From: Crossiella cryophila
GTDB taxonomy: Bacteria; Actinomycetota; Actinomycetes; Mycobacteriales; Pseudonocardiaceae
Reading direction: 5' to 3'
DNA: 64,000 nucleotides
Assembly: GCF_014204915.1 (NCBI RefSeq)
Contig: NZ_JACHMH010000001.1
Location: 2,728,001-2,792,000 of the forward strand
In this document: in pieces, positions 1 through 64,000 of the stretch
Position numbering within the stretch: the stretch's first letter is position 1
Layout of the letters: the number at the start of each line of letters is the position of its first letter
The notes under the pieces: generated by a model
Databases searched by the model: none
What the model was told of the DNA's origin: nothing
Seen by the model: the letters and a program-made list of their open reading frames with translations, nothing else
Made by a program: the position numbers and the translations under genes

Positions 1-309
1 GGGCCCAGCATGCTGGTCTTCATCATCTTCTACGGCCTGGACTGGGTGGCCACCGTGCCGCCGACGGTCGCGCTCTGCCGGGAGCACTTCGGCGCCGACG
101 GACCGGTCGTGTTCGGCTGGGTCTTCGCCTCGCACCAGATCGGCGCGGCCATCGCGGCCACCGGCGCCGGCCTGCTGCGCGAGCACCTTGGCACCTACAC
201 CGCCTCCTGGTACCTGGCCGCCGGACTCTGCATGATCGCCGCGGTCTGCTCCATGATGATCGCCACCTCACGCGTTCAGCGCTCGGCCCCGGCCCCGGTC
301 GCCCCGTAG
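1..309 (+). CDS. MFS transporter, C-terminal part (runs in from the left edge)
   Basis: The reading frame is open from the first base, so the start lies outside the window; the methionine at position 10 is internal. The visible ~102 residues contain three or four hydrophobic segments with short charged loops, and a Gly/Ala-rich helix ending in a LREHLGTY turn. This looks like the last transmembrane helices of a major facilitator superfamily exporter. It would sit in the cytoplasmic membrane; the substrate cannot be told from this fragment. The next gene starts 11 bp downstream on the same strand, so they may share a transcript. Confidence 0.75.
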   Translation, partial: GPSMLVFIIFYGLDWVATVPPTVALCREHFGADGPVVFGWVFASHQIGAAIAATGAGLLREHLGTYTASWYLAAGLCMIAAVCSMMIATSRVQRSAPAPVAP

Positions 310-320
310 CGTGGACGCCT

Positions 321-659
321 GTGCGTCTGACCGTGTGCCGTGACTGCTGCTGCGGGACCACCCGCAAGCACCCCGAGATCGACCACGATCTCCAGCTGAG
401 GCGACTGCGCGAGATCGCCGCGGCGCACGGGGCCAGGGTGACCGTCTCGGACTGCCTGGACGTGTGCGCCCAGTCCAACGTGGTCGTGGTGCAACGCCCA
501 GGCGGCGGCAAACCGGTCTGGCTGGGCCTGATCCTGGGCGAGGCGGTGCTCGGCGACCTGGACCGCTGGCTGGCCGCGGGCGGACCCGGCCGGGCGCCGC
601 TGCCGGACACCCTGGAACTGCACCGGATCAGCCCGCCGGTCCGGGAAGGATCCCGGTAG
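321..659 (+). CDS. (2Fe-2S) ferredoxin-domain-like small protein
   Basis: A GTG-started protein of 112 residues. The N-terminus has CRDCCCGT and about 40 residues later CLDVC. This is the four-cysteine spacing of thioredoxin-like [2Fe-2S] ferredoxins, of which a short actinobacterial family with this CCCG motif is common. It probably carries a redox cluster in the cytoplasm; the electron partner is unknown. It lies 11 bp after the MFS gene. The assignment rests on the cysteine pattern and the following NVVVVQRPGG strand, so the fold is likely but the role is open. Confidence 0.65.
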   Translation: MRLTVCRDCCCGTTRKHPEIDHDLQLRRLREIAAAHGARVTVSDCLDVCAQSNVVVVQRPGGGKPVWLGLILGEAVLGDLDRWLAAGGPGRAPLPDTLELHRISPPVREGSR

Positions 660-680
660 ACCCGGGCTACAACACGGCGC

Positions 681-1091
681 ATGCCGAAGTTTCTGCTGAT
701 CGCCGCGGTCGTGGTGGTGGTCCAGGCCCTGCTCAACCTCGGGCTCAACGGGTTCGCGCTGGTCCTGCTCGTCCAGCAGGCCAGGCCGGTGAACCAGCAG
801 GGCGTGCTCCTGGTGGCCTCGATGCTGATCATGGCGCTGCTGCTGGTGTGCGCCCTGCGGTTCCACCGGCGCGAGCCGTGGGTGCGGCACACCACGCTGG
901 CAGTGGAGTGGATCGTGGTCGCCGGCGCCCTGCTCAACCTGGCCGGCGGACTCCTCCTCGGCCGGTTCACCCCGCAGGCGCTGGTCCCGTTCGTCTTCGC
1001 CGCGCTGGTGCTGCGGGCCCTGCTCAAGGCGGAGGCCAGGGAGTGGTTCGCCGGGGAGCTGCGAGAATGGACGGGTGACCAGCGTCAGTGA
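681..1091 (+). CDS. Small four-helix membrane protein of unknown function
   Basis: A 136-residue ATG-started protein with four predicted transmembrane helices (about residues 5-30, 43-60, 73-93 and 97-113) and a charged C-terminal tail rich in Glu and Arg. I do not recognise a family with a known function. Its last 17 bases overlap the start of era, so the two are probably translationally coupled. The position just upstream of era, where other actinobacteria also carry a membrane protein gene, suggests a conserved block but gives no function. Confidence 0.6.
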   Translation: MPKFLLIAAVVVVVQALLNLGLNGFALVLLVQQARPVNQQGVLLVASMLIMALLLVCALRFHRREPWVRHTTLAVEWIVVAGALLNLAGGLLLGRFTPQALVPFVFAALVLRALLKAEAREWFAGELREWTGDQRQ

Positions 1092-1983
1092 CACCCACCG
1101 CTCCGGCTTCGCCTGCTTCGTCGGCAGGCCCAACGCCGGCAAGTCCACCCTCACCAACGCACTGGTCGGCACCAAGGTCGCCATCACCTCCAGCCGCCCG
1201 CAGACCACCCGGCACACCATCCGCGGTGTGGTGCACCGGCCGGACGCGCAGCTGGTCATCGTGGACACCCCCGGCCTGCACCGCCCGCGCACCCTGCTCG
1301 GCCAGCGGCTCAACGACCTGGTCAGGGAGACCTGGTCGGAGGTCGACGTGGTCGGGCTGTGCGTGCCTGCCGACCAGCCGGTCGGGCCGGGCGACAAGTT
1401 CATCGCCGCCGAGCTGAAGAAGATCGCCAAGAGCACCCCGGTGATCGGCATCATCACCAAGACCGACCTGGTCAGCCAGGACGTGGTCGGTCAGCAGCTG
1501 CTCGCGCTGCAGGAGATCATGGAGTTCACCGAGCTGATCCCGGTCTCCGCGGTGGACGGCTTCCAGGTCGAGACGCTGACCCAGCTGCTGGTGGACCGCC
1601 TGCCGCGCGGCCCGCAGCTCTACCCCGACGGCGAGCTGACCGACGAGCCGGAGGCCACCCTGGTCGCCGAGCTGATCAGGGAGGCCGCGCTGGAGGGCGT
1701 GCGGGACGAGCTGCCGCACTCGATCGCGGTCACCGTCGAGGAGATGGTGCCGCACCCGGGCCGCACCGACATGATCGACGTGCACGCCGTGGTCTACCTG
1801 GAGCGGGACAGCCAGAAGGGGATCATGATCGGGCACAAGGGGGCCCGGTTGAAGCAGGTCGGCTCGACCGCGCGCAAGCACATCGAGAGCCTGCTCGGCA
1901 CCAAGGTCTACCTGGACCTGCACGTCAAGATCGCCAAGGACTGGCAGCGGGACCCCAAGCAGCTCCGCCGCCTGGGATTCTGA
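1075..1983 (+). CDS. era: GTPase Era, 16S rRNA-binding ribosome assembly factor
   Basis: A 302-residue protein, the usual Era length, starting at GTG. The GTPase domain shows G1 GRPNAGKS (residues 17-24), the switch region RPQTTRHTIRG, G3 DTPG (64-67) and G4 TKTD (128-131). A C-terminal KH domain follows, with the GHKGARLKQVG signature in its last third, used to bind the 3' end of 16S rRNA during 30S maturation. The start overlaps the preceding membrane protein gene, and recO begins 31 bp downstream, giving the era-recO-uppS order common in actinobacteria. Nothing is odd about the sequence. Confidence 0.97.
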   Translation: MTSVSDTHRSGFACFVGRPNAGKSTLTNALVGTKVAITSSRPQTTRHTIRGVVHRPDAQLVIVDTPGLHRPRTLLGQRLNDLVRETWSEVDVVGLCVPADQPVGPGDKFIAAELKKIAKSTPVIGIITKTDLVSQDVVGQQLLALQEIMEFTELIPVSAVDGFQVETLTQLLVDRLPRGPQLYPDGELTDEPEATLVAELIREAALEGVRDELPHSIAVTVEEMVPHPGRTDMIDVHAVVYLERDSQKGIMIGHKGARLKQVGSTARKHIESLLGTKVYLDLHVKIAKDWQRDPKQLRRLGF

Positions 1984-2014
1984 GCTTGACACCCGGGCAT
2001 GGGACGATGACCGG

Positions 2015-2776
2015 GTGAGTCTCTACCGCGACACCGGCGTGGTGCTGCGGGTGCAGAAGCTGGGCGAGGCGGACCGCATCGTCACGCTGCTGTCCCGCCG
2101 GCACGGCAAGGTGCGCGCGGTTGCCAAGGGCGTGCGCCGGATGACCTCCCGCTTCGGCGCCAGGGTGGAGCCGTTCTGCCACATCGACGTGCAGCTCTAC
2201 ACCGGCCGCACGCTGGATGTGATCACCCAGGTGCAGACCCTGGACGCCTTCGGCGCGCCGATCGTCGGGGACTACCCGCGCTACACCGCCGGCTGCGCGG
2301 TGCTGGAGACCGCCGACCGGCTCACCGCCGAGGAGAACGCGCCGGCGCTGCGGCTGTATATGCTGGTGGTGGGCGCGTTACGGGCACTGGCCGACAACAG
2401 CCGGGACGCGCCGCTGGTGCTGGACGCCTTCCTGTTGCGGGCCATGGGGTACGCCGGGTGGGCGCCCGCGCTCAGCGAGTGCGCGCGCTGCGGGGTGCCG
2501 GGTCCGCACCAGTCCTTCAGCGTGCAGGCCGGGGGCGCGGTGTGCCACCGCTGCCGCCCACCGGGGTCGACCAAACCGACCCAGGAGACCATCGGCCTGC
2601 TGGAGGCGCTGCTGCACGGCGACTGGCCGGTCGCCGAGCAGGCCGGCCACTCCGCGCGACGGGAGGGCAGCGGCCTGGTGGCCGCGCACCTCCAGTGGCA
2701 TCTGGAGCGCCAGCTGCGTTCGCTACCGTTGGTGGAACGGAAGCGCTCGGCCGTGGTGCCCGAGCCACAGATCTAG
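2015..2776 (+). CDS. recO: DNA repair protein RecO
   Basis: A 253-residue GTG-started protein. The N-terminal OB-fold region begins [21 protein letters not shown], typical of RecO. The C-terminal helical domain carries a CxxC pair (CARC near residue 152) and a second CxxC (CHRC near 175), the zinc site of many RecO proteins. RecO loads RecA on SSB-coated single-stranded DNA with RecR in gap repair. It lies between era and uppS on the same strand with short gaps, consistent with one housekeeping transcript. Confidence 0.93.
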
Positions 2777-2805
2777 TTGTTCTCACGATGAGGAGGAAGC
2801 CGACG

Positions 2806-3693
2806 ATGCTGCGACGGCGGGTTGGACGCGCCGATACGAGCGTCCGGCCACCGGATCCGCATCCCTCCGGCGCGCGCCCGCCGGCGATCCCGGCTGACCT
2901 GGTGCCCAAGCACATCGCCGTGGTGATGGACGGCAACGGCCGCTGGGCCAAGGAACGCGGGCTGCCGCGCACCGAGGGGCACAAGCGCGGCGAGGCGGTC
3001 GTGGTCGAGGTGGTCAAGGGCGCGATCGAGCTGGGTGTGAAATGGATCTCGCTGTACACCTTCTCCACCGAGAACTGGAAGCGCACCCCGGATGAGGTGC
3101 GGTTCCTGATGGGCTTCAGCCGGGACGTGATCCGCGACCGCACCGACGAGCTGGACGAGCTGGGCGTGCGCATCCGCTGGGCGGGCCGTCGCCCCAAGCT
3201 GTGGCGCAGCGTGATCAAGGAGCTGGAGGTCGCGCAGGAGCGCACCAAGGACAACTCCGTGATCAACCTGGCCATGTGCCTGAACTACGGCGGCCGCGCC
3301 GAGGTCGGCGACGCCGCCCGCGAGATCGCCCGCCTGGTCGCCGCCGGCAAGATCAACCCGGACAAGGTCGACGAGAAGATGCTGTCCCGGCACATGTACC
3401 AGCCGGAGATGCCCGACGTGGACCTGTTCATCCGCCCCAGCGGCGAGATGCGCACCAGCAACTTCCTGCTCTGGCAGTCCGCCTACGCCGAACTGGTCTT
3501 CCAGGACATCCTGTGGCCGGACTTCGACCGCAGGGACCTGTGGCGGGCCTGCGAGCAGTTCGCCATGCGCGACCGCCGATACGGAGGGGCACTGCCCAAC
3601 CCCGTCTCGGCAAAACCCGAGGAGTTCTCCCTGGAACACATCGACCCCATCCAGGCCGTGGGCATCGAACCCGTGACCGGAGGCACCCGGTGA
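2806..3693 (+). CDS. uppS: Isoprenyl (decaprenyl/undecaprenyl) diphosphate synthase
   Basis: A cis-prenyltransferase that makes the long-chain polyprenyl diphosphate carrier for cell-wall synthesis. The signature [12 protein letters not shown] lies at about residue 39, FSTENWKR follows, and the C-terminal block [18 protein letters not shown] is intact. I chose ATG 2806, not the in-frame ATG 2788, because a strong AGGAGG (2791-2796) lies nine bases before it. That gives 295 residues, with an Arg/Pro-rich N-terminal extension before the catalytic domain as in other actinobacteria. The stop overlaps the next start by four bases (GTGA). Confidence 0.96.
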
Positions 3694-4115
3694 CCGAAGC
3701 GCTGACCACCGCGACCCTGCTGACCGCGGCCAGGGAAGCCCTGGAGATGTTCCACGACGTGCACGTCGACGACGACGGCGCGCTGACCTTCCGCCACGGC
3801 GAGGTCCCCTGCGCCGTACAGGCCATGCAACTCTCCGAGGGCCTGACCGTCCTGAGCCTGACCTGCGTGGTCGCCTGGGACCTCCCCGACGACGAGAAAC
3901 TGGCCGCCTCAGCAGCCGAACGAGCAGGCCAAGGCCTCTTCGGCACCCTGGGCGTGATCCGCACCGGCACCGGCATGGACGTAACCCTCCGCTACGCCTT
4001 CCCCGCCGAAGGCATGGGCGCCGCCCCCCTGAGCACCCTGCTCATGCTGGTCGTCTCCACAGCCTCCCAACTCCGCACCGAGTTGCTGGACGCAGCAGCC
4101 CAAACCAACCCCTAA
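3690..4115 (+). CDS. Small conserved protein coupled to uppS, possible YbjN-like fold
   Basis: A 141-residue protein starting at GTG inside the uppS stop (GTGA overlap), so it is very likely co-translated with uppS. It has an alternating alpha/beta pattern, an acidic segment ([11 protein letters not shown]) and a hydrophobic C-terminal helix ([14 protein letters not shown]). The pattern loosely resembles YbjN or type III secretion chaperone-like proteins, but no motif decides this and I give no function. The coding strand is unusually C-rich compared with uppS. It is the last gene before the repeat patch. Confidence 0.6.
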
Positions 4116-4163
4116 CCCCCACCCCACAACGGCCAACACGCACAAAGGCTCACCCAGCTCCCC

Positions 4164-4245
4164 GCGTGTTGGCCGTTGTCGTACCGCGTGTTGGCCGTTC
4201 TTGTACGCCGTGTTGGCCGTTGTGGGACGGGTCGTTGGCCGTTGT
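4164..4245 (+). repeat. 22-bp tandem repeat, four copies of a CGTGTTGGCCGTTGT unit
   Basis: The motif CGTGTTGGCCGTTGT occurs at about 4165, 4187, 4209 and 4232 with a period of about 22 bp; the spacer usually begins CGTAC. One copy has TTCT for TTGT and the last is shortened. An inverted copy (ACAACGGCCAACACG) lies at 4126-4140 near the left edge, and a direct copy at 4962-4976 beside the mtnC stop codon. The whole patch is therefore bracketed by the same motif in opposite orientation. Confidence 0.85.
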
Positions 4246-4300
4246 CGTACGGCCGCAGGCCGGGGGTTGGGGTTTGGGGTTGGGGTGAAAACCCCACGAC

Positions 4301-4462
4301 GAGGGTTCTCGTGTGTTCTCCGTACGGCCTGGAGCTTGCTGACCGCGCCTCGCCGAGTGGCCCCTGCAACCTGCCGCCGCCCTAGCCTCCCAACGTGACG
4401 GGGGCCGCTCGGTGAGGTGTGGTTGGCTTGCGGAAGGCCGTGCGGAGAACACACGAGCCCTC
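4301..4462. repeat. Large imperfect hairpin element A
   Basis: The left arm (4301-4364) and right arm (4400-4462) are inverted copies: GTGTGTTCTCCG on the left answers CGGAGAACACAC on the right, and further in TCGCCGAGTGGCCCC answers GGGGCCGCTCGGTGA. Many differences are transitions that still allow G-U pairing. The loop core at 4365-4389 begins TGCAACCTGCCG and ends CCTAGCCTC, and recurs inverted in element C. Confidence 0.8.
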
Positions 4463-4552
4463 GGAGCCACGCTGGTTCAGGCCCCGGCAGCACAAACCCA
4501 GCCCCGCAACCTGCTCATCCCGGTTCTTGATCTGCCCTCCCCCCTCCGGTGG

Positions 4553-4668
4553 TCTGCCCGGCCGGCGAGGCCATCTTTTCCGCTCTTGATCTTTGCGCTT
4601 GTGGCCTCTGTTGCTGAGGTACTCGAACGAAAATCAAGATCAAGATCGTCCTCGCCGGACGGGCAGGA
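4553..4668. repeat. Inverted-repeat element B
   Basis: TCTGCCCGGCCGGCGAGG (4553-4570) faces CCTCGCCGGACGGGCAGGA (4650-4668). It encloses an AT-richer core with CTTGATC and ATCAAGATCAAGATC motifs that can pair with each other. The pairing is less regular than in A and C, and it does not carry the shared loop sequence. Confidence 0.6.
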
Positions 4669-4727
4669 ATCAAAGGATGGGGGGGAAATTCAAAGACAAG
4701 GGCAAGAGCAAAGAGCAGTGCTCGTAC

Positions 4728-4876
4728 GGTTCCCCCATCCCCGTCAGCCTTCCGATACCAAACCACATCCCGGGCAAGCGGCCCGTTGCGGTTGAGAGGC
4801 TAGGGCGGCGGCAGGTTGCAGGCCGCTTGCCCGGGATGTGGTGTGTCCTCTCCAGGCTGACGGGGATGGGGGAACC
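4728..4876. repeat. Large near-perfect hairpin element C
   Basis: The left arm 4728-4783 starts GGTTCCCCCATCCCCGTCAG and the right arm 4821-4876 ends CTGACGGGGATGGGGGAACC. The inner part of the stem pairs CCACATCCCGGGCAAGCGGCC with its complement (4763-4783 with 4821-4841). The 37-bp loop (4784-4820) contains, at 4796-4820, the exact reverse complement of the 25-bp loop core of element A, although the two stems are unrelated in sequence. Confidence 0.85.
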
Positions 4877-4978
4877 GCTCGGGGAGTGTTGAAAAGCCAC
4901 CCCAGCCACCTGTTCGGGCTCCGCCCGCACGCGATCGCCCAAGGCGTTGAAGAACATCCCGCGTGTTGGCCGTTGTGG

Positions 4979-5671
4979 TCAGCTCAAGTCGAGTTCGCCG
5001 AACTCCGTGATCCACCGGTGGTCGCCATCCGGTCCATGTGCCTCACCCGGACGTCGAACACCGACCGCCTGCCAACCCGCCTCGACCGCCGCGTCCAGTT
5101 CCGCGGTCACGTCGGACAGGAACAACGTGGCCCCCGCCGGCACACCCAGCGCCTCACTGATCCGCCGATACGAAGCGGCCTCCCGCTTGGGCCCCGCCGT
5201 GGTCAGATCGAAGTGCCCACTGAGCTGGCCGGACAGATCACCATGGTCGCTGTGGCGGAACCAGTCCCGCTGGGCGGCCACCGACCCGGACGAGTAGATA
5301 TGCAGCCCCAGACCCGCGGCCTGCCAGCTCTTCAACGCCACCGGCACGTCCGAATAGACCTGTCCGCGCAGTTCACCGGCCTGGAAGCCGCTGTGCCAGA
5401 TCAGGCCCTGGAGTTGCTTGAGCGGACGGGCCTTCACGTCCTGGTCGATCCAGCCCACCAACGCCGCCACCACCTCGGCCTCCGACGCCCCTGGCTGGCC
5501 GAGTTCCGCGCGCACGCCCTCGACGACCTCGGTCGCCTCGGGTGTGCCGCGGTGCCCGGACAGCCAGTCGGCCACCCGGGCGCGGGCGTACGGGAAGAGC
5601 TGGTCGTGCACGGCGGACAGTGGACTCGTGGTGCCCTCGATGTCCAGGACCACCGCCTGTGGCCTGCTCAC
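4979..5671 (-). CDS. mtnC: Enolase-phosphatase E1 (methionine salvage)
   Basis: A HAD-family enzyme that enolises and dephosphorylates 2,3-diketo-5-methylthiopentyl-1-phosphate to the acireductone. Residues VVLDIEGTTS give HAD motif I, YSSGS motif II, the Lys in GPKREA motif III and FLSDVTAELDAA motif IV. The start is GTG at 5671, whose GTGA overlaps the mtnD stop by four bases. Length is 230 residues, normal for the family. It is the last gene of the mtn operon and ends directly beside a copy of the 15-bp repeat motif at 4962-4976. Confidence 0.94.
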   Translation of the reverse strand: MSRPQAVVLDIEGTTSPLSAVHDQLFPYARARVADWLSGHRGTPEATEVVEGVRAELGQPGASEAEVVAALVGWIDQDVKARPLKQLQGLIWHSGFQAGELRGQVYSDVPVALKSWQAAGLGLHIYSSGSVAAQRDWFRHSDHGDLSGQLSGHFDLTTAGPKREAASYRRISEALGVPAGATLFLSDVTAELDAAVEAGWQAVGVRRPGEAHGPDGDHRWITEFGELDLS

Positions 5672-6246
5672 GCGGGGTCCGCCACCAACTCGTCCAGGCG
5701 GGGGAAGTTGGCGGCGATGGGGTCGCCGGTGAAGTCGCCAACCCAGCCGTCCTCCTCCTCGAAGAAGCGGATGGCGACGAAGTCGGGGGTGGGGCCCATG
5801 TCGAACCAGTGTGTGGTCCCGGCCGGCACCGACAACAGGTCGCCCGCCTCGCACACCACCGCGTAGACCCGCTCGTTGAGGTGCAGGTAGAAGCAGCCCT
5901 GGCCGGCGACGAAGAAGCGGACCTCGTTCTCGGCGTGGCGGTGTTCGTCCAGGAAGGTGCCGCGGGCCTTGGCCGCGCGGGCGGGATAGGTCTCGTCCTC
6001 CGGGTCGGGGCGCAGTGCGGCCACGTCGACCAGGCGGAACCCGCCCTTGGCCTTGAGGTCCTCGACCTCGGTGGCGTAGGCGGCCAGCACGGTGTCCTGG
6101 TCGGCCTTGGCCGGCAGGTCCCTGGTCGCCCAGTTCTCGTACTCCACCCCCAGCTCGGCCAGGGTGGCCGCGATCTTCTCGCTGTCCCTGGTGCGCAACT
6201 CGACGGTGGTGGGCTCGCTTTCCGGCATGACCTGCAGGAGCGTCAT
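5668..6246 (-). CDS. mtnD: Acireductone dioxygenase (methionine salvage)
   Basis: A 192-residue cupin enzyme that oxidises the acireductone made by MtnC to the keto acid precursor of methionine. The metal site is visible as H-R-H-A-E-N-E (HxHxxxxE pattern) and a later His in the TTHWFD segment. I chose ATG 6246 because it overlaps the mtnB stop (ATGA), although the frame stays open upstream. It is coupled on both sides by four-base overlaps. The metal, Fe or Ni, decides between the on-pathway and CO-releasing reactions and cannot be read from the sequence. Confidence 0.94.
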   Translation of the reverse strand: MTLLQVMPESEPTTVELRTRDSEKIAATLAELGVEYENWATRDLPAKADQDTVLAAYATEVEDLKAKGGFRLVDVAALRPDPEDETYPARAAKARGTFLDEHRHAENEVRFFVAGQGCFYLHLNERVYAVVCEAGDLLSVPAGTTHWFDMGPTPDFVAIRFFEEEDGWVGDFTGDPIAANFPRLDELVADPA

Positions 6247-6860
6247 GAGAACGCACGTCCTTTCAACAACAGCGACAACTGGCAGATGGACTCCACGCAT
6301 TCCATCCGGTTGCGGGCCTGCGCGTAGTCCGCACCCCAGGTGGTGAGCCCATGATGTTCGATCAGCAGCACCGGCGGCGCGTCCGGGTGCTCGATCAGGT
6401 ACCGCTCCACCTCGGCGGCGATCCGCGGCACGTCGGCGTGGTTGGGGAATACCGGGATCGAGGTCGCGCTGGGATCGCGCAATCCCAGGCCCTTCAACAG
6501 CTCGAAGTCTCGGAAGTCCACTGTGGACAGTTCAGCGCGGTTGCCTGCCCGGGTGGCGACCGCGGTGGCGTAGGGGGAGTGGGTGTGCACCACGGCCTCG
6601 GCCTTGGTGGCCCGGTAGATCGCGGTGTGGATGGTCGTCTCGGCCGAAGGCCTCGGCGCCTCGGGCCGCACCGCGGCGGAGGTATCCACCGAGACCAGCA
6701 CCGTGTCCGACTCGGTCAGCGCGCCCTTGTCCCGCCCGCTGGCGGTGATCAGCGCCGTGTCCGCGCTCAGCCGCACCGAGATGTTGCCCGAGGTGCCGGG
6801 CAGCCAGCCCCGCTGGTACAGCTCCCGCGCGGCCGCGGCCAGCACCGCCCCGGGACTCAT
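6243..6860 (-). CDS. mtnB: Methylthioribulose-1-phosphate dehydratase
   Basis: A class II aldolase-fold enzyme of 205 residues. It has the zinc ligand motif HTHSPYATAVA in the middle, the N-terminal GTSGNISVRL phosphate-binding segment and the EHHGLTTWG motif near the C-terminus. It dehydrates methylthioribulose-1-phosphate, the product of MtnA. The start ATG 6860 overlaps the mtnA stop by four bases. The frame continues far upstream inside mtnA antisense space, but that is shadow sequence; MSPGAVLAAAARELYQRGW is the natural N-terminus. Confidence 0.95.
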   Translation of the reverse strand: MSPGAVLAAAARELYQRGWLPGTSGNISVRLSADTALITASGRDKGALTESDTVLVSVDTSAAVRPEAPRPSAETTIHTAIYRATKAEAVVHTHSPYATAVATRAGNRAELSTVDFRDFELLKGLGLRDPSATSIPVFPNHADVPRIAAEVERYLIEHPDAPPVLLIEHHGLTTWGADYAQARNRMECVESICQLSLLLKGRAFS

Positions 6861-8248
6861 CCGGACACCTCGGCGAGCGCGACCACCTTGTGCGGGGCCA
6901 GCTTCTCCGCATCCCCGGACCCGGACTCCACCAGCAGCACGCCGAACCCGGCCACCGTGCCGCCACTGCCCCACACCAGTTCGGCGGCATCGCCGAGCCG
7001 GTCGCCGAGCACCTCGTCCACCACCAGCACCCTGGTGCCCGGCGCGACCGGGTTGCCCGGCAGCACCAGCGGCACCTCGGCGTGCCTGGCCAGCGCCGCG
7101 CCCAGCAGCAAACCACCGGAGGCCAGCCCCAGCACCGCGTCGAAGGACCCGCGGAACTCCTCGGCCAGCGCGCCCGCGGTCGCCCCGAACAACGCCGGGT
7201 CGGTGTACACCCCGGAAAGGTCCAGGCCCTCGCCGAGCGCCTCGGTGATCCGCCGGGCCAGCTCGGCGCCGTGGTTGGGCCGCCACACCCGCCGCTCGGT
7301 GACCACCGCGCTGACCAGTTCGGCCGGGGTCACGTCGAAGGCCGGGTTGAACACGGCCACCCCGGCCGGGGCCACCGGAGTGCCACCGAAGGAGGTGACC
7401 TCCGCCGCGGCCCGCTCCTCGACCACGATCTCCGAGCCGTGCGCCAGCGTGTTGTCCACGGTGGACTCCGGCGCGACCACGATGAACGGGATCCGGTGCC
7501 GGGCCGCGGAGACCGCCAGCCCATAGGTGCCGATCTTGTTGGCCACATCGCCGCGGGCGGTGATCCGGTCCGCGCCGACCAGCACCACGTCCACCTGACC
7601 CAGCGACATCGCCGCCGCGGCCGCCGAGTCCACCAGCAACCGGTGCGGGATGCCCTGCTCGGCCAGTTCCCACGCGGTCAGCCGGGCGCCCTGCAGCAGC
7701 GGGCGGGTCTCGTCGACCAGCACCTCCTCGATCAGGCCGCGCCCGGCCAGATCGCTGATCGTGCCCAGCGCGGTGCCCCAGGCCGCGGTGGCCAGCCTGC
7801 CGGTGTTGCAGTGCGTGAGCACCCGCAGCGGCCGGTCCGGGGTCAGCGAGAGCACCAGGCCCGCGGCCAGCCGGGCTGCGGTGCGGTTGGTCGCCTCGTC
7901 CTCGGCCAGCATCATCGACGCCTCGGCCAGCACCGCCGGCGCGCCCTGATCGAGCCTGCCCAGCGCCCGCCGCACCCCCCAGGCCAGGTTCACCGCGGTC
8001 GGCCGGGCCTTGGCCAGCCGCTCCGCGTCCGCGCGCACCACCGCCGGGTCGGCGTGCAGGTGCGCGGACAGCGCCACCCCGAACGCCCCGGCCAGGCCGA
8101 TCGCGGGCGCCCCGCGCACGGCCAGCGTGGTGATCGCCTCGATCACCTCCTCGACCGTGGCCAGCCGCAACCACCGCAGCTCGTGCGGCAGCACCCGCTG
8201 GTCGATGGCCACGACCACGCCGTCGTCCCAGCCGAGTGTGTAGGTCAT
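6857..8248 (-). CDS. mtnA: Methylthioribose-1-phosphate isomerase fused to a phosphoribosyltransferase-like domain
   Basis: Residues ~1-335 are a complete MtnA of the eIF2B-alpha family: VRGAPAIG near 45, the catalytic-Cys motif THCNTG (C147), the acid in VLVGADRI (D227) and the NKIGTYGLA loop. It isomerises methylthioribose-1-phosphate to methylthioribulose-1-phosphate. Residues ~335-463 form an added domain resembling type I phosphoribosyltransferases: FDAVLGLASGGLLLGAALA, then the PRPP-loop-like VLVVDEVLGDRLGDA (407-421) and a beta strand GFGVLLVES. The usual Asp-Asp and Thr-Gly of the PRPP loop are changed to Asp-Glu and Asp-Arg. The start ATG 8248 gives 463 residues against about 340-350 for ordinary MtnA. 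It is the first gene of the operon. Confidence 0.9.
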   Translation of the reverse strand: MTYTLGWDDGVVVAIDQRVLPHELRWLRLATVEEVIEAITTLAVRGAPAIGLAGAFGVALSAHLHADPAVVRADAERLAKARPTAVNLAWGVRRALGRLDQGAPAVLAEASMMLAEDEATNRTAARLAAGLVLSLTPDRPLRVLTHCNTGRLATAAWGTALGTISDLAGRGLIEEVLVDETRPLLQGARLTAWELAEQGIPHRLLVDSAAAAAMSLGQVDVVLVGADRITARGDVANKIGTYGLAVSAARHRIPFIVVAPESTVDNTLAHGSEIVVEERAAAEVTSFGGTPVAPAGVAVFNPAFDVTPAELVSAVVTERRVWRPNHGAELARRITEALGEGLDLSGVYTDPALFGATAGALAEEFRGSFDAVLGLASGGLLLGAALARHAEVPLVLPGNPVAPGTRVLVVDEVLGDRLGDAAELVWGSGGTVAGFGVLLVESGSGDAEKLAPHKVVALAEVSG

Positions 8249-8417
8249 CCGCCACCCCAATCGATACGCCGTGGTCCGGCTCGACCCCCCCACGGTATTC
8301 ATCCGCGCCAGCCCCCAGGGAGCCCGTCCCAGCACCTGGGCCCCGATGGGCGCAACCCGGTAGCCCGGATGGCTGCCTCTCGGCAACGGTTATCAATTCG
8401 CCCAATCGCATGGCAGC
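8249..8417. promoter_or_regulatory. Divergent promoter region between mtnA and the permease pair
   Basis: These 169 bp must hold promoters for both directions. A locally AT-richer word, AACGGTTATCAATTCG (8386-8401), lies about 20 bp before the permease start and could be a -10 region or half of a Zur-type box (TTGATAACNGTT on the other strand). The symmetrical half is missing. Several GC-rich self-complementary stretches are present, but I could not fit a known riboswitch class. Confidence 0.3.
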
Positions 8418-9446
8418 ATGACTCCCGTGAGCACCGTTGCGACCGAGACGGCCGAGCCCACCGGGCACAAGCCACGGGGCCGGGGCATCACCTCGCTGGA
8501 AATCCTCTGCGGGGTCCTGCTGCTGGCCATCGTGTTCCAAGGGCAGATCGCCTCCCTGCTGACCGACGAGCGGATCCGCACCGCCTCCACGGTGTTCATC
8601 TCCGTCTGCATCCAGGCCATGCCGTTCCTGGTGCTGGGGGTGCTGATCAGCGGCGCGATCGCGGCCTTCGTCTCCCCGGAGCGGCTGCGCAAGCTGCTGC
8701 CCGGCAACCAGGCCCTCGCGGTGCCGGTGGCCGGGCTGGCCGGGGTGGCACTGCCCGGCTGCGAGTGCAGCGCGGTGCCGGTCTCGGGCAGGCTCATGCA
8801 GCAGGGCGTGCGGCCCGCGGTCGCGCTGACCTTCCTGCTGGCCGCGCCCGCGGTGAACCCGATCGTGCTCGGCTCCACCGCCGTGGCCTTCCAGGGCGAG
8901 CCGCTGATGGTGGTGGCCCGCTTCGTCGGCTCGCTGGCCACCGCGCTGGTCATGGGCTGGCTGTGGGTGCGCATCGGCAAGACCGAGTGGATCGCCGAAC
9001 GCGCGCTGCGCCGCTACGAACGCCCGGCCGGGACCTCCCGCTGGGGCGTCTTCGCCGAGACCGCCCGGCACGACCTGGTCGAGGCAGGCGGGTTCCTGGT
9101 CATCGGCGGCATCATCGCCGCGGTGCTCAAGGTCACCGCGTCCGACTTCTTCAGCTCGCTCTCCGGCCAGATCGTGCTCGGCGTGCTGGTCATGGCGGTG
9201 GCCGCGGTGGTCATGGCGCTGTGCAGCGAGGCCGACGCGCTGGTCGCGGCCAGCATGTCCGCGCTGCCGCTGCTGCCCCGGCTGGTGTTCCTGGTGGTCG
9301 GACCCGCGGTCGACGTCAAGCTGATCGCGCTGCAGGCCGGTACCTTCGGCCGCAAGTTCGTCGTGCGGTTCGCGCCGCTGACCTTCCTGGTGGCGATCCT
9401 GTGCGGGGTCGGCGCCTTCCTGCTCGTCTTCGGTGAGGTGCGCTGA
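8418..9446 (+). CDS. UPF0718/DUF318 family permease (YcgR-like)
   Basis: A 342-residue membrane protein with about eight hydrophobic segments, of the COG0701 permease family. Characteristic pieces are LPGCECSAVPVSGRLMQQG in the first half, LLAAPAVNPIVL, and ALCSEADALVAASM in the second half. The Cys and Glu/Asp residues in these half-helices are conserved in the family and may touch the transported ion or thiol ligand. It overlaps the next gene, the TIGR03943 partner, by one base (TGATG), the usual two-gene arrangement. Such pairs have been linked to zinc-starvation regulons in other bacteria, and a zur-smtB operon lies 3 kb away. The substrate is unproven. Confidence 0.85.
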   Translation: MTPVSTVATETAEPTGHKPRGRGITSLEILCGVLLLAIVFQGQIASLLTDERIRTASTVFISVCIQAMPFLVLGVLISGAIAAFVSPERLRKLLPGNQALAVPVAGLAGVALPGCECSAVPVSGRLMQQGVRPAVALTFLLAAPAVNPIVLGSTAVAFQGEPLMVVARFVGSLATALVMGWLWVRIGKTEWIAERALRRYERPAGTSRWGVFAETARHDLVEAGGFLVIGGIIAAVLKVTASDFFSSLSGQIVLGVLVMAVAAVVMALCSEADALVAASMSALPLLPRLVFLVVGPAVDVKLIALQAGTFGRKFVVRFAPLTFLVAILCGVGAFLLVFGEVR

Positions 9447-10240
9447 TGCGACGCGAGACGCAGAACGTCCTGCTGGTGCTGCTCGGCGGCGCCCTGCTGA
9501 AGATCGCGCTCAACGGCCAGTACCTGCGCTACGTCAAACCCTCGTTCCTGCCGTTCCTGATCGCCGCCGCGGTGGTCATGCTGGGCCTGGCCTTCGTGGC
9601 CATCACCCAGGACATCATCCGCATGCGGCACAAGGACAAGCCGGTCCCGGTCCCGGTCTGCGCCGAGGGCGCCCAGCCCGCCGCGGCCGAGTCCGGGCAC
9701 GAGCATGACCACGGGCACGAGCACGGCAGATCACGCAGCCCCTGGTTCCTGCTGCTGCCGGTGCTGACCATCTTCCTGATCGCCCCGCCCGCACTCGGCG
9801 CGGCCTCGGTCAACCCGAACGACACCCGCACCGTCACCGAACCCAGCAAACGCAACGGCAGCGCCAACTTCGAGCCCCTGCCCGCCGGTCCGGTGATCCC
9901 GATGAAGATGACCGACTTCCTGACCAGGGTGGTGTGGGACGACTCGGGCACGCTCAACGGGCGCGAGGTCCGGCTCACCGGGTTCATGTACCGGGACAAG
10001 GGCGTGAGCTACCTGACCCGGATGGTGATCGGCTGCTGCGCGGCCGACGCCCAGCCGATGAAGGTCCGCCTGGACGGCCCGCGCGCCGGCGAGGTCAAGG
10101 AGATCCCGATGGACTCCTGGCTGGAGCTGACCGGCAAAGTGCAACCCGGCACGGCCACCGAGGCCAACGCCTACACCCCCGCTTTCGACGTGAGCGAGAT
10201 CAAGCCGATCCCCGCTCCCGCCGAACAGTACGAATCCTGA
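9446..10240 (+). CDS. TIGR03943/DUF1980 family membrane protein (YcgQ-like) with His-rich loop
   Basis: A 264-residue partner of the permease. Two N-terminal helices (about 8-27 and 32-52) are followed by a His-rich cytoplasmic or periplasmic loop, GHEHDHGHEHG (about residues 90-100), then a third helix and a soluble C-terminal domain with VIGCCAADAQPM, the family hallmark. The His-rich loop suggests binding of a divalent metal such as zinc. The start ATG overlaps the permease stop. The pair probably forms a membrane complex. Confidence 0.85.
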   Translation: MRRETQNVLLVLLGGALLKIALNGQYLRYVKPSFLPFLIAAAVVMLGLAFVAITQDIIRMRHKDKPVPVPVCAEGAQPAAAESGHEHDHGHEHGRSRSPWFLLLPVLTIFLIAPPALGAASVNPNDTRTVTEPSKRNGSANFEPLPAGPVIPMKMTDFLTRVVWDDSGTLNGREVRLTGFMYRDKGVSYLTRMVIGCCAADAQPMKVRLDGPRAGEVKEIPMDSWLELTGKVQPGTATEANAYTPAFDVSEIKPIPAPAEQYES

Positions 10241-10256
10241 CCTGAAAGGACCCCGC

Positions 10257-11798
10257 ATGCGGGTGACCCTGCGCCGCCCGGTGGCCATCGCCGCCGTGCT
10301 GGCCCTCGTTGTCGTGGCCAGCCCGGCCGCGACCGCCGCGCCCGCGACCGCCGCGCCCGCGCCCGAGGCCCCCGGCGGCGTCGCCGGCGTGGCCGTGCCC
10401 AGCCTGAACTGGCAGGACTGTGGCACCGGCGACGGCTTCCAGTGCGCCACCGCCCAGGTGCCCCTGGACTACCGCGACCTGTCCGCCGGCACCCTGTCCC
10501 TCGCCCTGGCGCGCCGCCCGGCGAGCAAGCCGGAGCAGCGGATCGGCTCGCTGCTGGTCAACCCCGGCGGTCCCGGCGGCTCCGGCGTCGGCTTCGCCCG
10601 CGGCGTGGTCGAGGAACTGCCCGCGGCGGTGGCCGAACGCTTCGACGTGGTCGGCTTCGACCCGCGCGGCGTCGGCCTCAGCTCCGCGCTGGCCTGCCTG
10701 GACCCCGAACAGACCCGCGCGGCCTTCGCCCGGATGACCGCCGCCCGCCGCCCCGGCGACTTCGAGCGCGGCCAGGCCTTCGCCGCCGAGTTCCACGCAG
10801 GCTGCCAGGCCCGCAGCGGGGCGCTGCTGCCGTACGTGGGCACCGAGTACGTGGCCCGCGACATCGACGTGCTGCGCGCGGCACTGGGCGACGCCAAGCT
10901 CAACTACTACGGCGTCTCCTTCGGTACCTACATCGGCACCGTCTACGCCAACCTGTTCCCGAAGAACTTCCGGGTGCTGGCCCTGGACGGCGGCTACGAC
11001 CCGGAGTCCTACGCCAACGACCCGTACCGCTACGACCTGGGCCAGTTCCGCGCCACCGAGGCCGCCTTCAATCGCTTCCTGGACTGGTGCGCCAAGACCC
11101 CGGACAAGTGCAAGTTCGGCAACGGCAACCCCGGCCAGGCCTTCGACAAGCTGGTCGCCGACCTGGACCGCGACCCGGTCAAGGACGCCGAGGGCAAGGT
11201 GACCGCCAACGGCGCCAGCCTGGCCTACCGGATCATCTTCGCGGTCAACGGCGGCAGCCCCAGCTGGCCGACCCTGGGCACCCAGCTCGCCGAGGCGCAG
11301 ACCCGCACCGGCAGGCTGCTGCGCCCCATCGCCGCCAACGCCGCGTTCTTCGCCGCCAACACCGCGGTGGAATGCGCCGACCGCGTCTACCCCAAGAGCA
11401 CCCTCCAGCTGCGCGCCCGCCTGGCCATCGCGGCCGCGGTGGCCCCGCGCCTGGGCCCGGTCGCCGCCTACGGCACCCCCGGCTACGACCACTCGCACGC
11501 CGCGGTCTGCCAGCAGTGGCCCGCCAAGCAGGCCAGCCGCTACGCCGGTCCCTGGTCGGCGAAGGGCTCGGACCCGATCCTGGTCATCGGCACCACCGGC
11601 GACCCGGACACCCCGTACCAGGACTCGGTGGTGCTGTCCCGGACGCTGCGCAACGCCCGGCTGCTCACCTTCGTCGGCGAGGGCCACAGCGGAATGAGCA
11701 ACAGCGCCTGCGCCCGGCAGGCCACCGCGGACTACCTGGTGAGCAAGAAGCTCCCGGCCCGCGGCGCCCGCTGCGAGGACGACCCGGCACCCGCGTGA
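10257..11798 (+). CDS. Secreted alpha/beta-hydrolase, tripeptidyl aminopeptidase family
   Basis: A 513-residue exported serine peptidase. An N-terminal signal peptide (Arg residues, an Ala/Val-rich core, Ala-Pro repeats to about residue 38) precedes the alpha/beta-hydrolase fold. The oxyanion motif NPGGPGGSG, the nucleophile elbow GVSFGTYIG, the acid in GTTGDPDTPY and the His in GEGHSGM are all visible, with a C-terminal TAP-type domain. Such enzymes release amino acids or tripeptides from secreted peptides. GAAAGGA-like RBS sequence (10243-10249) precedes ATG 10257. It lies 16 bp after the TIGR03943 gene but probably has an unrelated function. Confidence 0.88.
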   Translation: MRVTLRRPVAIAAVLALVVVASPAATAAPATAAPAPEAPGGVAGVAVPSLNWQDCGTGDGFQCATAQVPLDYRDLSAGTLSLALARRPASKPEQRIGSLLVNPGGPGGSGVGFARGVVEELPAAVAERFDVVGFDPRGVGLSSALACLDPEQTRAAFARMTAARRPGDFERGQAFAAEFHAGCQARSGALLPYVGTEYVARDIDVLRAALGDAKLNYYGVSFGTYIGTVYANLFPKNFRVLALDGGYDPESYANDPYRYDLGQFRATEAAFNRFLDWCAKTPDKCKFGNGNPGQAFDKLVADLDRDPVKDAEGKVTANGASLAYRIIFAVNGGSPSWPTLGTQLAEAQTRTGRLLRPIAANAAFFAANTAVECADRVYPKSTLQLRARLAIAAAVAPRLGPVAAYGTPGYDHSHAAVCQQWPAKQASRYAGPWSAKGSDPILVIGTTGDPDTPYQDSVVLSRTLRNARLLTFVGEGHSGMSNSACARQATADYLVSKKLPARGARCEDDPAPA

Positions 11799-11808
11799 TC
11801 AGCAGATC

Positions 11809-11846
11809 GGGCCGCGTCCGGGACAGCACAGTCCCGGGCGCGGCCC
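11809..11846 (+). terminator. GC-rich hairpin terminator after the peptidase gene
   Basis: GGGCCGCGTCCGGGAC (11809-11824) and GTCCCGGGCGCGGCCC (11831-11846) form a 16-bp stem with one mismatch and a 6-base loop, 10 bp after the stop codon. There is no T-run, as is common for actinobacterial terminators. Confidence 0.75.
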
Positions 11847-11939
11847 GTCTGGTCAGCACGATTGGCCAGCTAGTCCCTGGGGCAGTCAGACCCGGGATCC
11901 ATCAGCCTCTGGGCCCGTCCGGCCCGGGTGCGGCCCTGC

Positions 11940-12356
11940 TCAGCCCCTGGTGCAGTCGGCGCAGGTGCCGAAGATCTCCACGGTGTGGCTGACCTCGCCG
12001 AACCCGTGTTCGGCCGCCACCCGCTCGGTCCACTTCTCCACATCCGGCCCCTCCACCTCCACGGTGCGGCCACAGCGGCGGCACACCAGGTGGTGATGGT
12101 GGTGCTGGGAACAACGCCGGTAGATCGCCTCGCCCGAGTCGGTGCGCAGCACGTCCAGCTCGCCGACCTCGGCCAGGCTCTGCAACGTGCGGTAGACCGT
12201 GGTCAGCCCGATGCCCTCGCCGCGCCGGCGCAGCTCCTCGTGGATCTCCTGGGCCGACCGGAACTCGTCCACCTGGTCCAGCAGCTTCGACACCGCGGCA
12301 CGCTGCCGGGTCGAGCGCAGTCCGGGAACCGCGGCCGGTCGTTCGCTCACTGTCAC
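11940..12356 (-). CDS. zur: Fur-family zinc uptake regulator Zur
   Basis: A 138-residue Fur-family repressor. The N-terminal winged helix includes GIGLTTVYRTLQSLAEVGEL. The metal region has CSQHHHHHLVCRRCG followed by the C-terminal CADC, the two CxxC motifs of the structural zinc site; the His cluster is typical of Zur. It is expected to repress zinc-uptake genes when zinc is sufficient. The start GTG 12356 overlaps the smtB stop by four bases and has GGAGG just upstream; GTG 12350 is an alternative. The smtB-zur order matches the mycobacterial smtB-furB operon. Confidence 0.9.
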   Translation of the reverse strand: MTVSERPAAVPGLRSTRQRAAVSKLLDQVDEFRSAQEIHEELRRRGEGIGLTTVYRTLQSLAEVGELDVLRTDSGEAIYRRCSQHHHHHLVCRRCGRTVEVEGPDVEKWTERVAAEHGFGEVSHTVEIFGTCADCTRG

Positions 12357-12718
12357 TGCCCCTCCTCGACGTGCGCGACCGCGTCCACCACGATGTGCGA
12401 GAGATGCTCGTCCACCAGGCGGTACACCACTTCCCGGCCGTGCCGCTCCCCGCGTACGACCCCGGCGGACTTGAGCACCCGCAGGTGCTGACTGATCAAC
12501 GGCTGGGCCACGCCCAGGGCGTCGACCAGCTCGTGCACGCACCGTTCCGAGGCCCGCAGCTGCAGCACGATGGCGATCCGGACCGGCGCGGCCAGCGCGC
12601 GCAGCAGGTCACCGGCCATGGCCAGCACGTCACCCGAACGCTGCGGGGCGGGCGGCACCGGCGCACGATCGGGGGAGTGCACATGGTCATCGGCCAGTGG
12701 CGCGATCTCCCTGTTCAC
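12353..12718 (-). CDS. smtB: ArsR/SmtB-family zinc-sensing repressor
   Basis: A 121-residue winged-helix repressor. The recognition helix is in AQPLISQHLRVLKSAG. The last helix reads DEHLSHIVVDAVAHVEE, an exact fit to the alpha5 zinc-site pattern DxH-x10-HxxE of SmtB/CzrA-type sensors, so zinc (or cobalt) should release it from DNA. A Cys in SERCVHEL is near the alpha3 site. GTG 12718 is chosen because a GAGAGGAG ribosome site lies about nine bases upstream; the frame is open further but without one. It is coupled to zur by a GTGA overlap, giving a paired high-zinc and low-zinc switch. Confidence 0.88.
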   Translation of the reverse strand: MNREIAPLADDHVHSPDRAPVPPAPQRSGDVLAMAGDLLRALAAPVRIAIVLQLRASERCVHELVDALGVAQPLISQHLRVLKSAGVVRGERHGREVVYRLVDEHLSHIVVDAVAHVEEGQ

Positions 12719-12828
12719 GATGTGCGCTCCTCTCACCACCCGGCGCCGGGGCACGCAGCTACGTACCCGTGAACGACCGAGGCTACCCGTCATCCTAGGC
12801 AACCCGGTTACCGATCAGTTCGCCACAC

Positions 12829-13101
12829 CTAGCGGAAAAGCGAAACGATCACCCCAACCAGGATGGCCAGCACCACGATCCGCAACACCCGATCCGGCGT
12901 CCGCAACCGGGACCAGGTGCTGACCACCATGGCCAGCACGAACAACCCCAGCGCGGCCAGCAACACCGCCCCGATCACCCCGCCGGTGATGACCCCGGCC
13001 GCGAACACCGCCGCCACCACCAGGAACGCCACCGGCGGCGGCAAGGACTTGCGCGGCCCGGCACCGGTGGTCCGGCCAGGCTGAGACTGCGACCCGCTCA
13101 C
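12829..13101 (-). CDS. Small two-helix membrane protein of unknown function
   Basis: A 90-residue GTG-started protein. It has a polar N-terminus of about 22 residues, two transmembrane helices (about 24-45 and 47-62) with a Gly-rich turn, a basic stretch (RLRTPDRVLR) and a third short hydrophobic segment at the C-terminus. An AAAGGA-like site lies just before the start. No catalytic motif. Similar small proteins of unknown function are widespread in actinobacteria. The reading is supported mainly by codon bias and the membrane pattern. Confidence 0.55.
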   Translation of the reverse strand: MSGSQSQPGRTTGAGPRKSLPPPVAFLVVAAVFAAGVITGGVIGAVLLAALGLFVLAMVVSTWSRLRTPDRVLRIVVLAILVGVIVSLFR

Positions 13102-13159
13102 AGTCCTTTCCTACACCCAGCCCGCCAACCCCTCACCGGCGGCGTCTACCGTCGCCGGT

Positions 13160-13543
13160 GTGCTGCTCGTCTGCCGGTTCGCCGTGCCCGAGGCCGAGGT
13201 CGAGGACTTCCTGGCCAGGGCCAAACACGCCCTGGAACTGCTCACCGCGGGCCCGCACTGCCGCCGCGGCAGGCTGAGCCGGGCCACCGACGAGGCGGAC
13301 CGCTGGGTGCTGATCGCCGAATTCGACTCCGTCCCCGCCTACCGCAGGGCACTGTCCCCCTTCGAGGTCCGCGAACACGTCATCCCCCTGCTCTCCCAGG
13401 CATTGGCGGATGAACCCGCGGCCTACGAGGAGCTGTGGGACGTCACCGGAGGCGTCGCCGAACGCCGCGACAGCCTGGTCGCCAAGGACGCGGGCACGGT
13501 CCGCCTTGGCGAGGCAGGCGGCCCGGCAACTCCCCGCCACTAG
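13160..13543 (+). CDS. ABM (antibiotic biosynthesis monooxygenase)-like small protein
   Basis: A 127-residue GTG-started protein with a ferredoxin-like alpha/beta pattern: the strand LLVCRFAVPEAEVEDFLARA, then RWVLIAEFDSVPAYRRALSPFEV, as in ABM-domain proteins. These small dimeric folds include monooxygenases and haem-degrading enzymes, but many have no known activity. The C-terminal ~25 residues are polar and low in complexity. It is convergent with the Cys-rich gene downstream. The same type of gene lies near the zur region in related actinobacteria, so it is probably a conserved neighbour. Confidence 0.65.
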   Translation: MLLVCRFAVPEAEVEDFLARAKHALELLTAGPHCRRGRLSRATDEADRWVLIAEFDSVPAYRRALSPFEVREHVIPLLSQALADEPAAYEELWDVTGGVAERRDSLVAKDAGTVRLGEAGGPATPRH

Positions 13544-13593
13544 CCCCGCCCCCGCCTCGCCGCGGCTGAGACCGCCCCTCACCCTGCCGCGGC

Positions 13594-13929
13594 TCAGGCC
13601 GCGTGGTCGCAGGTCGCGCAGGAGCAGTCCGCGCACGTGCAGTTGGCGCAGGCGTCCGAACACCCCGCGCAGTCACAGCGGGCGTGGTTGCAGGTCGCGC
13701 AGGTGCAGTCGGCGCACTGGCACAACGCGCAGGAGTCCGAGCAGTTCGCGCACTGGCACAGCGCGCACTCGTCGTAGTGCACCCCGTCCTCGGTCTGGTG
13801 CTCCCGGTGCACGTGCCCGTCGTGCAGGTAGTCGACGTGGTCGCCGTGCACCACCGCGTCGTGCCCGCAACCGGGACCGTGGGTGTGCCGGTGCGTTTCG
13901 GCGGGCCGGTGCTCAAGGGTGCTGGTCAT
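13594..13929 (-). CDS. Cys/His-rich metallothionein-like protein
   Basis: A 111-residue protein with 20 Cys and 14 His. Residues 13-51 are His-rich (HRHTHGPGCGH, HGDHVDYLHDGHVH). From residue 55 to the end there are 19 Cys in tandem CxxCxC and CxxC units separated by Ala, Asp, Asn or Ser, with CALCQCANCSDS and CALCQCADC as adjacent near-repeats. The pattern means high-capacity binding of zinc, cadmium or copper ions. It is longer than known bacterial metallothioneins (~55-60 residues) and not obviously homologous. ATG 13929 is preceded by an AAAGG site. Its place beside smtB-zur suggests a zinc buffer controlled by one of them. Confidence 0.75.
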   Translation of the reverse strand: MTSTLEHRPAETHRHTHGPGCGHDAVVHGDHVDYLHDGHVHREHQTEDGVHYDECALCQCANCSDSCALCQCADCTCATCNHARCDCAGCSDACANCTCADCSCATCDHAA

Positions 13930-13967
13930 GGTGAATGGCCTTTCTGGACTCGATGACCAACCGATAC

Positions 13968-13989
13968 TCATATGCGCACCTGTGCATTG
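13968..13989 (-). promoter_or_regulatory. Candidate SmtB-type operator upstream of the Cys-rich gene
   Basis: ATGCGCACCTGTGCAT (13972-13987) is an imperfect palindrome with 6 of 8 positions matching across the centre, set in an AT-richer context (CTCATATGCG...GCATTGC). It lies about 43 bp before ATG 13929 on the minus strand, where a -10/-35 region is expected. ArsR/SmtB repressors bind such ATATGxxCA-type inverted repeats. Confidence 0.4.
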
Positions 13990-14121
13990 CTCACCCAGTG
14001 GCCGGCTCTGCCCTGAAAGGGTGAACTTGCCCCTTTTTTCACAAGCCCTTCCTTAGTGCTGAGCACCTCTGGCACAGTGCTCAACACACCTCTGATGGGT
14101 GATTCTCATGGGGGAGCACTC

Positions 14122-15336
14122 ATGTCTGTCCGACCGCCCTGCCCAGGGACCCGCCCGGTCATCAGCCACGCCGCCACCGGCGTCGCCGTACTCGCGACCG
14201 CCACCGCGCTGCTGCTGGCCACCCCCGGCGCCGCCCTCGCGGACCCCGTCGACGAGCACACCGGCCCCCTCGCGCACGCCCTGGTCCTGGCCGGACAGGG
14301 CACGGCCCTCACCCCGTCCCCGGCACTGAGCAAGCTGCTGCGCTCCCCGCTCAACCCCGGCGACACCATCGAGGCAGGCGACCGCCTCAGCCTGCCGGAC
14401 CCCCAGACCGAGGGCCGCTTCCGCCTGGGCGCCGGCACCGCGGCCGCACACAAGGACACCCCACCGCCCGGCGTGCCCGCGGGCCAGGCTCGCTACCGCG
14501 CCGAAGCCACCCTCCGCGCCAACAACGCCCCCACCGCCAAGATCACCGGCGACCTGGGCGTCTCCACCACCGACCACGGCCAGCTGGTCTACCTGCAGAA
14601 CGCCGTCACCGAGGCGAGCTGCGCCACCCCGACCACGCTGACCAGCAACACCACCGCCGACGGCCTGTGGCTGCGCTACGCCGACGGCCAGCTCCGCAAG
14701 GTCAACCTCCCCACCGGCGCTGAACCCCTCACCAGCACCAACGTGCCTACCGGCCGCACCACCGACGCGGGCGAGATCGTCTCCGACATCACCATCCGCC
14801 GCGTCACCAAACTCGCCGACCTGGTCACCCAGACCGCACTGGCCAGCCGGGGCGTGGAAGCCGTCGCGGGCTGGCGGGTCGACGTCCTCGACTACCGCGC
14901 CCCCGACGGCAAAACCCCCGCCAACGGCAACGGCGCCCCCGGCGAAACCAGCCCCGCCCCCGGCGAGACCAGCCCCGCTGACGGCAAGGGCCCGGTCTTG
15001 GCCGACAACACCTTCGTCCTGGGCGCCGCCCTGTGCACCACCGCGAAGGACTTCACCCCCAAGCCAGACCCCACCGCGACCACCACCAGCACCCCCACCG
15101 TCCCGGTCAAGATCCCGGCAGGCCCCCAGACCAACCCCGCCGACCACCCCGGCCAGCACCCCCAGGCCATCCCCGGCACGACCACCAGCACCGGCCCGGA
15201 CACCCTCCCCCTGGCCCTGCTCGGCCTGGCCCTGCTCGCCACCACCGGCGCCGCCGTGATCCTGCGCCGCCGCGCCGTCCCCGCACTAGCCCGCCGCCAA
15301 CGCGCCACCAGCGTCCGCCGCGGCCACGAGGACTGA
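14122..15336 (+). CDS. Secreted wall/membrane-anchored surface protein (SCO1860-like)
   Basis: A 404-residue exported protein. The signal peptide (about 1-40) ends in an A-L-A-D cleavage context. The ectodomain of about 300 residues has no catalytic motif and resembles actinobacterial anchored proteins of the SCO1860 type. A Pro/Thr/Gly-rich stalk (about 270-365, with GETSPAPGETSPADG repeats) leads to one C-terminal helix and an Arg-rich tail (LRRRAVPALARRQR). The tripartite sorting layout is there, but the motif before the helix reads DTLPLALLG, not LPxTG. ATG 14122 has a GGGGGAG site before it; the upstream in-frame ATG does not. A class F sortase follows 5 bp downstream. Confidence 0.75.
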   Translation: MSVRPPCPGTRPVISHAATGVAVLATATALLLATPGAALADPVDEHTGPLAHALVLAGQGTALTPSPALSKLLRSPLNPGDTIEAGDRLSLPDPQTEGRFRLGAGTAAAHKDTPPPGVPAGQARYRAEATLRANNAPTAKITGDLGVSTTDHGQLVYLQNAVTEASCATPTTLTSNTTADGLWLRYADGQLRKVNLPTGAEPLTSTNVPTGRTTDAGEIVSDITIRRVTKLADLVTQTALASRGVEAVAGWRVDVLDYRAPDGKTPANGNGAPGETSPAPGETSPADGKGPVLADNTFVLGAALCTTAKDFTPKPDPTATTTSTPTVPVKIPAGPQTNPADHPGQHPQAIPGTTTSTGPDTLPLALLGLALLATTGAAVILRRRAVPALARRQRATSVRRGHED

Positions 15337-15341
15337 CCCAG

Positions 15342-16256
15342 ATGTGGTCGGGATCGGACCCCGAGCCGGGCCTCCCCCCGACCCACCCGCCAGGCGAGGA
15401 GAAGACCACCCCGCCTACCCAAGCCGCCACCTCATCAGCGACCACCGGCATGTCGGCGATCACCGGCACGTCAGCCGGGAACCCCCGGCCGGACGCACCA
15501 CCTGAGGCTGACGCCGCACCGGCCACCCCGCCGGCGTCCGCCACGAACCTCGAGCCCGCCAACGGGGAGAAGTCGCGGCCTCCTCGCAGGCGACTCGTGA
15601 TCGGTGCGGTCGTGCTCACGGCACTCGCCGTGGGCGCGACCGTCGCCGTCGCCGCCGCCTTCAGGGGGCCCACCCCCCACCCCCTCCCCACCTCCGCCGC
15701 TCCTGATCTTGTGCTGCCGCTGGCGACGTCGCGGAGCAGCACGCCGCCGGTGACCGCCAGCAGCGCGCCGACGACGGTCACCACACCGCCGCCGGGGCAA
15801 CGGCCGGGCACCATCCGGCTCGCCGCGGGCGGCAGCGCACGGCTGGTGCGTCGGGAGATCACTCCCGACGGCACCCTGCCCATCCCGGAAAGCCTCGACG
15901 AGGCCGCCTGGTGGGGCGTCGGCCTGGGCGCGCCGAACGGGGCCGCGGTGCTCTCCGGCCACGTCAACTGGCGTGGCCGCACCGGACCGTTCGACGAGCT
16001 GTGGCGCGCCGAGCGCGGTCAGCCGGTGACGATCTCCGACGCCGCAGGTCTGCGCTGGACCTACCGCGTCACCGAGATCCTCACCCTGCACAAGGACGAG
16101 CTGCCCCGGCACGCCGAACGGCTGTTCAACGCGCGCGGACCACACCGGGTCGTGCTCGTCACCTGTGGCGGGGACTTCGTCGGTGGCACCGACGGCTACC
16201 GCGACAATCGCATCGTGGTGGCCGAACCCGTGTCGCCACAGGCACACCTCAACTGA
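15342..16256 (+). CDS. Class F sortase
   Basis: A 304-residue membrane-anchored transpeptidase. After a polar, low-complexity N-terminus of about 85 residues there is one transmembrane helix (VIGAVVLTALAVGATVAVA), a Pro/Thr stalk and the sortase beta-barrel. The catalytic residues are visible: His in VLSGHVNWRG, Cys in LVTCGGDF and Arg in YRDNRIVV. It would join surface proteins to the cell envelope, and its neighbour with an anchor-like C-terminus is the obvious substrate. The N-terminal extension is long for class F enzymes. Confidence 0.87.
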   Translation: MWSGSDPEPGLPPTHPPGEEKTTPPTQAATSSATTGMSAITGTSAGNPRPDAPPEADAAPATPPASATNLEPANGEKSRPPRRRLVIGAVVLTALAVGATVAVAAAFRGPTPHPLPTSAAPDLVLPLATSRSSTPPVTASSAPTTVTTPPPGQRPGTIRLAAGGSARLVRREITPDGTLPIPESLDEAAWWGVGLGAPNGAAVLSGHVNWRGRTGPFDELWRAERGQPVTISDAAGLRWTYRVTEILTLHKDELPRHAERLFNARGPHRVVLVTCGGDFVGGTDGYRDNRIVVAEPVSPQAHLN

Positions 16257-16290
16257 GCCGGCAGCCACCGGCCGGAAAGCCGAGACGTCC

Positions 16291-17754
16291 ATGAGCGTGG
16301 CCCAACCCGTGACGGCGACCCAGCCCGACCAGGCCGCTGCTCCGCCCCCGGCCTGGCTGGCCGAGCTGGAACAACGCGCCACCCACTGGTCCGGCGACCT
16401 CACCGTCGACCCGGCCGCCCGCGAGGCCGCGGCCACCGACGCCGGCAACCTCGACCACCGGCGCCCCGCCGCGGTGTTCCGCGCCGGAACCGCCGAGGCC
16501 GTGGCGGAACTGCTGCGGCACACCGGCGCGCGCGGCATCCCGGTCGCGGTCCGCGGCGCCGGCCACTGCCTGTCCGGGCACGCCCTCACCGACGGTGTGG
16601 TGCTCACCCTCGTCGGCGGCCTCGGCCGGATCGGCGAGGTCGACACCGAGGGCGTCATCCAGGTCGGCGCCGCGGTCATGCTCGCCGACCTGGACGCCGC
16701 GGCCTTCGCCGCGGGCTACCGCCCGGCCGCAGGCCTGCCCGACTACCACGGACTGACCGTCGGCGGCGTGCTCGCGGTCGGCGGCATCTCCGCGTGGTGG
16801 CGCGAAGGCACCCTGGCCGACCGGGTCCGCCGCCTCCGGGTGGTCACCGGCCGCGGCGAGATCCTGCTCGCCTCGGCCGCCGAACACCGCGACCTGTTCG
16901 AGGCCGCGCTGGCCGGACTCGGCGCCGTCGGCGTGATCACCGACGCCTGGCTCGAACTGACCCCGGCCCAGCCGCGCGTGCAACTGGACCTGCTGGACTA
17001 CGCCGCCGCCGCGACCGCCTTCGCCGCCATGGACTGCCTCATGGACAACGAGGCCGCCGACGAGGTCTACCTGTGGGTCCAACGACCCGGCACCGGCGGC
17101 AGGCCCGGCGCGACCTTCCAGGTGCACGCCTACCAGCACACCGACCGCCACGAGACACAGCCGCTGCCGGTGGAACCGGAACCGGAGCATCGCCTGACGC
17201 AGTTGGTGACCTACCCCGAACGCAGCCGGATGATCACCGAGATGTTCGACAGTTTCCGCACCTCACTTTCCTGGGACGACACCACAAAGCTCTGGGACGA
17301 CGTGCTGCTGTCCGGCCAGCACGCCGAGCACTACCTGACCCGCCGGGTCGCCGCGTTCACCCCGGCGGACTGGGCCACCGAGATCCCGCAGTTCGTGCTC
17401 GCTTTCCCGCACCGCAGGTCCGCCTTCACCCGCCCGGCATTCGCCGTGCCGGCCGGGGACAGCGACCGGATCGTGCTGGTCGACACCCTCCGCGACCGCG
17501 GCCTGCCCGGCGCCGACCCGTCCTGGACCGCCACCGTGCGCGGCAGCAGGCGGGGCGCGCACGAACAGGCACGCGCCGACGGGGGCGTGGCCTACCCGAT
17601 CTGGGGTTGCTGGGACGGGGTGTGGCCACATGCGGTGCGGCTCGGGGAGCACTGGCGCGACTTCGCGGAGACGGTCGCGCGATACAACCCGCACCTGCAG
17701 CTCAACCAGGGGACGGGGCTGCCCGCGGCGATCCGGGCTGAACTGGGGCGTTGA
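16291..17754 (+). CDS. FAD-binding (VAO/PCMH-type) oxidoreductase
   Basis: A 487-residue flavoprotein. The PCMH FAD domain spans about 45-225, with the pyrophosphate loop AVRGAGHCLSGHALTDGVVL and the conserved GLTVGGVLAVGGISAWW segment. A substrate domain follows, and PHLQLNQGTG is near the end. The fold is that of cytokinin dehydrogenase and related carbohydrate or alcohol oxidases; the substrate is not predictable. The loop has GHC where many relatives with a covalent flavin have GHS or GHH, so covalent attachment is uncertain. ATG 16291 is preceded by GGAAAG. It starts 34 bp after the sortase gene but is probably unrelated to it. Confidence 0.85.
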   Translation: MSVAQPVTATQPDQAAAPPPAWLAELEQRATHWSGDLTVDPAAREAAATDAGNLDHRRPAAVFRAGTAEAVAELLRHTGARGIPVAVRGAGHCLSGHALTDGVVLTLVGGLGRIGEVDTEGVIQVGAAVMLADLDAAAFAAGYRPAAGLPDYHGLTVGGVLAVGGISAWWREGTLADRVRRLRVVTGRGEILLASAAEHRDLFEAALAGLGAVGVITDAWLELTPAQPRVQLDLLDYAAAATAFAAMDCLMDNEAADEVYLWVQRPGTGGRPGATFQVHAYQHTDRHETQPLPVEPEPEHRLTQLVTYPERSRMITEMFDSFRTSLSWDDTTKLWDDVLLSGQHAEHYLTRRVAAFTPADWATEIPQFVLAFPHRRSAFTRPAFAVPAGDSDRIVLVDTLRDRGLPGADPSWTATVRGSRRGAHEQARADGGVAYPIWGCWDGVWPHAVRLGEHWRDFAETVARYNPHLQLNQGTGLPAAIRAELGR

Positions 17755-18051
17755 GGCGGAAGTTGGTTGTCGCGGCGGCGGACGTGTGGGAGGGGAGCGG
17801 CGGGGCACGGATGCCGGAGCACGGCTGAGGGGTGGGAATGAGCCTGGAGCCAGGTCGGGGGATGGGCTTGGCTGGTGCGGGCGGTTTGGGGGCGATGCCT
17901 TGCCGTGCCGGTTGGGTGGGATGAATTGGGCCCGGTTTCGCCGAGGCGAGGTGGCCGGGCGGGGCTGGTCGGTTGGTGGATGTGTGGGCGGGTGGTTGTC
18001 GGGGGTGGGGGTTAGCGTGCGCGCCAGTCGAGGCTGGCGTGGGGAGTGGTT
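17755..18051 (+). other. 297-bp G-rich intergenic region
   Basis: No gene, tRNA or clear terminator hairpin is visible. The plus strand becomes very rich in G and poor in C from about 17,760 on, with many GGGG runs. This marks an abrupt switch from the C-rich codon style of the FAD oxidoreductase. Confidence 0.6.
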
Positions 18052-18471
18052 ATGGGGCATGGGTTTCGGGTGGGGATCGGGGTCCGGGCTTATGAGTTGG
18101 ACTCGTTGGGGCACGTGAACGGGGCGGTGTATTTGCAGTACGCCGAGCACGTGCGGTGGGAGTGTCTGCTGGCGGCGGGGATCGGCCTGGAGGCGTTGCG
18201 GGAGTTGGGGGTCGCGCCGGTGCGGATCGAGGAGACCATTCGGTATCACCGGGAACTTCGGGCGGGCGACCAGGTTGAGTTGGACTGCGTGTTCGAGTGG
18301 GGGCAGGGGAAGGTCTTCCGGGTGCGGCAGGAGGTTCGGCGCGGAGCGGAACTCGTTGCCGAAGTGGTGAATGTGGGCGGGGTGCTGGATCTGGGGACCC
18401 GACGGCTGGTGGCGGATCCGGAGGCGGTGTTTCGGAGGCTGGCGGTGGTGCCGGAGTTGGTTGGGTTGTAG
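18052..18471 (+). CDS. Acyl-CoA thioesterase (4HBT hot-dog fold)
   Basis: A 139-residue hot-dog thioesterase of the YbgC/4HBT type. The active-site motif is seen as ELDSLGHVNGAVYLQYAEH, with the catalytic Asp/His-Asn region, followed by RYHRELRAGDQVEL and RVRQEVRRG strands. It hydrolyses short or medium acyl-CoA or acyl-ACP thioesters. I prefer ATG 18052 with GGGGAG just before it over GTG 18046. The coding strand is markedly G-rich with many GGG and GTG codons, unlike the neighbouring core genes, and sits inside a G-skewed patch. Confidence 0.85.
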   Translation: MGHGFRVGIGVRAYELDSLGHVNGAVYLQYAEHVRWECLLAAGIGLEALRELGVAPVRIEETIRYHRELRAGDQVELDCVFEWGQGKVFRVRQEVRRGAELVAEVVNVGGVLDLGTRRLVADPEAVFRRLAVVPELVGL

Positions 18472-19142
18472 GGGATTCGGGGTTTTTCGTGGGGCCGGGT
18501 TTTGCGGTGGGGGCTTGCTTGGCTGGGGGCTCTTGTGGCTGTGGGAGCGCTTGATACCGGGTGGTCTCGGTGCGGCGGTGCGGCGGTGCGGCGGTGCGGC
18601 GGTGCGGCGGGGAGTGGGCGGGCGGGAGTGGCCTTGAAGTGGGGATGGTTCGGGGAGGGGGCGGTTGGCCCGAGTTGAGAAGGGCGGCTGTGGGATTGGG
18701 GACTGGGGATTTCGTGAGCCGGGGCCAGGGCTAAGGCCGGGGCGGGGGCGGGGCTGGGGCCGGGTCTGGGGTTGAAGCCGAGCCGGAGCCGGGAACGGGG
18801 TGGTCGGGGGAGTTGGCGGCCGGTGCAAGAGGTTGGGGCTGGGGGCAAGCCGGGGGCGGGGAGACGAGTTGCGGGTGAGGGGTCTTGGTGCGGAGGCGGG
18901 GGTGGGGCGGGCCGGGGGTTTGGCGGGGGTGGGCCGGCTGTGAGGTGGGCGCGGACGTGGTGGGTTGTGGTTGGGGGAAGGGGGTGAGGTGGCGTGGTTG
19001 GTTGGGGGTGGGTTTGGTGGGGTGAGGGGGGCTGGGGTGGGGTGGAAATGGGGGGTGGTGGAACGCGGTTGTCGGGGGCGGGGAGGCGGTCGCTACCCTT
19101 GCAGCCTCCCGCTGAATGCCTATGACCTGCTCTGGAGTGTCC
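18472..19142 (+). other. 671-bp G-rich intergenic region with minisatellite
   Basis: No supportable gene. Both strands have long stop-free frames, but their products are low-complexity Pro/Arg or Gly strings. The plus strand is dense in G runs, with an octamer array at 18571-18610 and blocks such as GGGGCGGGGGCGGGGC near 18740. The end of the region holds the glyS ribosome site. Confidence 0.7.
18571..18610 (+). repeat. Octamer minisatellite, five perfect TGCGGCGG units
   Basis: Five consecutive perfect copies of TGCGGCGG run from 18571 to 18610 and then break into GGAGTGGG. Every copy is rich in guanine, so the stretch could form stacked G-quadruplex-like structures. Copy number is likely to vary between strains. 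Confidence 0.9.
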
Positions 19143-20528
<1,386 letters not shown>

Positions 20529-20554
20529 GGTCACGACTCCCACTCCTTCCCGGC

Positions 20555-21457
20555 TCAGCTCGCGATCACACCCGGTCGCGGGCTGAGCCGCGCCAGGGAA
20601 TAGGCCATCCGCAGTTCCTCGGCCAGCGCCTCGGGCGCCTCGGCCAACCGCCCCATTGGCGTGCGCACCACGTGCACACCCGCGTTCGCCAACGGATCAG
20701 GACCGTCCGGCCGCCGGTTTTCCAGCCAGATCCAGGCCAGGCCCACCTCGTCCCACCAGACATTGGCCGTGCCGAGCAGTTGGCGGCCGTCCGAGGTGAT
20801 CCGTCTGTCCCAGGTCGGCCGCGGCAACCCGGCCACCGTCAGGATCCGCTTCGCCCGCGCCTGCTGGATGTCCACCACGTTGCGCGGCAGCTTGTCCAGC
20901 GCCTCGCGCACCGCGGGACGGCCCCGCTGCGGCGACTCGGCCAGCTCCGTCGACAGCTCGGCAGGGGACACCCCGCCATGGGCACAGGCCAGGCGCAGCA
21001 GTGTGTCCAACTCGGTCGGGCCCCGGGTCCGACGGGCCGCGTCCAAGGTCGCCCTGGCCACCGAGGCCACCGGGAACCCCCTCGACATCGTCCACTTCGG
21101 CAGCACCCGCAGCCGGTCCACATGCAACGACGGGACCGGGGTGAGCCGGGGGTTGGCGAACGGGACCAGCAGGTGGACCGTGCCGTCCAGCCCCGGTATC
21201 GGGATGCCGTGCAGCTGCAGGGCGTCATAGCCGGTGATCACGGCGTTCGGTTCGGCGTAGCGCAGGGCCGCGCGCAGGAAACCGGCTCTGGTGGGGCGGT
21301 TTCCGGTGAGCAGCACGACACCCGGCAACGCCTCCCGCCAGGAACTCACCAGCTTGCCGGGCACGCCCAGCCGGTACAGCTCGGAGGTGCGGGCCACCTG
21401 GTGCGGGAACATCGCGGCCAGGCGGTCAAGGCGGACCGGGACGAGGGTTGTGGTCAT
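20555..21457 (-). CDS. AbiEi-like antitoxin-domain / DUF559-like protein
   Basis: A 300-residue protein of a family frequent in actinobacteria. The N-terminal ~60 residues (AAMFPHQVARTSELYRLGV) resemble the AbiEi-type winged-helix antitoxin domain. The middle looks like the transcriptional-regulator part, and the C-terminal third (WWDEVGLAWIWLENRRPDG) resembles a degenerate DUF559/Vsr-like nuclease fold. No toxin gene is adjacent, so a toxin-antitoxin role is not supported here. It stands alone, convergent with glyS. Confidence 0.5.
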   Translation of the reverse strand: MTTTLVPVRLDRLAAMFPHQVARTSELYRLGVPGKLVSSWREALPGVVLLTGNRPTRAGFLRAALRYAEPNAVITGYDALQLHGIPIPGLDGTVHLLVPFANPRLTPVPSLHVDRLRVLPKWTMSRGFPVASVARATLDAARRTRGPTELDTLLRLACAHGGVSPAELSTELAESPQRGRPAVREALDKLPRNVVDIQQARAKRILTVAGLPRPTWDRRITSDGRQLLGTANVWWDEVGLAWIWLENRRPDGPDPLANAGVHVVRTPMGRLAEAPEALAEELRMAYSLARLSPRPGVIAS

Positions 21458-21583
21458 GGGGCCAGCCTGCTCCGGCGGCTGGGCGGGGGCCAGCGGCGCC
21501 GGAGCGGGCTGTGGACAAGTGGGCGATTGTGGATAGGTCGCGATCTTGAAGGGGTGGTGCGGCCGGGGATGTGGTAGTGGGGG

Positions 21584-22312
21584 TCAGAGGCGGCGGACGT
21601 CCAGGGCGTGCTCCACCGCCGAGCCCTCGTCCTCGCGTCGTACCAGGTAGACACCGGCGTTCTTGCGTTCGGAGACTGCCTCGACCGGCTCGATGCCGCG
21701 GTAGAGCAACCCGGTCCCGTCATCGGTGCAGTAGGTGTCCGGGATGACCCCGTTGGCCACCGCGCCCAGCACCGCCGGCCGCCGCGCCGCCTCGGAGTCG
21801 AAGTGCACCCCGTTGCCATAGGGCAGGAAACCCAGCCCGTCGGTGACGATCCGCAGCTCCGGCCCGAAGGAATCGGTCGGCCCGCCCACGTGCCAGCACA
21901 ACGAGCCCGCGCTCACCCCGGTCAGCACCACCCCGCGCAGCCACGCCTCCCGCAACACCGAATCCAGCCCGTGCACCCGCCACACCGCGAGCAGGTTCGC
22001 CACCGAACCCCCGCCCACCCACACCACATCGCAGGACAGCACGTAGTCGAGCAGATCAGCCGTCGGCGGCATCGGGAACAGGTTCAGGTGCACCACCTCG
22101 ACCCCGGCGACCTCCCCGGCCTCGGCGAAGGTCGCGTTGAATCCCCGCTGATCACCAAGCGCCGTGCCGATGTGGCACAACTTCGGGCGCCTGCCTTCGA
22201 CCCCGGCCAGATCCACCGCGTAGGTCAACAGCGGCGCGAACTCCAGATCGGTGCGGTGACCACGGCGCAGACCACCCGAGGTGGCCAGGATCGTCGGTTG
22301 CTCAGCAGGCAT
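21584..22312 (-). CDS. pepE: Peptidase E family (S51) dipeptidase
   Basis: A 242-residue cytoplasmic serine peptidase of class I glutamine amidotransferase-like fold. The nucleophile elbow TGVSAGSLCW, the YVLSCDVVWVGGGSVANLL segment and GLGFLPYGNGVHFDSE near the catalytic His match aspartyl dipeptidase or cyanophycinase-like members. The natural substrate may be Asp-X dipeptides. It is divergent from the MarR gene, with 41 bp between start codons, so shared regulation is possible but unproven. Confidence 0.85.
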   Translation of the reverse strand: MPAEQPTILATSGGLRRGHRTDLEFAPLLTYAVDLAGVEGRRPKLCHIGTALGDQRGFNATFAEAGEVAGVEVVHLNLFPMPPTADLLDYVLSCDVVWVGGGSVANLLAVWRVHGLDSVLREAWLRGVVLTGVSAGSLCWHVGGPTDSFGPELRIVTDGLGFLPYGNGVHFDSEAARRPAVLGAVANGVIPDTYCTDDGTGLLYRGIEPVEAVSERKNAGVYLVRREDEGSAVEHALDVRRL

Positions 22313-22353
22313 GGTTCGATCGTGCCATCCCCGCCGACGGTTAGGGTCCGGAC

Positions 22354-22821
22354 ATGAACGAGCCCCGCTGGCTGTCCGAGGCCGAGCTGCGGATGTGGAT
22401 CACTTTTGTCGAGGCCACCCATCTACTGGAACGCAGGCTGGAACACCAGCTGCAGACCGACGGCGGGCTCTCCCACGCCCAGTACGACGTGCTCTCCACC
22501 CTGTCCGCGGCCCCCGGCAGGCGCATGCGGATGACCGAACTGGCCGGCCGCACCGTGGTCTCCAAGAGCGGCCTCACCTACCAGGTCAGCCGCCTGGAGA
22601 AAGCCGGGCTGGTGCGCCGGGAATCCTGCGCCACCGACGAACGCGGCGTCGTCGCCGTGCTCACCGACACCGGCCAGCGCCTGCTCGACAAGATCGCCCC
22701 CGGCCACGTTGACACCGTCCGGGACTACCTCATCGACCTCATGACCCCCGAGCAACGGGCCGTGGTCGACGAGGTCATGACCGCTGTGCGCGAACGCGTC
22801 CGCAAGGCCGAGCACCCCTGA
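22354..22821 (+). CDS. MarR-family transcriptional regulator
   Basis: A 155-residue winged-helix regulator. The DNA-binding part reads RMRMTELAGRTVVSKSGLTYQVSRLEKAGLVRRE, followed by the wing DERGVVAVLTDTG and a C-terminal dimer helix. It starts 41 bp from the divergent peptidase E gene, and the ABC transporter operon starts 68 bp downstream in the same direction. Control of that exporter in response to a drug-like ligand is the simplest reading. Confidence 0.88.
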   Translation: MNEPRWLSEAELRMWITFVEATHLLERRLEHQLQTDGGLSHAQYDVLSTLSAAPGRRMRMTELAGRTVVSKSGLTYQVSRLEKAGLVRRESCATDERGVVAVLTDTGQRLLDKIAPGHVDTVRDYLIDLMTPEQRAVVDEVMTAVRERVRKAEHP

Positions 22822-22889
22822 CAGATGTCATGGCCGGGCCGTGACGAGCGGCCTGCGTCCAGGACCCCCGCGGGCGGCACCGTGGTGGC

Positions 22890-23822
22890 ATGTCCACCAC
22901 AACCCTGCCCGGCACTGAGCGAGAGATCGCCGCCGGCGCCGCGATCAGCCTCCGTGGCCTGCGCAAACACTTCGGACCGGTGCGCGCCGTGGACGGCGTC
23001 GACCTGACCGTGGCCCCCGGCGAGGTGCTCGCCCTGCTCGGCCCCAACGGCGCGGGCAAGTCCACCACCGTCGACCTGATCCTCGGCCTGACCCGCCCCG
23101 ACGCCGGCGAGGTGCACGTCTTCGGCAGGCGCCCCGACCAGGCCGTCCGCGACGGCGTCATCGGCGCCATGCTCCAGGGCGGCGCGCTGATCGAGGACGC
23201 CACCGTCGGTGAAGTCGTCGGCATGGTCGCCGCCCTGCACCGCCGCCCCCAGGCCGCCGCCACCGCACTCGCCGAAGCCGGCGTCGCCGACCTGGTCAAA
23301 CGCCGCTGCAAGAAGCTCTCCGGCGGTCAGCGGCAACGCGTCCGCTTCGCCATCGCCCTGGTCAGTGACCCCGACCTGCTGATCCTGGACGAACCCACCG
23401 CGGCCATGGACGTGGAGACCCGGCGGCACTTCTGGCACAACATCCGCGCCCTCACCGCCACCGGCAAGACCGTCCTGTTCGCCACCCACTACCTCGAAGA
23501 GGCCGAGAGCTACGCCGACCGGGTCGTGCTCATGCGCGCCGGAGCGGTCGTCGCCGACGGCACCGTCGCCCAGATCCGGGCCACCGCCGCCGGACGGACC
23601 CTGCGCGCCGTGCTCCCTGGGAGTGATCACGGCTCGCTCGTGCTGCTGCCCGGCGTCACCCACGCCGACCTGCGCGGCGAGCACGCCACCATCGCCTCCA
23701 CCGACTCCGACGCCACCCTGCGCGCCCTGCTCAACCACTACCCCGGCGCCCGCGACATCGAGATCACCACCGTCGGCCTGGAAGACGCCTTCCTCGCGCT
23801 GACCAGCCAGGAGGACAAGTGA
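22890..23822 (+). CDS. ABC transporter ATP-binding protein (drug/lipid exporter type)
   Basis: A 310-residue cytoplasmic ATPase. Walker A GPNGAGKST is at 51-59, the signature LSGGQ at 143-147, Walker B LLILDEPT at about 163-170, and the H-loop in LFATHYLEEAE follows. The C-terminal extension of ~90 residues is typical of the DrrA/CcmA exporter group. It overlaps the permease gene by four bases (GTGA) and is followed by a two-component system, the classic arrangement of an antibiotic-stress exporter controlled by its own sensor kinase. Confidence 0.92.
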   Translation: MSTTTLPGTEREIAAGAAISLRGLRKHFGPVRAVDGVDLTVAPGEVLALLGPNGAGKSTTVDLILGLTRPDAGEVHVFGRRPDQAVRDGVIGAMLQGGALIEDATVGEVVGMVAALHRRPQAAATALAEAGVADLVKRRCKKLSGGQRQRVRFAIALVSDPDLLILDEPTAAMDVETRRHFWHNIRALTATGKTVLFATHYLEEAESYADRVVLMRAGAVVADGTVAQIRATAAGRTLRAVLPGSDHGSLVLLPGVTHADLRGEHATIASTDSDATLRALLNHYPGARDIEITTVGLEDAFLALTSQEDK

Positions 23823-24556
23823 ACCCGACCTACCTCTTCATCGAGGTCAAGCTCATCGTCCGGCAGTTCGCCTTCCTCTTCTTCACCATCGTGGTGCCCA
23901 CCGCGATGTTCCTGATCTTCTCCGGCATCTTCGGCGGCAGCACCGCCACCTTCCGCAACGGCACCCCGGTCAGCGCCGCCACCATGGTCAGCATGGCCAG
24001 CTTCGCCGCCATGTCCGCCGCCCTGGTCACCGGCGGCCGGATCGCGCTGGAACGCCAGATCGCCTGGCACCGGCAGCTCCGGCTCACCCCGCTCAGCGGT
24101 GGCGGTTACCTGCTGGCCAAGGGACTCATCGCCGTCCTGGTCGCCATCCCGGCGATGCTCGGCGTGCTCGCCGTCGGAATGCTCGTGCGCCAGATCGACC
24201 TCAGCCTGGCGCAGTGGGCCATGCTGATCGCCGGACTCATCCTCGGCTCGGTGCCGTTCGCGCTGCTGGGCATGGCCATCGGTCAACTCGCCAGCGCCGA
24301 ATCCGCCCAGGCCGTCACCCCCGCGGTGATGATGGCGATGGCCATGGTCGGCGGACTCATGGTGCCGGTGGAGATCATGCCCGACTGGGTCGGCAACATC
24401 GCCAGGGCGCTGCCCAGCTTCTGGTTCCGGGAGAACGGGATCCGGGTGATCGCCGAGGGCACGGTCAGCCTGCCCGCGATCGCCGTGCTCAGCGGCGTGA
24501 CCCTGGTGCTCGGCCTGTTCGTGGCCAGGCGGTACCGGCTCAGCGCCGGACGCTGA
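23819..24556 (+). CDS. ABC-2 type transporter permease
   Basis: A 245-residue integral membrane protein with six predicted helices and the ABC-2 layout: an amphipathic N-terminus, a large first hydrophobic hairpin, and the motif AMVGGLMVPVEIMPDWVGNIARALPSFW before the last helices. GTG 23819 overlaps the ATPase stop. Together they should form a homodimeric exporter; the substrate is unknown. The histidine kinase starts about 20 bp later. Confidence 0.9.
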   Translation: MNPTYLFIEVKLIVRQFAFLFFTIVVPTAMFLIFSGIFGGSTATFRNGTPVSAATMVSMASFAAMSAALVTGGRIALERQIAWHRQLRLTPLSGGGYLLAKGLIAVLVAIPAMLGVLAVGMLVRQIDLSLAQWAMLIAGLILGSVPFALLGMAIGQLASAESAQAVTPAVMMAMAMVGGLMVPVEIMPDWVGNIARALPSFWFRENGIRVIAEGTVSLPAIAVLSGVTLVLGLFVARRYRLSAGR

Positions 24557-24576
24557 CCTTGCCTACGGTGAACGCC

Positions 24577-25662
24577 ATGACCACGAGAGCCGGACCCAGG
24601 ATGCGCTCCTGGGAGCTGTTCGCCGGCTTCTTCCTGCTGTTCCTGCTCTTCCCGGTCTACTACCTGCTCGCAGGCGGTCTCCCGGTGCTGTGGAAGATCG
24701 CCGGACTGATCGGGATCGGGGTCATCGGCGTCACCTACCTGGTGGTGCCGCCCCGGTTGTTCGAGGCGCCGATGTGGCAGCGGATCGCGCTCGTGCTCGG
24801 CCAGGCCGCGCTGATCACGCTGATCACGCTGGCCTTCGGGGTGGAGTTCCTCAGCCTGTTCGTCTACCTCGCCGCCACCGCGGCGATCCTGCTGCCGGTC
24901 TGGCTGGCCGTGCTGGTGCCGGTCGTGCCCAGCATCGTCGCGGTGCGCGCCGTGCTCGACGGCGGGCCGTTCTGGCTGGCCTGGATCATCCTGGCCATGC
25001 TGCTGAGCACCTTCAGCGTGCTCGGCGTGGCCGAGCTGATCCGCGGCAACATCAAGCTGTACCGCGAACAGGAACAGGCCGCGCTGCTCGCCGTCGCCGA
25101 GGAACGTGCCCGGCTCGCCCGCGACCTGCACGACGTGCTCGGGCACAGCCTGACGACCATCACCATCAAGGCGGGGCTGGCCAGGCGACTGCTGGAAGCC
25201 GGACAGCGGGAGGCGGCGATCGTCGAGGTCAGCGATGTCGAAGCGCTGTCCAGGGCCGCGCTCACCGACGTCCGCGCCACCGTCTCCGGCTACCGGGAAA
25301 CCTCGCTGGCCGCGGAACTGGCCGGGGCACGGGTGGCGTTGCAGGCCGCCGGGATCACCGCCGACCTGCCGCACGCCGTGGACAACGTCGCGCCGCGGCA
25401 CCAGCCGGTCTTCGCCTACGTGCTGCGCGAGGCGGTCACCAACGTGCTCCGGCACAGCGGCGCCACCCGCTGCGAGGTGCGCTTCGGGTTGTCCTGGCTG
25501 GAGGTCACCGATGACGGCGCGCCCCAGGCCACCACCGGGCGCACCGGCACCGGGCTCACCGGCCTGACCGAACGACTCGCCGCCGTCGGCGGCACCCTGG
25601 CGGCCGGGCCACTGCCCGCAGGCGGCTTCCGGCTGCGCGCGGAGATCGGGGACGACGAGTGA
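24577..25662 (+). CDS. Two-component sensor histidine kinase (HisKA_3/NarX type)
   Basis: A 361-residue membrane kinase. Four or five transmembrane helices occupy the first ~150 residues with almost no extracytoplasmic domain, which suggests intramembrane sensing. The dimerisation/phosphoacceptor helix ERARLARDLHDVLGHSLTTI carries the His. The HATPase N-box is in LREAVTNVLRHSGA and the G-boxes around TDDGAP and GTGLTGLTERL. ATG 24577 is used; GTG 24568 is in frame. The stop overlaps the response regulator start by four bases. Confidence 0.9.
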   Translation: MTTRAGPRMRSWELFAGFFLLFLLFPVYYLLAGGLPVLWKIAGLIGIGVIGVTYLVVPPRLFEAPMWQRIALVLGQAALITLITLAFGVEFLSLFVYLAATAAILLPVWLAVLVPVVPSIVAVRAVLDGGPFWLAWIILAMLLSTFSVLGVAELIRGNIKLYREQEQAALLAVAEERARLARDLHDVLGHSLTTITIKAGLARRLLEAGQREAAIVEVSDVEALSRAALTDVRATVSGYRETSLAAELAGARVALQAAGITADLPHAVDNVAPRHQPVFAYVLREAVTNVLRHSGATRCEVRFGLSWLEVTDDGAPQATTGRTGTGLTGLTERLAAVGGTLAAGPLPAGGFRLRAEIGDDE

Positions 25663-26264
25663 TCCGGGTCCTGCTCGCCGACGACCAGGCCCTGATCCGC
25701 GGGGCACTGGCCGCGCTGCTCGGGCTGGAGGCCGACATCCAGGTCGTCGCGCAGGTCGGCTCGGGGGACGAGGTGCTCGCCGCGGCCCTGGAACACCGGC
25801 CGGACGTGGCGTTGCTGGACGTGCAGATGCCCGGCAAGGACGGGCTGGCCGCGGCCGCCGAACTACGCGACGCCCTGCCCCGGTGCCGGGTGCTGATCCT
25901 GACCACCTTCGGCAGGCCGGGGTACCTGGCCAGGGCGATGAGCGCGGGCGCGGCCGGCTTCGTGGTCAAGGACGCCCCGCCGGAACAGCTCGTCGACGCG
26001 GTGCGGCGGGTGCACTCGGGGCTGCGCGTGGTCGACCCCGGGCTGGCCGCGGAATCGCTGTCCAGCGGGGCCAGCCCGTTGAGCGGGCGGGAACGCGAGG
26101 TGCTGGCGGCCGCGCGGGACGGCGGCACCGTGGCCGATTTGGCCAGGGCGGTGCACCTGTCGGAGGGGACCGTGCGGAATCACCTGTCGGCGGCGATCGG
26201 CAAGACCGGCGCGCGCACCAGGGCCGAGGCCGTGCGCATCGCCGACGACCGCGGCTGGCTGTGA
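25659..26264 (+). CDS. NarL/LuxR-family response regulator
   Basis: A 201-residue response regulator. The receiver domain has the acidic pair in LLADDQ, the phosphoacceptor Asp in VALLDVQMPGKDG and the Lys in FVVKDAPPEQL. The output domain is a LuxR-type HTH, with SPLSGREREVLAAARDG and VHLSEGTVRNHLSAAIGKTGA. It pairs with the kinase by GTGA overlap and probably controls the upstream ABC exporter operon. Confidence 0.92.
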   Translation: MIRVLLADDQALIRGALAALLGLEADIQVVAQVGSGDEVLAAALEHRPDVALLDVQMPGKDGLAAAAELRDALPRCRVLILTTFGRPGYLARAMSAGAAGFVVKDAPPEQLVDAVRRVHSGLRVVDPGLAAESLSSGASPLSGREREVLAAARDGGTVADLARAVHLSEGTVRNHLSAAIGKTGARTRAEAVRIADDRGWL

Positions 26265-26626
26265 CCCGCGGCGGTGGCCGGGATCAGGTGACCGGCCGCG
26301 TGCGGACCGATCAGTGGTGGCGAGCGGTGTCAGGCGAGGCGATCCTGCCGAGAGTGCGTGGCGACTGCCCGGGTCAGCTCGGCCTGATCGGCGCCGACCA
26401 CGAGCTGTTGACCGCGCTTATGGCCGTACCGCCGGTACGAACCCAATCCCAGGTCCCCTCAACCGGGTATTCCACGCCCCCGCCACACCCGGCCAACCGG
26501 CCCGGCACACAACACGCGCGCGCGGGGAAACCCCCCGATTTCCATTTTACCGGTGGGGGCTGACAAAACGGGAATCCGGCGGTGACCGGAACTCGATCTT
26601 GGCCGAGTTCGTGACAGCATTGCGGC
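26265..26626. other. 362-bp intergenic region without visible gene
   Basis: I see no gene, tRNA or known RNA motif. A short near-palindrome CGTACCGCCGGTACG is near 26426, and an AT-richer stretch (TTTCCATTTTACCGG, about 26539) lies 75-90 bp before the next start codon and may hold its promoter. Confidence 0.5.
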
Positions 26627-27310
26627 ATGACTGCACACGCACCCACCACCGGCCGGCGGGCGACGGCACGGCTGTTGCGGCGCGTGCTGGCCGGGATCGT
26701 GCTGCTGCCCTTACTGATCGTCGGTGGCACCGCCTTCCGGGTGTGGCAGGTCGCTCGGCTGGACGACCGGTCCACCGCGGACATCGCCGTGGTGCTGGGC
26801 GCCGCGCAGTACGGCGGGCGGCCCTCCGATGTGCTGGAGGCGCGGCTGGCGCACGCCCAGCAGCTCTTCGAGCGCGGGGTGGCCAAGACCGTGGTGACCG
26901 TGGGCGGGCGCGGGCTTGGCGACACCTACACCGAGGCCGAGGCGGGGCAGCGGTGGCTGGTGGGCGATGAGACCAAGTCCGGCACGGCGAAGAAGGCCAT
27001 TCCCAAGGACAAGGTGGTCGCGGTCAACGAGGGCGCGGACACCCTCGGCAGCCTGCAGGCCGTGGCCAGGGAGGCGGAGAAACGCGGCTGGCACAGCGCG
27101 GTGATCGTCAGCGATCCCTGGCACTCGCTGCGGGCCCGCACCATGGCCGGGGACACTGGACTCGCCGCCTGGGCCTCGCCGACCCGGCGCGGGCCCATCG
27201 TGCAGACCAGGGAGACCCAGCTGCGCTACATCCTGCGGGAGACCGCGGGCGTGCTCTACTACCGGCTCACCCACACCTCCACCCACATGGCTGACAATGG
27301 TCTCGGCTGA
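26627..27310 (+). CDS. DUF218 (SanA/ElyC/YdcF-like) membrane-anchored protein
   Basis: A 227-residue protein with one N-terminal helix (about 20-40) and an extracytoplasmic DUF218 domain. Family features are the strand [30 protein letters not shown], the acidic [18 protein letters not shown] helix and [16 protein letters not shown]. SanA/ElyC proteins act in envelope integrity in other bacteria; the biochemical activity is unresolved. Its last 14 bases overlap the dgt start, so the two are co-transcribed. Confidence 0.82.
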
Positions 27311-28565
27311 ACCGCACGGCTACTCCGCGCACGACACCGCGCGGCTGCTGCCCGAACCCGCCAAGCACGGCACCCTGGCCGAAGCCGAGACCGAGGCGCG
27401 CACGCCCTTCGCCAGGGACCGGGCCAGGGTGCTGCACTCCGCCGCGCTGCGCCGCCTGGCAGGCAAGACCCAGGTGGTCGGGCCGGGGGAGGGGGATGTG
27501 CCGCGCACCCGGCTCACCCACTCCCTGGAGGTCGCCCAGATCGGGCGGGGCATCGGCGGGGAACTGGGCTGCGATCCCGACATCGTCGACCTGGCCGGGC
27601 TGGCCCATGACATCGGCCACCCGCCGTTCGGGCACAACGGCGAACGCGCCCTCAACGCGCTGGCCGGGCCCTGCGGCGGGTTCGAGGGCAACGCGCAGAC
27701 CCTGCGCATCCTCACCCGGCTCGAACCCAAGGCGCTCGGACCGGACGGGCGCCAGTACGGGCTCAATCTGACCAGGGCCGCGCTGGACGCCGCGACCAAG
27801 TACCCGTGGCCGCGGCGGGAAGGCACCGTCAAGTTCGGGGTCTACGCCGACGACCTCCCGGTCTTCGGCTGGCTCCGGCAGGGCGCGCCCGCCGACGCGC
27901 AGTGCCTGGAAGCCCAGGTGATGGACTGGTCCGACGACGTCGCCTACTCGGTGCACGACGTGGAGGACGGGGTGCTCGCCGGACGCATCTCACTGCGCGC
28001 GCTGGGCAGCCCGGCCGAACGGCACGTCATCGCCGCGCTGGCCGCCGCGCACTTCAGCCACGAACCGGTGGAGGCGATCGAGGCCGCCGCCGACGGACTG
28101 CTGCGACTGCCCGCGGTGGCCGCGCTCGCCCGGCACGACTACGACGGCACCCTGGCCGACCAGGTCGCGCTGAAACAGCTCACCAGCGAACTGGTCGGAC
28201 GCTTCGCCTCCGCCGCGGTCACCGGCACCCGCAAGGCACACGGCACCGGAGCACTGCGCCGTTACGACGCCGACCTGGTCGTGCTGCCGCCGGTGGCCGC
28301 CGAGGTCGCGCTGCTCAAGGCGGTCGCGCTGCGGTACGTGATGAGCGATCCGGAACGACTGGCCGTGCAGATCCGGCAGCGGGAGCTGATCACCCAGCTC
28401 ACCGAGGCGCTCTGCCTGCGCGCGCCGGAGGCACTCGACCCCGCGTTCCGGCCGGCGTGGGCAGCCGCGGGTGACGACGCGGAGCGGCTGCGGGTGGTCA
28501 TCGACCAGGTCGCGCTGCTCACCGACGCCCAGGCGGTGAGCTGGCACCGGCGGCTGACCACCTGA
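27297..28565 (+). CDS. dgt: Deoxyguanosinetriphosphate triphosphohydrolase-like protein
   Basis: A 422-residue HD-domain dNTPase. The metal site is formed by His in [10 protein letters not shown], the HD pair in [16 protein letters not shown] and a later Asp in [16 protein letters not shown]. It hydrolyses dNTPs to deoxynucleoside and triphosphate, controlling nucleotide pools. The N-terminal [18 protein letters not shown] is typical of the family. The start overlaps the DUF218 gene. In mycobacteria dgt lies directly beside dnaG; here dnaG is 1.9 kb away, with an inserted ECF41 locus between. Confidence 0.93.
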
Positions 28566-28608
28566 ACGTCGTCAACCTACATTGACGATTTCTGGTTTAC
28601 TCGAGGTC

Positions 28609-28818
28609 ATGGGACTTCGAGAGGTACTGCGTGCGGTGTTCGGCCCGTTACGGCGCAAGGTGCCCGCGGGTGCCCCGCCCCGGCGGCGGGACGATCCGGG
28701 CGGCGCCGGGGTGCGCGAGCCCCGGCGGCCGCGTCCGCCCGGCCCGCTCAGCGGGGCCGCCGCAGCTGAGCCGCCCGCGCCGGCGCAGCGGGTGACGCTG
28801 CCCGATCCGCGTCGCTGA
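28609..28818 (+). CDS. Small Pro/Arg-rich hypothetical protein
   Basis: A possible 69-residue protein from ATG 28609: an amphipathic start (GLREVLRAVFGPLRRKV), then Pro/Arg/Ala-rich low-complexity sequence. GAGG lies only two bases before the ATG, which is poor spacing, so the call is weak. Upstream, CGTCAA and TTGACG (28570-28587) form a perfect 6-bp inverted repeat around six bases, which could be a regulator site. It may be a non-coding spacer. Confidence 0.3.
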   Translation: MGLREVLRAVFGPLRRKVPAGAPPRRRDDPGGAGVREPRRPRPPGPLSGAAAAEPPAPAQRVTLPDPRR

Positions 28819-28848
28819 GCAGTGGCGGGCCGTCGCTGAGCAGCGGCT

Positions 28849-28875
28849 TGTCACAGTGGGCGCGGGGTGCTCGTC
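28849..28875 (+). promoter_or_regulatory. ECF41-type promoter of the AhpD-like gene
   Basis: TGTCACA (28849-28855), then exactly 16 bases, then CGTC (28872-28875). This is the promoter consensus described for ECF41 sigma factors, and it lies 40 bp before the start of their usual target gene type. The cognate ECF41 sigma gene is the next gene. Confidence 0.75.
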
Positions 28876-28914
28876 CACCGTGGGACAGCGTCACCGACCC
28901 ACGGGGAGATCGTC

Positions 28915-29544
28915 GTGCCACGCATTCCCGCCCGCACCGTCGACCAGGCCGGCTGGTTCATCCGGCGCATGTACGGCTACGCGAAGAGGCGCTTCGGCGC
29001 GGTGCCCGAGCCGTTCGCGGTCCTGGCCCACCACCGGGGCCTGATGATCGCGGCCGCGCTCGCCGAGACCGCGGTGGAACGTGCCGCCAAGCACCTGCCG
29101 GACAACCTGGCCGACCTGGTGGTCTACCGGGTCGCCACCGAACTCGGCTGCTCCTGGTGCGTGGACTTCGGCACCATGTTGCAGCGGCACAAGGGCCTGG
29201 ACATCGAGCGGCTCCAGGAGATCCACGCCTACGCCGACTCGCCGCGGTTCACCGAGACCGAGAAACTCGCCATCGGCTACGCCGACGCGATCACCGCCAC
29301 GCCGGTGCGGGTCACCGACGAGCAGGTCGCCGAACTCCGGGAACGCCTGGGGGACAAGGGACTGATCGAACTCACCTACCTGATCACGGTGGAGAACCAG
29401 CGGGCCCGGTTCAACGACGCGCTGGGCATCCTCGACCAGGGCTTCACCTCCGGCGAAGCCTGCCGGGTGCCGCTGCCGGTCGCCCCGGCCGAGGCCGCCG
29501 CGACCGGGATCACCGCGACCGGGATCACCAGGGAACGTTCGTGA
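28915..29544 (+). CDS. AhpD-like carboxymuconolactone decarboxylase family protein
   Basis: A 209-residue all-helical protein. The redox motif ELGCSWCVDFGTM contains the CxxC of AhpD-type peroxidase/decarboxylase folds, with a His nine residues after the second Cys. GTG 28915 is preceded by GGGGAG at a good distance; an upstream in-frame codon is not. Carboxymuconolactone decarboxylase-like proteins are among the standard ECF41 targets, and the promoter fits. Its 3' end overlaps the convergent sigma gene by 20 bp. The substrate is unknown, probably a peroxide- or quinone-like stress molecule. Confidence 0.88.
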   Translation: MPRIPARTVDQAGWFIRRMYGYAKRRFGAVPEPFAVLAHHRGLMIAAALAETAVERAAKHLPDNLADLVVYRVATELGCSWCVDFGTMLQRHKGLDIERLQEIHAYADSPRFTETEKLAIGYADAITATPVRVTDEQVAELRERLGDKGLIELTYLITVENQRARFNDALGILDQGFTSGEACRVPLPVAPAEAAATGITATGITRERS

Positions 29545-30451
29545 GCTTGTCCGGATTCACCACGTCGTAGATCGCCACGATCCGCCCGTCCCGGACCGCC
29601 AGCGTGACCACCCGGCGGTCCACCGGGCGGTGCTCGTCGTCGCCCTCGGTCTGGGCCAGGAAGCCCAGATCGCCGTTGACCAGCATCGGGATCATGCCGG
29701 TGAACACCGAGTCCGCCCCGTACTTGTTCAGCAGGCCGAAGGCGAAGCGGGCGACCTTGTCCACACCGAACACCGGCCGCCGCGCGGTGCTGGCCTTGCC
29801 GCCGGAATCGCCGATGACCACCACGTCCGGGTGCAGCACCTTGAGCAACTCGTCCATGTCGCCGCTGGCCAGCGCCGCGGTGAACCGCTCAAGCACCGCC
29901 CGCTGCTCGGCCAGTTCGATCCGCGGCGGAGCGTCCGCCTCGCTCACCGCGCGCCGCGCCCGGGAAGCCAGCTGCCGGGCCGCCGCCGGGGTCGTACCCA
30001 GCGCGGTGGCGATCTCCGGGAACGGCACCCCGCACGCGTCGTGCAGCACGAAGGCCACCCGCTGCTCCGGGCTCAGCTCGTGCAGCACCACCATGGCCGC
30101 CATCCGCACACCGTCCTCGCGCACCGCGACATCCAGCGGATCCTCACTCGGCTGGGTGGTCAACGGCCGCACCACCGGCTCCGGCAGCCACGAGCCCACA
30201 TAGCTCTCCCGCTGGGCGCTGGCCGACTTGAGCCGGTCCAGGCAGATCCGCCCCACCACCGTGGTCAGCCAGCCCCGCAGATCGCGGATCTCCGCCCGCG
30301 CCGCGGCACTCTGCCCGGCCAGGCGCAGCCAGGCGTCCTGCACCGCGTCCTCGGCGTCGGCCCTGGTCCCGGTGATGCGGTAGGCGACCCCGATGAGGTG
30401 CCCGCGGTGCTCGCTGAACACCGTGGCCAGGGTCTCGTCGCTGACGGTCAC
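29525..30451 (-). CDS. sigJ: ECF41-family (SigJ-like) RNA polymerase sigma factor
   Basis: A 308-residue ECF sigma factor with a fused C-terminal regulator. Region 2 spans HRGHLIGVAYRITGTRADAEDAVQDAW and region 4 includes LSPEQRVAFVLHDACG and ATALGTTPAAARQLASRARR. The last ~110 residues are a SnoaL-like domain. Two ECF41 marks are present: a Gly-rich linker loop GDSGGK where DGPGG is usual, and NPDKL at the extreme C-terminus. This domain replaces an anti-sigma factor. GTG 30451 is the start. The target promoter is seen in front of the convergent AhpD-like gene. Confidence 0.9.
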   Translation of the reverse strand: MTVSDETLATVFSEHRGHLIGVAYRITGTRADAEDAVQDAWLRLAGQSAAARAEIRDLRGWLTTVVGRICLDRLKSASAQRESYVGSWLPEPVVRPLTTQPSEDPLDVAVREDGVRMAAMVVLHELSPEQRVAFVLHDACGVPFPEIATALGTTPAAARQLASRARRAVSEADAPPRIELAEQRAVLERFTAALASGDMDELLKVLHPDVVVIGDSGGKASTARRPVFGVDKVARFAFGLLNKYGADSVFTGMIPMLVNGDLGFLAQTEGDDEHRPVDRRVVTLAVRDGRIVAIYDVVNPDKLTNVPW

Positions 30452-30485
30452 ACGTCCATCCTGACGTACTCCTAGACTTGCCCTC

Positions 30486-32384
30486 GTGGCAGGACGAATC
30501 CGGGACAGCGACATAGCCGAGGTCCGTGATCGCTGCCGGATCGACATCGTGGTCGGCGAGTACGTCAACCTGGGCCGAGCCGGCGGTGGCACGCTGAAAG
30601 GGCTGTGCCCATTTCACGACGAGAAGACCGCGTCGTTCAACGTGCGACCCAGCAAGGGCACCTTCCACTGCTTCGGCTGCGGCGTCGGCGGCGACGTCAT
30701 CCAGTTCATCCAGCAGTACGAGCACATCGGCTTCGTCGAGGCGGTGGAGCGGCTGGCCGACGGCATCGGCTACCGGCTCACCTACACCGGCGGCGGCGCG
30801 ACCGTGCAGCGTGACCGGGGCACCAAGACCCGGATGCTGGAGGCGCACAAGGCGGCCGCCCAGTTCTACATGGAGCAGCTGCACACCCCCGATGCGGTCA
30901 AGGCCCGCGAGTTCCTCGCCGAACGCGGCTTCGACCAGGCCGCCGCGGACCGGTTCGGCTGCGGCTTCGCCCCCGCGGGCTGGGACCGGCTGACCAAACA
31001 CCTCATCGGCCGCGGCTTCGAGATGGACGAGCTGTACAAGTCCGGGCTGGCCAAGGAGGGCAGGCAGGGCCCGATCGACCGGTTCCACCGCAGGCTGCTG
31101 TGGCCGCTGAAGGACCTGGGCGGCGAGGTCGTCGGCTTCGGCGCCCGCCGGATCTTCCCGGACGACCCGATCGAGGCCAAGTACGTCAACACCAGCGAGA
31201 CCCCGATCTTCAAGAAGTCCCACGTGCTCTTCGGCATCGACCTGGCCAAACGGGAGATCGCCCGTCGGCACCAGGTGGTGGTGGTCGAGGGCTACACCGA
31301 CGTGATGGCCATGCACCTGTCCGACGTGCCCACCGCGGTCGCCTCCTGCGGCACCGCATTCGGCGCCGACCACATCTCGGTGCTGCGCAGGCTGCTGATG
31401 GACGACGACGCCTTCCGCGGCGAGGTGATCTTCACCTTCGACGGCGACGCGGCCGGGCAGAAAGCCGCGCTCAAGGCCTTCGACGACGAGCAGAAGTTCG
31501 CCGCGCAGACCTTCATCGCGATCGCCCCGGACGGCATGGACCCGTGCGAGCTGCGCCAGTCCAAGGGCGACATGTCCGTGCGGGACCTGGTCGCCCGGCG
31601 GCAACCGCTGTTCGCCTTCGCCATCCGCACCCTGCTCGCCGAGCAGAACCTGGAGACCGCCGAGGGCCGGGTGGAGGCACTGCGCCGCACCGTGCCGCTG
31701 ATCGCCCGGATCAAGGAGGTCGCGCTGCGGGATGAGTACGCGCGGCAGCTGGCGGGCTGGGTCGGCTGGGACGACATCCCCGGGGTGCTGCGGCGGGTCC
31801 GGGAGACCGCGGGCGGCAAGGCAGCCCCGGAGAAGACCCCGCGCCGCCGCCCGGTCGACCCGAACCAGGGCGCGCTCGCGGTGGAGGTCGAGGGACCGGC
31901 CCGGCCGTCCCCGCAGGACCCGCAGCTGCACTCCCAGCGCGAGGTGCTGAAATCGGCCATCCAGCTGCCCGGCATCGCCGGACCGGCCTACGACTCGATC
32001 TCCGAAGAGGCCTTCACCCACCCCGCCTACCTGGAACTGCACCAGGCGATCCTGGCCGCGGGCGGCACCTCCAGCGGCCTGTCCGGCGCGACCTTCGTGG
32101 ACGCGGTCGGCAAGCAGTGCAAGCACACCGTGGTCCGCTCGCTGATCACCGAGCTGTCGGTGGAGCCGCTGCGCACCCGCTCGGCCGAGGACCGGTACGT
32201 GCACGGGCTGATCGCCAACCTGCAGGCCAACCTGGTGGCCCGGCAGATCGCCGACATCAAGTCCAGGCTGCAACGCATCTCCCCGGTCACCGACGCCGAT
32301 GAGTACCGGTCGCTCTTCGGTGATCTGGTGGCCCTGGAGCAGTACCACAAGGGACTCCGCGAACAGGCGATGGGCGGCGTGTAG
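30486..32384 (+). CDS. dnaG: DNA primase
   Basis: A 632-residue replicative primase starting at GTG. The zinc domain has Cys41, His44, Cys62 and Cys65 (CPFH...CFGC). The catalytic core includes the GAR(R)IFPDDP and KYVNTSETPIF segments, and the TOPRIM domain has the EGYTDVMA motif at about 265 and FDGDAAG near 317. The C-terminal domain (about 480-632) contacts the helicase. Length is normal. It is divergent from the sigJ gene with 34 bp between starts and is followed without gap by a small gene. Confidence 0.97.
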   Translation: MAGRIRDSDIAEVRDRCRIDIVVGEYVNLGRAGGGTLKGLCPFHDEKTASFNVRPSKGTFHCFGCGVGGDVIQFIQQYEHIGFVEAVERLADGIGYRLTYTGGGATVQRDRGTKTRMLEAHKAAAQFYMEQLHTPDAVKAREFLAERGFDQAAADRFGCGFAPAGWDRLTKHLIGRGFEMDELYKSGLAKEGRQGPIDRFHRRLLWPLKDLGGEVVGFGARRIFPDDPIEAKYVNTSETPIFKKSHVLFGIDLAKREIARRHQVVVVEGYTDVMAMHLSDVPTAVASCGTAFGADHISVLRRLLMDDDAFRGEVIFTFDGDAAGQKAALKAFDDEQKFAAQTFIAIAPDGMDPCELRQSKGDMSVRDLVARRQPLFAFAIRTLLAEQNLETAEGRVEALRRTVPLIARIKEVALRDEYARQLAGWVGWDDIPGVLRRVRETAGGKAAPEKTPRRRPVDPNQGALAVEVEGPARPSPQDPQLHSQREVLKSAIQLPGIAGPAYDSISEEAFTHPAYLELHQAILAAGGTSSGLSGATFVDAVGKQCKHTVVRSLITELSVEPLRTRSAEDRYVHGLIANLQANLVARQIADIKSRLQRISPVTDADEYRSLFGDLVALEQYHKGLREQAMGGV

Positions 32385-32930
32385 ATGAGCTGGTGGCAAC
32401 GCTTCATCGAGAAGATCACCGGCGGCGTCCGGCTGCCCGAGGGCCTTCGGGTGCCGCTCACCGGTGAGGAACGGATCATGGCCGTGGCCGAGCTGGCCGG
32501 CGGCGGGCACCTGGTGGCGACCTCCTACGCGCTGGTCGTGGCCGAGGACGACGGGCAGCGGCGGATCTCCTGGCACCTGGTCAGCAAGGCGGTGTGGGGC
32601 AACGACGTGCTGGTGGTGACCGAGGCCGCCGAGCACGGCACCGCGGGCGAGGCGGTGCTGCTGGCCGACCTGCCGCCGCGGCGCTACCCGCTGGCCCAGC
32701 CGGCCAAGCTGCCCGACGTGGTGCACGCCAGGGTCACCGGCTCGATCCGGTCCACCCACCGGCACGAGCTGCCCGGCGGCGGCGCCTGGTTCGTCCAGCG
32801 CAAGATCCCCGGCCGCGACGGCGTGCAGCTCCAGGTGCGCGCCGATCCCGGCACGGACGAGGCGGCGGTGAGCGCGCTGGCCGCGGACGTGGCCCGCAAA
32901 CTCCGCGAGGCCCAGGCCAACGCCTTCTAG
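32385..32930 (+). CDS. Conserved actinobacterial protein following dnaG
   Basis: A 181-residue protein beginning at the base after the dnaG stop, so it is translated from the same message. It is rich in beta strands (GGGHLVATSYALVVAEDD, RRISWHLVSKAVWGNDVLVV), has no membrane helix and no catalytic motif. The pattern resembles a PH-like or Tubby-like single-domain fold, but I do not recognise it with certainty. A small gene in this position is conserved in many actinobacteria; its role is unknown. Confidence 0.7.
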   Translation: MSWWQRFIEKITGGVRLPEGLRVPLTGEERIMAVAELAGGGHLVATSYALVVAEDDGQRRISWHLVSKAVWGNDVLVVTEAAEHGTAGEAVLLADLPPRRYPLAQPAKLPDVVHARVTGSIRSTHRHELPGGGAWFVQRKIPGRDGVQLQVRADPGTDEAAVSALAADVARKLREAQANAF

Positions 32931-33030
32931 AACACCGTCTGGCAGAACACACCCGCACCCTCTTCCGGCCGCCTCGCTCGCGCCATAAAGTACGTACGTA
33001 CGGTTTGCTAAGCGAGCTGGAGGCTGTCCC

Positions 33031-33792
33031 ATGTGGGATCCGACCACCTACCTGGCCTTCGCCGGCCACCGCGAACGCCCGTTCCACGACCTGCTCGCCC
33101 GGGTCGGCGCCACCGACCCCCGCCAGGTCGTCGACCTGGGCTGCGGCCCCGGCCAGCTGACCCCGGTGCTGTCCCACCGCTGGCCCGCGGCCAAGATCAC
33201 CGCGCTGGACTCCTCGGCCGAGATGGTCGAGGCCGCCAGGGCCGCCGGGATCGACGCCGCGCTCACCGACGTGCGGGACTGGCAGCCCGACCCGGACACC
33301 GACGTGGTGGTCTGCAACGCCGTGCTGCAGTGGGTCACCGGCCACCTCGACCTGCTGCCCGCCTGGCTGGACCGCCTGCCCACCGGCGCCTGGTTCGCCT
33401 TCCAGGTGCCCGGCAACTTCGCCGAGCACAGCCACACCATCCCGCGCGGCATCGCCGAGAGCCCGGCCTGGCGGGACACCCTGGGCGGCACGTTCCGCCC
33501 GGTGGACGCGGTGCCCCGGCCCGAGGTCTACGCGGGTGTGCTCGCCGAGGCAGGCTTCGCCGCCGACGTCTGGGAGACCACCTACCTGCACGAGTTGCGC
33601 GGCGCCGACCCGGTGCTGAACTGGATCAGCGGCACCGCCCTGCGCCCCGTTCGCGCCGCCCTGGACGAGACCCGCTGGCAGGAGTTCACCGCCGAACTGG
33701 CGCCCCGGCTGCGCGCCGCCTACCCCGCCCACGGCGAGGACGTCACCTGGTTCCCGATGCGCCGGATCTTCGCCGTGGGCCACAAGAAATGA
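33031..33792 (+). CDS. tam: Trans-aconitate 2-methyltransferase
   Basis: A 253-residue class I SAM-dependent methyltransferase. Motif I is VDLGCGPGQLTPVL, then KITALDSSAEMVEAA, and the NAVLQWV and WFAFQVPGNF segments follow; the latter is diagnostic of the Tam family. It methylates trans-aconitate, an inhibitor of the citric acid cycle. CTGGAGG precedes ATG 33031. Upstream is a perfect palindrome GTACGTACGTAC (32990-33001) that could be a TetR-type operator. Confidence 0.87.
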   Translation: MWDPTTYLAFAGHRERPFHDLLARVGATDPRQVVDLGCGPGQLTPVLSHRWPAAKITALDSSAEMVEAARAAGIDAALTDVRDWQPDPDTDVVVCNAVLQWVTGHLDLLPAWLDRLPTGAWFAFQVPGNFAEHSHTIPRGIAESPAWRDTLGGTFRPVDAVPRPEVYAGVLAEAGFAADVWETTYLHELRGADPVLNWISGTALRPVRAALDETRWQEFTAELAPRLRAAYPAHGEDVTWFPMRRIFAVGHKK

Positions 33793-33802
33793 CCCGCGGT
33801 GG

Positions 33803-34087
33803 CTACGGCGCCGTCGCGGCCGGCGTCGCCGCCGGGGGAGACTCGGCGCGCACCCGCTGACGATCCACTTCGGACACCACCGTCTCGCCCAGCCCGGTCA
33901 CCACATCCCGAGGACTCCGCCGCCCCAGCCACTCGTCGATCTTGGCCCGCCCCGCTCCCGCGGCTCCTTGCACGGCCGGGTGACCCACCAACCGGTGATA
34001 CATCCGGACCAGACCGTCGTACCGCTCCCGCCCCGCCCGAGTCCCGAGTACGTACCCCACCGCAACCCCCAACGCGAACCTGATCAT
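33803..34087 (-). CDS. YtxH-like small membrane protein
   Basis: A 94-residue protein. Its N-terminal helix MIRFALGVAVGYVLGTRAGRERYD is typical of YtxH-domain stress proteins, with the Gly-rich GYxLGxRAGRERY signature. A soluble tail with amphipathic helices and a Pro/Ala-rich end follows. ATG 34087 is chosen because GAGAGGAG ends five bases upstream; GTG 34093 would place the ribosome site inside. Function in envelope stress is only inferred from the family. Confidence 0.75.
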   Translation of the reverse strand: MIRFALGVAVGYVLGTRAGRERYDGLVRMYHRLVGHPAVQGAAGAGRAKIDEWLGRRSPRDVVTGLGETVVSEVDRQRVRAESPPAATPAATAP

Positions 34088-34218
34088 GACCACTCCTCTC
34101 TGACCTGCACGAACACCCAGGCTCGCGGGGCGAAGATCCCTGGGAAGGGGGGTGGTGAAAACCGCTCCGCGGGGTGCGCTAAGGTATTACCCGTCAGGCA
34201 CCGCCGGACACATGCCAG

Positions 34219-34291
34219 TCCTCCGTAGCTCAACTGGCAGAGCATGCGACTGTTAATCGCAGGGTTGTTGGTTCGAGTCCAACCGGAGGAG
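34219..34291 (+). tRNA. tRNA-Asn (GTT)
   Basis: The acceptor stem TCCTCCG pairs with CGGAGGA (34284-34290) with discriminator G. The anticodon loop CTGTTAA is closed by TGCGA/TCGCA and carries GTT. The D arm TAGCTCAACTGGCAGAGCA and T arm GTTGGTTCGAGTCCAAC are standard. CCA is not encoded. Length 73 nt. Confidence 0.96.
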
Positions 34292-34415
34292 CTTCACCCC
34301 AGGTCATTGGCCTGGGGTTGTTTGCTTTTCAGGGCAAGTTGCCGGTCTGGGGTTTCTGGTGTGGGTGCCCGGAAACTGGGATGCCGGGTGGGGGCTGGGT
34401 TCGTAGGTTGCTGGC

Positions 34416-34952
34416 ATGGCGACGCAGGTGATTGTGCTCAATGGTGGGTCCAGCTCGGGGAAGTCCGGGATCGCTCGGTGTTTGCAGGCTGTGTTGCCTG
34501 AGCCCTGGTTGCTGGTGGGGGTGGACACGTTCATCGAGCTGTTGCCTGCGTCCTTGCGGGGTGGCTCCGGTGGGGTGGAGTTCGGGGCGGATGGGCAGGT
34601 TGTGGTGGGGGCGGGGTTTCGGGCGTTGGAGGACACCTGGGCCGCTGGGATCGCGGCCATGGTGCGGGCGGGGGCTCGGGTGATCATCGACGAGGTGTTG
34701 CTGGGGGGTGTGGAGGGGCAGCGGCGGTGGGGGGTGGCGCTGGCTGGGCTTGAGGTGTTGTGGGTGGGGGTTCGGTGTTCGGCTGAGGTCGCGGCTGGGC
34801 GGGAGATGGCTCGGGGGGATCGGATCGCGGGGATGGCGGTCGCGCAGGCCGAGTCGGTGCACCGGGGGGTGGTGTACGACCTTGAGGTGGACACCGTTGG
34901 GGTGGAGTCGGTGGTGTGTGCGCGGGTTATCGCGGGGTGGGTTCGGCGGTGA
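34416..34952 (+). CDS. Chloramphenicol 3-O-phosphotransferase-like kinase
   Basis: A 178-residue P-loop kinase of the chloramphenicol phosphotransferase family. The P-loop is [14 protein letters not shown], followed by [13 protein letters not shown] with the catalytic Asp, then the [10 protein letters not shown] and [10 protein letters not shown] strands and an Arg-rich lid ([14 protein letters not shown]). The enzyme phosphorylates the primary hydroxyl of chloramphenicol, though many relatives have unknown targets. The coding strand is strongly G-biased. It lies alone after tRNA-Asn, so it may be an acquired cassette. Confidence 0.83.
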
Positions 34953-35168
34953 GGGCGGGTTTTTTCTTGCGGTGATTGTTTGGGGGAAGTGGGGGTTGAC
35001 ACGGGTGGTGTTGGGGTGATTCGTGGGGGAAAGTTCCGGGGGTTGAAGTTTGCGTAGGTAAATGGGGTTGGGGGCTCTGGGGGGCCGGAATTGTCGGGGG
35101 GCGGCGATAGGGTTAACAGTAGTTCGACAGGCACGGAAGATGCAGGTCAGAGCTACTGGAGGTGGTGG

Positions 35169-35807
35169 ATGACGGCAGCGGAGACCGAGGTTCCCCAGGT
35201 GAAGCTTGGGGCGATCATCGACTTCGTGGTCAGTGGTCCGGGGTTGCAGACCAGGACGGTGGAGAACCTTCGGCGGATGTATCTCGACGAGGCCGCTCGG
35301 CCTTGGTTCTACTACGAGCCGATGGTCAATGGGATAAAGCGCGCGCTGGCCAGTGAAGAACCGGGGGAAGTGCTGGATTCAGTGGTGCGGCGGATTGACG
35401 ATCCGGCTAAGGCTGCGCATTTCCAAGAACTACGAGGGGGATTTCTGACATGGTTCGCGAAGGCACGGCCCGCGCTGGTTCCGGTCGGCGGCTCGGTGTG
35501 GCGGGGCAGCGACGGCGAGGTTGGGATCAGTCCGCACCTCGGGCTCACGCTCGGGACTGATCCTCGGCCGCACGCGGTCATGCTCTACCTGAAGAAGCCC
35601 GAGCTGACCCAGGCCGCGGCCAACATTCCACTGTGGATGGTCGAGCGGCAGCTCGCGGAGATCCTGCCAGGGGGGCGGGCGGCCATCCTGGACGTGCGCC
35701 GGGGCAAGTTGTTCCGGTTGCGCGCCAACGCCTCCCCGAAGCGGCTGGACGCCTCGGTGGCGGGGGCGCTGGCCAACTTCAGCACCATCTGGCAGGCCAT
35801 CGCCTAG
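35169..35807 (+). CDS. Conserved hypothetical actinobacterial protein
   Basis: A 212-residue soluble protein starting at ATG 35169, six bases after GGAGG; the upstream in-frame starts lack a ribosome site. It has an N-terminal helical half (FVVSGPGLQTRTVENLRRMYLDEA) and a beta-rich C-terminal half (PHAVMLYLKKPELTQAAANI, AAILDVRRGKLFRLRANA). No catalytic or membrane motif is seen and I do not recognise the family. It is followed by a hairpin terminator, so it is likely a single-gene transcript. Confidence 0.65.
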   Translation: MTAAETEVPQVKLGAIIDFVVSGPGLQTRTVENLRRMYLDEAARPWFYYEPMVNGIKRALASEEPGEVLDSVVRRIDDPAKAAHFQELRGGFLTWFAKARPALVPVGGSVWRGSDGEVGISPHLGLTLGTDPRPHAVMLYLKKPELTQAAANIPLWMVERQLAEILPGGRAAILDVRRGKLFRLRANASPKRLDASVAGALANFSTIWQAIA

Positions 35808-35830
35808 CCGGTTCGCGGCGACGGGGTCCT

Positions 35831-35860
35831 TCGCCGAGTCCGCCCCAGGGGACTCGGCGG
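35831..35860 (+). terminator. Hairpin terminator after the hypothetical gene
   Basis: GCCGAGTCC (35833-35841) and GGACTCGGC (35850-35858) form a perfect 9-bp stem with an 8-base loop, extended by flanking C-G and T-G pairs. It starts 24 bp after the stop codon and has no T-run. Confidence 0.65.
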
Positions 35861-36004
35861 GCCCGCCGCACCCCGGGTGCCGCGGAAAAAGTCGCGTACC
35901 CCTACGGATGTTCCCCCGGATTGTCCGGCGACCTCGCCCGACCGGAAGGTGCTGGCAGCGGCCGATTTCCCTGCCGACCGCCACCACCTCGCGGGAGGAA
36001 CACC

Positions 36005-37162
36005 GTGAACATCACCCGGAGGGCGAGCTTGATCGCCCTGACGGTCACCGCGCTCGCCGTGCCCCTGCTACCCGGCCTCGCGCTGGCGGAGCAGGAGCCC
36101 GGCGGGCGTGCTGTGGCGCCCACCGACCTCGCCCAGACACCCCCGGCCGGACCCGGCACGTTGTCCATCGGCGGGCAGCGGGCCTCGGTCAAGGACTACC
36201 CGTTCATGATCGGCGGACTGCGTGAGGGCGGGCCCCGGCCACAGGGGCAGACCTGCACCGGCTCGGTGATCGCGCCGCGCAAGATCCTCTCCGCGGCGCA
36301 CTGCGCGGACGCCGCGGGCGCGAAGTCCTTCCTGTACGGGCTGGACGACCTCAACGCCGGCGGCGGGTTCCGCACCAAGGTGCTGGAGTACAAGAAGCAC
36401 CCCAAGTACGTGAACTTCGACCAGGGCTACGACGTCGCGGTGGTCACCGTGGCCGATGACATCCCGGTGCCCGGCGGCGCCTACGCCAAGGTCGCCACCT
36501 CCGCCGACACCGGCCTGCACGCCCCCGGCAAGACCGGCCTCGGCCTTGGCTACGGCAAGAAGGACCACAACGACAACACCCGCAACGTCGAGCTGCACAA
36601 GTTCGAGCTGCCCATCGTGGAGGGCAGCAACTGCAACGGGGTCGGCGCCGGGTTCCGCGAGGCCACCATGATCTGCTCCGGCTACCCGGACGGCCGGATC
36701 ACCATCCTGCAGGGCGACAGCGGCGGACCGCTGACCGTGGACGGCAAGGTGGTCGGCGTCGCCTCCTGGAGCCGCAGCGACTTCCGCTGGTACTCCGTCT
36801 ACGGCCGGCTCAACAACGACATGGGCGATTGGGTCAAGTTGCAGCTCGAAGGCGGCGAGGAGCCCCCGCCGGGGGACATCAAGCTCGCGCTCTCCCCGGA
36901 CAGCGGCAGCGCCCGGCCCGGCGGCTTCCTGCAGACCAAGGTCACCGTCACCGGTGGCGGCCAGACCACGTTGACCGCCACCGGCGCGCCCGCCGGGACC
37001 AGCGTGTTCTTCTCCCCGGCCACGGTCAGCTCCGGCGGCACCTCCACCGCCTTCGTCTGGACCGGCTTCAATACTCCGGCGGGCAGCTACCCGCTCAAGA
37101 TCACCGGCACCTCCAACGGCAAGACCGGCAGCGCCGAGTTCGTCCTCACCGTCACCCGGTAG
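36005..37162 (+). CDS. Secreted trypsin-like serine protease with C-terminal Ig-like domain
   Basis: A 385-residue exported S1-family protease. The signal peptide (about 1-28, cleaved after ALA) is followed by a ~35-residue propeptide-like segment and the chymotrypsin fold. The triad is His in LSAAHCAD, Asp in GYDVAVVTV and Ser in QGDSGGPL. A Glu/Pro linker (GGEEPPPGD) leads to a ~90-residue beta-sandwich domain for binding. GTG 36005 has GGGAGG nearby. A strong terminator follows. It probably digests extracellular protein. Confidence 0.9.
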   Translation: MNITRRASLIALTVTALAVPLLPGLALAEQEPGGRAVAPTDLAQTPPAGPGTLSIGGQRASVKDYPFMIGGLREGGPRPQGQTCTGSVIAPRKILSAAHCADAAGAKSFLYGLDDLNAGGGFRTKVLEYKKHPKYVNFDQGYDVAVVTVADDIPVPGGAYAKVATSADTGLHAPGKTGLGLGYGKKDHNDNTRNVELHKFELPIVEGSNCNGVGAGFREATMICSGYPDGRITILQGDSGGPLTVDGKVVGVASWSRSDFRWYSVYGRLNNDMGDWVKLQLEGGEEPPPGDIKLALSPDSGSARPGGFLQTKVTVTGGGQTTLTATGAPAGTSVFFSPATVSSGGTSTAFVWTGFNTPAGSYPLKITGTSNGKTGSAEFVLTVTR

Positions 37163-37176
37163 TCGGCGTTCTGCCA

Positions 37177-37212
37177 GGTGGGACGGGGTTGCGGCCCCGT
37201 CCCACCGCTTTT
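37177..37212 (+). terminator. Rho-independent terminator with T-run after the protease
   Basis: GGTGGGACGGGG (37177-37188) and CCCCGTCCCACC (37195-37206) form a perfect 12-bp stem with a 6-base loop, followed by GCTTTTTATT. It begins 14 bp after the stop codon and is the clearest intrinsic terminator in the window. Confidence 0.92.
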
Positions 37213-37225
37213 TATTCAACGCCTG

Positions 37226-37285
37226 TTGACTTGCCGCTCGCCTCCGCGCTACCGTTGCGCCAGTGCATTAGTTGCGTGCACGCAA
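37226..37285 (+). promoter_or_regulatory. Promoter and palindromic operator of the marR-rph operon
   Basis: TTGACT (37226-37231) and TACCGT (37250-37255), 18 bases apart, fit a housekeeping promoter. The perfect 14-bp palindrome TTGCGTGCACGCAA (37272-37285) lies at about +10 to +24, where a MarR-type repressor would block initiation. GGAGGA (37292-37297) follows directly. Confidence 0.65.
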
Positions 37286-37760
37286 GGGTTTGGAGGAAGT
37301 CATCAGCGCGACGGAGCGGGACCGGCTGGTCGAGGAGCTGGGGGTGGTCCGGCGGGAGCTGATCGGCGAGATGCTGATCAACCTGAGCCGGAGCACCGGC
37401 GGCGCCGACCTCCAGCTGGTGCAGATCGCCACGCTGTTCACGCTCGACCGGGGGAGCGAGCCGACAGTGCGTGAGCTGGCCGAACGCATCGGCCGCTCGG
37501 TCTCGGCGACCAGCAGACTGCTCGACCAGCTCGCCCAGCGCGGGCTGATCCACCGGCGCGAGGACGAGAGCGACCGGCGGGCCAAGCGGGTCGGCCTGAC
37601 CGAGGCGGGCACGCGGTTCCTGCTCGGTGTCGCCAGGAGCCGGGCCGAGGGCCAGTTGCGGCTGATGACCTACCTCTCCGAAACAGAGCAGCGCACCGTC
37701 CGCGAGGCGATGACGCTGCTGGCCGATGCGGCGAGGAGGCACGGGGATGAACACAGGTGA
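37272..37760 (+). CDS. MarR-family regulator, uncertain start
   Basis: A winged-helix regulator with LVQIATLFTLDRGSEPTVRELAERIGRSVSATSRLLDQLAQRGLIHRREDESD in its centre (shown here only as the HTH core around RSVSATSRLLDQL). The coordinates use TTG 37272, but that codon lies inside the operator palindrome with no ribosome site. A perfect GGAGGA (37292-37297) instead points to ATC 37302, which would give M-S-A-T-E-R and 152 residues; TTG 37290 is a third option. The 3' end overlaps the phosphotransferase gene by 14 bp. It probably represses that gene and itself. Confidence 0.82.
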   Translation: MRARKGLEEVISATERDRLVEELGVVRRELIGEMLINLSRSTGGADLQLVQIATLFTLDRGSEPTVRELAERIGRSVSATSRLLDQLAQRGLIHRREDESDRRAKRVGLTEAGTRFLLGVARSRAEGQLRLMTYLSETEQRTVREAMTLLADAARRHGDEHR

Positions 37761-40380
37761 GCCGGTTGTCCTTGACCTGAGCGAGGTCAGGGCCGGTGCG
37801 GGGGAGCTGGTCGGCGGCAAGGCGGCCAACCTGGGGGAGATGATCGGCGCGGATCTGCCGGTGCCGCCGGGGTTCGTGCTCACCACACACGCCTACCGGG
37901 CGGTGGCCGATCCGCTGGAGCTGAGCGGCGCGGCACTGGACCCGGCCGCGGCGCGGGAGCTGATCCGCACCGCGCCGGTGCCTGCCGGACTCATCGAGCT
38001 GATCACCGCCGCCTACGCCCGGCTCGGCAGGGACGAACCGGTCGCGGTCCGCTCCTCGGCCACCGCAGAGGACCTGCCCTTCGCCAGTTTCGCCGGTCAG
38101 CAGGACACCTACCTCAACGTGGTCGGCGCGGACGCCCTGCTGGAAGCGGTCCGCCGCTGCTGGGCCTCGCTGTGGACCGACCGCGCGGTCAGCTACCGGG
38201 AGACCAATCAGATCGACCACACCACCGTGCGCCTGGCCGTGGTGGTGCAGCGGATGGTCGCCGCCGAGATCGCCGGGGTGATGTTCACCGCCAACCCGGT
38301 CACCGGCCACCGCGACGAGATCGTGGTCGACGCCAGCCCGGGACTCGGCGAGGCCGTGGTGTCCGGGTCGGTCAACCCGGACCACTTCGTGCTCGACGGG
38401 CACACCGGCGCGATCAAGCAGAGCCGCCTCGGCGACAAGCTGCTGGTCATCCGTGGCAAGGCCGGTGGCGGCACCGAGCACAGCACCCGCGCCGCGGCCG
38501 ATGACCAACCCTGCCTGCACCCTGGGCAGTTGCGCGATCTGGCCGTGCTGGGCCGCCGGGTGCAGCAGCACTACGGGGCGCCGCAGGACACCGAGTGGGC
38601 CATCGATGCCCACGGCACGCTGTGGCTGACCCAGTCCCGGCCGATCACCACGCTGTTCCCGTTGCCGCACACCGACAAACCAGGTCCGCGGGTGTTCTTC
38701 AACGGCAGTGTCGCCCAGGGCGTGTACCGGCCGATCACCCCGGCCGGGGTGGCCGGGCTGCGGCTGGCCACCGGCGGGATCAGCGCCGCGGTCGGCCTGC
38801 GGGTGCCCGATCCGGTGGCCGGGCCGCCGCTGCTGGCCGTGGCCGCCGGCCGGTTGTTCTTCGACCTCACCCCGGTCGTGCGCAGCACGGTCGGCCGCGC
38901 GCTCGCGCCCAGACTGCTCGACCTGATGGAGGCGAGGTCCGCCCAGTTGCTCCGGGATCTGTTCCACGACGAGCGGTTCAGCGTCACCCAGAAGTCGCCG
39001 TGGCCGTTCCTGCGCACCATCGCCAGGTTCGCCCGCCGCACCCACGCCCCGGTCACCGTGCTCGGCGCGCTGCGCGATCCGGCCCGAGCACGCGCCAAGG
39101 CGGATCGGGTCACCGCCGAGATCGACCGCCTGCTCACCGTCTCCGACGGCCTCACCCACACCCAGCGGCTGGCCTTCGTCGAGGCGGCCATGCCGGAGAT
39201 CACCGCACCCCGGATCGCCCGGATCATGCCGCTGGTGCCTGCCGGGTTCGCGTTGCTCGCGCTGGCCGGGAAGCTGCTCGGCAAGGACGGGGGTGCGGAG
39301 GAGCTGCGGATGGTGCTCAGCGGCATCCCGCACAACCCGACCACCGAGATGGACCTGGAGCTGTGGCGGCTGGCCACCGCCATCCGCGCCGACCAGGCGG
39401 CAGCCTGTGAGCTGCTGGACACGCCCAAGGAGGACCTCCTCATCCGCTTCCGGGCCGGTCTGCTGCCCGAGACGATCCACAGTGGACTGACCGATTTCCT
39501 GGCCAGGTACGGACATCGGGCGGTGGCCGAGATCGACCTCGGGGTGCCGCGCTGGTCGGAGGACCCCACGCACGTGCTCGGCGTGCTGGCCAACTACCTG
39601 CGCGCGGACCACCCGGACCTGGCCGCGGACGCCCAGTTCGCCCGCGCCACCGCCGAGGCCGAGGCCAAGGCCGCCGAACTCGTCGCCAAGGTGAGCAGGC
39701 GCAGCCGGCTCCGCGGGAAGCTGCTGCGGTTCGCGCTGCACCGGGTGCGCGGCATCGCCGGACTGCGCGAGCTGCCCAAGTACCTGCTGGTGCTGACCCT
39801 GGCCCGGATGCGTGCCCAGCTGCGGCTGCTGGGCGAGGAACTCGCCACCCGCGGGCTGCTCACCACGGCCGAGGACGTGTTCTTCCTGGACACCAAGGAG
39901 GTCAGGGCCGCACTCGGCGGCGCCGACCACCGGGAGCTGATCACGCACCGGCAGGCCGAGCACCAGCGGGAACTGCGGCGCAAGCACCTGCCGCGGCTCC
40001 TGCTCTCCGACGGCGCCGAGCCCGAGGCCGAGGCTCTGGCCAGCACCGAGCAGATCGAGGGCGCGCTCACCGGCACCGCCGCCTCCGCCGGGTCGGTCAC
40101 CGGCATCGCCAGGGTGGTCATGGACCCCACCGGCGCGCACCTGGAACCCGGCGAGATCCTCATCGCCCCCTCCACCGACCCCGGCTGGACCCCGCTGTTC
40201 CTCACCGCGGGCGGCCTGGTGATGGAGATGGGCGGGCCCAACTCGCACGGCGCGGTGGTCGCCCGCGAGTACGGCATCCCGGCCGTGGTCGGGGTGTCCG
40301 GGGCGACCGAGCGGATCAGCACCGGGCAGCGGGTCACGGTCAACGGCTCCAGCGGGCAGGTCACCGTCGAGGAAGTGTGA
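37747..40380 (+). CDS. Rifampicin phosphotransferase / PEP synthase-like dikinase
   Basis: An 877-residue protein with the layout of rifamycin phosphotransferase. Residues ~5-320 are the PPDK-type ATP-grasp domain (VGGKAANLGEM, VRSSATAEDLPFASFAGQQDT, ANPVTGHRDEIVVDASPGLGEAVVSG). The middle ~330-740 would bind the drug, and the C-terminal swivelling domain has the phosphoryl-carrying His in EMGGPNSHGAVVAREYGIP (H834). Known Rph proteins are ~865 residues. Family members transfer the ATP beta-phosphate to rifamycin, but some are orphan dikinases. ATG 37747 has AGGAGG six bases upstream. It is coupled to marR. Confidence 0.82.
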   Translation: MNTGEPVVLDLSEVRAGAGELVGGKAANLGEMIGADLPVPPGFVLTTHAYRAVADPLELSGAALDPAAARELIRTAPVPAGLIELITAAYARLGRDEPVAVRSSATAEDLPFASFAGQQDTYLNVVGADALLEAVRRCWASLWTDRAVSYRETNQIDHTTVRLAVVVQRMVAAEIAGVMFTANPVTGHRDEIVVDASPGLGEAVVSGSVNPDHFVLDGHTGAIKQSRLGDKLLVIRGKAGGGTEHSTRAAADDQPCLHPGQLRDLAVLGRRVQQHYGAPQDTEWAIDAHGTLWLTQSRPITTLFPLPHTDKPGPRVFFNGSVAQGVYRPITPAGVAGLRLATGGISAAVGLRVPDPVAGPPLLAVAAGRLFFDLTPVVRSTVGRALAPRLLDLMEARSAQLLRDLFHDERFSVTQKSPWPFLRTIARFARRTHAPVTVLGALRDPARARAKADRVTAEIDRLLTVSDGLTHTQRLAFVEAAMPEITAPRIARIMPLVPAGFALLALAGKLLGKDGGAEELRMVLSGIPHNPTTEMDLELWRLATAIRADQAAACELLDTPKEDLLIRFRAGLLPETIHSGLTDFLARYGHRAVAEIDLGVPRWSEDPTHVLGVLANYLRADHPDLAADAQFARATAEAEAKAAELVAKVSRRSRLRGKLLRFALHRVRGIAGLRELPKYLLVLTLARMRAQLRLLGEELATRGLLTTAEDVFFLDTKEVRAALGGADHRELITHRQAEHQRELRRKHLPRLLLSDGAEPEAEALASTEQIEGALTGTAASAGSVTGIARVVMDPTGAHLEPGEILIAPSTDPGWTPLFLTAGGLVMEMGGPNSHGAVVAREYGIPAVVGVSGATERISTGQRVTVNGSSGQVTVEEV

Positions 40381-40383
40381 TCT

Positions 40384-40463
40384 GGACCTCACCGGAGAAC
40401 CGATCGATGCCTGGAGACGAACTCCCGGTACCCGATGAAACCCCCCCGGTTCAGGTGAGGTCC
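40384..40463 (+). promoter_or_regulatory. Inverted repeat that can mask the ribosome site of the hydrolase
   Basis: GGACCTCACC (40384-40393) is the perfect reverse complement of GGTGAGGTCC (40454-40463), extended by partly matching CGGTTC/GAACCG pairs. The right arm contains the GGTGAGG Shine-Dalgarno of ATG 40465, so a folded leader could hide it. Confidence 0.45.
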
Positions 40464-40464
40464 G

Positions 40465-41169
40465 ATGCCCCGAACTCCGCGCCTGCGGGAATGGCCCGTC
40501 CCGGCCCCCCGCGCGTTGGTGGTCCTGTTGCACGGCGGCCGTGAGCACAGCCACGGCCGCCCGCACCGGGGCCGCCTGACCTACCTGCGGATGCTGCCCT
40601 TCGCCAAGGAACTGCACCGCGCCGGCCGGCGGCACGGCCTGCTGGTCTGGCTGCTGCGCTACCGCTTCCGCGGCTGGAACGCCCCCGACCTCGACCCGGT
40701 CCAGGACGCCCGCTGGGCCCTGGACCAGGCCAAACGACAGCATCCCGGATTACCGGTGGTGCTCGTCGGGCACTCGATGGGCGGCCGGGCCGCGCTCAGG
40801 GTGGCCGGGGACGAGGCGGTCCGCGGGGTCGCCGCGCTCGCGCCCTGGCTGCCGGCGGGCGAACCGGTCGAACAGCTCGCCGGGACCACCGTGCTCATCG
40901 CGCACGGCGACCGGGAACGCTGGACCGACCCAGGGCTGTCCTACCGCTACGCGGTGCACGCCCGCCAGGTCGCCGACCGGGTCTGCCGCTTCGACGTGCA
41001 CGGCGACAACCACGCCATGCTGCGCCGGGCCGCCGAGTGGACCGCGCTGGTCCGCCGGTTCGTCTTCGGGGTGCTCGGCATCGGGCCCTGGGACAGCGAA
41101 CTGGCCAGGGCCTTCGCCCTGCCCGCGCCCGACGGGCTGCGGGTGCCGCTGGCGGGGGTGCGGGCATGA
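40465..41169 (+). CDS. Alpha/beta-fold hydrolase
   Basis: A 234-residue hydrolase. The oxyanion region is VVLLHGGREHSHG, the nucleophile elbow VVLVGHSMGGRAAL, the acid in VLIAHGDRERWTDP and the His in VHGDNHAML. The N-terminal part is shorter than in lipases, suggesting a small thioester or ester substrate. It starts the lipid-modification operon and overlaps the amine oxidase-like gene by four bases (ATGA), so a step on acyl chains or phospholipids is plausible but inferred. Confidence 0.82.
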   Translation: MPRTPRLREWPVPAPRALVVLLHGGREHSHGRPHRGRLTYLRMLPFAKELHRAGRRHGLLVWLLRYRFRGWNAPDLDPVQDARWALDQAKRQHPGLPVVLVGHSMGGRAALRVAGDEAVRGVAALAPWLPAGEPVEQLAGTTVLIAHGDRERWTDPGLSYRYAVHARQVADRVCRFDVHGDNHAMLRRAAEWTALVRRFVFGVLGIGPWDSELARAFALPAPDGLRVPLAGVRA

Positions 41170-42428
41170 ACCGGCCCAAGGTCGCCGTGATCGGCGCTGG
41201 GGTGGCCGGACTCACCGCCGCCTACCTGCTGCAACGCCGCTACGAGGTCACCCTGTTCGAGCAGGAGAACCGGCTCGGCGGGCACGCGCACACCCACGAC
41301 GTGCTCACCCCGGACGGCAGGCTGGCCGCCATCGACAGCGGCTTCATCGTGCACAACGAGCACACCTACCCGTACCTGCTCAAGCTCTTCGGCGAACTCG
41401 AGGTGGCCACCCAGGCCTCCGAGATGTCGATGAGCGTGGCCTGCGAGGGCTGCGGGCTGGAGTACGCCGGCGCGCGGCGGCTGCCCGGCCTGTTCGCCCA
41501 GCCCGGCAACCTCGGCAACCCGCGCTACCTGCGGATGCTCGGCGAGGTCACCCGCTTCCACCGGCACGCCAGGCGGCTGCTGGCCGATCCGGACACCTGG
41601 GATGTCACCCTGGGCGCGTTCCTGGCCATCGGCGGCTACTCGCGCTACTTCGTCGACCACTTCATGCTGCCGGTGGTCTCCGCGGTGTGGTCGGCCGGAA
41701 CGGAGCTGAGCCGCCAGTACCCGGCCCGCTACCTGTTCGAGTTCCTGCGCAACCACGGCCTGCTGTCGGTCGGCGGCAGTCACCAGTGGCGCACCGTCAC
41801 CGGCGGCTCCCGGTCCTATGTGGAGCGTGCGGCGAAGAACCTGGCCGCCGTGCACACCGCCACCCCGGTGCGCGCGGTGCACCGCGGCGCGGACGGTGTG
41901 CTGGTCCGCGGCGAGGACGACGAGCTGCACGCGGTGGACAAGGTCGTGCTGGCCACCCACGCCGATCAGGCCCTGGCGCTGCTGGCCGAGCCGACCCCGG
42001 CCGAACAGGCCGTGCTGGGCGCGTTCCGCTACTCCCGCAACGAGACCTGGCTGCACACCGACCCCGCGGTGCTGCCGCGCGCGGCCGGGGCCAGGGCCGC
42101 CTGGAACTACCGCAAACCGGCCTGCGCGCCCGAGGGCGGAGCGGTGCTGGTCAGCTACCACATGAACCGGCTGATGCGGCTGGCCGAACCACTGGACTAC
42201 GTGGTCACCCTCAACGCCACCGACCGCATCCCGGAGCACGCGGTGCTGGCGAAGATGGTCTACGAGCACCCGGTGTACACGCCGGAGTCCGTTGCCGCGC
42301 AACAACGTCTGCCCGAGCTGAACACCGGGGTCACCGCGTTCGCCGGGGCCTATCACGGCTGGGGCTTCCACGAGGACGGCTGCGCCGCGGGGGTGCGGGC
42401 CGCGCGGGCGCTGGGCGTGGCCTGGTGA
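41166..42428 (+). CDS. FAD-dependent amine oxidase-like oxidoreductase
   Basis: A 420-residue flavoprotein. The Rossmann motif VAVIGAGVAGLTAAYLL is at residues 6-22, followed by the ENRLGGHAHTH segment and DSGFIVHNEHTYPYLLKLF, characteristic of the COG2907 group beside DUF1365 and CFA genes. The C-terminal FAD motif is GVTAFAGAYHGWGFHEDGC. Members act as acyl-chain desaturases or dehydrogenases in furan fatty acid synthesis in alphaproteobacteria; the reaction here is inferred from context. Four-base overlaps link it to both neighbours. Confidence 0.85.
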   Translation: MNRPKVAVIGAGVAGLTAAYLLQRRYEVTLFEQENRLGGHAHTHDVLTPDGRLAAIDSGFIVHNEHTYPYLLKLFGELEVATQASEMSMSVACEGCGLEYAGARRLPGLFAQPGNLGNPRYLRMLGEVTRFHRHARRLLADPDTWDVTLGAFLAIGGYSRYFVDHFMLPVVSAVWSAGTELSRQYPARYLFEFLRNHGLLSVGGSHQWRTVTGGSRSYVERAAKNLAAVHTATPVRAVHRGADGVLVRGEDDELHAVDKVVLATHADQALALLAEPTPAEQAVLGAFRYSRNETWLHTDPAVLPRAAGARAAWNYRKPACAPEGGAVLVSYHMNRLMRLAEPLDYVVTLNATDRIPEHAVLAKMVYEHPVYTPESVAAQQRLPELNTGVTAFAGAYHGWGFHEDGCAAGVRAARALGVAW

Positions 42429-43150
42429 GCGCCGCGCTGTATGACGCCGAGGTGAGGCACGTGCGCCGGGAACGCCTGCACCGGGTGTTGCGGCACAAGG
42501 TGTACCTGTGGCTGGTCGACCTGGACGAGCTGCCCCGGCTGCCCTGGTGGCTGCGGCCCTTCGCCCGGTTCGAGGCCCGCGACCACCTGGGCTCGCCCGA
42601 GCGGACGATCCGGGCCAACGTGACCGACTTCCTGGCCACGCGCGGAATAGACCTGCGCGGCGGCCGGGTTGTGATGATGGCGAACGCTCGCCTGCTCGGG
42701 CACGTGTTCAACCCGATCAGCGTCTTCTGGTGCCACCGCCCGGACGGTGGACTGGAATGCGTGCTGGCCGAGGTGCACAACACCTACGGCGAACGACACT
42801 GCTATGTGCTGCACCCCGACGAGGACGGACGGGTCCAGGTGGACAAGGAGTTCTACGTGTCCCCGTTCCTGGCCATGGGCGGCCGCTACCACATGCGGAT
42901 CAGCCAGCCGGGGGAGCGCGTGGCGGTGACGATCACGTTGCGCCAGCCGGAGAAACCCCCGTTCGTGGCAACCCTGCGCGGTCGACGGCGACCGGTCACC
43001 CCCGGTGTGCTGGCCAGCCTGCTGCTGCGGCGCCCGTTGCTCACCTATCGGGTGAGCGCGCTGATCCGGTTGCACGGCATAGCGTTGTGGCTACGCCGGG
43101 TACCCGTGGTCCGCCGACTCGCGCACGTTCCCCAGGAGGGCATCCAGTGA
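42425..43150 (+). CDS. DUF1365 family protein
   Basis: A 241-residue protein starting at GTG inside the preceding stop. DUF1365 marks are HRVLRHKVYLWLVDLDELP near the N-terminus and NPISVFWCHRPDG with EVHNTYGERHCYVLHP in the middle, plus DKEFYVSPFLAMGGRYHMRI. It has no membrane helix. DUF1365 genes are almost always found between an amine oxidase-like and a CFA synthase gene, so a chaperone or lipid-binding role in chain modification is likely. The biochemical activity is unknown. Confidence 0.88.
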   Translation: MSAALYDAEVRHVRRERLHRVLRHKVYLWLVDLDELPRLPWWLRPFARFEARDHLGSPERTIRANVTDFLATRGIDLRGGRVVMMANARLLGHVFNPISVFWCHRPDGGLECVLAEVHNTYGERHCYVLHPDEDGRVQVDKEFYVSPFLAMGGRYHMRISQPGERVAVTITLRQPEKPPFVATLRGRRRPVTPGVLASLLLRRPLLTYRVSALIRLHGIALWLRRVPVVRRLAHVPQEGIQ

Positions 43151-44412
43151 CGACACTATCCGCTGGTCCTGCCGCGAAGGCCGGACGCGAACTGCCGCGG
43201 CCGGCCGAGCAACGCTGGCCCGGCCTGGCCACCGCACCGCACTCGCCGGTGCGCGCGTGGGTGGCCGAACGGCTGTTCCGGCACGCGGTGCGCGATCTGC
43301 CGGTGCGGGTGCTGCTGGCAGGCGGCGAACGCCTCGGCGCGGGCGGACCGGGCACGCCGGTCATGCGCGTGCTGCGGCCCCGCGACTTCTTCCACCGGCT
43401 CGGCGCGGACGCCAAGATCGGCTTCGGCGAGTCCTACATGGCCGGCGACTGGACCGCCTCCGAGCTGGCCGACCTGCTCACCCCGTTCGCCGCCCGGATG
43501 TCCCGGCTGATCCCGAAACCCCTGCAGGCGTTGCGGCACTGGGTGGAACGCACCCAGCCGGTCGCGGAGAAGAACACCGTGGACGGCGCCCGGGAGAATA
43601 TTCACCGGCACTACGACCTGTCGAACGAGCTGTTCAGCCTGTTCCTGGACCCCAGCATGACCTACTCCGCGGCCTGGTTCGCCGCGGACGGCGAGGACCT
43701 GGAACTGGCCCAGCACCGCAAGATCGACGGCATCCTGGACTACGCGGGTGTGGGTCAGGGCACCCGATTGCTGGAGATCGGCACCGGCTGGGGCGCGCTG
43801 GCGATCCGGGCCGCCCAGCGCGGCGCCGAGGTCACCTCGCTGACCATCTCACCGGAGCAGAAGCAGCTCGCCGAGCAGCGGATCGCCGCGGCCGGGCTGA
43901 GTGAGCGGATCACCGTGCGGCTGCAGGACTACCGGCAGGCCGAGGGCGGCTACGACGCGGTGGTCAGCGTGGAGATGATCGAGGCGGTCGGCCGGGAGTT
44001 CTGGCCGGTGTACTTCAGCACGCTGAACCGGCTGACCAGGCCAGGCGGGCGGGTGGCGATCCAGGCGATCACCATGCCGCATGACCGGATGCTGGCCACC
44101 GCGGCCGGCTACACCTGGATCCACAAGTACATCTTCCCCGGCGGCATCTGCCCGTCGCTGGAGTCGATCGGGCGCAACGTGCGCGAGGACACCGAGCTGA
44201 CCGGCGCGGGCCGCAGGCCGCTTGGTCCGCACTACGCGCGGACCCTGCGGCTGTGGCGGGAACGGTTCCTGGCCAACTGGCCCCGCGTCGAACAGCTCGG
44301 CTTCGACCGCACCTTCCGCCGGATGTGGGAGTTCTACCTGGCCTACTCCGAGGCCGGGTTCCGCTCCGGCTATCTCAACGTGTGGCAGATCGCCTTGTCC
44401 CGCAAGGGATAG
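43147..44412 (+). CDS. Cyclopropane-fatty-acyl-phospholipid synthase family methyltransferase
   Basis: A 421-residue SAM-dependent methyltransferase acting on unsaturated acyl chains in membrane phospholipids. After the N-terminal lipid-binding domain (~1-130, FGESYMAGDWTASELADLLTP), HYDLSNELFSLFLDPSMTYS is the family mark. Motif I is LLEIGTGWGALAIRAA, and EMIEAVGREFW and QAITMPHDRM line the active site. GTG 43147 overlaps the DUF1365 stop by four bases. It ends one base before the convergent peroxiredoxin gene. Product could be a cyclopropane, methyl or methylene branch. Confidence 0.9.
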   Translation: MTTLSAGPAAKAGRELPRPAEQRWPGLATAPHSPVRAWVAERLFRHAVRDLPVRVLLAGGERLGAGGPGTPVMRVLRPRDFFHRLGADAKIGFGESYMAGDWTASELADLLTPFAARMSRLIPKPLQALRHWVERTQPVAEKNTVDGARENIHRHYDLSNELFSLFLDPSMTYSAAWFAADGEDLELAQHRKIDGILDYAGVGQGTRLLEIGTGWGALAIRAAQRGAEVTSLTISPEQKQLAEQRIAAAGLSERITVRLQDYRQAEGGYDAVVSVEMIEAVGREFWPVYFSTLNRLTRPGGRVAIQAITMPHDRMLATAAGYTWIHKYIFPGGICPSLESIGRNVREDTELTGAGRRPLGPHYARTLRLWRERFLANWPRVEQLGFDRTFRRMWEFYLAYSEAGFRSGYLNVWQIALSRKG

Positions 44413-44413
44413 C

Positions 44414-44872
44414 TCAGGACTGGGCGTGCGCGCGGAGGGCGGCCAGAGCGTCGTCCGCGTGCACGCTCATCCGCAGCTCGCTCTTGATCACCGCGATGAT
44501 CCGGCGGTCCTGGCCGATCACGAAGGTGTGCCGCTTGACCGCGAGCGGGCCGAATCGCCTTGCCACGTCGAACTTCTTGGCCACGGTACGGTCCACATCG
44601 GACAGCAGCGGGTAGTCGAAGGAGTTGGTCTCGGCGAACTGGCGCTGCTTGTCCACCGGGTCCGCGCTGATGCCCACCCGCTGCGCGCCGACGGCGGCGA
44701 ACTCCGCGGCCAGGTCCCGGAAGTGGCAGCTCTCCGCGGTGCAGCCGGAGGTCATCGCGGCCGGGTAGAAGAACAGCACCACCGGACCGTCGGCGAGCAG
44801 CCCGCTGAGCGTGCGGGGCTTGCCGTCCTGGTCGGGCAGCTCGAACTCGTCGACGAGGTCTCCGACGCGCAT
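44414..44872 (-). CDS. bcp: Bcp/PrxQ-type peroxiredoxin
   Basis: A 152-residue thiol peroxidase of the AhpC-TSA fold. FFYPAAMTSGCTAESCHFRDLAAEF contains the peroxidatic Cys and a resolving Cys five residues later (given as the GCTAESC core), as in PrxQ enzymes. ATG 44872 is the start. It reduces hydrogen and lipid peroxides. It lies 12 bp after the DUF1295 gene on the same strand, consistent with protecting modified membrane lipids from peroxidation. Confidence 0.88.
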   Translation of the reverse strand: MRVGDLVDEFELPDQDGKPRTLSGLLADGPVVLFFYPAAMTSGCTAESCHFRDLAAEFAAVGAQRVGISADPVDKQRQFAETNSFDYPLLSDVDRTVAKKFDVARRFGPLAVKRHTFVIGQDRRIIAVIKSELRMSVHADDALAALRAHAQS

Positions 44873-44884
44873 GACGTTCCTTCC

Positions 44885-45673
44885 TCAGTACTTCTTGGGC
44901 GGCAACGGGAAGAACCCGCTGGTCCGCCGCACGTAGTCGCGGTATCCCTGCCGGGAGACCAGCAGGTGGCGCTCCAGCAGCGCCTTGCCCGTGCGCCTGG
45001 TGAGAACGTAGGTCATCAGCACCGGGGACAGCACGGTGGCCGCCCCTGGCCAGCTCTGGCAGGCCAGCAGGTACAGGCCCCACCAGATCGCGGCGTCGCC
45101 GAAGTAGTTGGGGTGCCGGGTGTAGCGCCACAGCCCCGAGTCCATGACCTGGCCCTTGTTGCCCGGATCGGACTTGAACCGCTTGAGCTGGGCGTCCCCG
45201 ACCGCCTCGAAGCCGAACCCGATCGCCCACACCGCGACGCCGAGCACGGTCAGCAGCGTGCTGACCGGCTGCGCGTACTGTCCGATCTGGACCGGCAGCG
45301 AGACGAACCACAGCACCGCGCCCTGCGGCAGGTAGACCCGCTTCACCAGGTGCGCCAACGGGTTCCCGGTGGCCTTGGCCATGAGTTCGACGTAGCGCTT
45401 GTCCTCGGGCTGGCCGTGGTTGCGGCGCAGGATGTGCCAGGCCAGCCGCAGTCCCCAGACCACGGTCAGCGCGGTGATCAGCGCCCGCTGCCACAGCACC
45501 CCGTGCCCGGCGGAGAGGCACAAACTGACCAGCGCGACCGCGGCGAACCCGGCGCCCCAGAAGCCGTCGATGATGTCGTAGCGCCGCCGGGTCACCGAGA
45601 TCAGGAAGGTCACGCCCAGCAGCACGAGCAGGGCGCCCAGGGAGATCAGCAGGTTGAGCAGCACCGGGTTCAT
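44885..45673 (-). CDS. DUF1295 family membrane protein (steroid reductase-like fold)
   Basis: A 262-residue integral membrane protein with six or seven helices. The C-terminal segment GLWRYTRHPNYFGDAAIWWGLYL, with the RHPNYxG core, is the NADPH/SAM-site signature of isoprenylcysteine methyltransferase and steroid 5-alpha-reductase folds. DUF1295 genes are regular partners of CFA synthase clusters and may reduce an alkylated intermediate. ATG 45673 overlaps the stop of the second CFA gene (ATGA). Confidence 0.87.
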   Translation of the reverse strand: MNPVLLNLLISLGALLVLLGVTFLISVTRRRYDIIDGFWGAGFAAVALVSLCLSAGHGVLWQRALITALTVVWGLRLAWHILRRNHGQPEDKRYVELMAKATGNPLAHLVKRVYLPQGAVLWFVSLPVQIGQYAQPVSTLLTVLGVAVWAIGFGFEAVGDAQLKRFKSDPGNKGQVMDSGLWRYTRHPNYFGDAAIWWGLYLLACQSWPGAATVLSPVLMTYVLTRRTGKALLERHLLVSRQGYRDYVRRTSGFFPLPPKKY

Positions 45674-46953
45674 CCGGGCATCCTCGCGCCCAGCAGGTGT
45701 TCCCGGGTAGCCGGCATTCCGCTGACCCCCGCGGTGGTGGGCCGCACCGCGAGGATCTGGTCCACCCCCATCCGGTTCTCCGCGAAGGCCAGCGCCCCAC
45801 CCGCCAGGTAGAGCCGCCACACCCGCGCCTGCCCAACGCCGGCCAGTCGCACAAACTCCTCCCAGCGCGCTTCCAGGGTGCCGGCCCAGGCGAGCACCGA
45901 GCGGACGTAGTGCTCGCGCAACGCGTGCACGTCCCGCACCTCGAACCCGGCCTGCTCCAGCGCGTCCACGGTCTGCCCGACCGGCCGCATGGTCATGTCC
46001 GGGGCCACGTAGCCCTCGATGAACGCGCCGCCGCCGGGCGCCACCGCACCGCGGGACATCTGCTGCAGCAACAACCGGCCCTCGGCCTTGGTCATCCGGA
46101 ACAGGGTGGCGGTGTAGGCCGGGTAGTTCACCGCGCCCACGTGCTCACCCATCTCGATCGAGGCCACCGCGTCGAACGGCTCCCCGGTCAGCTCCCGGTA
46201 GTCCTGCACCCGCACCTCGACCAGCTCGCCCAGCCCACGCTCGGCGATCCGCCGCCGCACGAACTCGCCCTGCCTGGCCGACAGCGTGATCCCGGTGGCC
46301 CGCACCCCGTAGTGCTCGGCCGCGAACAGGATCAGCGACCCCCACCCGCAACCCACGTCCAGGAACCGCATTCCCGGCCGCAGCCCCAGTTTCCGGCAGA
46401 CCAGGTCGAGCTTGTCCCGCTGCGCGTCGGAGTGCGTGTAGTCCGCCTCGCCGGAGGTCCAGTACCCGCACGAGTAGGCCATGTGCGATTCCAGCAACGC
46501 CTCGTAGAACTCGTTGCCCAGGTCGTAGTGATGCGCGATCGCCGCCCGATCCCGCCCCCGGGTATGCATCCGCCCCCGCAACCGAGCCTCTTCCGCCGGT
46601 GCCGCGGGCCGCCGCCCCAGCACCCCCAGCCGAGCCGCCACCCGCACCGCCCGAACCCGCTGCCGCCACCCCACCCGAGGCCGCCCCCGCTCCCGCGCGA
46701 ACGCCCACACCAGCCGCAACGCCTCGTAGAGATCGCCCTCCACGTCGATCTCCCCGGCCACAAAAGCCCGCGCGAACCCCAACTCGCTCGGATCCCACAC
46801 CAACCGCCGCACCCCCACCGGCGACCGCAACACCACCACCGGCCCACCAGGAGGCCCCACCTCACTCCCGTCCCACCCCCGGACCCGCACCGGCAACCCC
46901 GTGCCCAGCACGTCCTCCACCAGCCTGCCCAGCGTTGCGGCCACCTCCGGCAT
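45670..46953 (-). CDS. Second cyclopropane-fatty-acyl-phospholipid synthase family methyltransferase
   Basis: A 427-residue relative of the CFA synthase on the opposite strand, but not a close copy. HHYDLGNEFYEALLESHMAYSCGYW is the family mark, motif I is FLDVGCGWGSLILFAAEHYG, followed by SIEMGEHVGAVNYPAY. The N-terminal domain (EVGPPGGPVVVLRSPVGVRRLVWDP) differs from the plus-strand enzyme. ATG 46953 has GGAGG upstream. The first half of the coding strand is strongly G-rich. It starts the minus-strand operon CFA-DUF1295-Bcp. Two CFA-type enzymes in one locus suggest two sequential or alternative methylations. Confidence 0.9.
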   Translation of the reverse strand: MPEVAATLGRLVEDVLGTGLPVRVRGWDGSEVGPPGGPVVVLRSPVGVRRLVWDPSELGFARAFVAGEIDVEGDLYEALRLVWAFARERGRPRVGWRQRVRAVRVAARLGVLGRRPAAPAEEARLRGRMHTRGRDRAAIAHHYDLGNEFYEALLESHMAYSCGYWTSGEADYTHSDAQRDKLDLVCRKLGLRPGMRFLDVGCGWGSLILFAAEHYGVRATGITLSARQGEFVRRRIAERGLGELVEVRVQDYRELTGEPFDAVASIEMGEHVGAVNYPAYTATLFRMTKAEGRLLLQQMSRGAVAPGGGAFIEGYVAPDMTMRPVGQTVDALEQAGFEVRDVHALREHYVRSVLAWAGTLEARWEEFVRLAGVGQARVWRLYLAGGALAFAENRMGVDQILAVRPTTAGVSGMPATREHLLGARMPG

Positions 46954-47158
46954 GCCGTGCCACCTCCACTCAGGACCCCGCGGTGGGACCGGGGGGTCTG
47001 CAGGGGGTTCGTGCGTGGCGGGGGTTCGGATCGGGGTGCGCGGTGTGGCGTGGGTCACTTGCCAGGGGTGGGGGGAGTGTGCCGGGTTCGCGACGGGGGG
47101 CGAGGGCGGCGTTGGTAGGGTGATCCGCATCCCATCCCGGGTGCGGCGGACGTCGCTG

Positions 47159-47233
47159 GGGGCAGTAGCTCAGCTGGTCAGAGCAGCAGACTCATAATCT
47201 GTCAGGTCGTGGGTTCGAGCCCCACCTGCCCCA
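47159..47233 (+). tRNA. tRNA-Met (CAT), elongator type
   Basis: The acceptor stem GGGGCAG pairs with CTGCCCC (47226-47232), discriminator A. The anticodon loop CTCATAA carries CAT and is closed by GCAGA/TCTGT, not by the three G-C pairs of an initiator tRNA. The T arm GTGGGTTCGAGCCCCAC is standard. CCA is not encoded. A lysidine-modified tRNA-Ile(CAT) cannot be excluded. It marks the left edge of the defence island. Confidence 0.93.
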
Positions 47234-47516
47234 CCTTTCATCGCTGGGGACAGGTCGTCGCTCGCTCTTGTTTTGGGATCATCGCCGCCGTCTCCCGCTT
47301 TTCAGGTGGTATCCGGCAGCTCTGCCGAGTTCTCTGAAGTGCCTGTCTCGCACGCGCCGACACCTCTAGGATCACCGTGTGTGATCACGGCGTGACGGGG
47401 GCGCCATGCATAACGGTTCGGCCGGGTCCTGTGATCTGGCTAACATCAGGGGTTGACAGAGCGAATATCCTGTCAGGTTCGCCTGTCGATAGAGGGGGTA
47501 GCGAATTGGTTCGGCA
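47234..47516. other. Junction between tRNA-Met and the island operon
   Basis: These 283 bp hold no supportable gene. Base composition shifts towards A/T compared with the preceding core sequence. A small inverted repeat GATCAC/GTGATC is near 47370-47386. The promoter of the island operon must lie here; I saw no integrase remnant. Confidence 0.6.
47454..47475 (+). promoter_or_regulatory. Candidate operator/-35 element before the island operon
   Basis: TGACAG (47454-47459) and CTGTCA (47470-47475) form a perfect inverted repeat around ten AT-richer bases. The left half overlaps a consensus-like TTGACA (47453-47458). It ends about 41 bp before ATG 47517. No convincing -10 hexamer is seen at the right distance. 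Confidence 0.4.
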
Positions 47517-50500
47517 ATGCGAGGAGCTGGGTTTTGCCTGCTCGAGCCGGAAGTTCACTCGTTGAACAGCGCAGACCGTCGTGAGGTTGATCAAGCGGTG
47601 GAAACCACAGCTCTGTCCGTTCTGCAGGTCGTTCTCGAGCAGTCGAAGCGAGTTCTCGAGACATATCGGATCGATCCCGGGCTCATCCGCGAGCACGCGA
47701 ACGCCGAACGCCGCATCACGCAGGGTGGTTATGGTGACCGGCAGATCTACGAGCTGGTACAGAACGGTGCTGATGAGCTGAGACAGGAGTATCACGAGTC
47801 CGCTCGGCAGGTCGGTGGGGAGATCGCCGTCGTGCTGACGAAGTCGCACCTGTACTGCGCGAATCAGGGTAGCCCGATCACTCCGGAGGGCACCGACGTC
47901 ATCCTTCGCATGAGCTCGTCTCGCAAGCGAGGTGGCCAGATCGGTCGCTTCGGGGTCGGGGTCAAGTCGGTGCTCAGCGTCTCCGACTCGCCGGAGTTCT
48001 TCAGCGCCACCGGCTCGTTCGGATTCGACAAGGAATGGTCCGCATCGCGCATCCGAGAGGTTCAGCCCGAGGTCGATGACGTTCCAGTGCTCCGTATGGC
48101 CCGCCCGATCAGTCAGGAACGCGCGGTCGAAACCGATGGCGTGTTGGCCGGCCTGCTGAAATGGGCCACGACCGTGGTGCGCCTCCCCCTGCAGCCGCGG
48201 GCAGTGAACGGACTGGCTCGTGACCTGGCCACCTTTCCTGCCGAGTTCTTGCTGTTCTCCCCGCATGTCGGCACGGTGACTCTGGAGGATCGCCGCACCA
48301 GCGTGGTGGTACGGCGCCAGATCTTTCAACGCAGCGAGGGCGACCGGCGTGCGCTTGAAGAGCAATCGGCGAATGGGGCGAGTTCGACCTCGTATTGGCG
48401 AGTGTTCTCCCGTGTGCATCGGCCTACCGACTCCGCGCTGGAAGCGGCCGGTGAACTGCACGATCGCCCCGAGATCGACATCGCCTGGGCGGTGCCGGAC
48501 CGACTCGGTCGGGACAACAAGCTCGGGGAGTTCTGGGCATATTTCCCCACCAAGTACAAGACCACTCTGCGCGGGATTGTCAACGCTCCGTGGAAGACGA
48601 GCGAGGACCGGCAAAATCTGTACGGCGGCAACGAGTTCAACCGCGAGCTGATCAGAGTCATGGCAGACCTGGTCGTCGACTCCCTGCAGGCGTTGACCCG
48701 CGACGTCGATCCGGCTGCCTATCTGGACGCCACTCCCGCCCGTGGCCGGGAAGAGCCGCAATGGGCATCCGACCAGCTCGTCAGCGCGGTGTGGGTGGCC
48801 ACCACCTCGAAGCCTTCGCTGCCGGATCAACACGGCCGGTTGCGGATCCCGGCGGAGGTTCGGCTTCACCCGGCCGATCTCAAACGTGAGTGGCTCGAAC
48901 TGTGGCGGAACTACGACGGGCGACCGATTGACTGGGTACACCACTCGGTGGACAGCAGCCGGATGCGCCGGGCGAGTGCGGAGCTGATCTGCAACACGGC
49001 CACAGTGCCGATCGCCTCGGTCCGGGAATGGCTCGAAGCTCTTGCACAGGACGGGACTCCTGCAGCTTCAGCGACTGCGTTGCGGATCGCGGCCGACATG
49101 GTGCGTGGCAAGGACATGGCTGCCGACGAAGCGCAGAAGGCCCGCATTCTTCTGACCGAGTCGCATGGACTGGTCGCACCGGTCCGCGGCCAGGTCTTCC
49201 GGCGGGTGTCCGATGACTCCCTCGCCGACTCGAATGTCTACGTGGACGACCGGGTGACGGTGGAGTTCGGTGTTACCAGTGCCCTGGACACACTGGGCAT
49301 CCACGAGGCCGATGCGGCAGGTCGCTTCGCCGCCGTGGTCGATCAGGGCTTCGCCGACTACGACGATCAGCGGTGGACCGAGTTGTGGATGCTTTCCAGG
49401 AAAGCCGGACTGGACACGGTGCTGACGGTTCTGCGGGGAACTGGTGAGGACCCTCGGCGATTTGTGCACGTGCGTACGGTTTCGGGGCGATACCGCCGAC
49501 TGGGCGACTGCCTGTTGCCAGGCGTGGTGGTGCCGGGTGACGGTACTCGGGACGACACCATCGCGGTCGATCTCCGTTTCCACGGACCGGATCGTTCGGT
49601 TCTGCGTGATCTCGGCCTGATCGACACCCCTCGCAACAGCGTGGACCCGACCGGAGAGGCGTGGTTCGGCAGCTACGTTGAGGAATGTTGGAACCGGCAC
49701 CTGGAGACGTTGCCAACGGAAGCGCCTCGGGTTCAGCTGCGCAACGTCAAGGTGTCCGGCACAAATCCACCAGGGCCGTTGCACCTGCTGACCGAGCTGT
49801 CCGAGGAAGGACGAGCGGAGTTCCTCAAGGCCCTACCAAGGGCCAGCCTGATTTCACAGTGGAACTACTACGCAGGCGGCCAGCAGGTAGTGCGTCGCAC
49901 GGTTGCCTCGCCGATGGTGTGGATGGCGCGCAAACACGGTCGGCTGCACACCTCGAAGGGTGTGGTGCCGCTGGCCAGAGCCGTCAGCCCCGCATTGGTC
50001 GCCTACTCCGACTTCTTCCCGGTGGCGGACCTGCCGATCATCACGGCCGAATCGCTTCGCCTGCCCGATGACATGGCCGCCTTGCCGGAGCGGTTCTGGA
50101 CATCGCTTCTGGCAGAGGTTGCCGTGAGCGAGGACGACGAGTTTCCGGGCCGGGCCTACGACCTGCTGTTCCGATTCGACGTCGAACTGTCCGAGTCGAT
50201 CGGCAACACCCGGTGTCGGGTTGGCGCAAAGTGGACGAACGACCGCCCCGACAACGAGATCGCGGTGACGGCCGAGCGCAAGGAGTACGACCTGCTCGTT
50301 GCGGAAGAAGTGCCCGCGATCCTCGTGCCGTCCGAAGAGACCGCGCAGCTCATGATGGCGAACTGGGGATTGCTCGACCCGGGGGACGTGGTCGAGAAGG
50401 AATTCCGGTACGTGGAGCAAGCTGAGCCGCTCCTGCTGACGGACGAGTTTCCACCCCTCAAACTGATGGGGCGAAACAAGATCGAGGGCTGGTCGCTGGT

Positions 50501-52283
50501 GCGGTGCAGCGAGCTCGAGGAGATCACGCACACGCCCAACGGCGTACGGACAGAGTCGATCCCGTCCGCAGTCAAGGACAGGCGGGTGCTCGTGCTGAAT
50601 CCGCCGGAGGACCTGACTGCGCTGCGAGTCGTCGACCGCGTGCTCAAGCTCGGGCTGGGTGAGGGCGGCTGCCAGGAAGTCATCAGGAAGCGGCAGAAGG
50701 CACGGGACGACAACAAGATCAAGGAAGTAAGGGCGGCACCGACGGTGCCGGACAAGGCGGTCCGGTTGTTCCAGCCAGAACAGCTGAAGCGGCAGCTTCC
50801 CGACGGACTGGTGGACTACGCGGCGGCGGAGGCCGGCCAAGAGCCGGATCACCACAGGCTGGCCGAACTCGCGGTTGCCGCCCACGGCGACCAACTGTTG
50901 CACCAGCACGTCAAGGATCTGGAAGAGCGCCTACCTGGAAGTGGCCGTTCTTTCAGGGGTGACAGTGCTTCCCGTCAACTGGTGAGTGATCTTCAGTTCC
51001 CGGACTCCTTCGCTGGGGTCCAGACGGCTCAGACCAGGAGTGCCACCGAGACCGTCAGCGGCCCGACTCCGTACCCGGCATTGCACGACTACCAGGAGCG
51101 TCTGGCTCGGAACATGTTCGAGCTGCTGACGACGCCGGCTCCGCAGCGGGGAATGTTGTGCCTGCCCACCGGTGCGGGCAAGACGAGAATCGCAGCCGAG
51201 TCGGTGATCCGGGTCATCAAGGAGCGCGGTCTCGAGGGCAAACCGGTGCTGTGGATCGCCCAGACCGACGAGCTGTGCGAGCAGGCCGTGCAGAGCTGGA
51301 TGTTCGTGTGGGGCAAGGTCGGTCCAGAGGAACGTCTCACGGTCAGCAGGCTGTGGTCGAGCAACGAGGCCGTCGCGGTGACCACTAACGCACACCTCGT
51401 GGTTGCCACTGATGCGAAGCTGCACCGATGCCTGGCGGCCTCCCGCTACGCCTGGTTGCGTGATGCCGCGCTGGTTGTGGTGGACGAAGCACATGTCTCG
51501 ACCAACGACACCTACACGAAGCTTTTCCGAGAACTCGGCCTCACCTCGCACTCGAACGCACGTCCGCTGGTCGGCCTGACCGCTACCCCGTTCCGCGGCA
51601 ACAACGATGTCGAGACTCGAAAGCTCGTCGACCGGTATGAGGGCCGCAGACTGGACGCGGGCGTCTTCGATGCTGATCCTTACACTTCATTGCAGTCGCT
51701 CGGGATGTTGGCCCAGGTCGAACATCGGGAATTGGCAGGCACGACTCTCCAGCTGACTGAGGACGAACTGCAGAAGTTGGCCCTGCCGTTTCAGCACAAC
51801 CTGCCGAGCACGGCCGAACGGCGCCTGTCCGGCAACAGCGAGCGCAACCGGATGCTGGTTGCCGAGATCGAGCGTTTGCCGAGGGACTGGCCGGTGCTGT
51901 TGTTCGCCACCTCGGTCAACCATGCCAAGCTGATGGCGGCGATCCTCAACGACAAGGGGATCAAGGCAGCCGCGTTGGAAAGTTCCACTCCGGCCGCGCA
52001 ACGATGGAAGATCGTCGAGGACTACCGCGAACGGAAGATCCAAGTGATCACCAACTACGGTGTGTTGGCCCAGGGATTCGACGCGCCGGCGACCCGGGTC
52101 GTCATTGTGGCTCGCCCGACCTACAGCCCGAATGTGTACACCCAGATGATCGGTCGCGGCCTGCGCGGTCCGAAGAACGGCGGAAAGGACACCTGTCTGA
52201 TCCTGGACGTTCGGGACAACATCACCAACTACCGCAGTGCCCTTGCATTTACCGGATTTGAGCACCTCTGGAGCCGCGGATGA
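47517..52283 (+). CDS. GHKL/sacsin-type ATPase fused to SF2 helicase
   Basis: A 1588-residue protein. Near residues 60-170 is a GHKL ATPase fold: the N-box in DRQIYELVQNGADE, LYCANQGSPI as the next nucleotide motif and IGRFGVGVKSVLSVSD as the Gly lid, as in sacsin-like proteins. About 1000 residues without recognised motifs follow. The C-terminal ~400 residues are an SF2 helicase: CLPTGAGKT near 1212-1220, VVDEAHVS, GLTATPFRG and QMIGRGLRG. ATG 47517 lacks a clear ribosome site; TTG 47562 after GGAAG is possible. Codon use is less GC-biased than in the core genes. It overlaps the next gene by four bases. Confidence 0.85.
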   Translation: MRGAGFCLLEPEVHSLNSADRREVDQAVETTALSVLQVVLEQSKRVLETYRIDPGLIREHANAERRITQGGYGDRQIYELVQNGADELRQEYHESARQVGGEIAVVLTKSHLYCANQGSPITPEGTDVILRMSSSRKRGGQIGRFGVGVKSVLSVSDSPEFFSATGSFGFDKEWSASRIREVQPEVDDVPVLRMARPISQERAVETDGVLAGLLKWATTVVRLPLQPRAVNGLARDLATFPAEFLLFSPHVGTVTLEDRRTSVVVRRQIFQRSEGDRRALEEQSANGASSTSYWRVFSRVHRPTDSALEAAGELHDRPEIDIAWAVPDRLGRDNKLGEFWAYFPTKYKTTLRGIVNAPWKTSEDRQNLYGGNEFNRELIRVMADLVVDSLQALTRDVDPAAYLDATPARGREEPQWASDQLVSAVWVATTSKPSLPDQHGRLRIPAEVRLHPADLKREWLELWRNYDGRPIDWVHHSVDSSRMRRASAELICNTATVPIASVREWLEALAQDGTPAASATALRIAADMVRGKDMAADEAQKARILLTESHGLVAPVRGQVFRRVSDDSLADSNVYVDDRVTVEFGVTSALDTLGIHEADAAGRFAAVVDQGFADYDDQRWTELWMLSRKAGLDTVLTVLRGTGEDPRRFVHVRTVSGRYRRLGDCLLPGVVVPGDGTRDDTIAVDLRFHGPDRSVLRDLGLIDTPRNSVDPTGEAWFGSYVEECWNRHLETLPTEAPRVQLRNVKVSGTNPPGPLHLLTELSEEGRAEFLKALPRASLISQWNYYAGGQQVVRRTVASPMVWMARKHGRLHTSKGVVPLARAVSPALVAYSDFFPVADLPIITAESLRLPDDMAALPERFWTSLLAEVAVSEDDEFPGRAYDLLFRFDVELSESIGNTRCRVGAKWTNDRPDNEIAVTAERKEYDLLVAEEVPAILVPSEETAQLMMANWGLLDPGDVVEKEFRYVEQAEPLLLTDEFPPLKLMGRNKIEGWSLVRCSELEEITHTPNGVRTESIPSAVKDRRVLVLNPPEDLTALRVVDRVLKLGLGEGGCQEVIRKRQKARDDNKIKEVRAAPTVPDKAVRLFQPEQLKRQLPDGLVDYAAAEAGQEPDHHRLAELAVAAHGDQLLHQHVKDLEERLPGSGRSFRGDSASRQLVSDLQFPDSFAGVQTAQTRSATETVSGPTPYPALHDYQERLARNMFELLTTPAPQRGMLCLPTGAGKTRIAAESVIRVIKERGLEGKPVLWIAQTDELCEQAVQSWMFVWGKVGPEERLTVSRLWSSNEAVAVTTNAHLVVATDAKLHRCLAASRYAWLRDAALVVVDEAHVSTNDTYTKLFRELGLTSHSNARPLVGLTATPFRGNNDVETRKLVDRYEGRRLDAGVFDADPYTSLQSLGMLAQVEHRELAGTTLQLTEDELQKLALPFQHNLPSTAERRLSGNSERNRMLVAEIERLPRDWPVLLFATSVNHAKLMAAILNDKGIKAAALESSTPAAQRWKIVEDYRERKIQVITNYGVLAQGFDAPATRVVIVARPTYSPNVYTQMIGRGLRGPKNGGKDTCLILDVRDNITNYRSALAFTGFEHLWSRG

Positions 52284-54154
52284 GGGTGGCGGAGAAGCCA
52301 TTCGGTCTGCTCACCACCGAGCAGCGCGCAGTTGTGGACTTGCCGGTGGAAACCCGGGCGCTGGTGACTGCGGGACCGGGAGCGGGCAAGACACACACGT
52401 TGGTGCGACGGCTGGAAATGTTGGTCGACGACGGTGAGGCGACGGCAGGAGATCTCCTAGTACTGACCTTCTCTCGTGCCGCTGTACGGGAGCTGCGCGC
52501 CAGACTCGCTCGGCACGGCCAGGCCGCGCGATATGTGCGCGTGCACACCTTCGACGCGTGGGCATTGGAACTGCTGACCACGGTTCGAGGCGAGGTGGAC
52601 TGGCGGATCCAGCCCTTCGATGCCCGGATCCGCGCCGCGGCAGCAGCCATCCAAATTGGGGAGGCTGATGACTTTTGCGAGGAACTCGGGCACGTCGCGA
52701 TCGACGAGTTCCAGGATCTGGTGGGGGAACGAAGGGTGATGGTCGAGTCGTTGCTCGACCGCTTCGATTGCGGTTTCACCGTTGTCGGCGATCCGGCTCA
52801 GGCGATCTATGGATTTCAAATCCGAAACCTGGTGGAGCGTGCTGCGGAGAACGGTCGCTTCGCTGCATGGCTGCGCGAGATTTTTGCCGATGAACTCGTC
52901 GAACTTGCGTTGACCGAGAACTTTCGGGTTCGGTATCCGGAGGCTGAGGGCGCATTGTCGTTCGGCACGCGCCTCCGCAGCAACGGGGGCGACGGCAAGA
53001 TGCTCCGCCGAGGTCTGCACAGCATGCTTCGCGGCACCATGCCGTTGGAATCGCTCAGTGGACAGTTCGAGCGCGCCATGTTGTCGGCCGAGGGCGTAAC
53101 CACGGCCGTGCTCTGCCGGACCAACGGACATGCGCTGCTGGTTTCGGAGGAGCTGCATGATGCAGGTATCCGGCACCGGTTGCAGCGATCGGCGGTCGAC
53201 CAGGTAGTGCCTGCCTGGATCGGGAGGCTGATGTCGACTGTCCGGAGCACCACGATCACGCGCGCAGAGTTCGATCGTCGTCTGCCCGAGTTGCCCTTCG
53301 GATCGGATGACGATCCCGAATTGCTGTGGGACTGGTTGGTCCGAGCCACTGCGGCCGGCCGTGGCACCAGAGCAGTCGACCTGTCGATCCTGCGTGTGCG
53401 GATGGCAGGCGGGATGCTGCCGGACGAATTGGTCGAGCAGCCGTCGACGAACTTGGTCGTTTCCTCCTATCACCGTGCCAAGGGCCTCGAATTCGATCGG
53501 GTGATCGTCGCCGATCCGGGAATGGGCAGGGAGGAGTCCGACGCCGAGTCGGCCGATGAGGCACGCATGTTGTTCGTCGCCCTCACCAGGGCGCGTGACG
53601 ACGTGGCCTGGATCGAAACACCTGCTTACCCGAACGGTCGGGTTTGCAAGGACACAGTCAGCACGCGGTGGGTGAAGGTCGGCTGGGATCGCAGGCAGCG
53701 CCATGGCATGGAGATCCGGGGTGACGATGTGTCCGGAGATGATCCACCCGGAACGGTGGATTTCACGGCCGACTGTCCGGATCTGCAGGTCTACCTGATG
53801 AACAAGGTCCGCCCGGGAGATGAGGTGGTGTTGGAACGTCTGCACGATCTGCCGTTGGGGGACAAGGAGAGTCCGCCTTACCTGGTGCTGCACCACGGCC
53901 GCGCGATCGCCACCACCTCGCGCAGATTCCGGCTGGATATCCGGCGGTTTCTGCAGACAGGTGCGTATGGCGGCGAACCGACATGGCCACGCAGGCTGGA
54001 ACGAGTCCGGGTCGACGCGATCGAGGCGGTCTGCGGTAGCGAGGCCACAGGCGTCGAAGCGGGCCTTGGCCCACACGGAGTGTGGCTCGTTCCGAAGTTG
54101 GTCGGTCTGAGCTCCTTTGTCTACGGCGGCCACTCCAGTCTGGGAGATCTGTGA
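52280..54154 (+). CDS. UvrD/Rep-like SF1 helicase
   Basis: A 624-residue SF1A helicase. Walker A TAGPGAGKT is at 30-38, motif II AIDEFQD at about 140, GDPAQAIYGFQ is motif III, then LTENFRVRYPEA, the SYHRAKGLEFDRVIVAD motif V and MLFVALTRARDDV motif VI. It is shorter than UvrD because the 1B/2B insertions are reduced. A C-terminal extension of about 140 residues (KVRPGDEVVLERL onward) has no recognised domain. The start ATG overlaps the preceding stop (ATGA), and the stop TGATG overlaps the DrmA-like start. It should unwind or translocate on single-stranded DNA. Confidence 0.9.
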   Translation: MRVAEKPFGLLTTEQRAVVDLPVETRALVTAGPGAGKTHTLVRRLEMLVDDGEATAGDLLVLTFSRAAVRELRARLARHGQAARYVRVHTFDAWALELLTTVRGEVDWRIQPFDARIRAAAAAIQIGEADDFCEELGHVAIDEFQDLVGERRVMVESLLDRFDCGFTVVGDPAQAIYGFQIRNLVERAAENGRFAAWLREIFADELVELALTENFRVRYPEAEGALSFGTRLRSNGGDGKMLRRGLHSMLRGTMPLESLSGQFERAMLSAEGVTTAVLCRTNGHALLVSEELHDAGIRHRLQRSAVDQVVPAWIGRLMSTVRSTTITRAEFDRRLPELPFGSDDDPELLWDWLVRATAAGRGTRAVDLSILRVRMAGGMLPDELVEQPSTNLVVSSYHRAKGLEFDRVIVADPGMGREESDAESADEARMLFVALTRARDDVAWIETPAYPNGRVCKDTVSTRWVKVGWDRRQRHGMEIRGDDVSGDDPPGTVDFTADCPDLQVYLMNKVRPGDEVVLERLHDLPLGDKESPPYLVLHHGRAIATTSRRFRLDIRRFLQTGAYGGEPTWPRRLERVRVDAIEAVCGSEATGVEAGLGPHGVWLVPKLVGLSSFVYGGHSSLGDL

Positions 54155-57100
54155 TGTCCAGGTACGACGAGCACTACACCTTTCGCGACCAGATGCGTGA
54201 TGGACTGCGTCGAGACCTCTTCGGGCCGGTGGACAAGGAGGACGACGAGGAGATCGTCAATGATCCTCCTGCAACCACCTATGTGACCGGGATTCTCTTC
54301 CCGGTGCGCGAGCAGCGACAGCACACTGCCGAGACCGACGTCGACCTGTCGTCCGTGGCCGTGCTGCCGGGTGATGTGGACGAAGTGGTCGACACCGGCG
54401 TTGCCATGGCCAATGTGCAAGCTCCGTCCTCGATGGGACTGACCTTTGCCGTCGATTGCGAGGTGTCCTCGGCACTGACGATCGAGGTCACCGTCGCTTC
54501 GTATGATCCGATCGGGCCCGACGGCAACCGAGTCGAGGCGAAGCGCTCGACGCGGGGTGCCACCGGTGAGGACGACATCCGGTGGCGGCGCGTGCCTGTT
54601 CCTGCCTTCTCCACCACGCTGGATCTGGCAGACGCGCCGGATCGTGTGTCTGTTGTAGACAAACGTCTGGAATGCAGACTTCGGGTGCGGAAACCGAAGG
54701 ACGGCACGGTTTCCATCACAGTCACCCTGATCAACATCACCAAGATTCCCGAAAACGGACTTCACGACGAGCACTGCTTCTGCCAGGCTGGGATCACCGT
54801 GCGCGGTGCAATTGTTCAGCGCCCGGGGCCTGGTGGGGGTGACGAGGACGAGGTGATCGGGAGCAGGCTCCTGCACCGGTACGCGCCCACGTTCGCCGTT
54901 GGCCACGGATGCTCAGTCGAGTGGGATTGGACTCCGCCTGCACCTGCGGAACTTGTCGGAGTGGATGAGCGTGACATCACCGTGCCGGAGGTTCGAACCA
55001 CGTTCGTGCCGTCGCACGACGTGTTGCTCACCGATTCCAACACCGAAATCGACAGCAGATCGCTGATGATGCGCGAGCTGGCCAGGGCGGACAGGCAGGA
55101 TCTGGTCGAGACGCTGAATCGGTTGGCAGCGGCTTACGGGGACTGGATCGAGGAACGGCGGACTGACGCAACCCGACTCTCGACGGAGTCCTTCCGCGTT
55201 CGTGCTGGCGAACACCTCGATCGATGTGTCGAAGCGAAGCGGCGCATTGAGAGCGGCATCCGCCTCCTGCGCTCGAATGCCGAGGCATACAAGGCTTTCC
55301 AGCTCGCCAACGAGGCGATGGCACTGCAGCGGGGTCGGACAGTCTGGATCAAGGGCGGCCGAAACGGCGAACCGGTATACAACGGGAGATGGCGGCCGTT
55401 CCAGATCGCGTTCATGCTGCAATGCCTGGACGGAATCGTCGATCCCGAGCACGACGACCGGAAGCTGGTCGATCTGTTGTGGTTCCCGACCGGTGGTGGA
55501 AAGACCGAGGCGTATCTAGGACTCATCGCCTTTACCGTCTTTCTTCGCAGGCTGCGTAGAGGGGCTGCGGGAGAAGGCGTCACGGCGATCATGCGGTACA
55601 CGCTCAGGCTGCTCACCCTGCAGCAGTTCGAGCGTGCAGCAGCACTGATCTGCGCCATGGAGCAGATCCGCCGTCGGAACGAGCGCAGGCTCGGCACGAC
55701 ACCCATCTCTCTGGGCATGTGGGTGGGACAGTCGGCAACGCCCAACTCGTTGAAGGATGCCAAGGCTGCGCTGAAGAAGCTCGAGACAAACCCCGATCTG
55801 AACGAGAAGAACCCGGTCCAGCTGCATGCCTGTCCCTGGTGTGGAACGAAGATGGACCACCGCAACTACGTCGTCGACGTCGAGCACGACAACATGCGGA
55901 TCTTCTGCGGAAGGCCGGACTGCCCTTACCGAGATGCGTTGCCCGTCCACGTCGTGGACGAGATGGTTTACCGCGAACACCCCACTCTGATCATCGCCAC
56001 CTCCGACAAGTTCGCTCGGCTGCCGTGGCGGGAAGACGTGGCGAGCTTGTTCAACTGCGACATCGAAGACGGGTTGCCACCGGAACTGATCGTGCAGGAC
56101 GAACTGCACCTGATCTCCGGCCCGCTCGGCAGTCTGGCCGGCCTCTACGAGACGGCCATCGACGAAATTGCGAAGCGGCCGAAGGTGATCGCATCGACCG
56201 CGACAATCCGGCGAGCACGTGAACAGGCTCTGCACCTGTTCGACCGAGAGGTCGCGCAGTTCCCGCCACCGGGGCTCGATGCCCGTGATTCGTGGTTCGC
56301 CGTGGAGACCCCCTCCGCGGACAAGGCAAACCGTCGGTATGTCGGCCTGCTCGCGCCGAACACCAGCCAGGCCACCTTGTTGGTACGGGTCTACGCGGCG
56401 CTGCTCGACCGCGCGGCCAGGAACGAAGGCAAGGACTCGGTCCGGGACGCCTACTGGACTTTGGTCGGCTACTTCAACAGCCTCCGCCTGTTGGCGGCGG
56501 CTGAACTTCAGGTCCACGCCGACGTTCGGGAACGACTGGGGCAGCTCGTCAACGAGTCGGAGCAGGATGCCCGGCCCGTGGATGCTGTCATCGAGCTGAC
56601 CAGCCGGATCAAGTCCACCCAGGTGCCCAAGCACCTCAAGCAACTGGAACAGGAACTGCCCGACGACGATGTGCTGGACGTTGTGCTTGCCACCAACATG
56701 ATCTCAGTCGGTGTGGACGTCGATCGACTCGGCCTGATGGCAATCATGGGACAACCGCAGACAACGGCCGAGTACATCCAGGCGAGCAGCAGAGTGGGGC
56801 GATCCCACCCCGGCATGGTGGTGACCCTGCTCAACGCGGCTCGATCCCGAGACCGCTCTCACTACGAGAATTTCGCCTCTTACCACTCGGCGCTCTACCG
56901 GACGGTGGAGTCCACCAGCGTCACCCCGTTCTCCGCGCGCGCCAGAGACCGCGGCCTGCACGCAGTGGTGGTGGGCATGGCCCGGTTGCTGCACAAGGAA
57001 CTGCGGCCGAATGACGCGGCCGCCGACATCGATCGGTACCCGTCGAAACTGGAAGAGGTCAAAGACCTGATTCTCAACCGGGTGCAACGGGTCGCCAAGG

Positions 57101-57333
57101 ACGAGTACGAGAGCACCGAAGCGCAGATCGACGACATCATCGACTGGTGGCGTGGCCTGGCGATCTGCAACAGCGACTTGAAGTACGAGGCGCCTCCGCG
57201 GCAGGACACGGCACGAGGGCCCTACGACGCCCTCCTCCGGAACTACACCGACGAGGACCTGACCGAGGCATTCCCCACCCTGTGGAGTCTGCGTGACGTC
57301 GACGCCGAGACCCGTCTTTTCCTGGAGCGATGA
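54154..57333 (+). CDS. drmA: DrmA-like helicase (DISARM core)
   Basis: A 1059-residue helicase of the DISARM DrmA family. The N-terminal ~430 residues carry no motif I can name. Walker A WFPTGGGKTEAYLG is at about 444, a zinc site (CPWCGTK...CGRPDCPYRD) at about 560, the DEAD-box variant QDELHLISGPLG near 648, and motifs V-VI are TNMISVGVDVDRLG and QASSRVGRSHPGMVV. In DISARM, DrmA forms a complex with DrmB that loads on incoming DNA. ATG 54154 has GGGAG upstream and overlaps the UvrD stop by one base. Its stop overlaps the drmB start. Confidence 0.9.
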   Translation: MSRYDEHYTFRDQMRDGLRRDLFGPVDKEDDEEIVNDPPATTYVTGILFPVREQRQHTAETDVDLSSVAVLPGDVDEVVDTGVAMANVQAPSSMGLTFAVDCEVSSALTIEVTVASYDPIGPDGNRVEAKRSTRGATGEDDIRWRRVPVPAFSTTLDLADAPDRVSVVDKRLECRLRVRKPKDGTVSITVTLINITKIPENGLHDEHCFCQAGITVRGAIVQRPGPGGGDEDEVIGSRLLHRYAPTFAVGHGCSVEWDWTPPAPAELVGVDERDITVPEVRTTFVPSHDVLLTDSNTEIDSRSLMMRELARADRQDLVETLNRLAAAYGDWIEERRTDATRLSTESFRVRAGEHLDRCVEAKRRIESGIRLLRSNAEAYKAFQLANEAMALQRGRTVWIKGGRNGEPVYNGRWRPFQIAFMLQCLDGIVDPEHDDRKLVDLLWFPTGGGKTEAYLGLIAFTVFLRRLRRGAAGEGVTAIMRYTLRLLTLQQFERAAALICAMEQIRRRNERRLGTTPISLGMWVGQSATPNSLKDAKAALKKLETNPDLNEKNPVQLHACPWCGTKMDHRNYVVDVEHDNMRIFCGRPDCPYRDALPVHVVDEMVYREHPTLIIATSDKFARLPWREDVASLFNCDIEDGLPPELIVQDELHLISGPLGSLAGLYETAIDEIAKRPKVIASTATIRRAREQALHLFDREVAQFPPPGLDARDSWFAVETPSADKANRRYVGLLAPNTSQATLLVRVYAALLDRAARNEGKDSVRDAYWTLVGYFNSLRLLAAAELQVHADVRERLGQLVNESEQDARPVDAVIELTSRIKSTQVPKHLKQLEQELPDDDVLDVVLATNMISVGVDVDRLGLMAIMGQPQTTAEYIQASSRVGRSHPGMVVTLLNAARSRDRSHYENFASYHSALYRTVESTSVTPFSARARDRGLHAVVVGMARLLHKELRPNDAAADIDRYPSKLEEVKDLILNRVQRVAKDEYESTEAQIDDIIDWWRGLAICNSDLKYEAPPRQDTARGPYDALLRNYTDEDLTEAFPTLWSLRDVDAETRLFLER

Positions 57334-59186
57334 GCATGGCCTTGCGTAAACCCCCGCAGAACCGGCCGTTCGGCCCCGCCCGCACCGCGTCGAACACGAA
57401 GGTGGGCAACGTTCGGCGTGGACAGGCTGTGACCACTTACGGAGTGGGCGCCATGATCGCGGTCGACGACCAGTCGTTCGTCGTCTGCGGCTTGGACGAC
57501 TGGAAGATCGGAGACGGCGCCGAACTGCGCGAACCGCGTCTGGAACGACGTTTGGGAGTTCAGCGGTTCCACATGCCGCCTGCGGACGAGACCCGGTACA
57601 ACCAGGGTGTCGGCGTCCGTCGATTCCCGACCATGTACTCCTGTCCTAGTCCTACGTGCCGCAAGCTCCAGGAGTACCGCAAGTTCGGGGCGACGCCGAC
57701 CAAGAACAAGTGCATCTGCGATCGCACCCTCGTACCGTCGAGGTTCGTGGTTGCCTGCGAGAACGGGCACCTGGACGACTTTCCGTACTGGGAGTGGGTC
57801 CATCACCAGAACGAGTCCCGATCGGGCCCGCACGACTTGCTGCTGTACAGCGATGGCCGATCGGCTTCGCTGCGGTCGGTCATCGTCGAGTGCTCCTGTG
57901 GGCACAAGCGTTCACTGGAGGGAGCTTTCGGCAAGAAGGCCCTCGACGGACTGGGCATCAGGTGTACGGGCAGGCGACCCTGGCTTGGCAAGGGGACGGA
58001 CCAGCCCGGGTGCATTGCCGCTCCCCGTGCCCTGCAACGAGGAGCCTCGGCGTCCTGGTTCGCGGTGGTTCGTTCGTCTCTGTCGATCCCGCCGTGGTCG
58101 AACACTCTGGACAAGCACGTGGCCAAGCACTTCCAGTATCTTGTCGGTTACCTGGAACTCGACCTGGCGACGGCGGTCAAGCTGATCAAGAGTACGCCCG
58201 TGGGCATGAACAACAAGTTCGACCCGGTGGAGATGCTCAAGGCCACGCGGCAGCGAAAGCAGTACGAAGAGGACGGCTCGCCCGATGCCGAATCCACGGC
58301 TGTGATCGAGGCGTTCAGTCAGTTCCGCATGGAGGAGTACCCGCACCTGCACTTCGGTACGGATGAGGCGCATGAAGGGGACGACTTCGAGTGCACCAGG
58401 CCAGGTGACTTCGGCACGGTGGCGCCGCCGACAGGCATCGAACGCAGCATGCTGGTCAAGCGGCTGCGTGAGGTCCGGGCCCTGCACACCTTCACCAGGG
58501 TCGCCCCACCCGGACCGGTGCCGGATCGGAGTCGATACGCCGCTCTCTCGAAAGAGCCCAAGGACTGGCTGCCCGCCATCGAGGTCAGCGGGGAGGGAGT
58601 TTTCCTCGCCATGGACTCCGAGCGGCTGCGGGAGTGGGAAGCGAAGCTGGCCGTTCGTGATCGTGCCGGGATCATGCAGGAGCACCACAACAGGGTGCTG
58701 CGCAACTCTGCCCGGTCTCTCGGCGATGACCGCTCCCCGGAGATCCTGGACTCGCCGATTTCGGCCCGATACGTGCTCCTGCACACGCTGGCGCATGCCC
58801 TGATCAATGAATGGAGTCTGGACGCCGGATATCCGGCAGCCTCGCTCCGAGAACGGATTTACGTCGCCGACCAGCACGCAGGACTGTTGATCTACACCGC
58901 CACCAGTGATTCTGCAGGCAGTCTCGGCGGCGTGGTAGCTCAGGGCGAACACAGCAGGCTGGCCGCGAGTCTGGCGTCGGCGATGGACCGACTCGCGTGG
59001 TGCTCGCAGGACCCGCCGTGCGCGGAGGCCGAGGCGGCGGGGACGGACAGCCTGAACCTGGCCGCCTGCTACGCCTGCGTGATGGTCCCGGAGAGCAGTT
59101 GTGAAACCAACAACAGCTTCCTGGACCGTGGGCTGCTGATCGGCACCGCAGGGCAACCGGAGGTCGGGTTCTTCTCTCGGACCTGA
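57330..59186 (+). CDS. drmB: DrmB-like DUF1998 protein (DISARM core)
   Basis: A 618-residue protein with the DrmB signature. The N-terminus has RRGQAVTTYGVGAMIAV and a Cys-rich segment (CPSPTCRK...CIC). The C-terminal DUF1998 part reads LLHTLAHALINEWS at about 485, then the Cys cluster CSQDPPCAEAEAAG, ACYACVMVPESSCE. It binds zinc and partners DrmA. ATG 57330 overlaps the drmA stop (ATGA), but ATG 57336 has better spacing from TGGAG. It is the last gene of the four-gene run. No DrmC or methyltransferase gene follows. Confidence 0.9.
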   Translation: MSMALRKPPQNRPFGPARTASNTKVGNVRRGQAVTTYGVGAMIAVDDQSFVVCGLDDWKIGDGAELREPRLERRLGVQRFHMPPADETRYNQGVGVRRFPTMYSCPSPTCRKLQEYRKFGATPTKNKCICDRTLVPSRFVVACENGHLDDFPYWEWVHHQNESRSGPHDLLLYSDGRSASLRSVIVECSCGHKRSLEGAFGKKALDGLGIRCTGRRPWLGKGTDQPGCIAAPRALQRGASASWFAVVRSSLSIPPWSNTLDKHVAKHFQYLVGYLELDLATAVKLIKSTPVGMNNKFDPVEMLKATRQRKQYEEDGSPDAESTAVIEAFSQFRMEEYPHLHFGTDEAHEGDDFECTRPGDFGTVAPPTGIERSMLVKRLREVRALHTFTRVAPPGPVPDRSRYAALSKEPKDWLPAIEVSGEGVFLAMDSERLREWEAKLAVRDRAGIMQEHHNRVLRNSARSLGDDRSPEILDSPISARYVLLHTLAHALINEWSLDAGYPAASLRERIYVADQHAGLLIYTATSDSAGSLGGVVAQGEHSRLAASLASAMDRLAWCSQDPPCAEAEAAGTDSLNLAACYACVMVPESSCETNNSFLDRGLLIGTAGQPEVGFFSRT

Positions 59187-59243
59187 TCGCAACCGATTCT
59201 TGGGGCGAGATCGAGGAGACGTCGTTCGGCAGGCTGATTCCGC

Positions 59244-59660
59244 TCAGCCTGCCGGCGGTTGTTCTGCAGCTCCCGCTGTTCCGCGGTCCGGATCAGCGGA
59301 CGTGACCAGGAGCTCCAACGCTTCGACGCAGGCGAGCCAGGCCGCCAACTCGGCGGGTGACGGAACGATCGAGGACTGTCTGCTGTGCAGGTAGTCGCTG
59401 CTCAGTCCATAGACCCTGTGCACCTGCCGGATCAGCCTGTCTGCGCGCGGACGGTCTTGCTGCGGGATCGACGAGAGCAGACCCCACAGCCGGAGTCGTA
59501 CTTTGTTGGTACCCGGGCCTGTCACCAGGAGTTCTGAAGGCGCCGACTTGATCAGATTTTCGATCCGCATCCGAAGTAGCAAGATCTGGCATCGGGCCCG
59601 CAACACGGCCGGAAGTTCGGCCATTGCTGCCTCCTGCCAGCCGTCTGCAGGTGTCCACAT
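59244..59660 (-). CDS. Small helical partner of the SMC-like ATPase, HEPN-like candidate
   Basis: A 138-residue, mostly helical protein, starting at ATG 59660 inside the preceding stop (TGATG). The segment RVYGLSSDYLHSRQSSIVP followed by a long helix resembles the C-terminal part of HEPN-type proteins, but the RxxxxH motif is not clear. The coupling means it is made together with the ATPase, so a subunit or effector role is likely. It is convergent with drmB, 57 bp away. I cannot assign a family. Confidence 0.6.
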   Translation of the reverse strand: MWTPADGWQEAAMAELPAVLRARCQILLLRMRIENLIKSAPSELLVTGPGTNKVRLRLWGLLSSIPQQDRPRADRLIRQVHRVYGLSSDYLHSRQSSIVPSPAELAAWLACVEALELLVTSADPDRGTAGAAEQPPAG

Positions 59661-62134
59661 CAGCGGTCCACCGTGCTGAGCAGGTCGATGCAGAATTTCT
59701 CGGCACGTTGTACCCGGTCAGCCAGGTGCCCGGCTATCGATTGCAGCGTTGTGGTATCGGCATGCGCGCCACCGTTCAGTTCATGCACGTAGCGTGGATC
59801 GAGTTTTTCCAACACAGGCTGGGCTGGGTGCCCTTCACCGGCAAGCCTCTTGGCCACGTCGATGGCCGCATTGGTGCTGAAGGCTCGATTCAGGCCCGCA
59901 AGAGCTGCTCGCGAATTGCCGGCCCGGTGCCCGTAGGCGAGTACGAATTCACGCAATGCGGCATCGATCGCCTGCCTGCAGAAGCCCAGCACCAGCAGGC
60001 CCGCGGAGGTGTCGGACAACACCAGGGAGCGGCCCGTGTTGTCGGTGTTGGACCGCAGTAGTGCACGTGCGTCCGCGATCAGCGGCTGCCAAGGGTGGGT
60101 GGCGTCGACCTGCTCGATGTTGCCTGCTTCATCTCGAGCGAGCTTGATCAGACACAGATCGGGCACGTGGTGCCGCAACATGTCGACCAGCTGTGTGTCG
60201 TGGGTCAGCAGTACGACCTGCCCGCCTGCCGCCGCGCGGCGAGTCACCAGTTCGGCGAAGATGTCGGTGCGGAACTCGTCGAAAGCGTGTACTGGATCGT
60301 CCAGGACCAGGAAACGGAACGGTCCGGCGTCGCTTACCCCCAGGACCAGGGCCAACACCAATGCGTTGTACTGGCCTGCGGAGAGCAGACCCATCCCGGT
60401 GTCCCGACCGTTCAAGGACAGTTGCAGGGTTGTCGTCTCGCCGAAGCCGTCGTGGTCGGAAGCGCCTGCAGTCAGCGTGAGGCCGCCGAACTGCACGTCG
60501 GCCAACAGTCGGTGCAGCTGTTCGTTCACTGCGCTCTGGACTGCGTTCCGGCGGTCGCCGTGTACCGCGTCGAAGGCATGGGCAACGCGGTCGAGTGCTT
60601 TGCGGTGGTCTTCCAGTCGGACCGCCGCCGCGCCGTGTTTCGTCTGCGCCTCGACCAGTGGGAGACAGCACCTGCGTCGGGCCGCCCGCCAATGCGCGAG
60701 TTCGTCGAAGACCGTGCCCAGCTTGGTCAGCACACTGTGTACCTGGTGATCGAATTCCTCGTCTTCGGCCACTGCACGCAGGGCTTGCCAGGCGCGATCG
60801 TGTTCCGACCGTGGACTCCTGTCGATCAACGGCTCGATCAGCGCACACAACCGGTCCGTCACTCCGTCCGTGTGCGCTATGCAGTCCGCGATCCGCAGCA
60901 GAGGAAGTAGCTTGTCGACCAGTAGCTCGCCCAGCGCGTGCAGTTCGGCTTGGGCCAGGTTGAACTCCTCCCGGACGAGTCGTAGATCGGCCACGGTGCT
61001 CCGAGCCTTGTCCGACCAATCCCCGGTCGCACCGCCGCAGATCGGGCACGGCCCCTTTTCGTGGGCGCTCAGGTGATCGAGGAGATCGCCCAGTGCAGAC
61101 AGTCCACCGCCGGACCAGAGTTCTTGGTTGCTTTGTGCCTGAGCCCGCTCGCTGCGGTTCAGCGCTGCCAGCGCCGATGCTCTCGCCTGCGCCACTTCAC
61201 GACTGAGTAGGCGATCAACCTCAACCGCCGACATCGATTCGGCTGTGGAACCGAAACAAGTAGAGAACCATGTCGCCACGTCTTCTGTAGGCGTCTCGGG
61301 CAGTTCGACTGCACGGGGTGCCCGAATCTCCGGGTATCGCCGGGCGAATTCTTCGTCCAACAGCTCGAGCGCGTCGGTGACCTCGCCGCGGACCCGGAGC
61401 CATTCGTCGTGCGCATGCAACGCGGCGTCGTGATCGGTCTTCAGCAGGTTCAGGACCTGCCACCAGACATCGCCGAGACTCAGAGTGTCTTGTACAAAGT
61501 CTGCGAGGCGGCCTCCTCTCAGTCGGTGCGCCAGGTGGTCGTAGCCGACCACCGGGCGTCGGGCGGCGACGGCTGCCGCCCAGACAGAGCCGGGAATTTC
61601 GCTGATGTCTTCCGGAGCGTCGTGTGAGTACCAGGTCACGGCTGTCTTCTCGACGCCCGCGGCCAGACGCCAGTTCAATCGAAGCCGGTCGCCTCGATCA
61701 TTATCGAGAATCACCAGCACGTCGGCACGTTCGGCGTCCGCGTGGAGCGCAGTCGGTCTGCGGGCGTCGGTCGAGTCGAATGCGGGGGAAAGTTTGATAC
61801 CACCGAAGAGGGCGACTTCGAGGGCATCGGTGATGGTCGATTTACCGGTGCCGTTCGGAGCGTGCACGACCACAACGCCAGCGGAGTTCGGCAGCTCCAA
61901 CCGGAATGGATCCGGGTAGGCGCCGTCCGGGTCGGTTCCGTTGGCTGCCCCACGAAAGCCGCTCACCTCAACGGAGCGCAGCGCCCACGGTCCGGCAGCC
62001 AGCGCGTCGAGCAGCACGTCCTCGTCGGTGTGGGCGCTTTCGCGGCAGCGACGCAGCACACCGCTGACGATCTCGTCGACGGCATCCGACACTCCGCCGG
62101 GCAGCAGTACCGCGTCGAGCTCTGCAACGGTCAT
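59660..62134 (-). CDS. Rad50/SMC-like ATPase with zinc hook
   Basis: An 824-residue ABC-type ATPase with its two halves separated by coiled coil. Walker A APNGTGKST is at 92-100. The hinge has CPICGG at about 363, a Rad50-type CxxC hook. The signature LSAGQ is at about 582, Walker B FLVLDDPVHAFDE near 608 and the H-loop LLTHD follows. A C-terminal helical tail of ~140 residues (with YVHELNGGAHAD) has no named domain. I use ATG 62134 (M-T-V-A-E-L-D); TTG 62191 would add 19 residues, and neither has a good ribosome site. It is coupled to the small gene downstream and divergent from the next helicase. Confidence 0.83.
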   Translation of the reverse strand: MTVAELDAVLLPGGVSDAVDEIVSGVLRRCRESAHTDEDVLLDALAAGPWALRSVEVSGFRGAANGTDPDGAYPDPFRLELPNSAGVVVVHAPNGTGKSTITDALEVALFGGIKLSPAFDSTDARRPTALHADAERADVLVILDNDRGDRLRLNWRLAAGVEKTAVTWYSHDAPEDISEIPGSVWAAAVAARRPVVGYDHLAHRLRGGRLADFVQDTLSLGDVWWQVLNLLKTDHDAALHAHDEWLRVRGEVTDALELLDEEFARRYPEIRAPRAVELPETPTEDVATWFSTCFGSTAESMSAVEVDRLLSREVAQARASALAALNRSERAQAQSNQELWSGGGLSALGDLLDHLSAHEKGPCPICGGATGDWSDKARSTVADLRLVREEFNLAQAELHALGELLVDKLLPLLRIADCIAHTDGVTDRLCALIEPLIDRSPRSEHDRAWQALRAVAEDEEFDHQVHSVLTKLGTVFDELAHWRAARRRCCLPLVEAQTKHGAAAVRLEDHRKALDRVAHAFDAVHGDRRNAVQSAVNEQLHRLLADVQFGGLTLTAGASDHDGFGETTTLQLSLNGRDTGMGLLSAGQYNALVLALVLGVSDAGPFRFLVLDDPVHAFDEFRTDIFAELVTRRAAAGGQVVLLTHDTQLVDMLRHHVPDLCLIKLARDEAGNIEQVDATHPWQPLIADARALLRSNTDNTGRSLVLSDTSAGLLVLGFCRQAIDAALREFVLAYGHRAGNSRAALAGLNRAFSTNAAIDVAKRLAGEGHPAQPVLEKLDPRYVHELNGGAHADTTTLQSIAGHLADRVQRAEKFCIDLLSTVDR

Positions 62135-62312
62135 GGCGGTGCGTGTGGTGCGGCGATCCTCGGATGAGTCGAACAAGACCGGCCCCCTCAATCACTGGCA
62201 ACCTAGCATTGCGACCGATTCGAGCCAGTGCGTGGTTCGCGACGGGGAGTGACCGGTAGGGTCGTTGGTTCGGGTGGGAAACAAGGGCGATGGACCAGGG
62301 GGCTGGACGCCG
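62135..62312. promoter_or_regulatory. Divergent promoter region between the SMC-like and UvrD-like genes
   Basis: 178 bp between the two opposite start codons. GAGGATCG near 62160 on the minus strand and GGGGG near 62298 on the plus strand are weak ribosome sites. No clear -35/-10 pair or palindrome could be assigned. Confidence 0.3.
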
Positions 62313-64000
62313 ATGGCCACGGTGGTGCTTGCGAAGGAACTCCAGAAAAACCTGGCGGTCGACGGATCACTCAAGCCGAGGGCATGGGACCTGCTCAGCA
62401 AACTCATGGCTGACCAGGACCTCACCGGCCTGGATCTCAAGATCCCGAAGGGGGCGCGGGATCCGCGAGTGCGGACCGCGCGGGTGACGGACAACCACCG
62501 TGCGGTGCTGTTCGCCATCGGTTCGGACGCCGATCAGTACTACCTGCTGGTCGCCATTCGGCCGCATGACGACGCTTACCGGTACGCCGCGCAGATCACC
62601 ACGCAGCTCAACCCGACCAACGGCGTCCTCGAAGTGCTGCGTGACCTCACGCCTGCTCCCCCGGTTCCTTTGGCACCTGAGCGCACCGTGGCCGACGATC
62701 GCCGCTTCCTGGTGCCGTTCCTGGCCGCCGAGCTGAAGAGCGTCGGCATCATGTCCGAACTTGCCGAGCGAGCTGTCCAGATCCGTGATGTGGACGAGCT
62801 GCTGAAACTCTGCGAGACCGCGCCCAGATGGCAGAGCAACGCACTGCTCGACCTCGCCGACGGCAAGTCTCTGGAAGAAGTGCGTTCGTCCTATTCACGC
62901 CCCGAGGGAAAGAGCGCACGCCAGGATGTCCCCACCGACGCGAGCAATCCGGATCAGCTACGCGATTCGCTCAGTCACTTCTCGTCGCGGATGGAGTTCG
63001 TCGTTGTCGAGGGTGACGAGCATCTGCGTCGCATGCTCCAGGGAGATTTCGCCGCCTGGCGACTGTTCCTGCATCCTGAACAGCGGCGGGTGGTCGAAAA
63101 GGACCGTAATGGCCCCTACCGGGTCACCGGTGGCGCGGGGACCGGTAAGACAATCGTCGCCCTGCACCGCGCGGCGGAACTCGCCAAGCGGAACCCCGCG
63201 GCCCGCGTGCTGCTCACCACGTTTACGAAGAATCTCGCCCACCAGCTCAAGGCGGGACTGAGGCACCTTGCTGACCCCGATACGTATGCGCGGATCGAAG
63301 TCTGCAACATAGACCAGCTGGTTCGAGATGTCGTGGGCAGGGCGACCGGGGATCGGCTCGCCATCCTGAGGGAGAAGGACGAACGCCGCTACTGGGAAAA
63401 TGCAGTGGCGAATGTCCCGGATCTCTCGGCCAAGGATCGTGCGGTATTCACCCCGTACTTCCTCGCAAGTGAGCACAAGCAGGTTGTGCTGGGCATGGCC
63501 AACCACGACAAGCACAAGTACCTGGAGGCGTATCGGCGAGGCCGAGTTTCGATCGACCCGAGCCAGAAGTTGCGGGTCTGGCGGATCGTCGATGAGTTCC
63601 GCAGGCTGCTGTCGGTGGACAAGTGCACCACCTGGGCGTTGACGGCGGCCAGAGCGGCGGCGATCGCGCAGTCTTCGGACCGACCGGTTGCCAACACGTA
63701 CGACCACGTGGTGGTGGACGAGGGGCAGGATCTCTCGCCTGCGCACTGGCGATTGCTGCGGGCCGTCGTGGCAAGCGGTCCCAATGACCTGTTCATCTGC
63801 GAAGATGCCCATCAGCGGATCTACGGCGAACGTGTGGTACTGAGCAAGCTCGGAATCGAGACCAGAGGCCGGTCGCAGCGACTCACATTGAACTACCGCA
63901 CTACGAAGCAGGTGCTGAAGTATGCGACCCAGGTGCTTGTAGGTGAGACCTTCCAGGATATGGAGGAGGAGGAAGAGTCAACCCGGCATTACAGGTCATT
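62313..64000 (+). CDS. UvrD-like helicase with RelE/ParE-like N-terminus, partial at right edge
   Basis: The frame is open from ATG 62313 to the window end, 562 complete codons, so the C-terminus is missing. Residues ~1-95 resemble a RelE/ParE/YafQ toxin fold: ARDPRVRTARVTDNHRAVLFAI, then YYLLVAIRPHDDAYRYA. After a linker of ~170 residues the helicase begins with Walker A VTGGAGTGKT at about 270, then TTFTKNLAHQL, motif II VVVDEGQDLSP near 467, ICEDAHQRIYG and LNYRTTKQ. The toxin-like catalytic residues cannot be judged by eye; the domain may only bind RNA or protein. It starts a divergent unit of the island. Confidence 0.87.
   Translation, partial: MATVVLAKELQKNLAVDGSLKPRAWDLLSKLMADQDLTGLDLKIPKGARDPRVRTARVTDNHRAVLFAIGSDADQYYLLVAIRPHDDAYRYAAQITTQLNPTNGVLEVLRDLTPAPPVPLAPERTVADDRRFLVPFLAAELKSVGIMSELAERAVQIRDVDELLKLCETAPRWQSNALLDLADGKSLEEVRSSYSRPEGKSARQDVPTDASNPDQLRDSLSHFSSRMEFVVVEGDEHLRRMLQGDFAAWRLFLHPEQRRVVEKDRNGPYRVTGGAGTGKTIVALHRAAELAKRNPAARVLLTTFTKNLAHQLKAGLRHLADPDTYARIEVCNIDQLVRDVVGRATGDRLAILREKDERRYWENAVANVPDLSAKDRAVFTPYFLASEHKQVVLGMANHDKHKYLEAYRRGRVSIDPSQKLRVWRIVDEFRRLLSVDKCTTWALTAARAAAIAQSSDRPVANTYDHVVVDEGQDLSPAHWRLLRAVVASGPNDLFICEDAHQRIYGERVVLSKLGIETRGRSQRLTLNYRTTKQVLKYATQVLVGETFQDMEEEEESTRHYRS

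Follow-up and report, generated by a model that had tools for sequence, protein, structure and literature searches.

DISARM is defined in PADLOC by DrmA, DrmB and DrmC (PLD), together with either DrmD and DrmMI or DrmE and DrmMII, as given in the section of PMC9252829 drawn on here. In the sections of PMC9142583 drawn on here, DrmC is described as dispensable and DrmAB as loading on DNA with a 5'-overhang. The locus described in this work resembles DISARM in its homologous, coupled DrmA and DrmB and in its association with a cytosine-5 methyltransferase, as reported for DrmMII in the same sections of PMC9142583. It differs in that the operon has no recognised DrmC, DrmD or DrmE and carries a GHKL-SF2 protein and a UvrD helicase upstream instead, in that its DrmA falls in a clade of its own, and in that the Crossiella cryophila locus is without a methyltransferase. 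With respect to the MORC/paraMORC restriction-modification operons of Iyer, Abhiman and Aravind (2008, PMC2292703), the shared components, from the sections drawn on here, are a GHKL ATPase, an SF2 helicase, a cytosine methylase and a Vsr-type nuclease, and UvrD is named there as a MutL partner; those sections leave DUF1998 unmentioned, and in the present operon GHKL and SF2 are combined in one protein, with DrmAB and UvrD added. The combination of GHKL and SF2 with a methylase and/or Vsr was found in the loci of relatives, and in C. cryophila only across two loci. The ARMADA type II/Druantia/YprA family likewise combines a YprA-family helicase with other helicases, according to the portion of Bell et al. 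(2025 preprint, PMC12458937) drawn on here. That portion describes ARMADA with BrxHII-like and PglX-like genes, a YprA helicase bearing a Vsr nuclease domain, and ArmD, a RelE-GajB fusion. The island studied here differs: it keeps DrmA and DrmB as two genes, like DISARM, and contains no recognised DNA methyltransferase.

The window analysed was a stretch of 64,000 nt from C. cryophila (contig NZ_JACHMH010000001.1, positions 2,728,001-2,792,000, forward strand, position 1 being its first letter). A first-pass annotation had placed seven genes at 47517-64000, and all seven were open and located at the positions it had given. The features are as follows.

47159..47235, plus strand: tRNA-Met (CAT), called by ARAGORN; left edge of the island.
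47517..52283, plus strand: gene 1, a 1588-residue GHKL (sacsin/TmtA-like) ATPase fused to an SF2 helicase (RadD/PbeA-like).
52280..54154, plus strand: gene 2, a 624-residue UvrD-family helicase with a GajB-like core and a C-terminal domain.
54154..57333, plus strand: gene 3, drmA, a YprA-family helicase; alternative GTG start at 54082.
57330..59186, plus strand: gene 4, drmB, DUF1998/MZB.
59244..59660, minus strand: 138-residue partner of the SMC-like gene, no family match.
59660..62191, minus strand: SMC/Rad50-like ATPase, 843 residues, with an internal CPICGG.
62265..63998 in the window, plus strand: second UvrD-like helicase, the third helicase of the island; the full 742-residue protein ends at 64493 (L003:5493).

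Genes 1 to 4 form a coupled operon at 47517-59186, in which the successive ends overlap by ATGA at 52280 (genes 1 and 2), TGATG at 54152-54156 (genes 2 and 3) and ATGA at 57330 (genes 3 and 4). The proposed adjacent and coupled DrmA-like and DrmB-like genes were confirmed by this last overlap and by NCBIfam models, with DrmA scoring 1004.5 bits against NF038325 (cut-off 950) and DrmB 473.4 bits against NF038324 (cut-off 240). DrmA also matched the PADLOC DrmA model (E 2.2e-252) and the solved DrmA structure 7s9v (595.6 bits, E 1.8e-177), and DrmB matched PADLOC DrmB and Pfam MZB. The ATG at 54154 is the more likely start of drmA, rather than the GTG at 54082. The giant GHKL-SF2 protein and the UvrD-like helicase assigned to the same operon upstream of drmA were recovered with Pfam, PADLOC and NCBIfam models as well as by the overlapping ends. 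When all seven proteins were searched against PADLOC and NCBIfam profiles, DrmA and DrmB were matched and there was no DrmD, DrmE or DrmM among the PADLOC matches listed (the best 25 for the two UvrD-type proteins). Gene 1 has its sacsin-like GHKL region at the N-terminus and its RadD/PbeA-like SF2 region at the C-terminus, and the residues of both motif sets do not vary across an alignment of 21 sequences. The N-terminus matched PADLOC TmtA (Tiamat; E 1.5e-44); the similarity is confined to the N-terminal third or less of the giant protein and excludes the SF2 part. Foldseek returned Hsp90-type folds for residues 1-1190, and all of the best 50 matches were of this type, with no nuclease fold among them. 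The AlphaFold model of gene 2 (mean pLDDT 91.4) was closest in fold to UvrD, PcrA and Rep. No nuclease was recognised among the four operon genes.

Co-occurrence of homologues of the 1588-residue protein with drmAB had been set as the test that could refute a common system. At 94 of 99 relatives' loci, GHKL-SF2, UvrD or NERD-helicase, DrmA and DrmB followed one another on the same strand, an outcome that does not refute it; the gene 2 slot matched NERD-helicases at 10 of the 99, one such protein (P0015) being NERD-UvrD by Pfam. This ordered conservation and the coding overlaps show the four genes to be one conserved, co-inherited, DISARM-derived unit and not a chance adjacency. At least 530 relatives of the giant protein were confirmed by tblastn, some of which may share single domains only, and the named loci examined (n=79) were all actinobacterial. 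No published description of the operon or of a two-cassette locus was found in the literature searched.

Of the DISARM components, DrmA and DrmB are present, and DrmC, DrmD or DrmE and the associated methyltransferase were not found at the locus, which therefore falls outside the PADLOC definition. The absence of drmC, drmD/E and a methyltransferase beside drmAB, as originally noted, held for the whole island, and the sequence beyond 64000, which had been singled out for inspection, yielded nothing recognisable as drmC or a methyltransferase up to the island end at about 65641. Blastp with three DrmC sequences gave no match at 1e-4 in the 99 relatives' loci; in the island and the remote cassette described below the best match was at chance level (34 residues, E 0.004), and no ORF of at least 80 residues there carried an HxKx4D motif. 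One blastp query sequence each for DrmD and DrmM matched at 1/99 and 0/99 loci, respectively. In a quick DrmA tree of 61 chosen rows, the R-UvrD DrmAs formed a single clade (22 rows, SH-aLRT 100) that excludes the DISARM rows, so the operon's DrmA did not group with canonical DISARM DrmAs. The DISARM rows L140 and L199-L202 grouped separately together with L198, which is labelled 'other', and a larger group of support 98 contained both these rows and the R-UvrD clade. Vsr also occurs, along with a cytosine methyltransferase homologue, at L200 and L201, two DISARM-like loci from the same order.

The locus had been described as lacking a methyltransferase. This is correct locally but not for the wider system, since within the flanks covered a cytosine-5 methyltransferase homologue lay near the operon in 88 of 99 relatives, and C. 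cryophila itself has one about 611 kb away. Vsr was near the operon at 70 of 99 loci (flanks covered), and a trio of HTH-GHKL ATPase, 325-residue protein and DUF6339 protein also at 70 of 99. In 60 of the 70 trio loci, a methyltransferase with the active motif was accompanied by a 'dead' one in which PC is changed to PR. By alignment, the 166 methyltransferase ORFs of the 88 loci comprised 89 PC, 65 PR and 12 other or gapped forms; the PC form was present at 86 loci and the PR form at 61, never without the PC form. The identity of the cassette genes was checked by searching every ORF with blastp or HMMs. The PC-to-PR protein is probably a bacterial pseudo-enzyme in an immune locus. In the order sample, a methyltransferase was present at 13 of 20 loci and the trio at 2 of 20, with about 5 kb upstream covered for most. 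Only two cytosine-5 methyltransferase genes were found in the whole 10.06 Mb C. cryophila genome, and both belong to the remote cassette.

2157.9-2164.7 kb of genome G000: Vsr, HTH-GHKL, p325, DUF6339, and the PC and PR methyltransferases.

This arrangement matches that of some relatives except that the four-gene operon is absent, and the cassette aligns with L128, L103 and L036 on either side of the missing block of about 12 kb. The PADLOC model name PDC-M33 presumably stands for 'phage-defence candidate', and no description of it was found in the literature searched. The HTH-GHKL and DUF6339 proteins resemble PDC-M33A (E 5e-23) and PDC-M33C (E 6.2e-8), respectively, as partial matches only. 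For the PR methyltransferase (P0009), DruM2 ranked first among the PADLOC models.

The window half was acquired at an integration hotspot, a tRNA-Met gene. The low-GC island extends from the tRNA-Met to about 65641, beyond the window end, and the attachment-like repeat of the hotspot consists of the final 40-45 bases of the tRNA. In L244 and L246 the 40 bases ending at 47234 are repeated exactly beyond the tRNA; L245, a stretch that does not include the tRNA, holds an isolated 45-base copy. The same-genus genome G456 has 3.7 kb at the hotspot in place of the 18.4-kb island, and is 96% identical to C. cryophila as far as the 3' end of the tRNA and 94% identical past it; the island was therefore probably gained recently. 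The stretches of the C. cryophila genome searched held no second copy of the repeat longer than 12 bases, nor was an integrase recognised, so the island looks immobile.

Where the two halves are linked, their distance matrices were correlated at r 0.90-0.93 (66 loci; Mantel, 499 permutations, p 0.002), close to the within-half values of 0.94-0.97; the test was uncorrected for host phylogeny, which by itself can yield a high correlation. The C. cryophila row gave the lowest of 67 per-row correlations (-0.38), and two linked loci were also negative (L100, -0.29; L121, -0.22). Trees placed the window half and the remote cassette in different lineages, indicating that the two differ in origin. Relocation into the island of the operon missing from the remote cassette was considered and rejected, the halves being in different clades.

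We consider it probable, from gene content and conservation, that the operon (47517-59186) forms the attack (restriction) half of an actinobacterial defence system that derives from DISARM, resembles restriction-modification and comprises two cassettes, and we infer that the two halves act jointly. In Dcm/Vsr pairs, Dcm converts cytosine to 5-methylcytosine, and the T:G mismatches to which this leads are corrected by Vsr. By the same logic, the active methyltransferase would mark self DNA with 5-methylcytosine, and Vsr would repair the T:G mismatches arising from it. DrmAB, by analogy with DISARM, would load on unmarked or 5'-overhang phage DNA, and the GHKL-SF2 protein, a putative ATP-gated clamp coupled to a translocase, would strip or unwind the invading DNA with UvrD. 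Because no nuclease was recognised in the operon, cleavage would have to come from Vsr or host nucleases; alternatively, replication may simply be blocked. In C. cryophila, the methyl mark could be supplied in trans by the remote cassette, or DNA structure could be discriminated without a mark. Several observations count against the two-cassette reading. The C. cryophila halves are mismatched in lineage, the modification cassette also occurs by itself (see below), and in the order sample fewer loci have the methyltransferase or the trio. L135 carries UvrD-DrmA-DrmB of the same DrmA clade without GHKL-SF2 in the stretch. Only one genome was seen to hold both halves unlinked, and about one such pair would arise by chance, given that 18 of the 386 family genomes carry the modification half and about 21 of the 397 genomes in the order sample the attack half; the attack half was counted in those 18 genomes and in the order sample. 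We more tentatively entertain a modular system, in which DrmAB attack and a methylation/sensing cassette with a dead methyltransferase are mixable between lineages and act in trans. The strain would then be a natural hybrid with an attack half of Streptosporangiales type and a modification half of Pseudonocardiaceae type, and the pseudo-methyltransferase might read targets without marking them, licensing or restraining attack.

Possible too, though we would not favour it, is an attack half sufficient in itself, with DrmAB sensing DNA structure (free 5' ends, ssDNA) and the remote cassette an unrelated orphan modification or regulatory locus. The sections of PMC9142583 drawn on here point this way, in that a trigger loop keeps DrmAB in an autoinhibited state, 5'-overhang DNA activates it, and phages lacking methylation sites are still restricted by DISARM. 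Moreover, 11 of the 99 relatives' loci had no methyltransferase in the flanks covered, and the modification cassette stands alone at six other loci (L225-L230), where it may have a separate job of its own. Against self-sufficiency stand the retention of a methyltransferase homologue near the operon in most relatives and the co-inheritance of the linked halves; moreover, among the methyltransferase-less loci, L037 and L110 (one locus) and L090 are interrupted by contig ends, and L038, L041, L045, L049, L050 and L053 were covered for only about 5 kb upstream. It is unlikely that the two C. cryophila halves are unrelated remnants, a native system that lost its attack half and a foreign one that arrived partnerless, neither of which works now. 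The block missing from the remote cassette, the differing lineages of the halves and the apparent immobility of the island would agree with this reading. Against it, every gene in both halves is open and the motifs examined in gene 1, gene 2, HTH-GHKL and the methyltransferases are intact, which speaks against prolonged decay, and the absence of the island from G456 suggests a recent gain.

An ordinary DISARM variant with drmC and a methyltransferase just outside the window is very improbable. DrmA and DrmB pass DISARM models, but past the window end there are only the 3' end of the third helicase and one 194-residue ORF without a Pfam match before the island stops, DrmC went unmatched among the relatives, and DrmA lies outside the DISARM clade. 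The earlier suggestion of a new DISARM-derived system or several systems side by side divides accordingly: DISARM-derived is the better reading for the operon, and several systems applies to the SMC-like pair and the third helicase, because the pair was unmatched at the 99 loci and a relative of the helicase occurred at 11. Chance adjacency of several defence genes thus fits the pair and largely the third helicase, while for the four operon genes it is contradicted by their conserved order and overlaps, and as an account of the locus we give it hardly any weight.

The operon would define a widespread actinobacterial branch of DISARM-like immunity which, without a recognised DrmC, couples DrmAB to an Hsp90/sacsin-type GHKL-helicase, and which makes testable what cuts or blocks phage in DISARM without a dedicated nuclease. 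A genome with unlinked halves of different origin would be a clean natural experiment on the ability of restriction and modification modules to work in trans.

The SMC-like ATPase, its small partner and the further UvrD-like helicase were found next to the operon as first annotated, with the zinc-hook motif CPICGG present. The ATPase matched Pfam AAA_23 above and SMC_N below cut-off (E 1.4e-8 for the latter), and PADLOC LmuB weakly (E 2e-13). Lamassu pairs an LmuA effector with LmuB; no LmuA was among the PADLOC matches listed for the seven island proteins, so that this pairing was not seen. For the 138-residue partner, searches of Pfam (E 0.01), PADLOC and NCBIfam (E 0.001) were all without a match. 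A role for the pair as part of the system was rejected, as blastp at 1e-8 matched neither gene anywhere in the 99 loci, nor was there a plasmid match; the pair and the third helicase are neighbours separate from the conserved operon. A RelE-like N-terminus on the third helicase, which would recall ArmD, was unsupported by Pfam and by phmmer against the PDB. Two of the 11 loci with a relative of this helicase are one locus, and at seven of the 99 (L040, L046, L056, L059, L093, L120 and L130) the relative lies downstream of DrmB, making the third helicase a possible optional neighbour of the operon.

Seven genes occupy positions 47517 to 64493 of the C. cryophila window, which covers 2728001-2792000 of a single contig of 10.06 Mb. 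The first four lie on the forward strand with end overlaps of ATGA, TGATG and ATGA.

Genes of the island (window positions)
47517-59186, + strand, four-gene operon:
gene 1, + strand, GHKL-SF2 protein, 1588 aa
gene 2, + strand, UvrD helicase, 624 aa
gene 3, + strand, DrmA (NF038325, 1004.5 bits against a cut-off of 950)
gene 4, + strand, DrmB (NF038324, 473.4 bits against a cut-off of 240)
59244-62191, - strand, gene for a 138-aa protein (no family found) and gene for an SMC-like ATPase of 843 aa with CPICGG (no clear family found)
ending at 64493, + strand, third helicase, UvrD-like, after the SMC-like gene

The first-pass annotation had described adjacent, coupled DrmA-like and DrmB-like genes, and this was borne out, as both pass the NCBIfam cut-offs and overlap by ATGA. 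The DrmA protein also matched the solved DrmA structure 7s9v (595.6 bits). With respect to the giant GHKL-SF2 protein, its N-terminus is sacsin-like (sacsin structure profile, E 1.6e-8) and matches TmtA (E 1.5e-44), its first 1190 residues retrieved Hsp90-type folds, and its C-terminus is an SF2 helicase of RadD/PbeA-like type. The remaining ORF of the island, of 194 aa, gave no match in a Pfam search.

The GHKL-SF2 protein was searched against 397 genomes of the order, giving some match at 1e-20 in 55 and a full-length homologue in about 21. One full-length case split over two contigs (G221) was left out, and the other 20 loci were taken with 18-20 kb each. A GTDB genome scan using an alignment of 21 sequences as query matched at least 592 stretches, at least 530 of which encode relatives of the protein; 79 distinct loci were kept, every one titled actinobacterial. 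Among the combined 99 loci, which are the top-scoring matches of the query rather than a random sample, with one locus counted twice (L037/L110) and two same-genome pairs (L038/L045, L101/L127), the order GHKL-SF2, UvrD or NERD-helicase, DrmA, DrmB on one strand was found in 94. Among the exceptions, UvrD-DrmA-DrmB sits about 29 kb off in L037 (= L110), L068 and L069 stop at contig ends, and L127 carries a GHKL-SF2 gene without DrmAB of its own. The second position was a NERD-helicase match in 10/99 loci, one of which was confirmed as NERD-UvrD by Pfam. Relatives of the SMC-like gene and its 138-aa partner were sought at the same loci and matched at none (0/99), and 11 loci had a relative of the third helicase, in 7 cases downstream of DrmB. 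The choice originally offered, one DISARM-derived system or several side by side, can thus be divided: the four-gene operon holds together as a unit, and the SMC-like pair and the third helicase are separate neighbours. The 138-aa protein and CPICGG ATPase at 59244-62191 are possibly an independent two-gene defence unit.

The island had also been described as lacking a methyltransferase, which is correct for the island itself but not for the surroundings of the operon elsewhere. A cytosine-5 methyltransferase homologue was found in the examined flanks of 88/99 loci, comprising 75/79 GTDB loci and 13/20 order loci, for which mostly about 5 kb upstream was examined; the chance of such a neighbour was gauged from the density in the source genome alone (two genes in 10.06 Mb). 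Vsr was found in the flanks of 70 loci, and an HTH-GHKL protein, a 325-aa protein and a DUF6339 protein in 71 each, the trio being complete in 70 (68/79 GTDB, 2/20 order). When the 166 methyltransferase ORFs of the 88 loci were aligned, 89 had the active catalytic motif PC, 65 had PR, and 12 were other or gapped, among them a handful of PS forms and truncated ORFs. The PC form occurred in 86 loci and the PR form in 61, all of which also had PC; both were present in 60 of the 70 trio loci. Because the GAGG and ENV motifs are mostly retained (alignment of 69 homologues classed as non-PC by a narrower pattern), the PR form is probably a pseudo-methyltransferase, perhaps one that can still bind SAM and DNA. 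In the source genome, PF00145 matches were confined to 2162.5-2164.6 kb. There, at a distance of about 611 kb to the operon, a complete cassette combines one PC and one PR form with HTH-GHKL (64% to the L098 protein), the 325-aa protein, DUF6339 and Vsr. This cassette aligned with L128, L103 and L036 at either end (the HTH-GHKL side and the Vsr side), and relative to these a four-gene block of about 12 kb is missing, with 94 bp remaining between. Alignment with L099 and L132 was on the HTH-GHKL side only.

To what extent operon and cassette form one system was addressed with distance matrices from 66 loci having both linked (499 permutations). Without correction for host phylogeny, correlations were 0.90-0.93 across the halves (0.93 for GHKL-SF2 against HTH-GHKL) and 0.94-0.97 within them, with p 0.002 for each. 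The two halves of C. cryophila are mismatched, with a per-row correlation of -0.38, the lowest of 67; the linked loci L100 and L121 were likewise negative. In quick trees of selected loci (35/99), its GHKL-SF2 protein nested among seven Streptosporangiales (SH-aLRT 98, 36 rows) and its HTH-GHKL protein among Pseudonocardiales, Nocardiaceae, some Streptomyces and one Hamadaea (SH-aLRT 99, 30 rows). At 1e-60, HTH-GHKL was found in 18/386 genomes of the family and in none of the other four genomes of the genus. The family is taken to be the Pseudonocardiaceae, as G076 clusters with Amycolatopsis. Eleven of the 18 encode the GHKL-SF2 type protein: in 8 it adjoins the cassette (about 0.4 kb), in G666 it lies 7.8 kb away, in G690 (L233, NERD type) 12 kb away, and the last is C. 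cryophila. The other 7 have the cassette without it; all six that were readable (L225-L230) carry Vsr, HTH-GHKL, the 325-aa protein, DUF6339 and two or three methyltransferase homologues, and in the seventh the cassette is on a 3.9-kb contig. Given these cassette-only genomes and the varied neighbours, the modification cassette is also autonomous and able to stand beside different attack halves. Since one unlinked pair per few hundred genomes is close to chance expectation, action of the two halves in trans is put forward as a hypothesis. In PADLOC, HTH-GHKL matched PDC-M33A and DUF6339 matched PDC-M33C. The same gene set stands free in several genomes of the family, at L225-L230 and L149:7889-14663.

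The PADLOC definition of DISARM types I and II (PMC9252829) demands DrmC and DrmD or DrmE. None of these was found at the C. cryophila locus, and the operon is therefore not filed as DISARM; for the relatives, DrmC was looked for with blastp alone, which distant PLD proteins may escape. In a quick DrmA tree with SH-aLRT support only, the UvrD-type operons formed one clade (22 rows, support 100) and the NERD type a separate one (11 rows, support 99). DISARM rows (L140, L199-L202) stood apart from the UvrD type, yet both fell inside a larger group of support 98; L198, labelled 'other', grouped among the DISARM rows. DrmD and DrmM-like genes were present in L140 and L199-L201, and DrmC in L140 and L200-L202. 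The four-gene operon is DISARM-derived and may work like DISARM. At 12 other DrmAB loci of the order (L185-L196), a NERD-helicase precedes DrmA in all but L189, with a cytosine methyltransferase homologue in 9/12 stretches and Vsr in 6/12. As these genes are often near other DrmAB modules, DrmAB systems may commonly involve 5mC together with Vsr. Plasmid loci L139, L141 and L143 likewise have DrmAB modules near a cytosine-5 methyltransferase and/or Vsr, and Rhizobium and Azospirillum plasmids carry UvrD, DrmA, DrmB and a NERD gene. A Tsukamurella plasmid (L135:10220-27156) has UvrD-DrmA-DrmB, and no GHKL-SF2 is seen in that stretch. Next come genes for a DEAD helicase, a 'subunit M' and a Zn-binding domain, and by analogy these look like an ARMADA-type cluster joined to UvrD-DrmA-DrmB; L044 and L045 have a relative of this DEAD helicase after DrmB. 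The C. cryophila genome also holds a second, very distant DrmA/DrmB-like pair (31% and 26% identity) at about 1902600-1908000 of the contig (L204:9625-14957), with two large ORFs upstream and the longest DrmA branch of the tree.

Published work describes DrmAB as autoinhibited and switched on by 5'-overhang DNA, with DrmC apparently non-essential (PMC9142583), and proposes a restriction-modification role, likened to MutL with UvrD, for GHKL proteins with an SF2 helicase, methylase and Vsr (PMC2292703). Combining the two, DrmAB would survey DNA under methyl-licensing, and the GHKL-SF2 protein as clamp-translocase would unwind foreign DNA together with UvrD. We infer here the methyl-licensing, the clamp role, the part played by the pseudo-methyltransferase and which nuclease is involved.

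With respect to the origin of the island, GC per kb was 0.62-0.65 at 47-64 kb compared with 0.69-0.73 in the preceding three kb, and returned to about 0.70 beyond the window (from L003:8500 onward). Four other genomes of the genus were searched, and the three with a close homologue of the right-flank gene (73-88% identity) were compared. G456 was 96% identical across 40001-47234, to the end of tRNA-Met, and 94% from 65642 on, with 3.7 kb between these flanks versus 18.4 kb in C. cryophila. In G456 and G424 the tRNA 3' end is repeated as an exact 40-base second copy beyond tRNA-Met, and the G443 stretch has a single 45-base copy, the tRNA itself not being inside the stretch. In the searched C. 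cryophila stretches no second copy longer than 12 bases was found, and no integrase was recognised in the island, which is now without a recognised integrase or distal repeat. The flank identity, the short gap in G456 and the tRNA repeats of the relatives indicate that the island was probably acquired recently, at a tRNA-Met hotspot. In the relatives (L244, L245, L246) this site is an integration hotspot, with short cargo between tRNA-Met and the 40-base repeat in two genomes and an isolated 45-base copy in the third.
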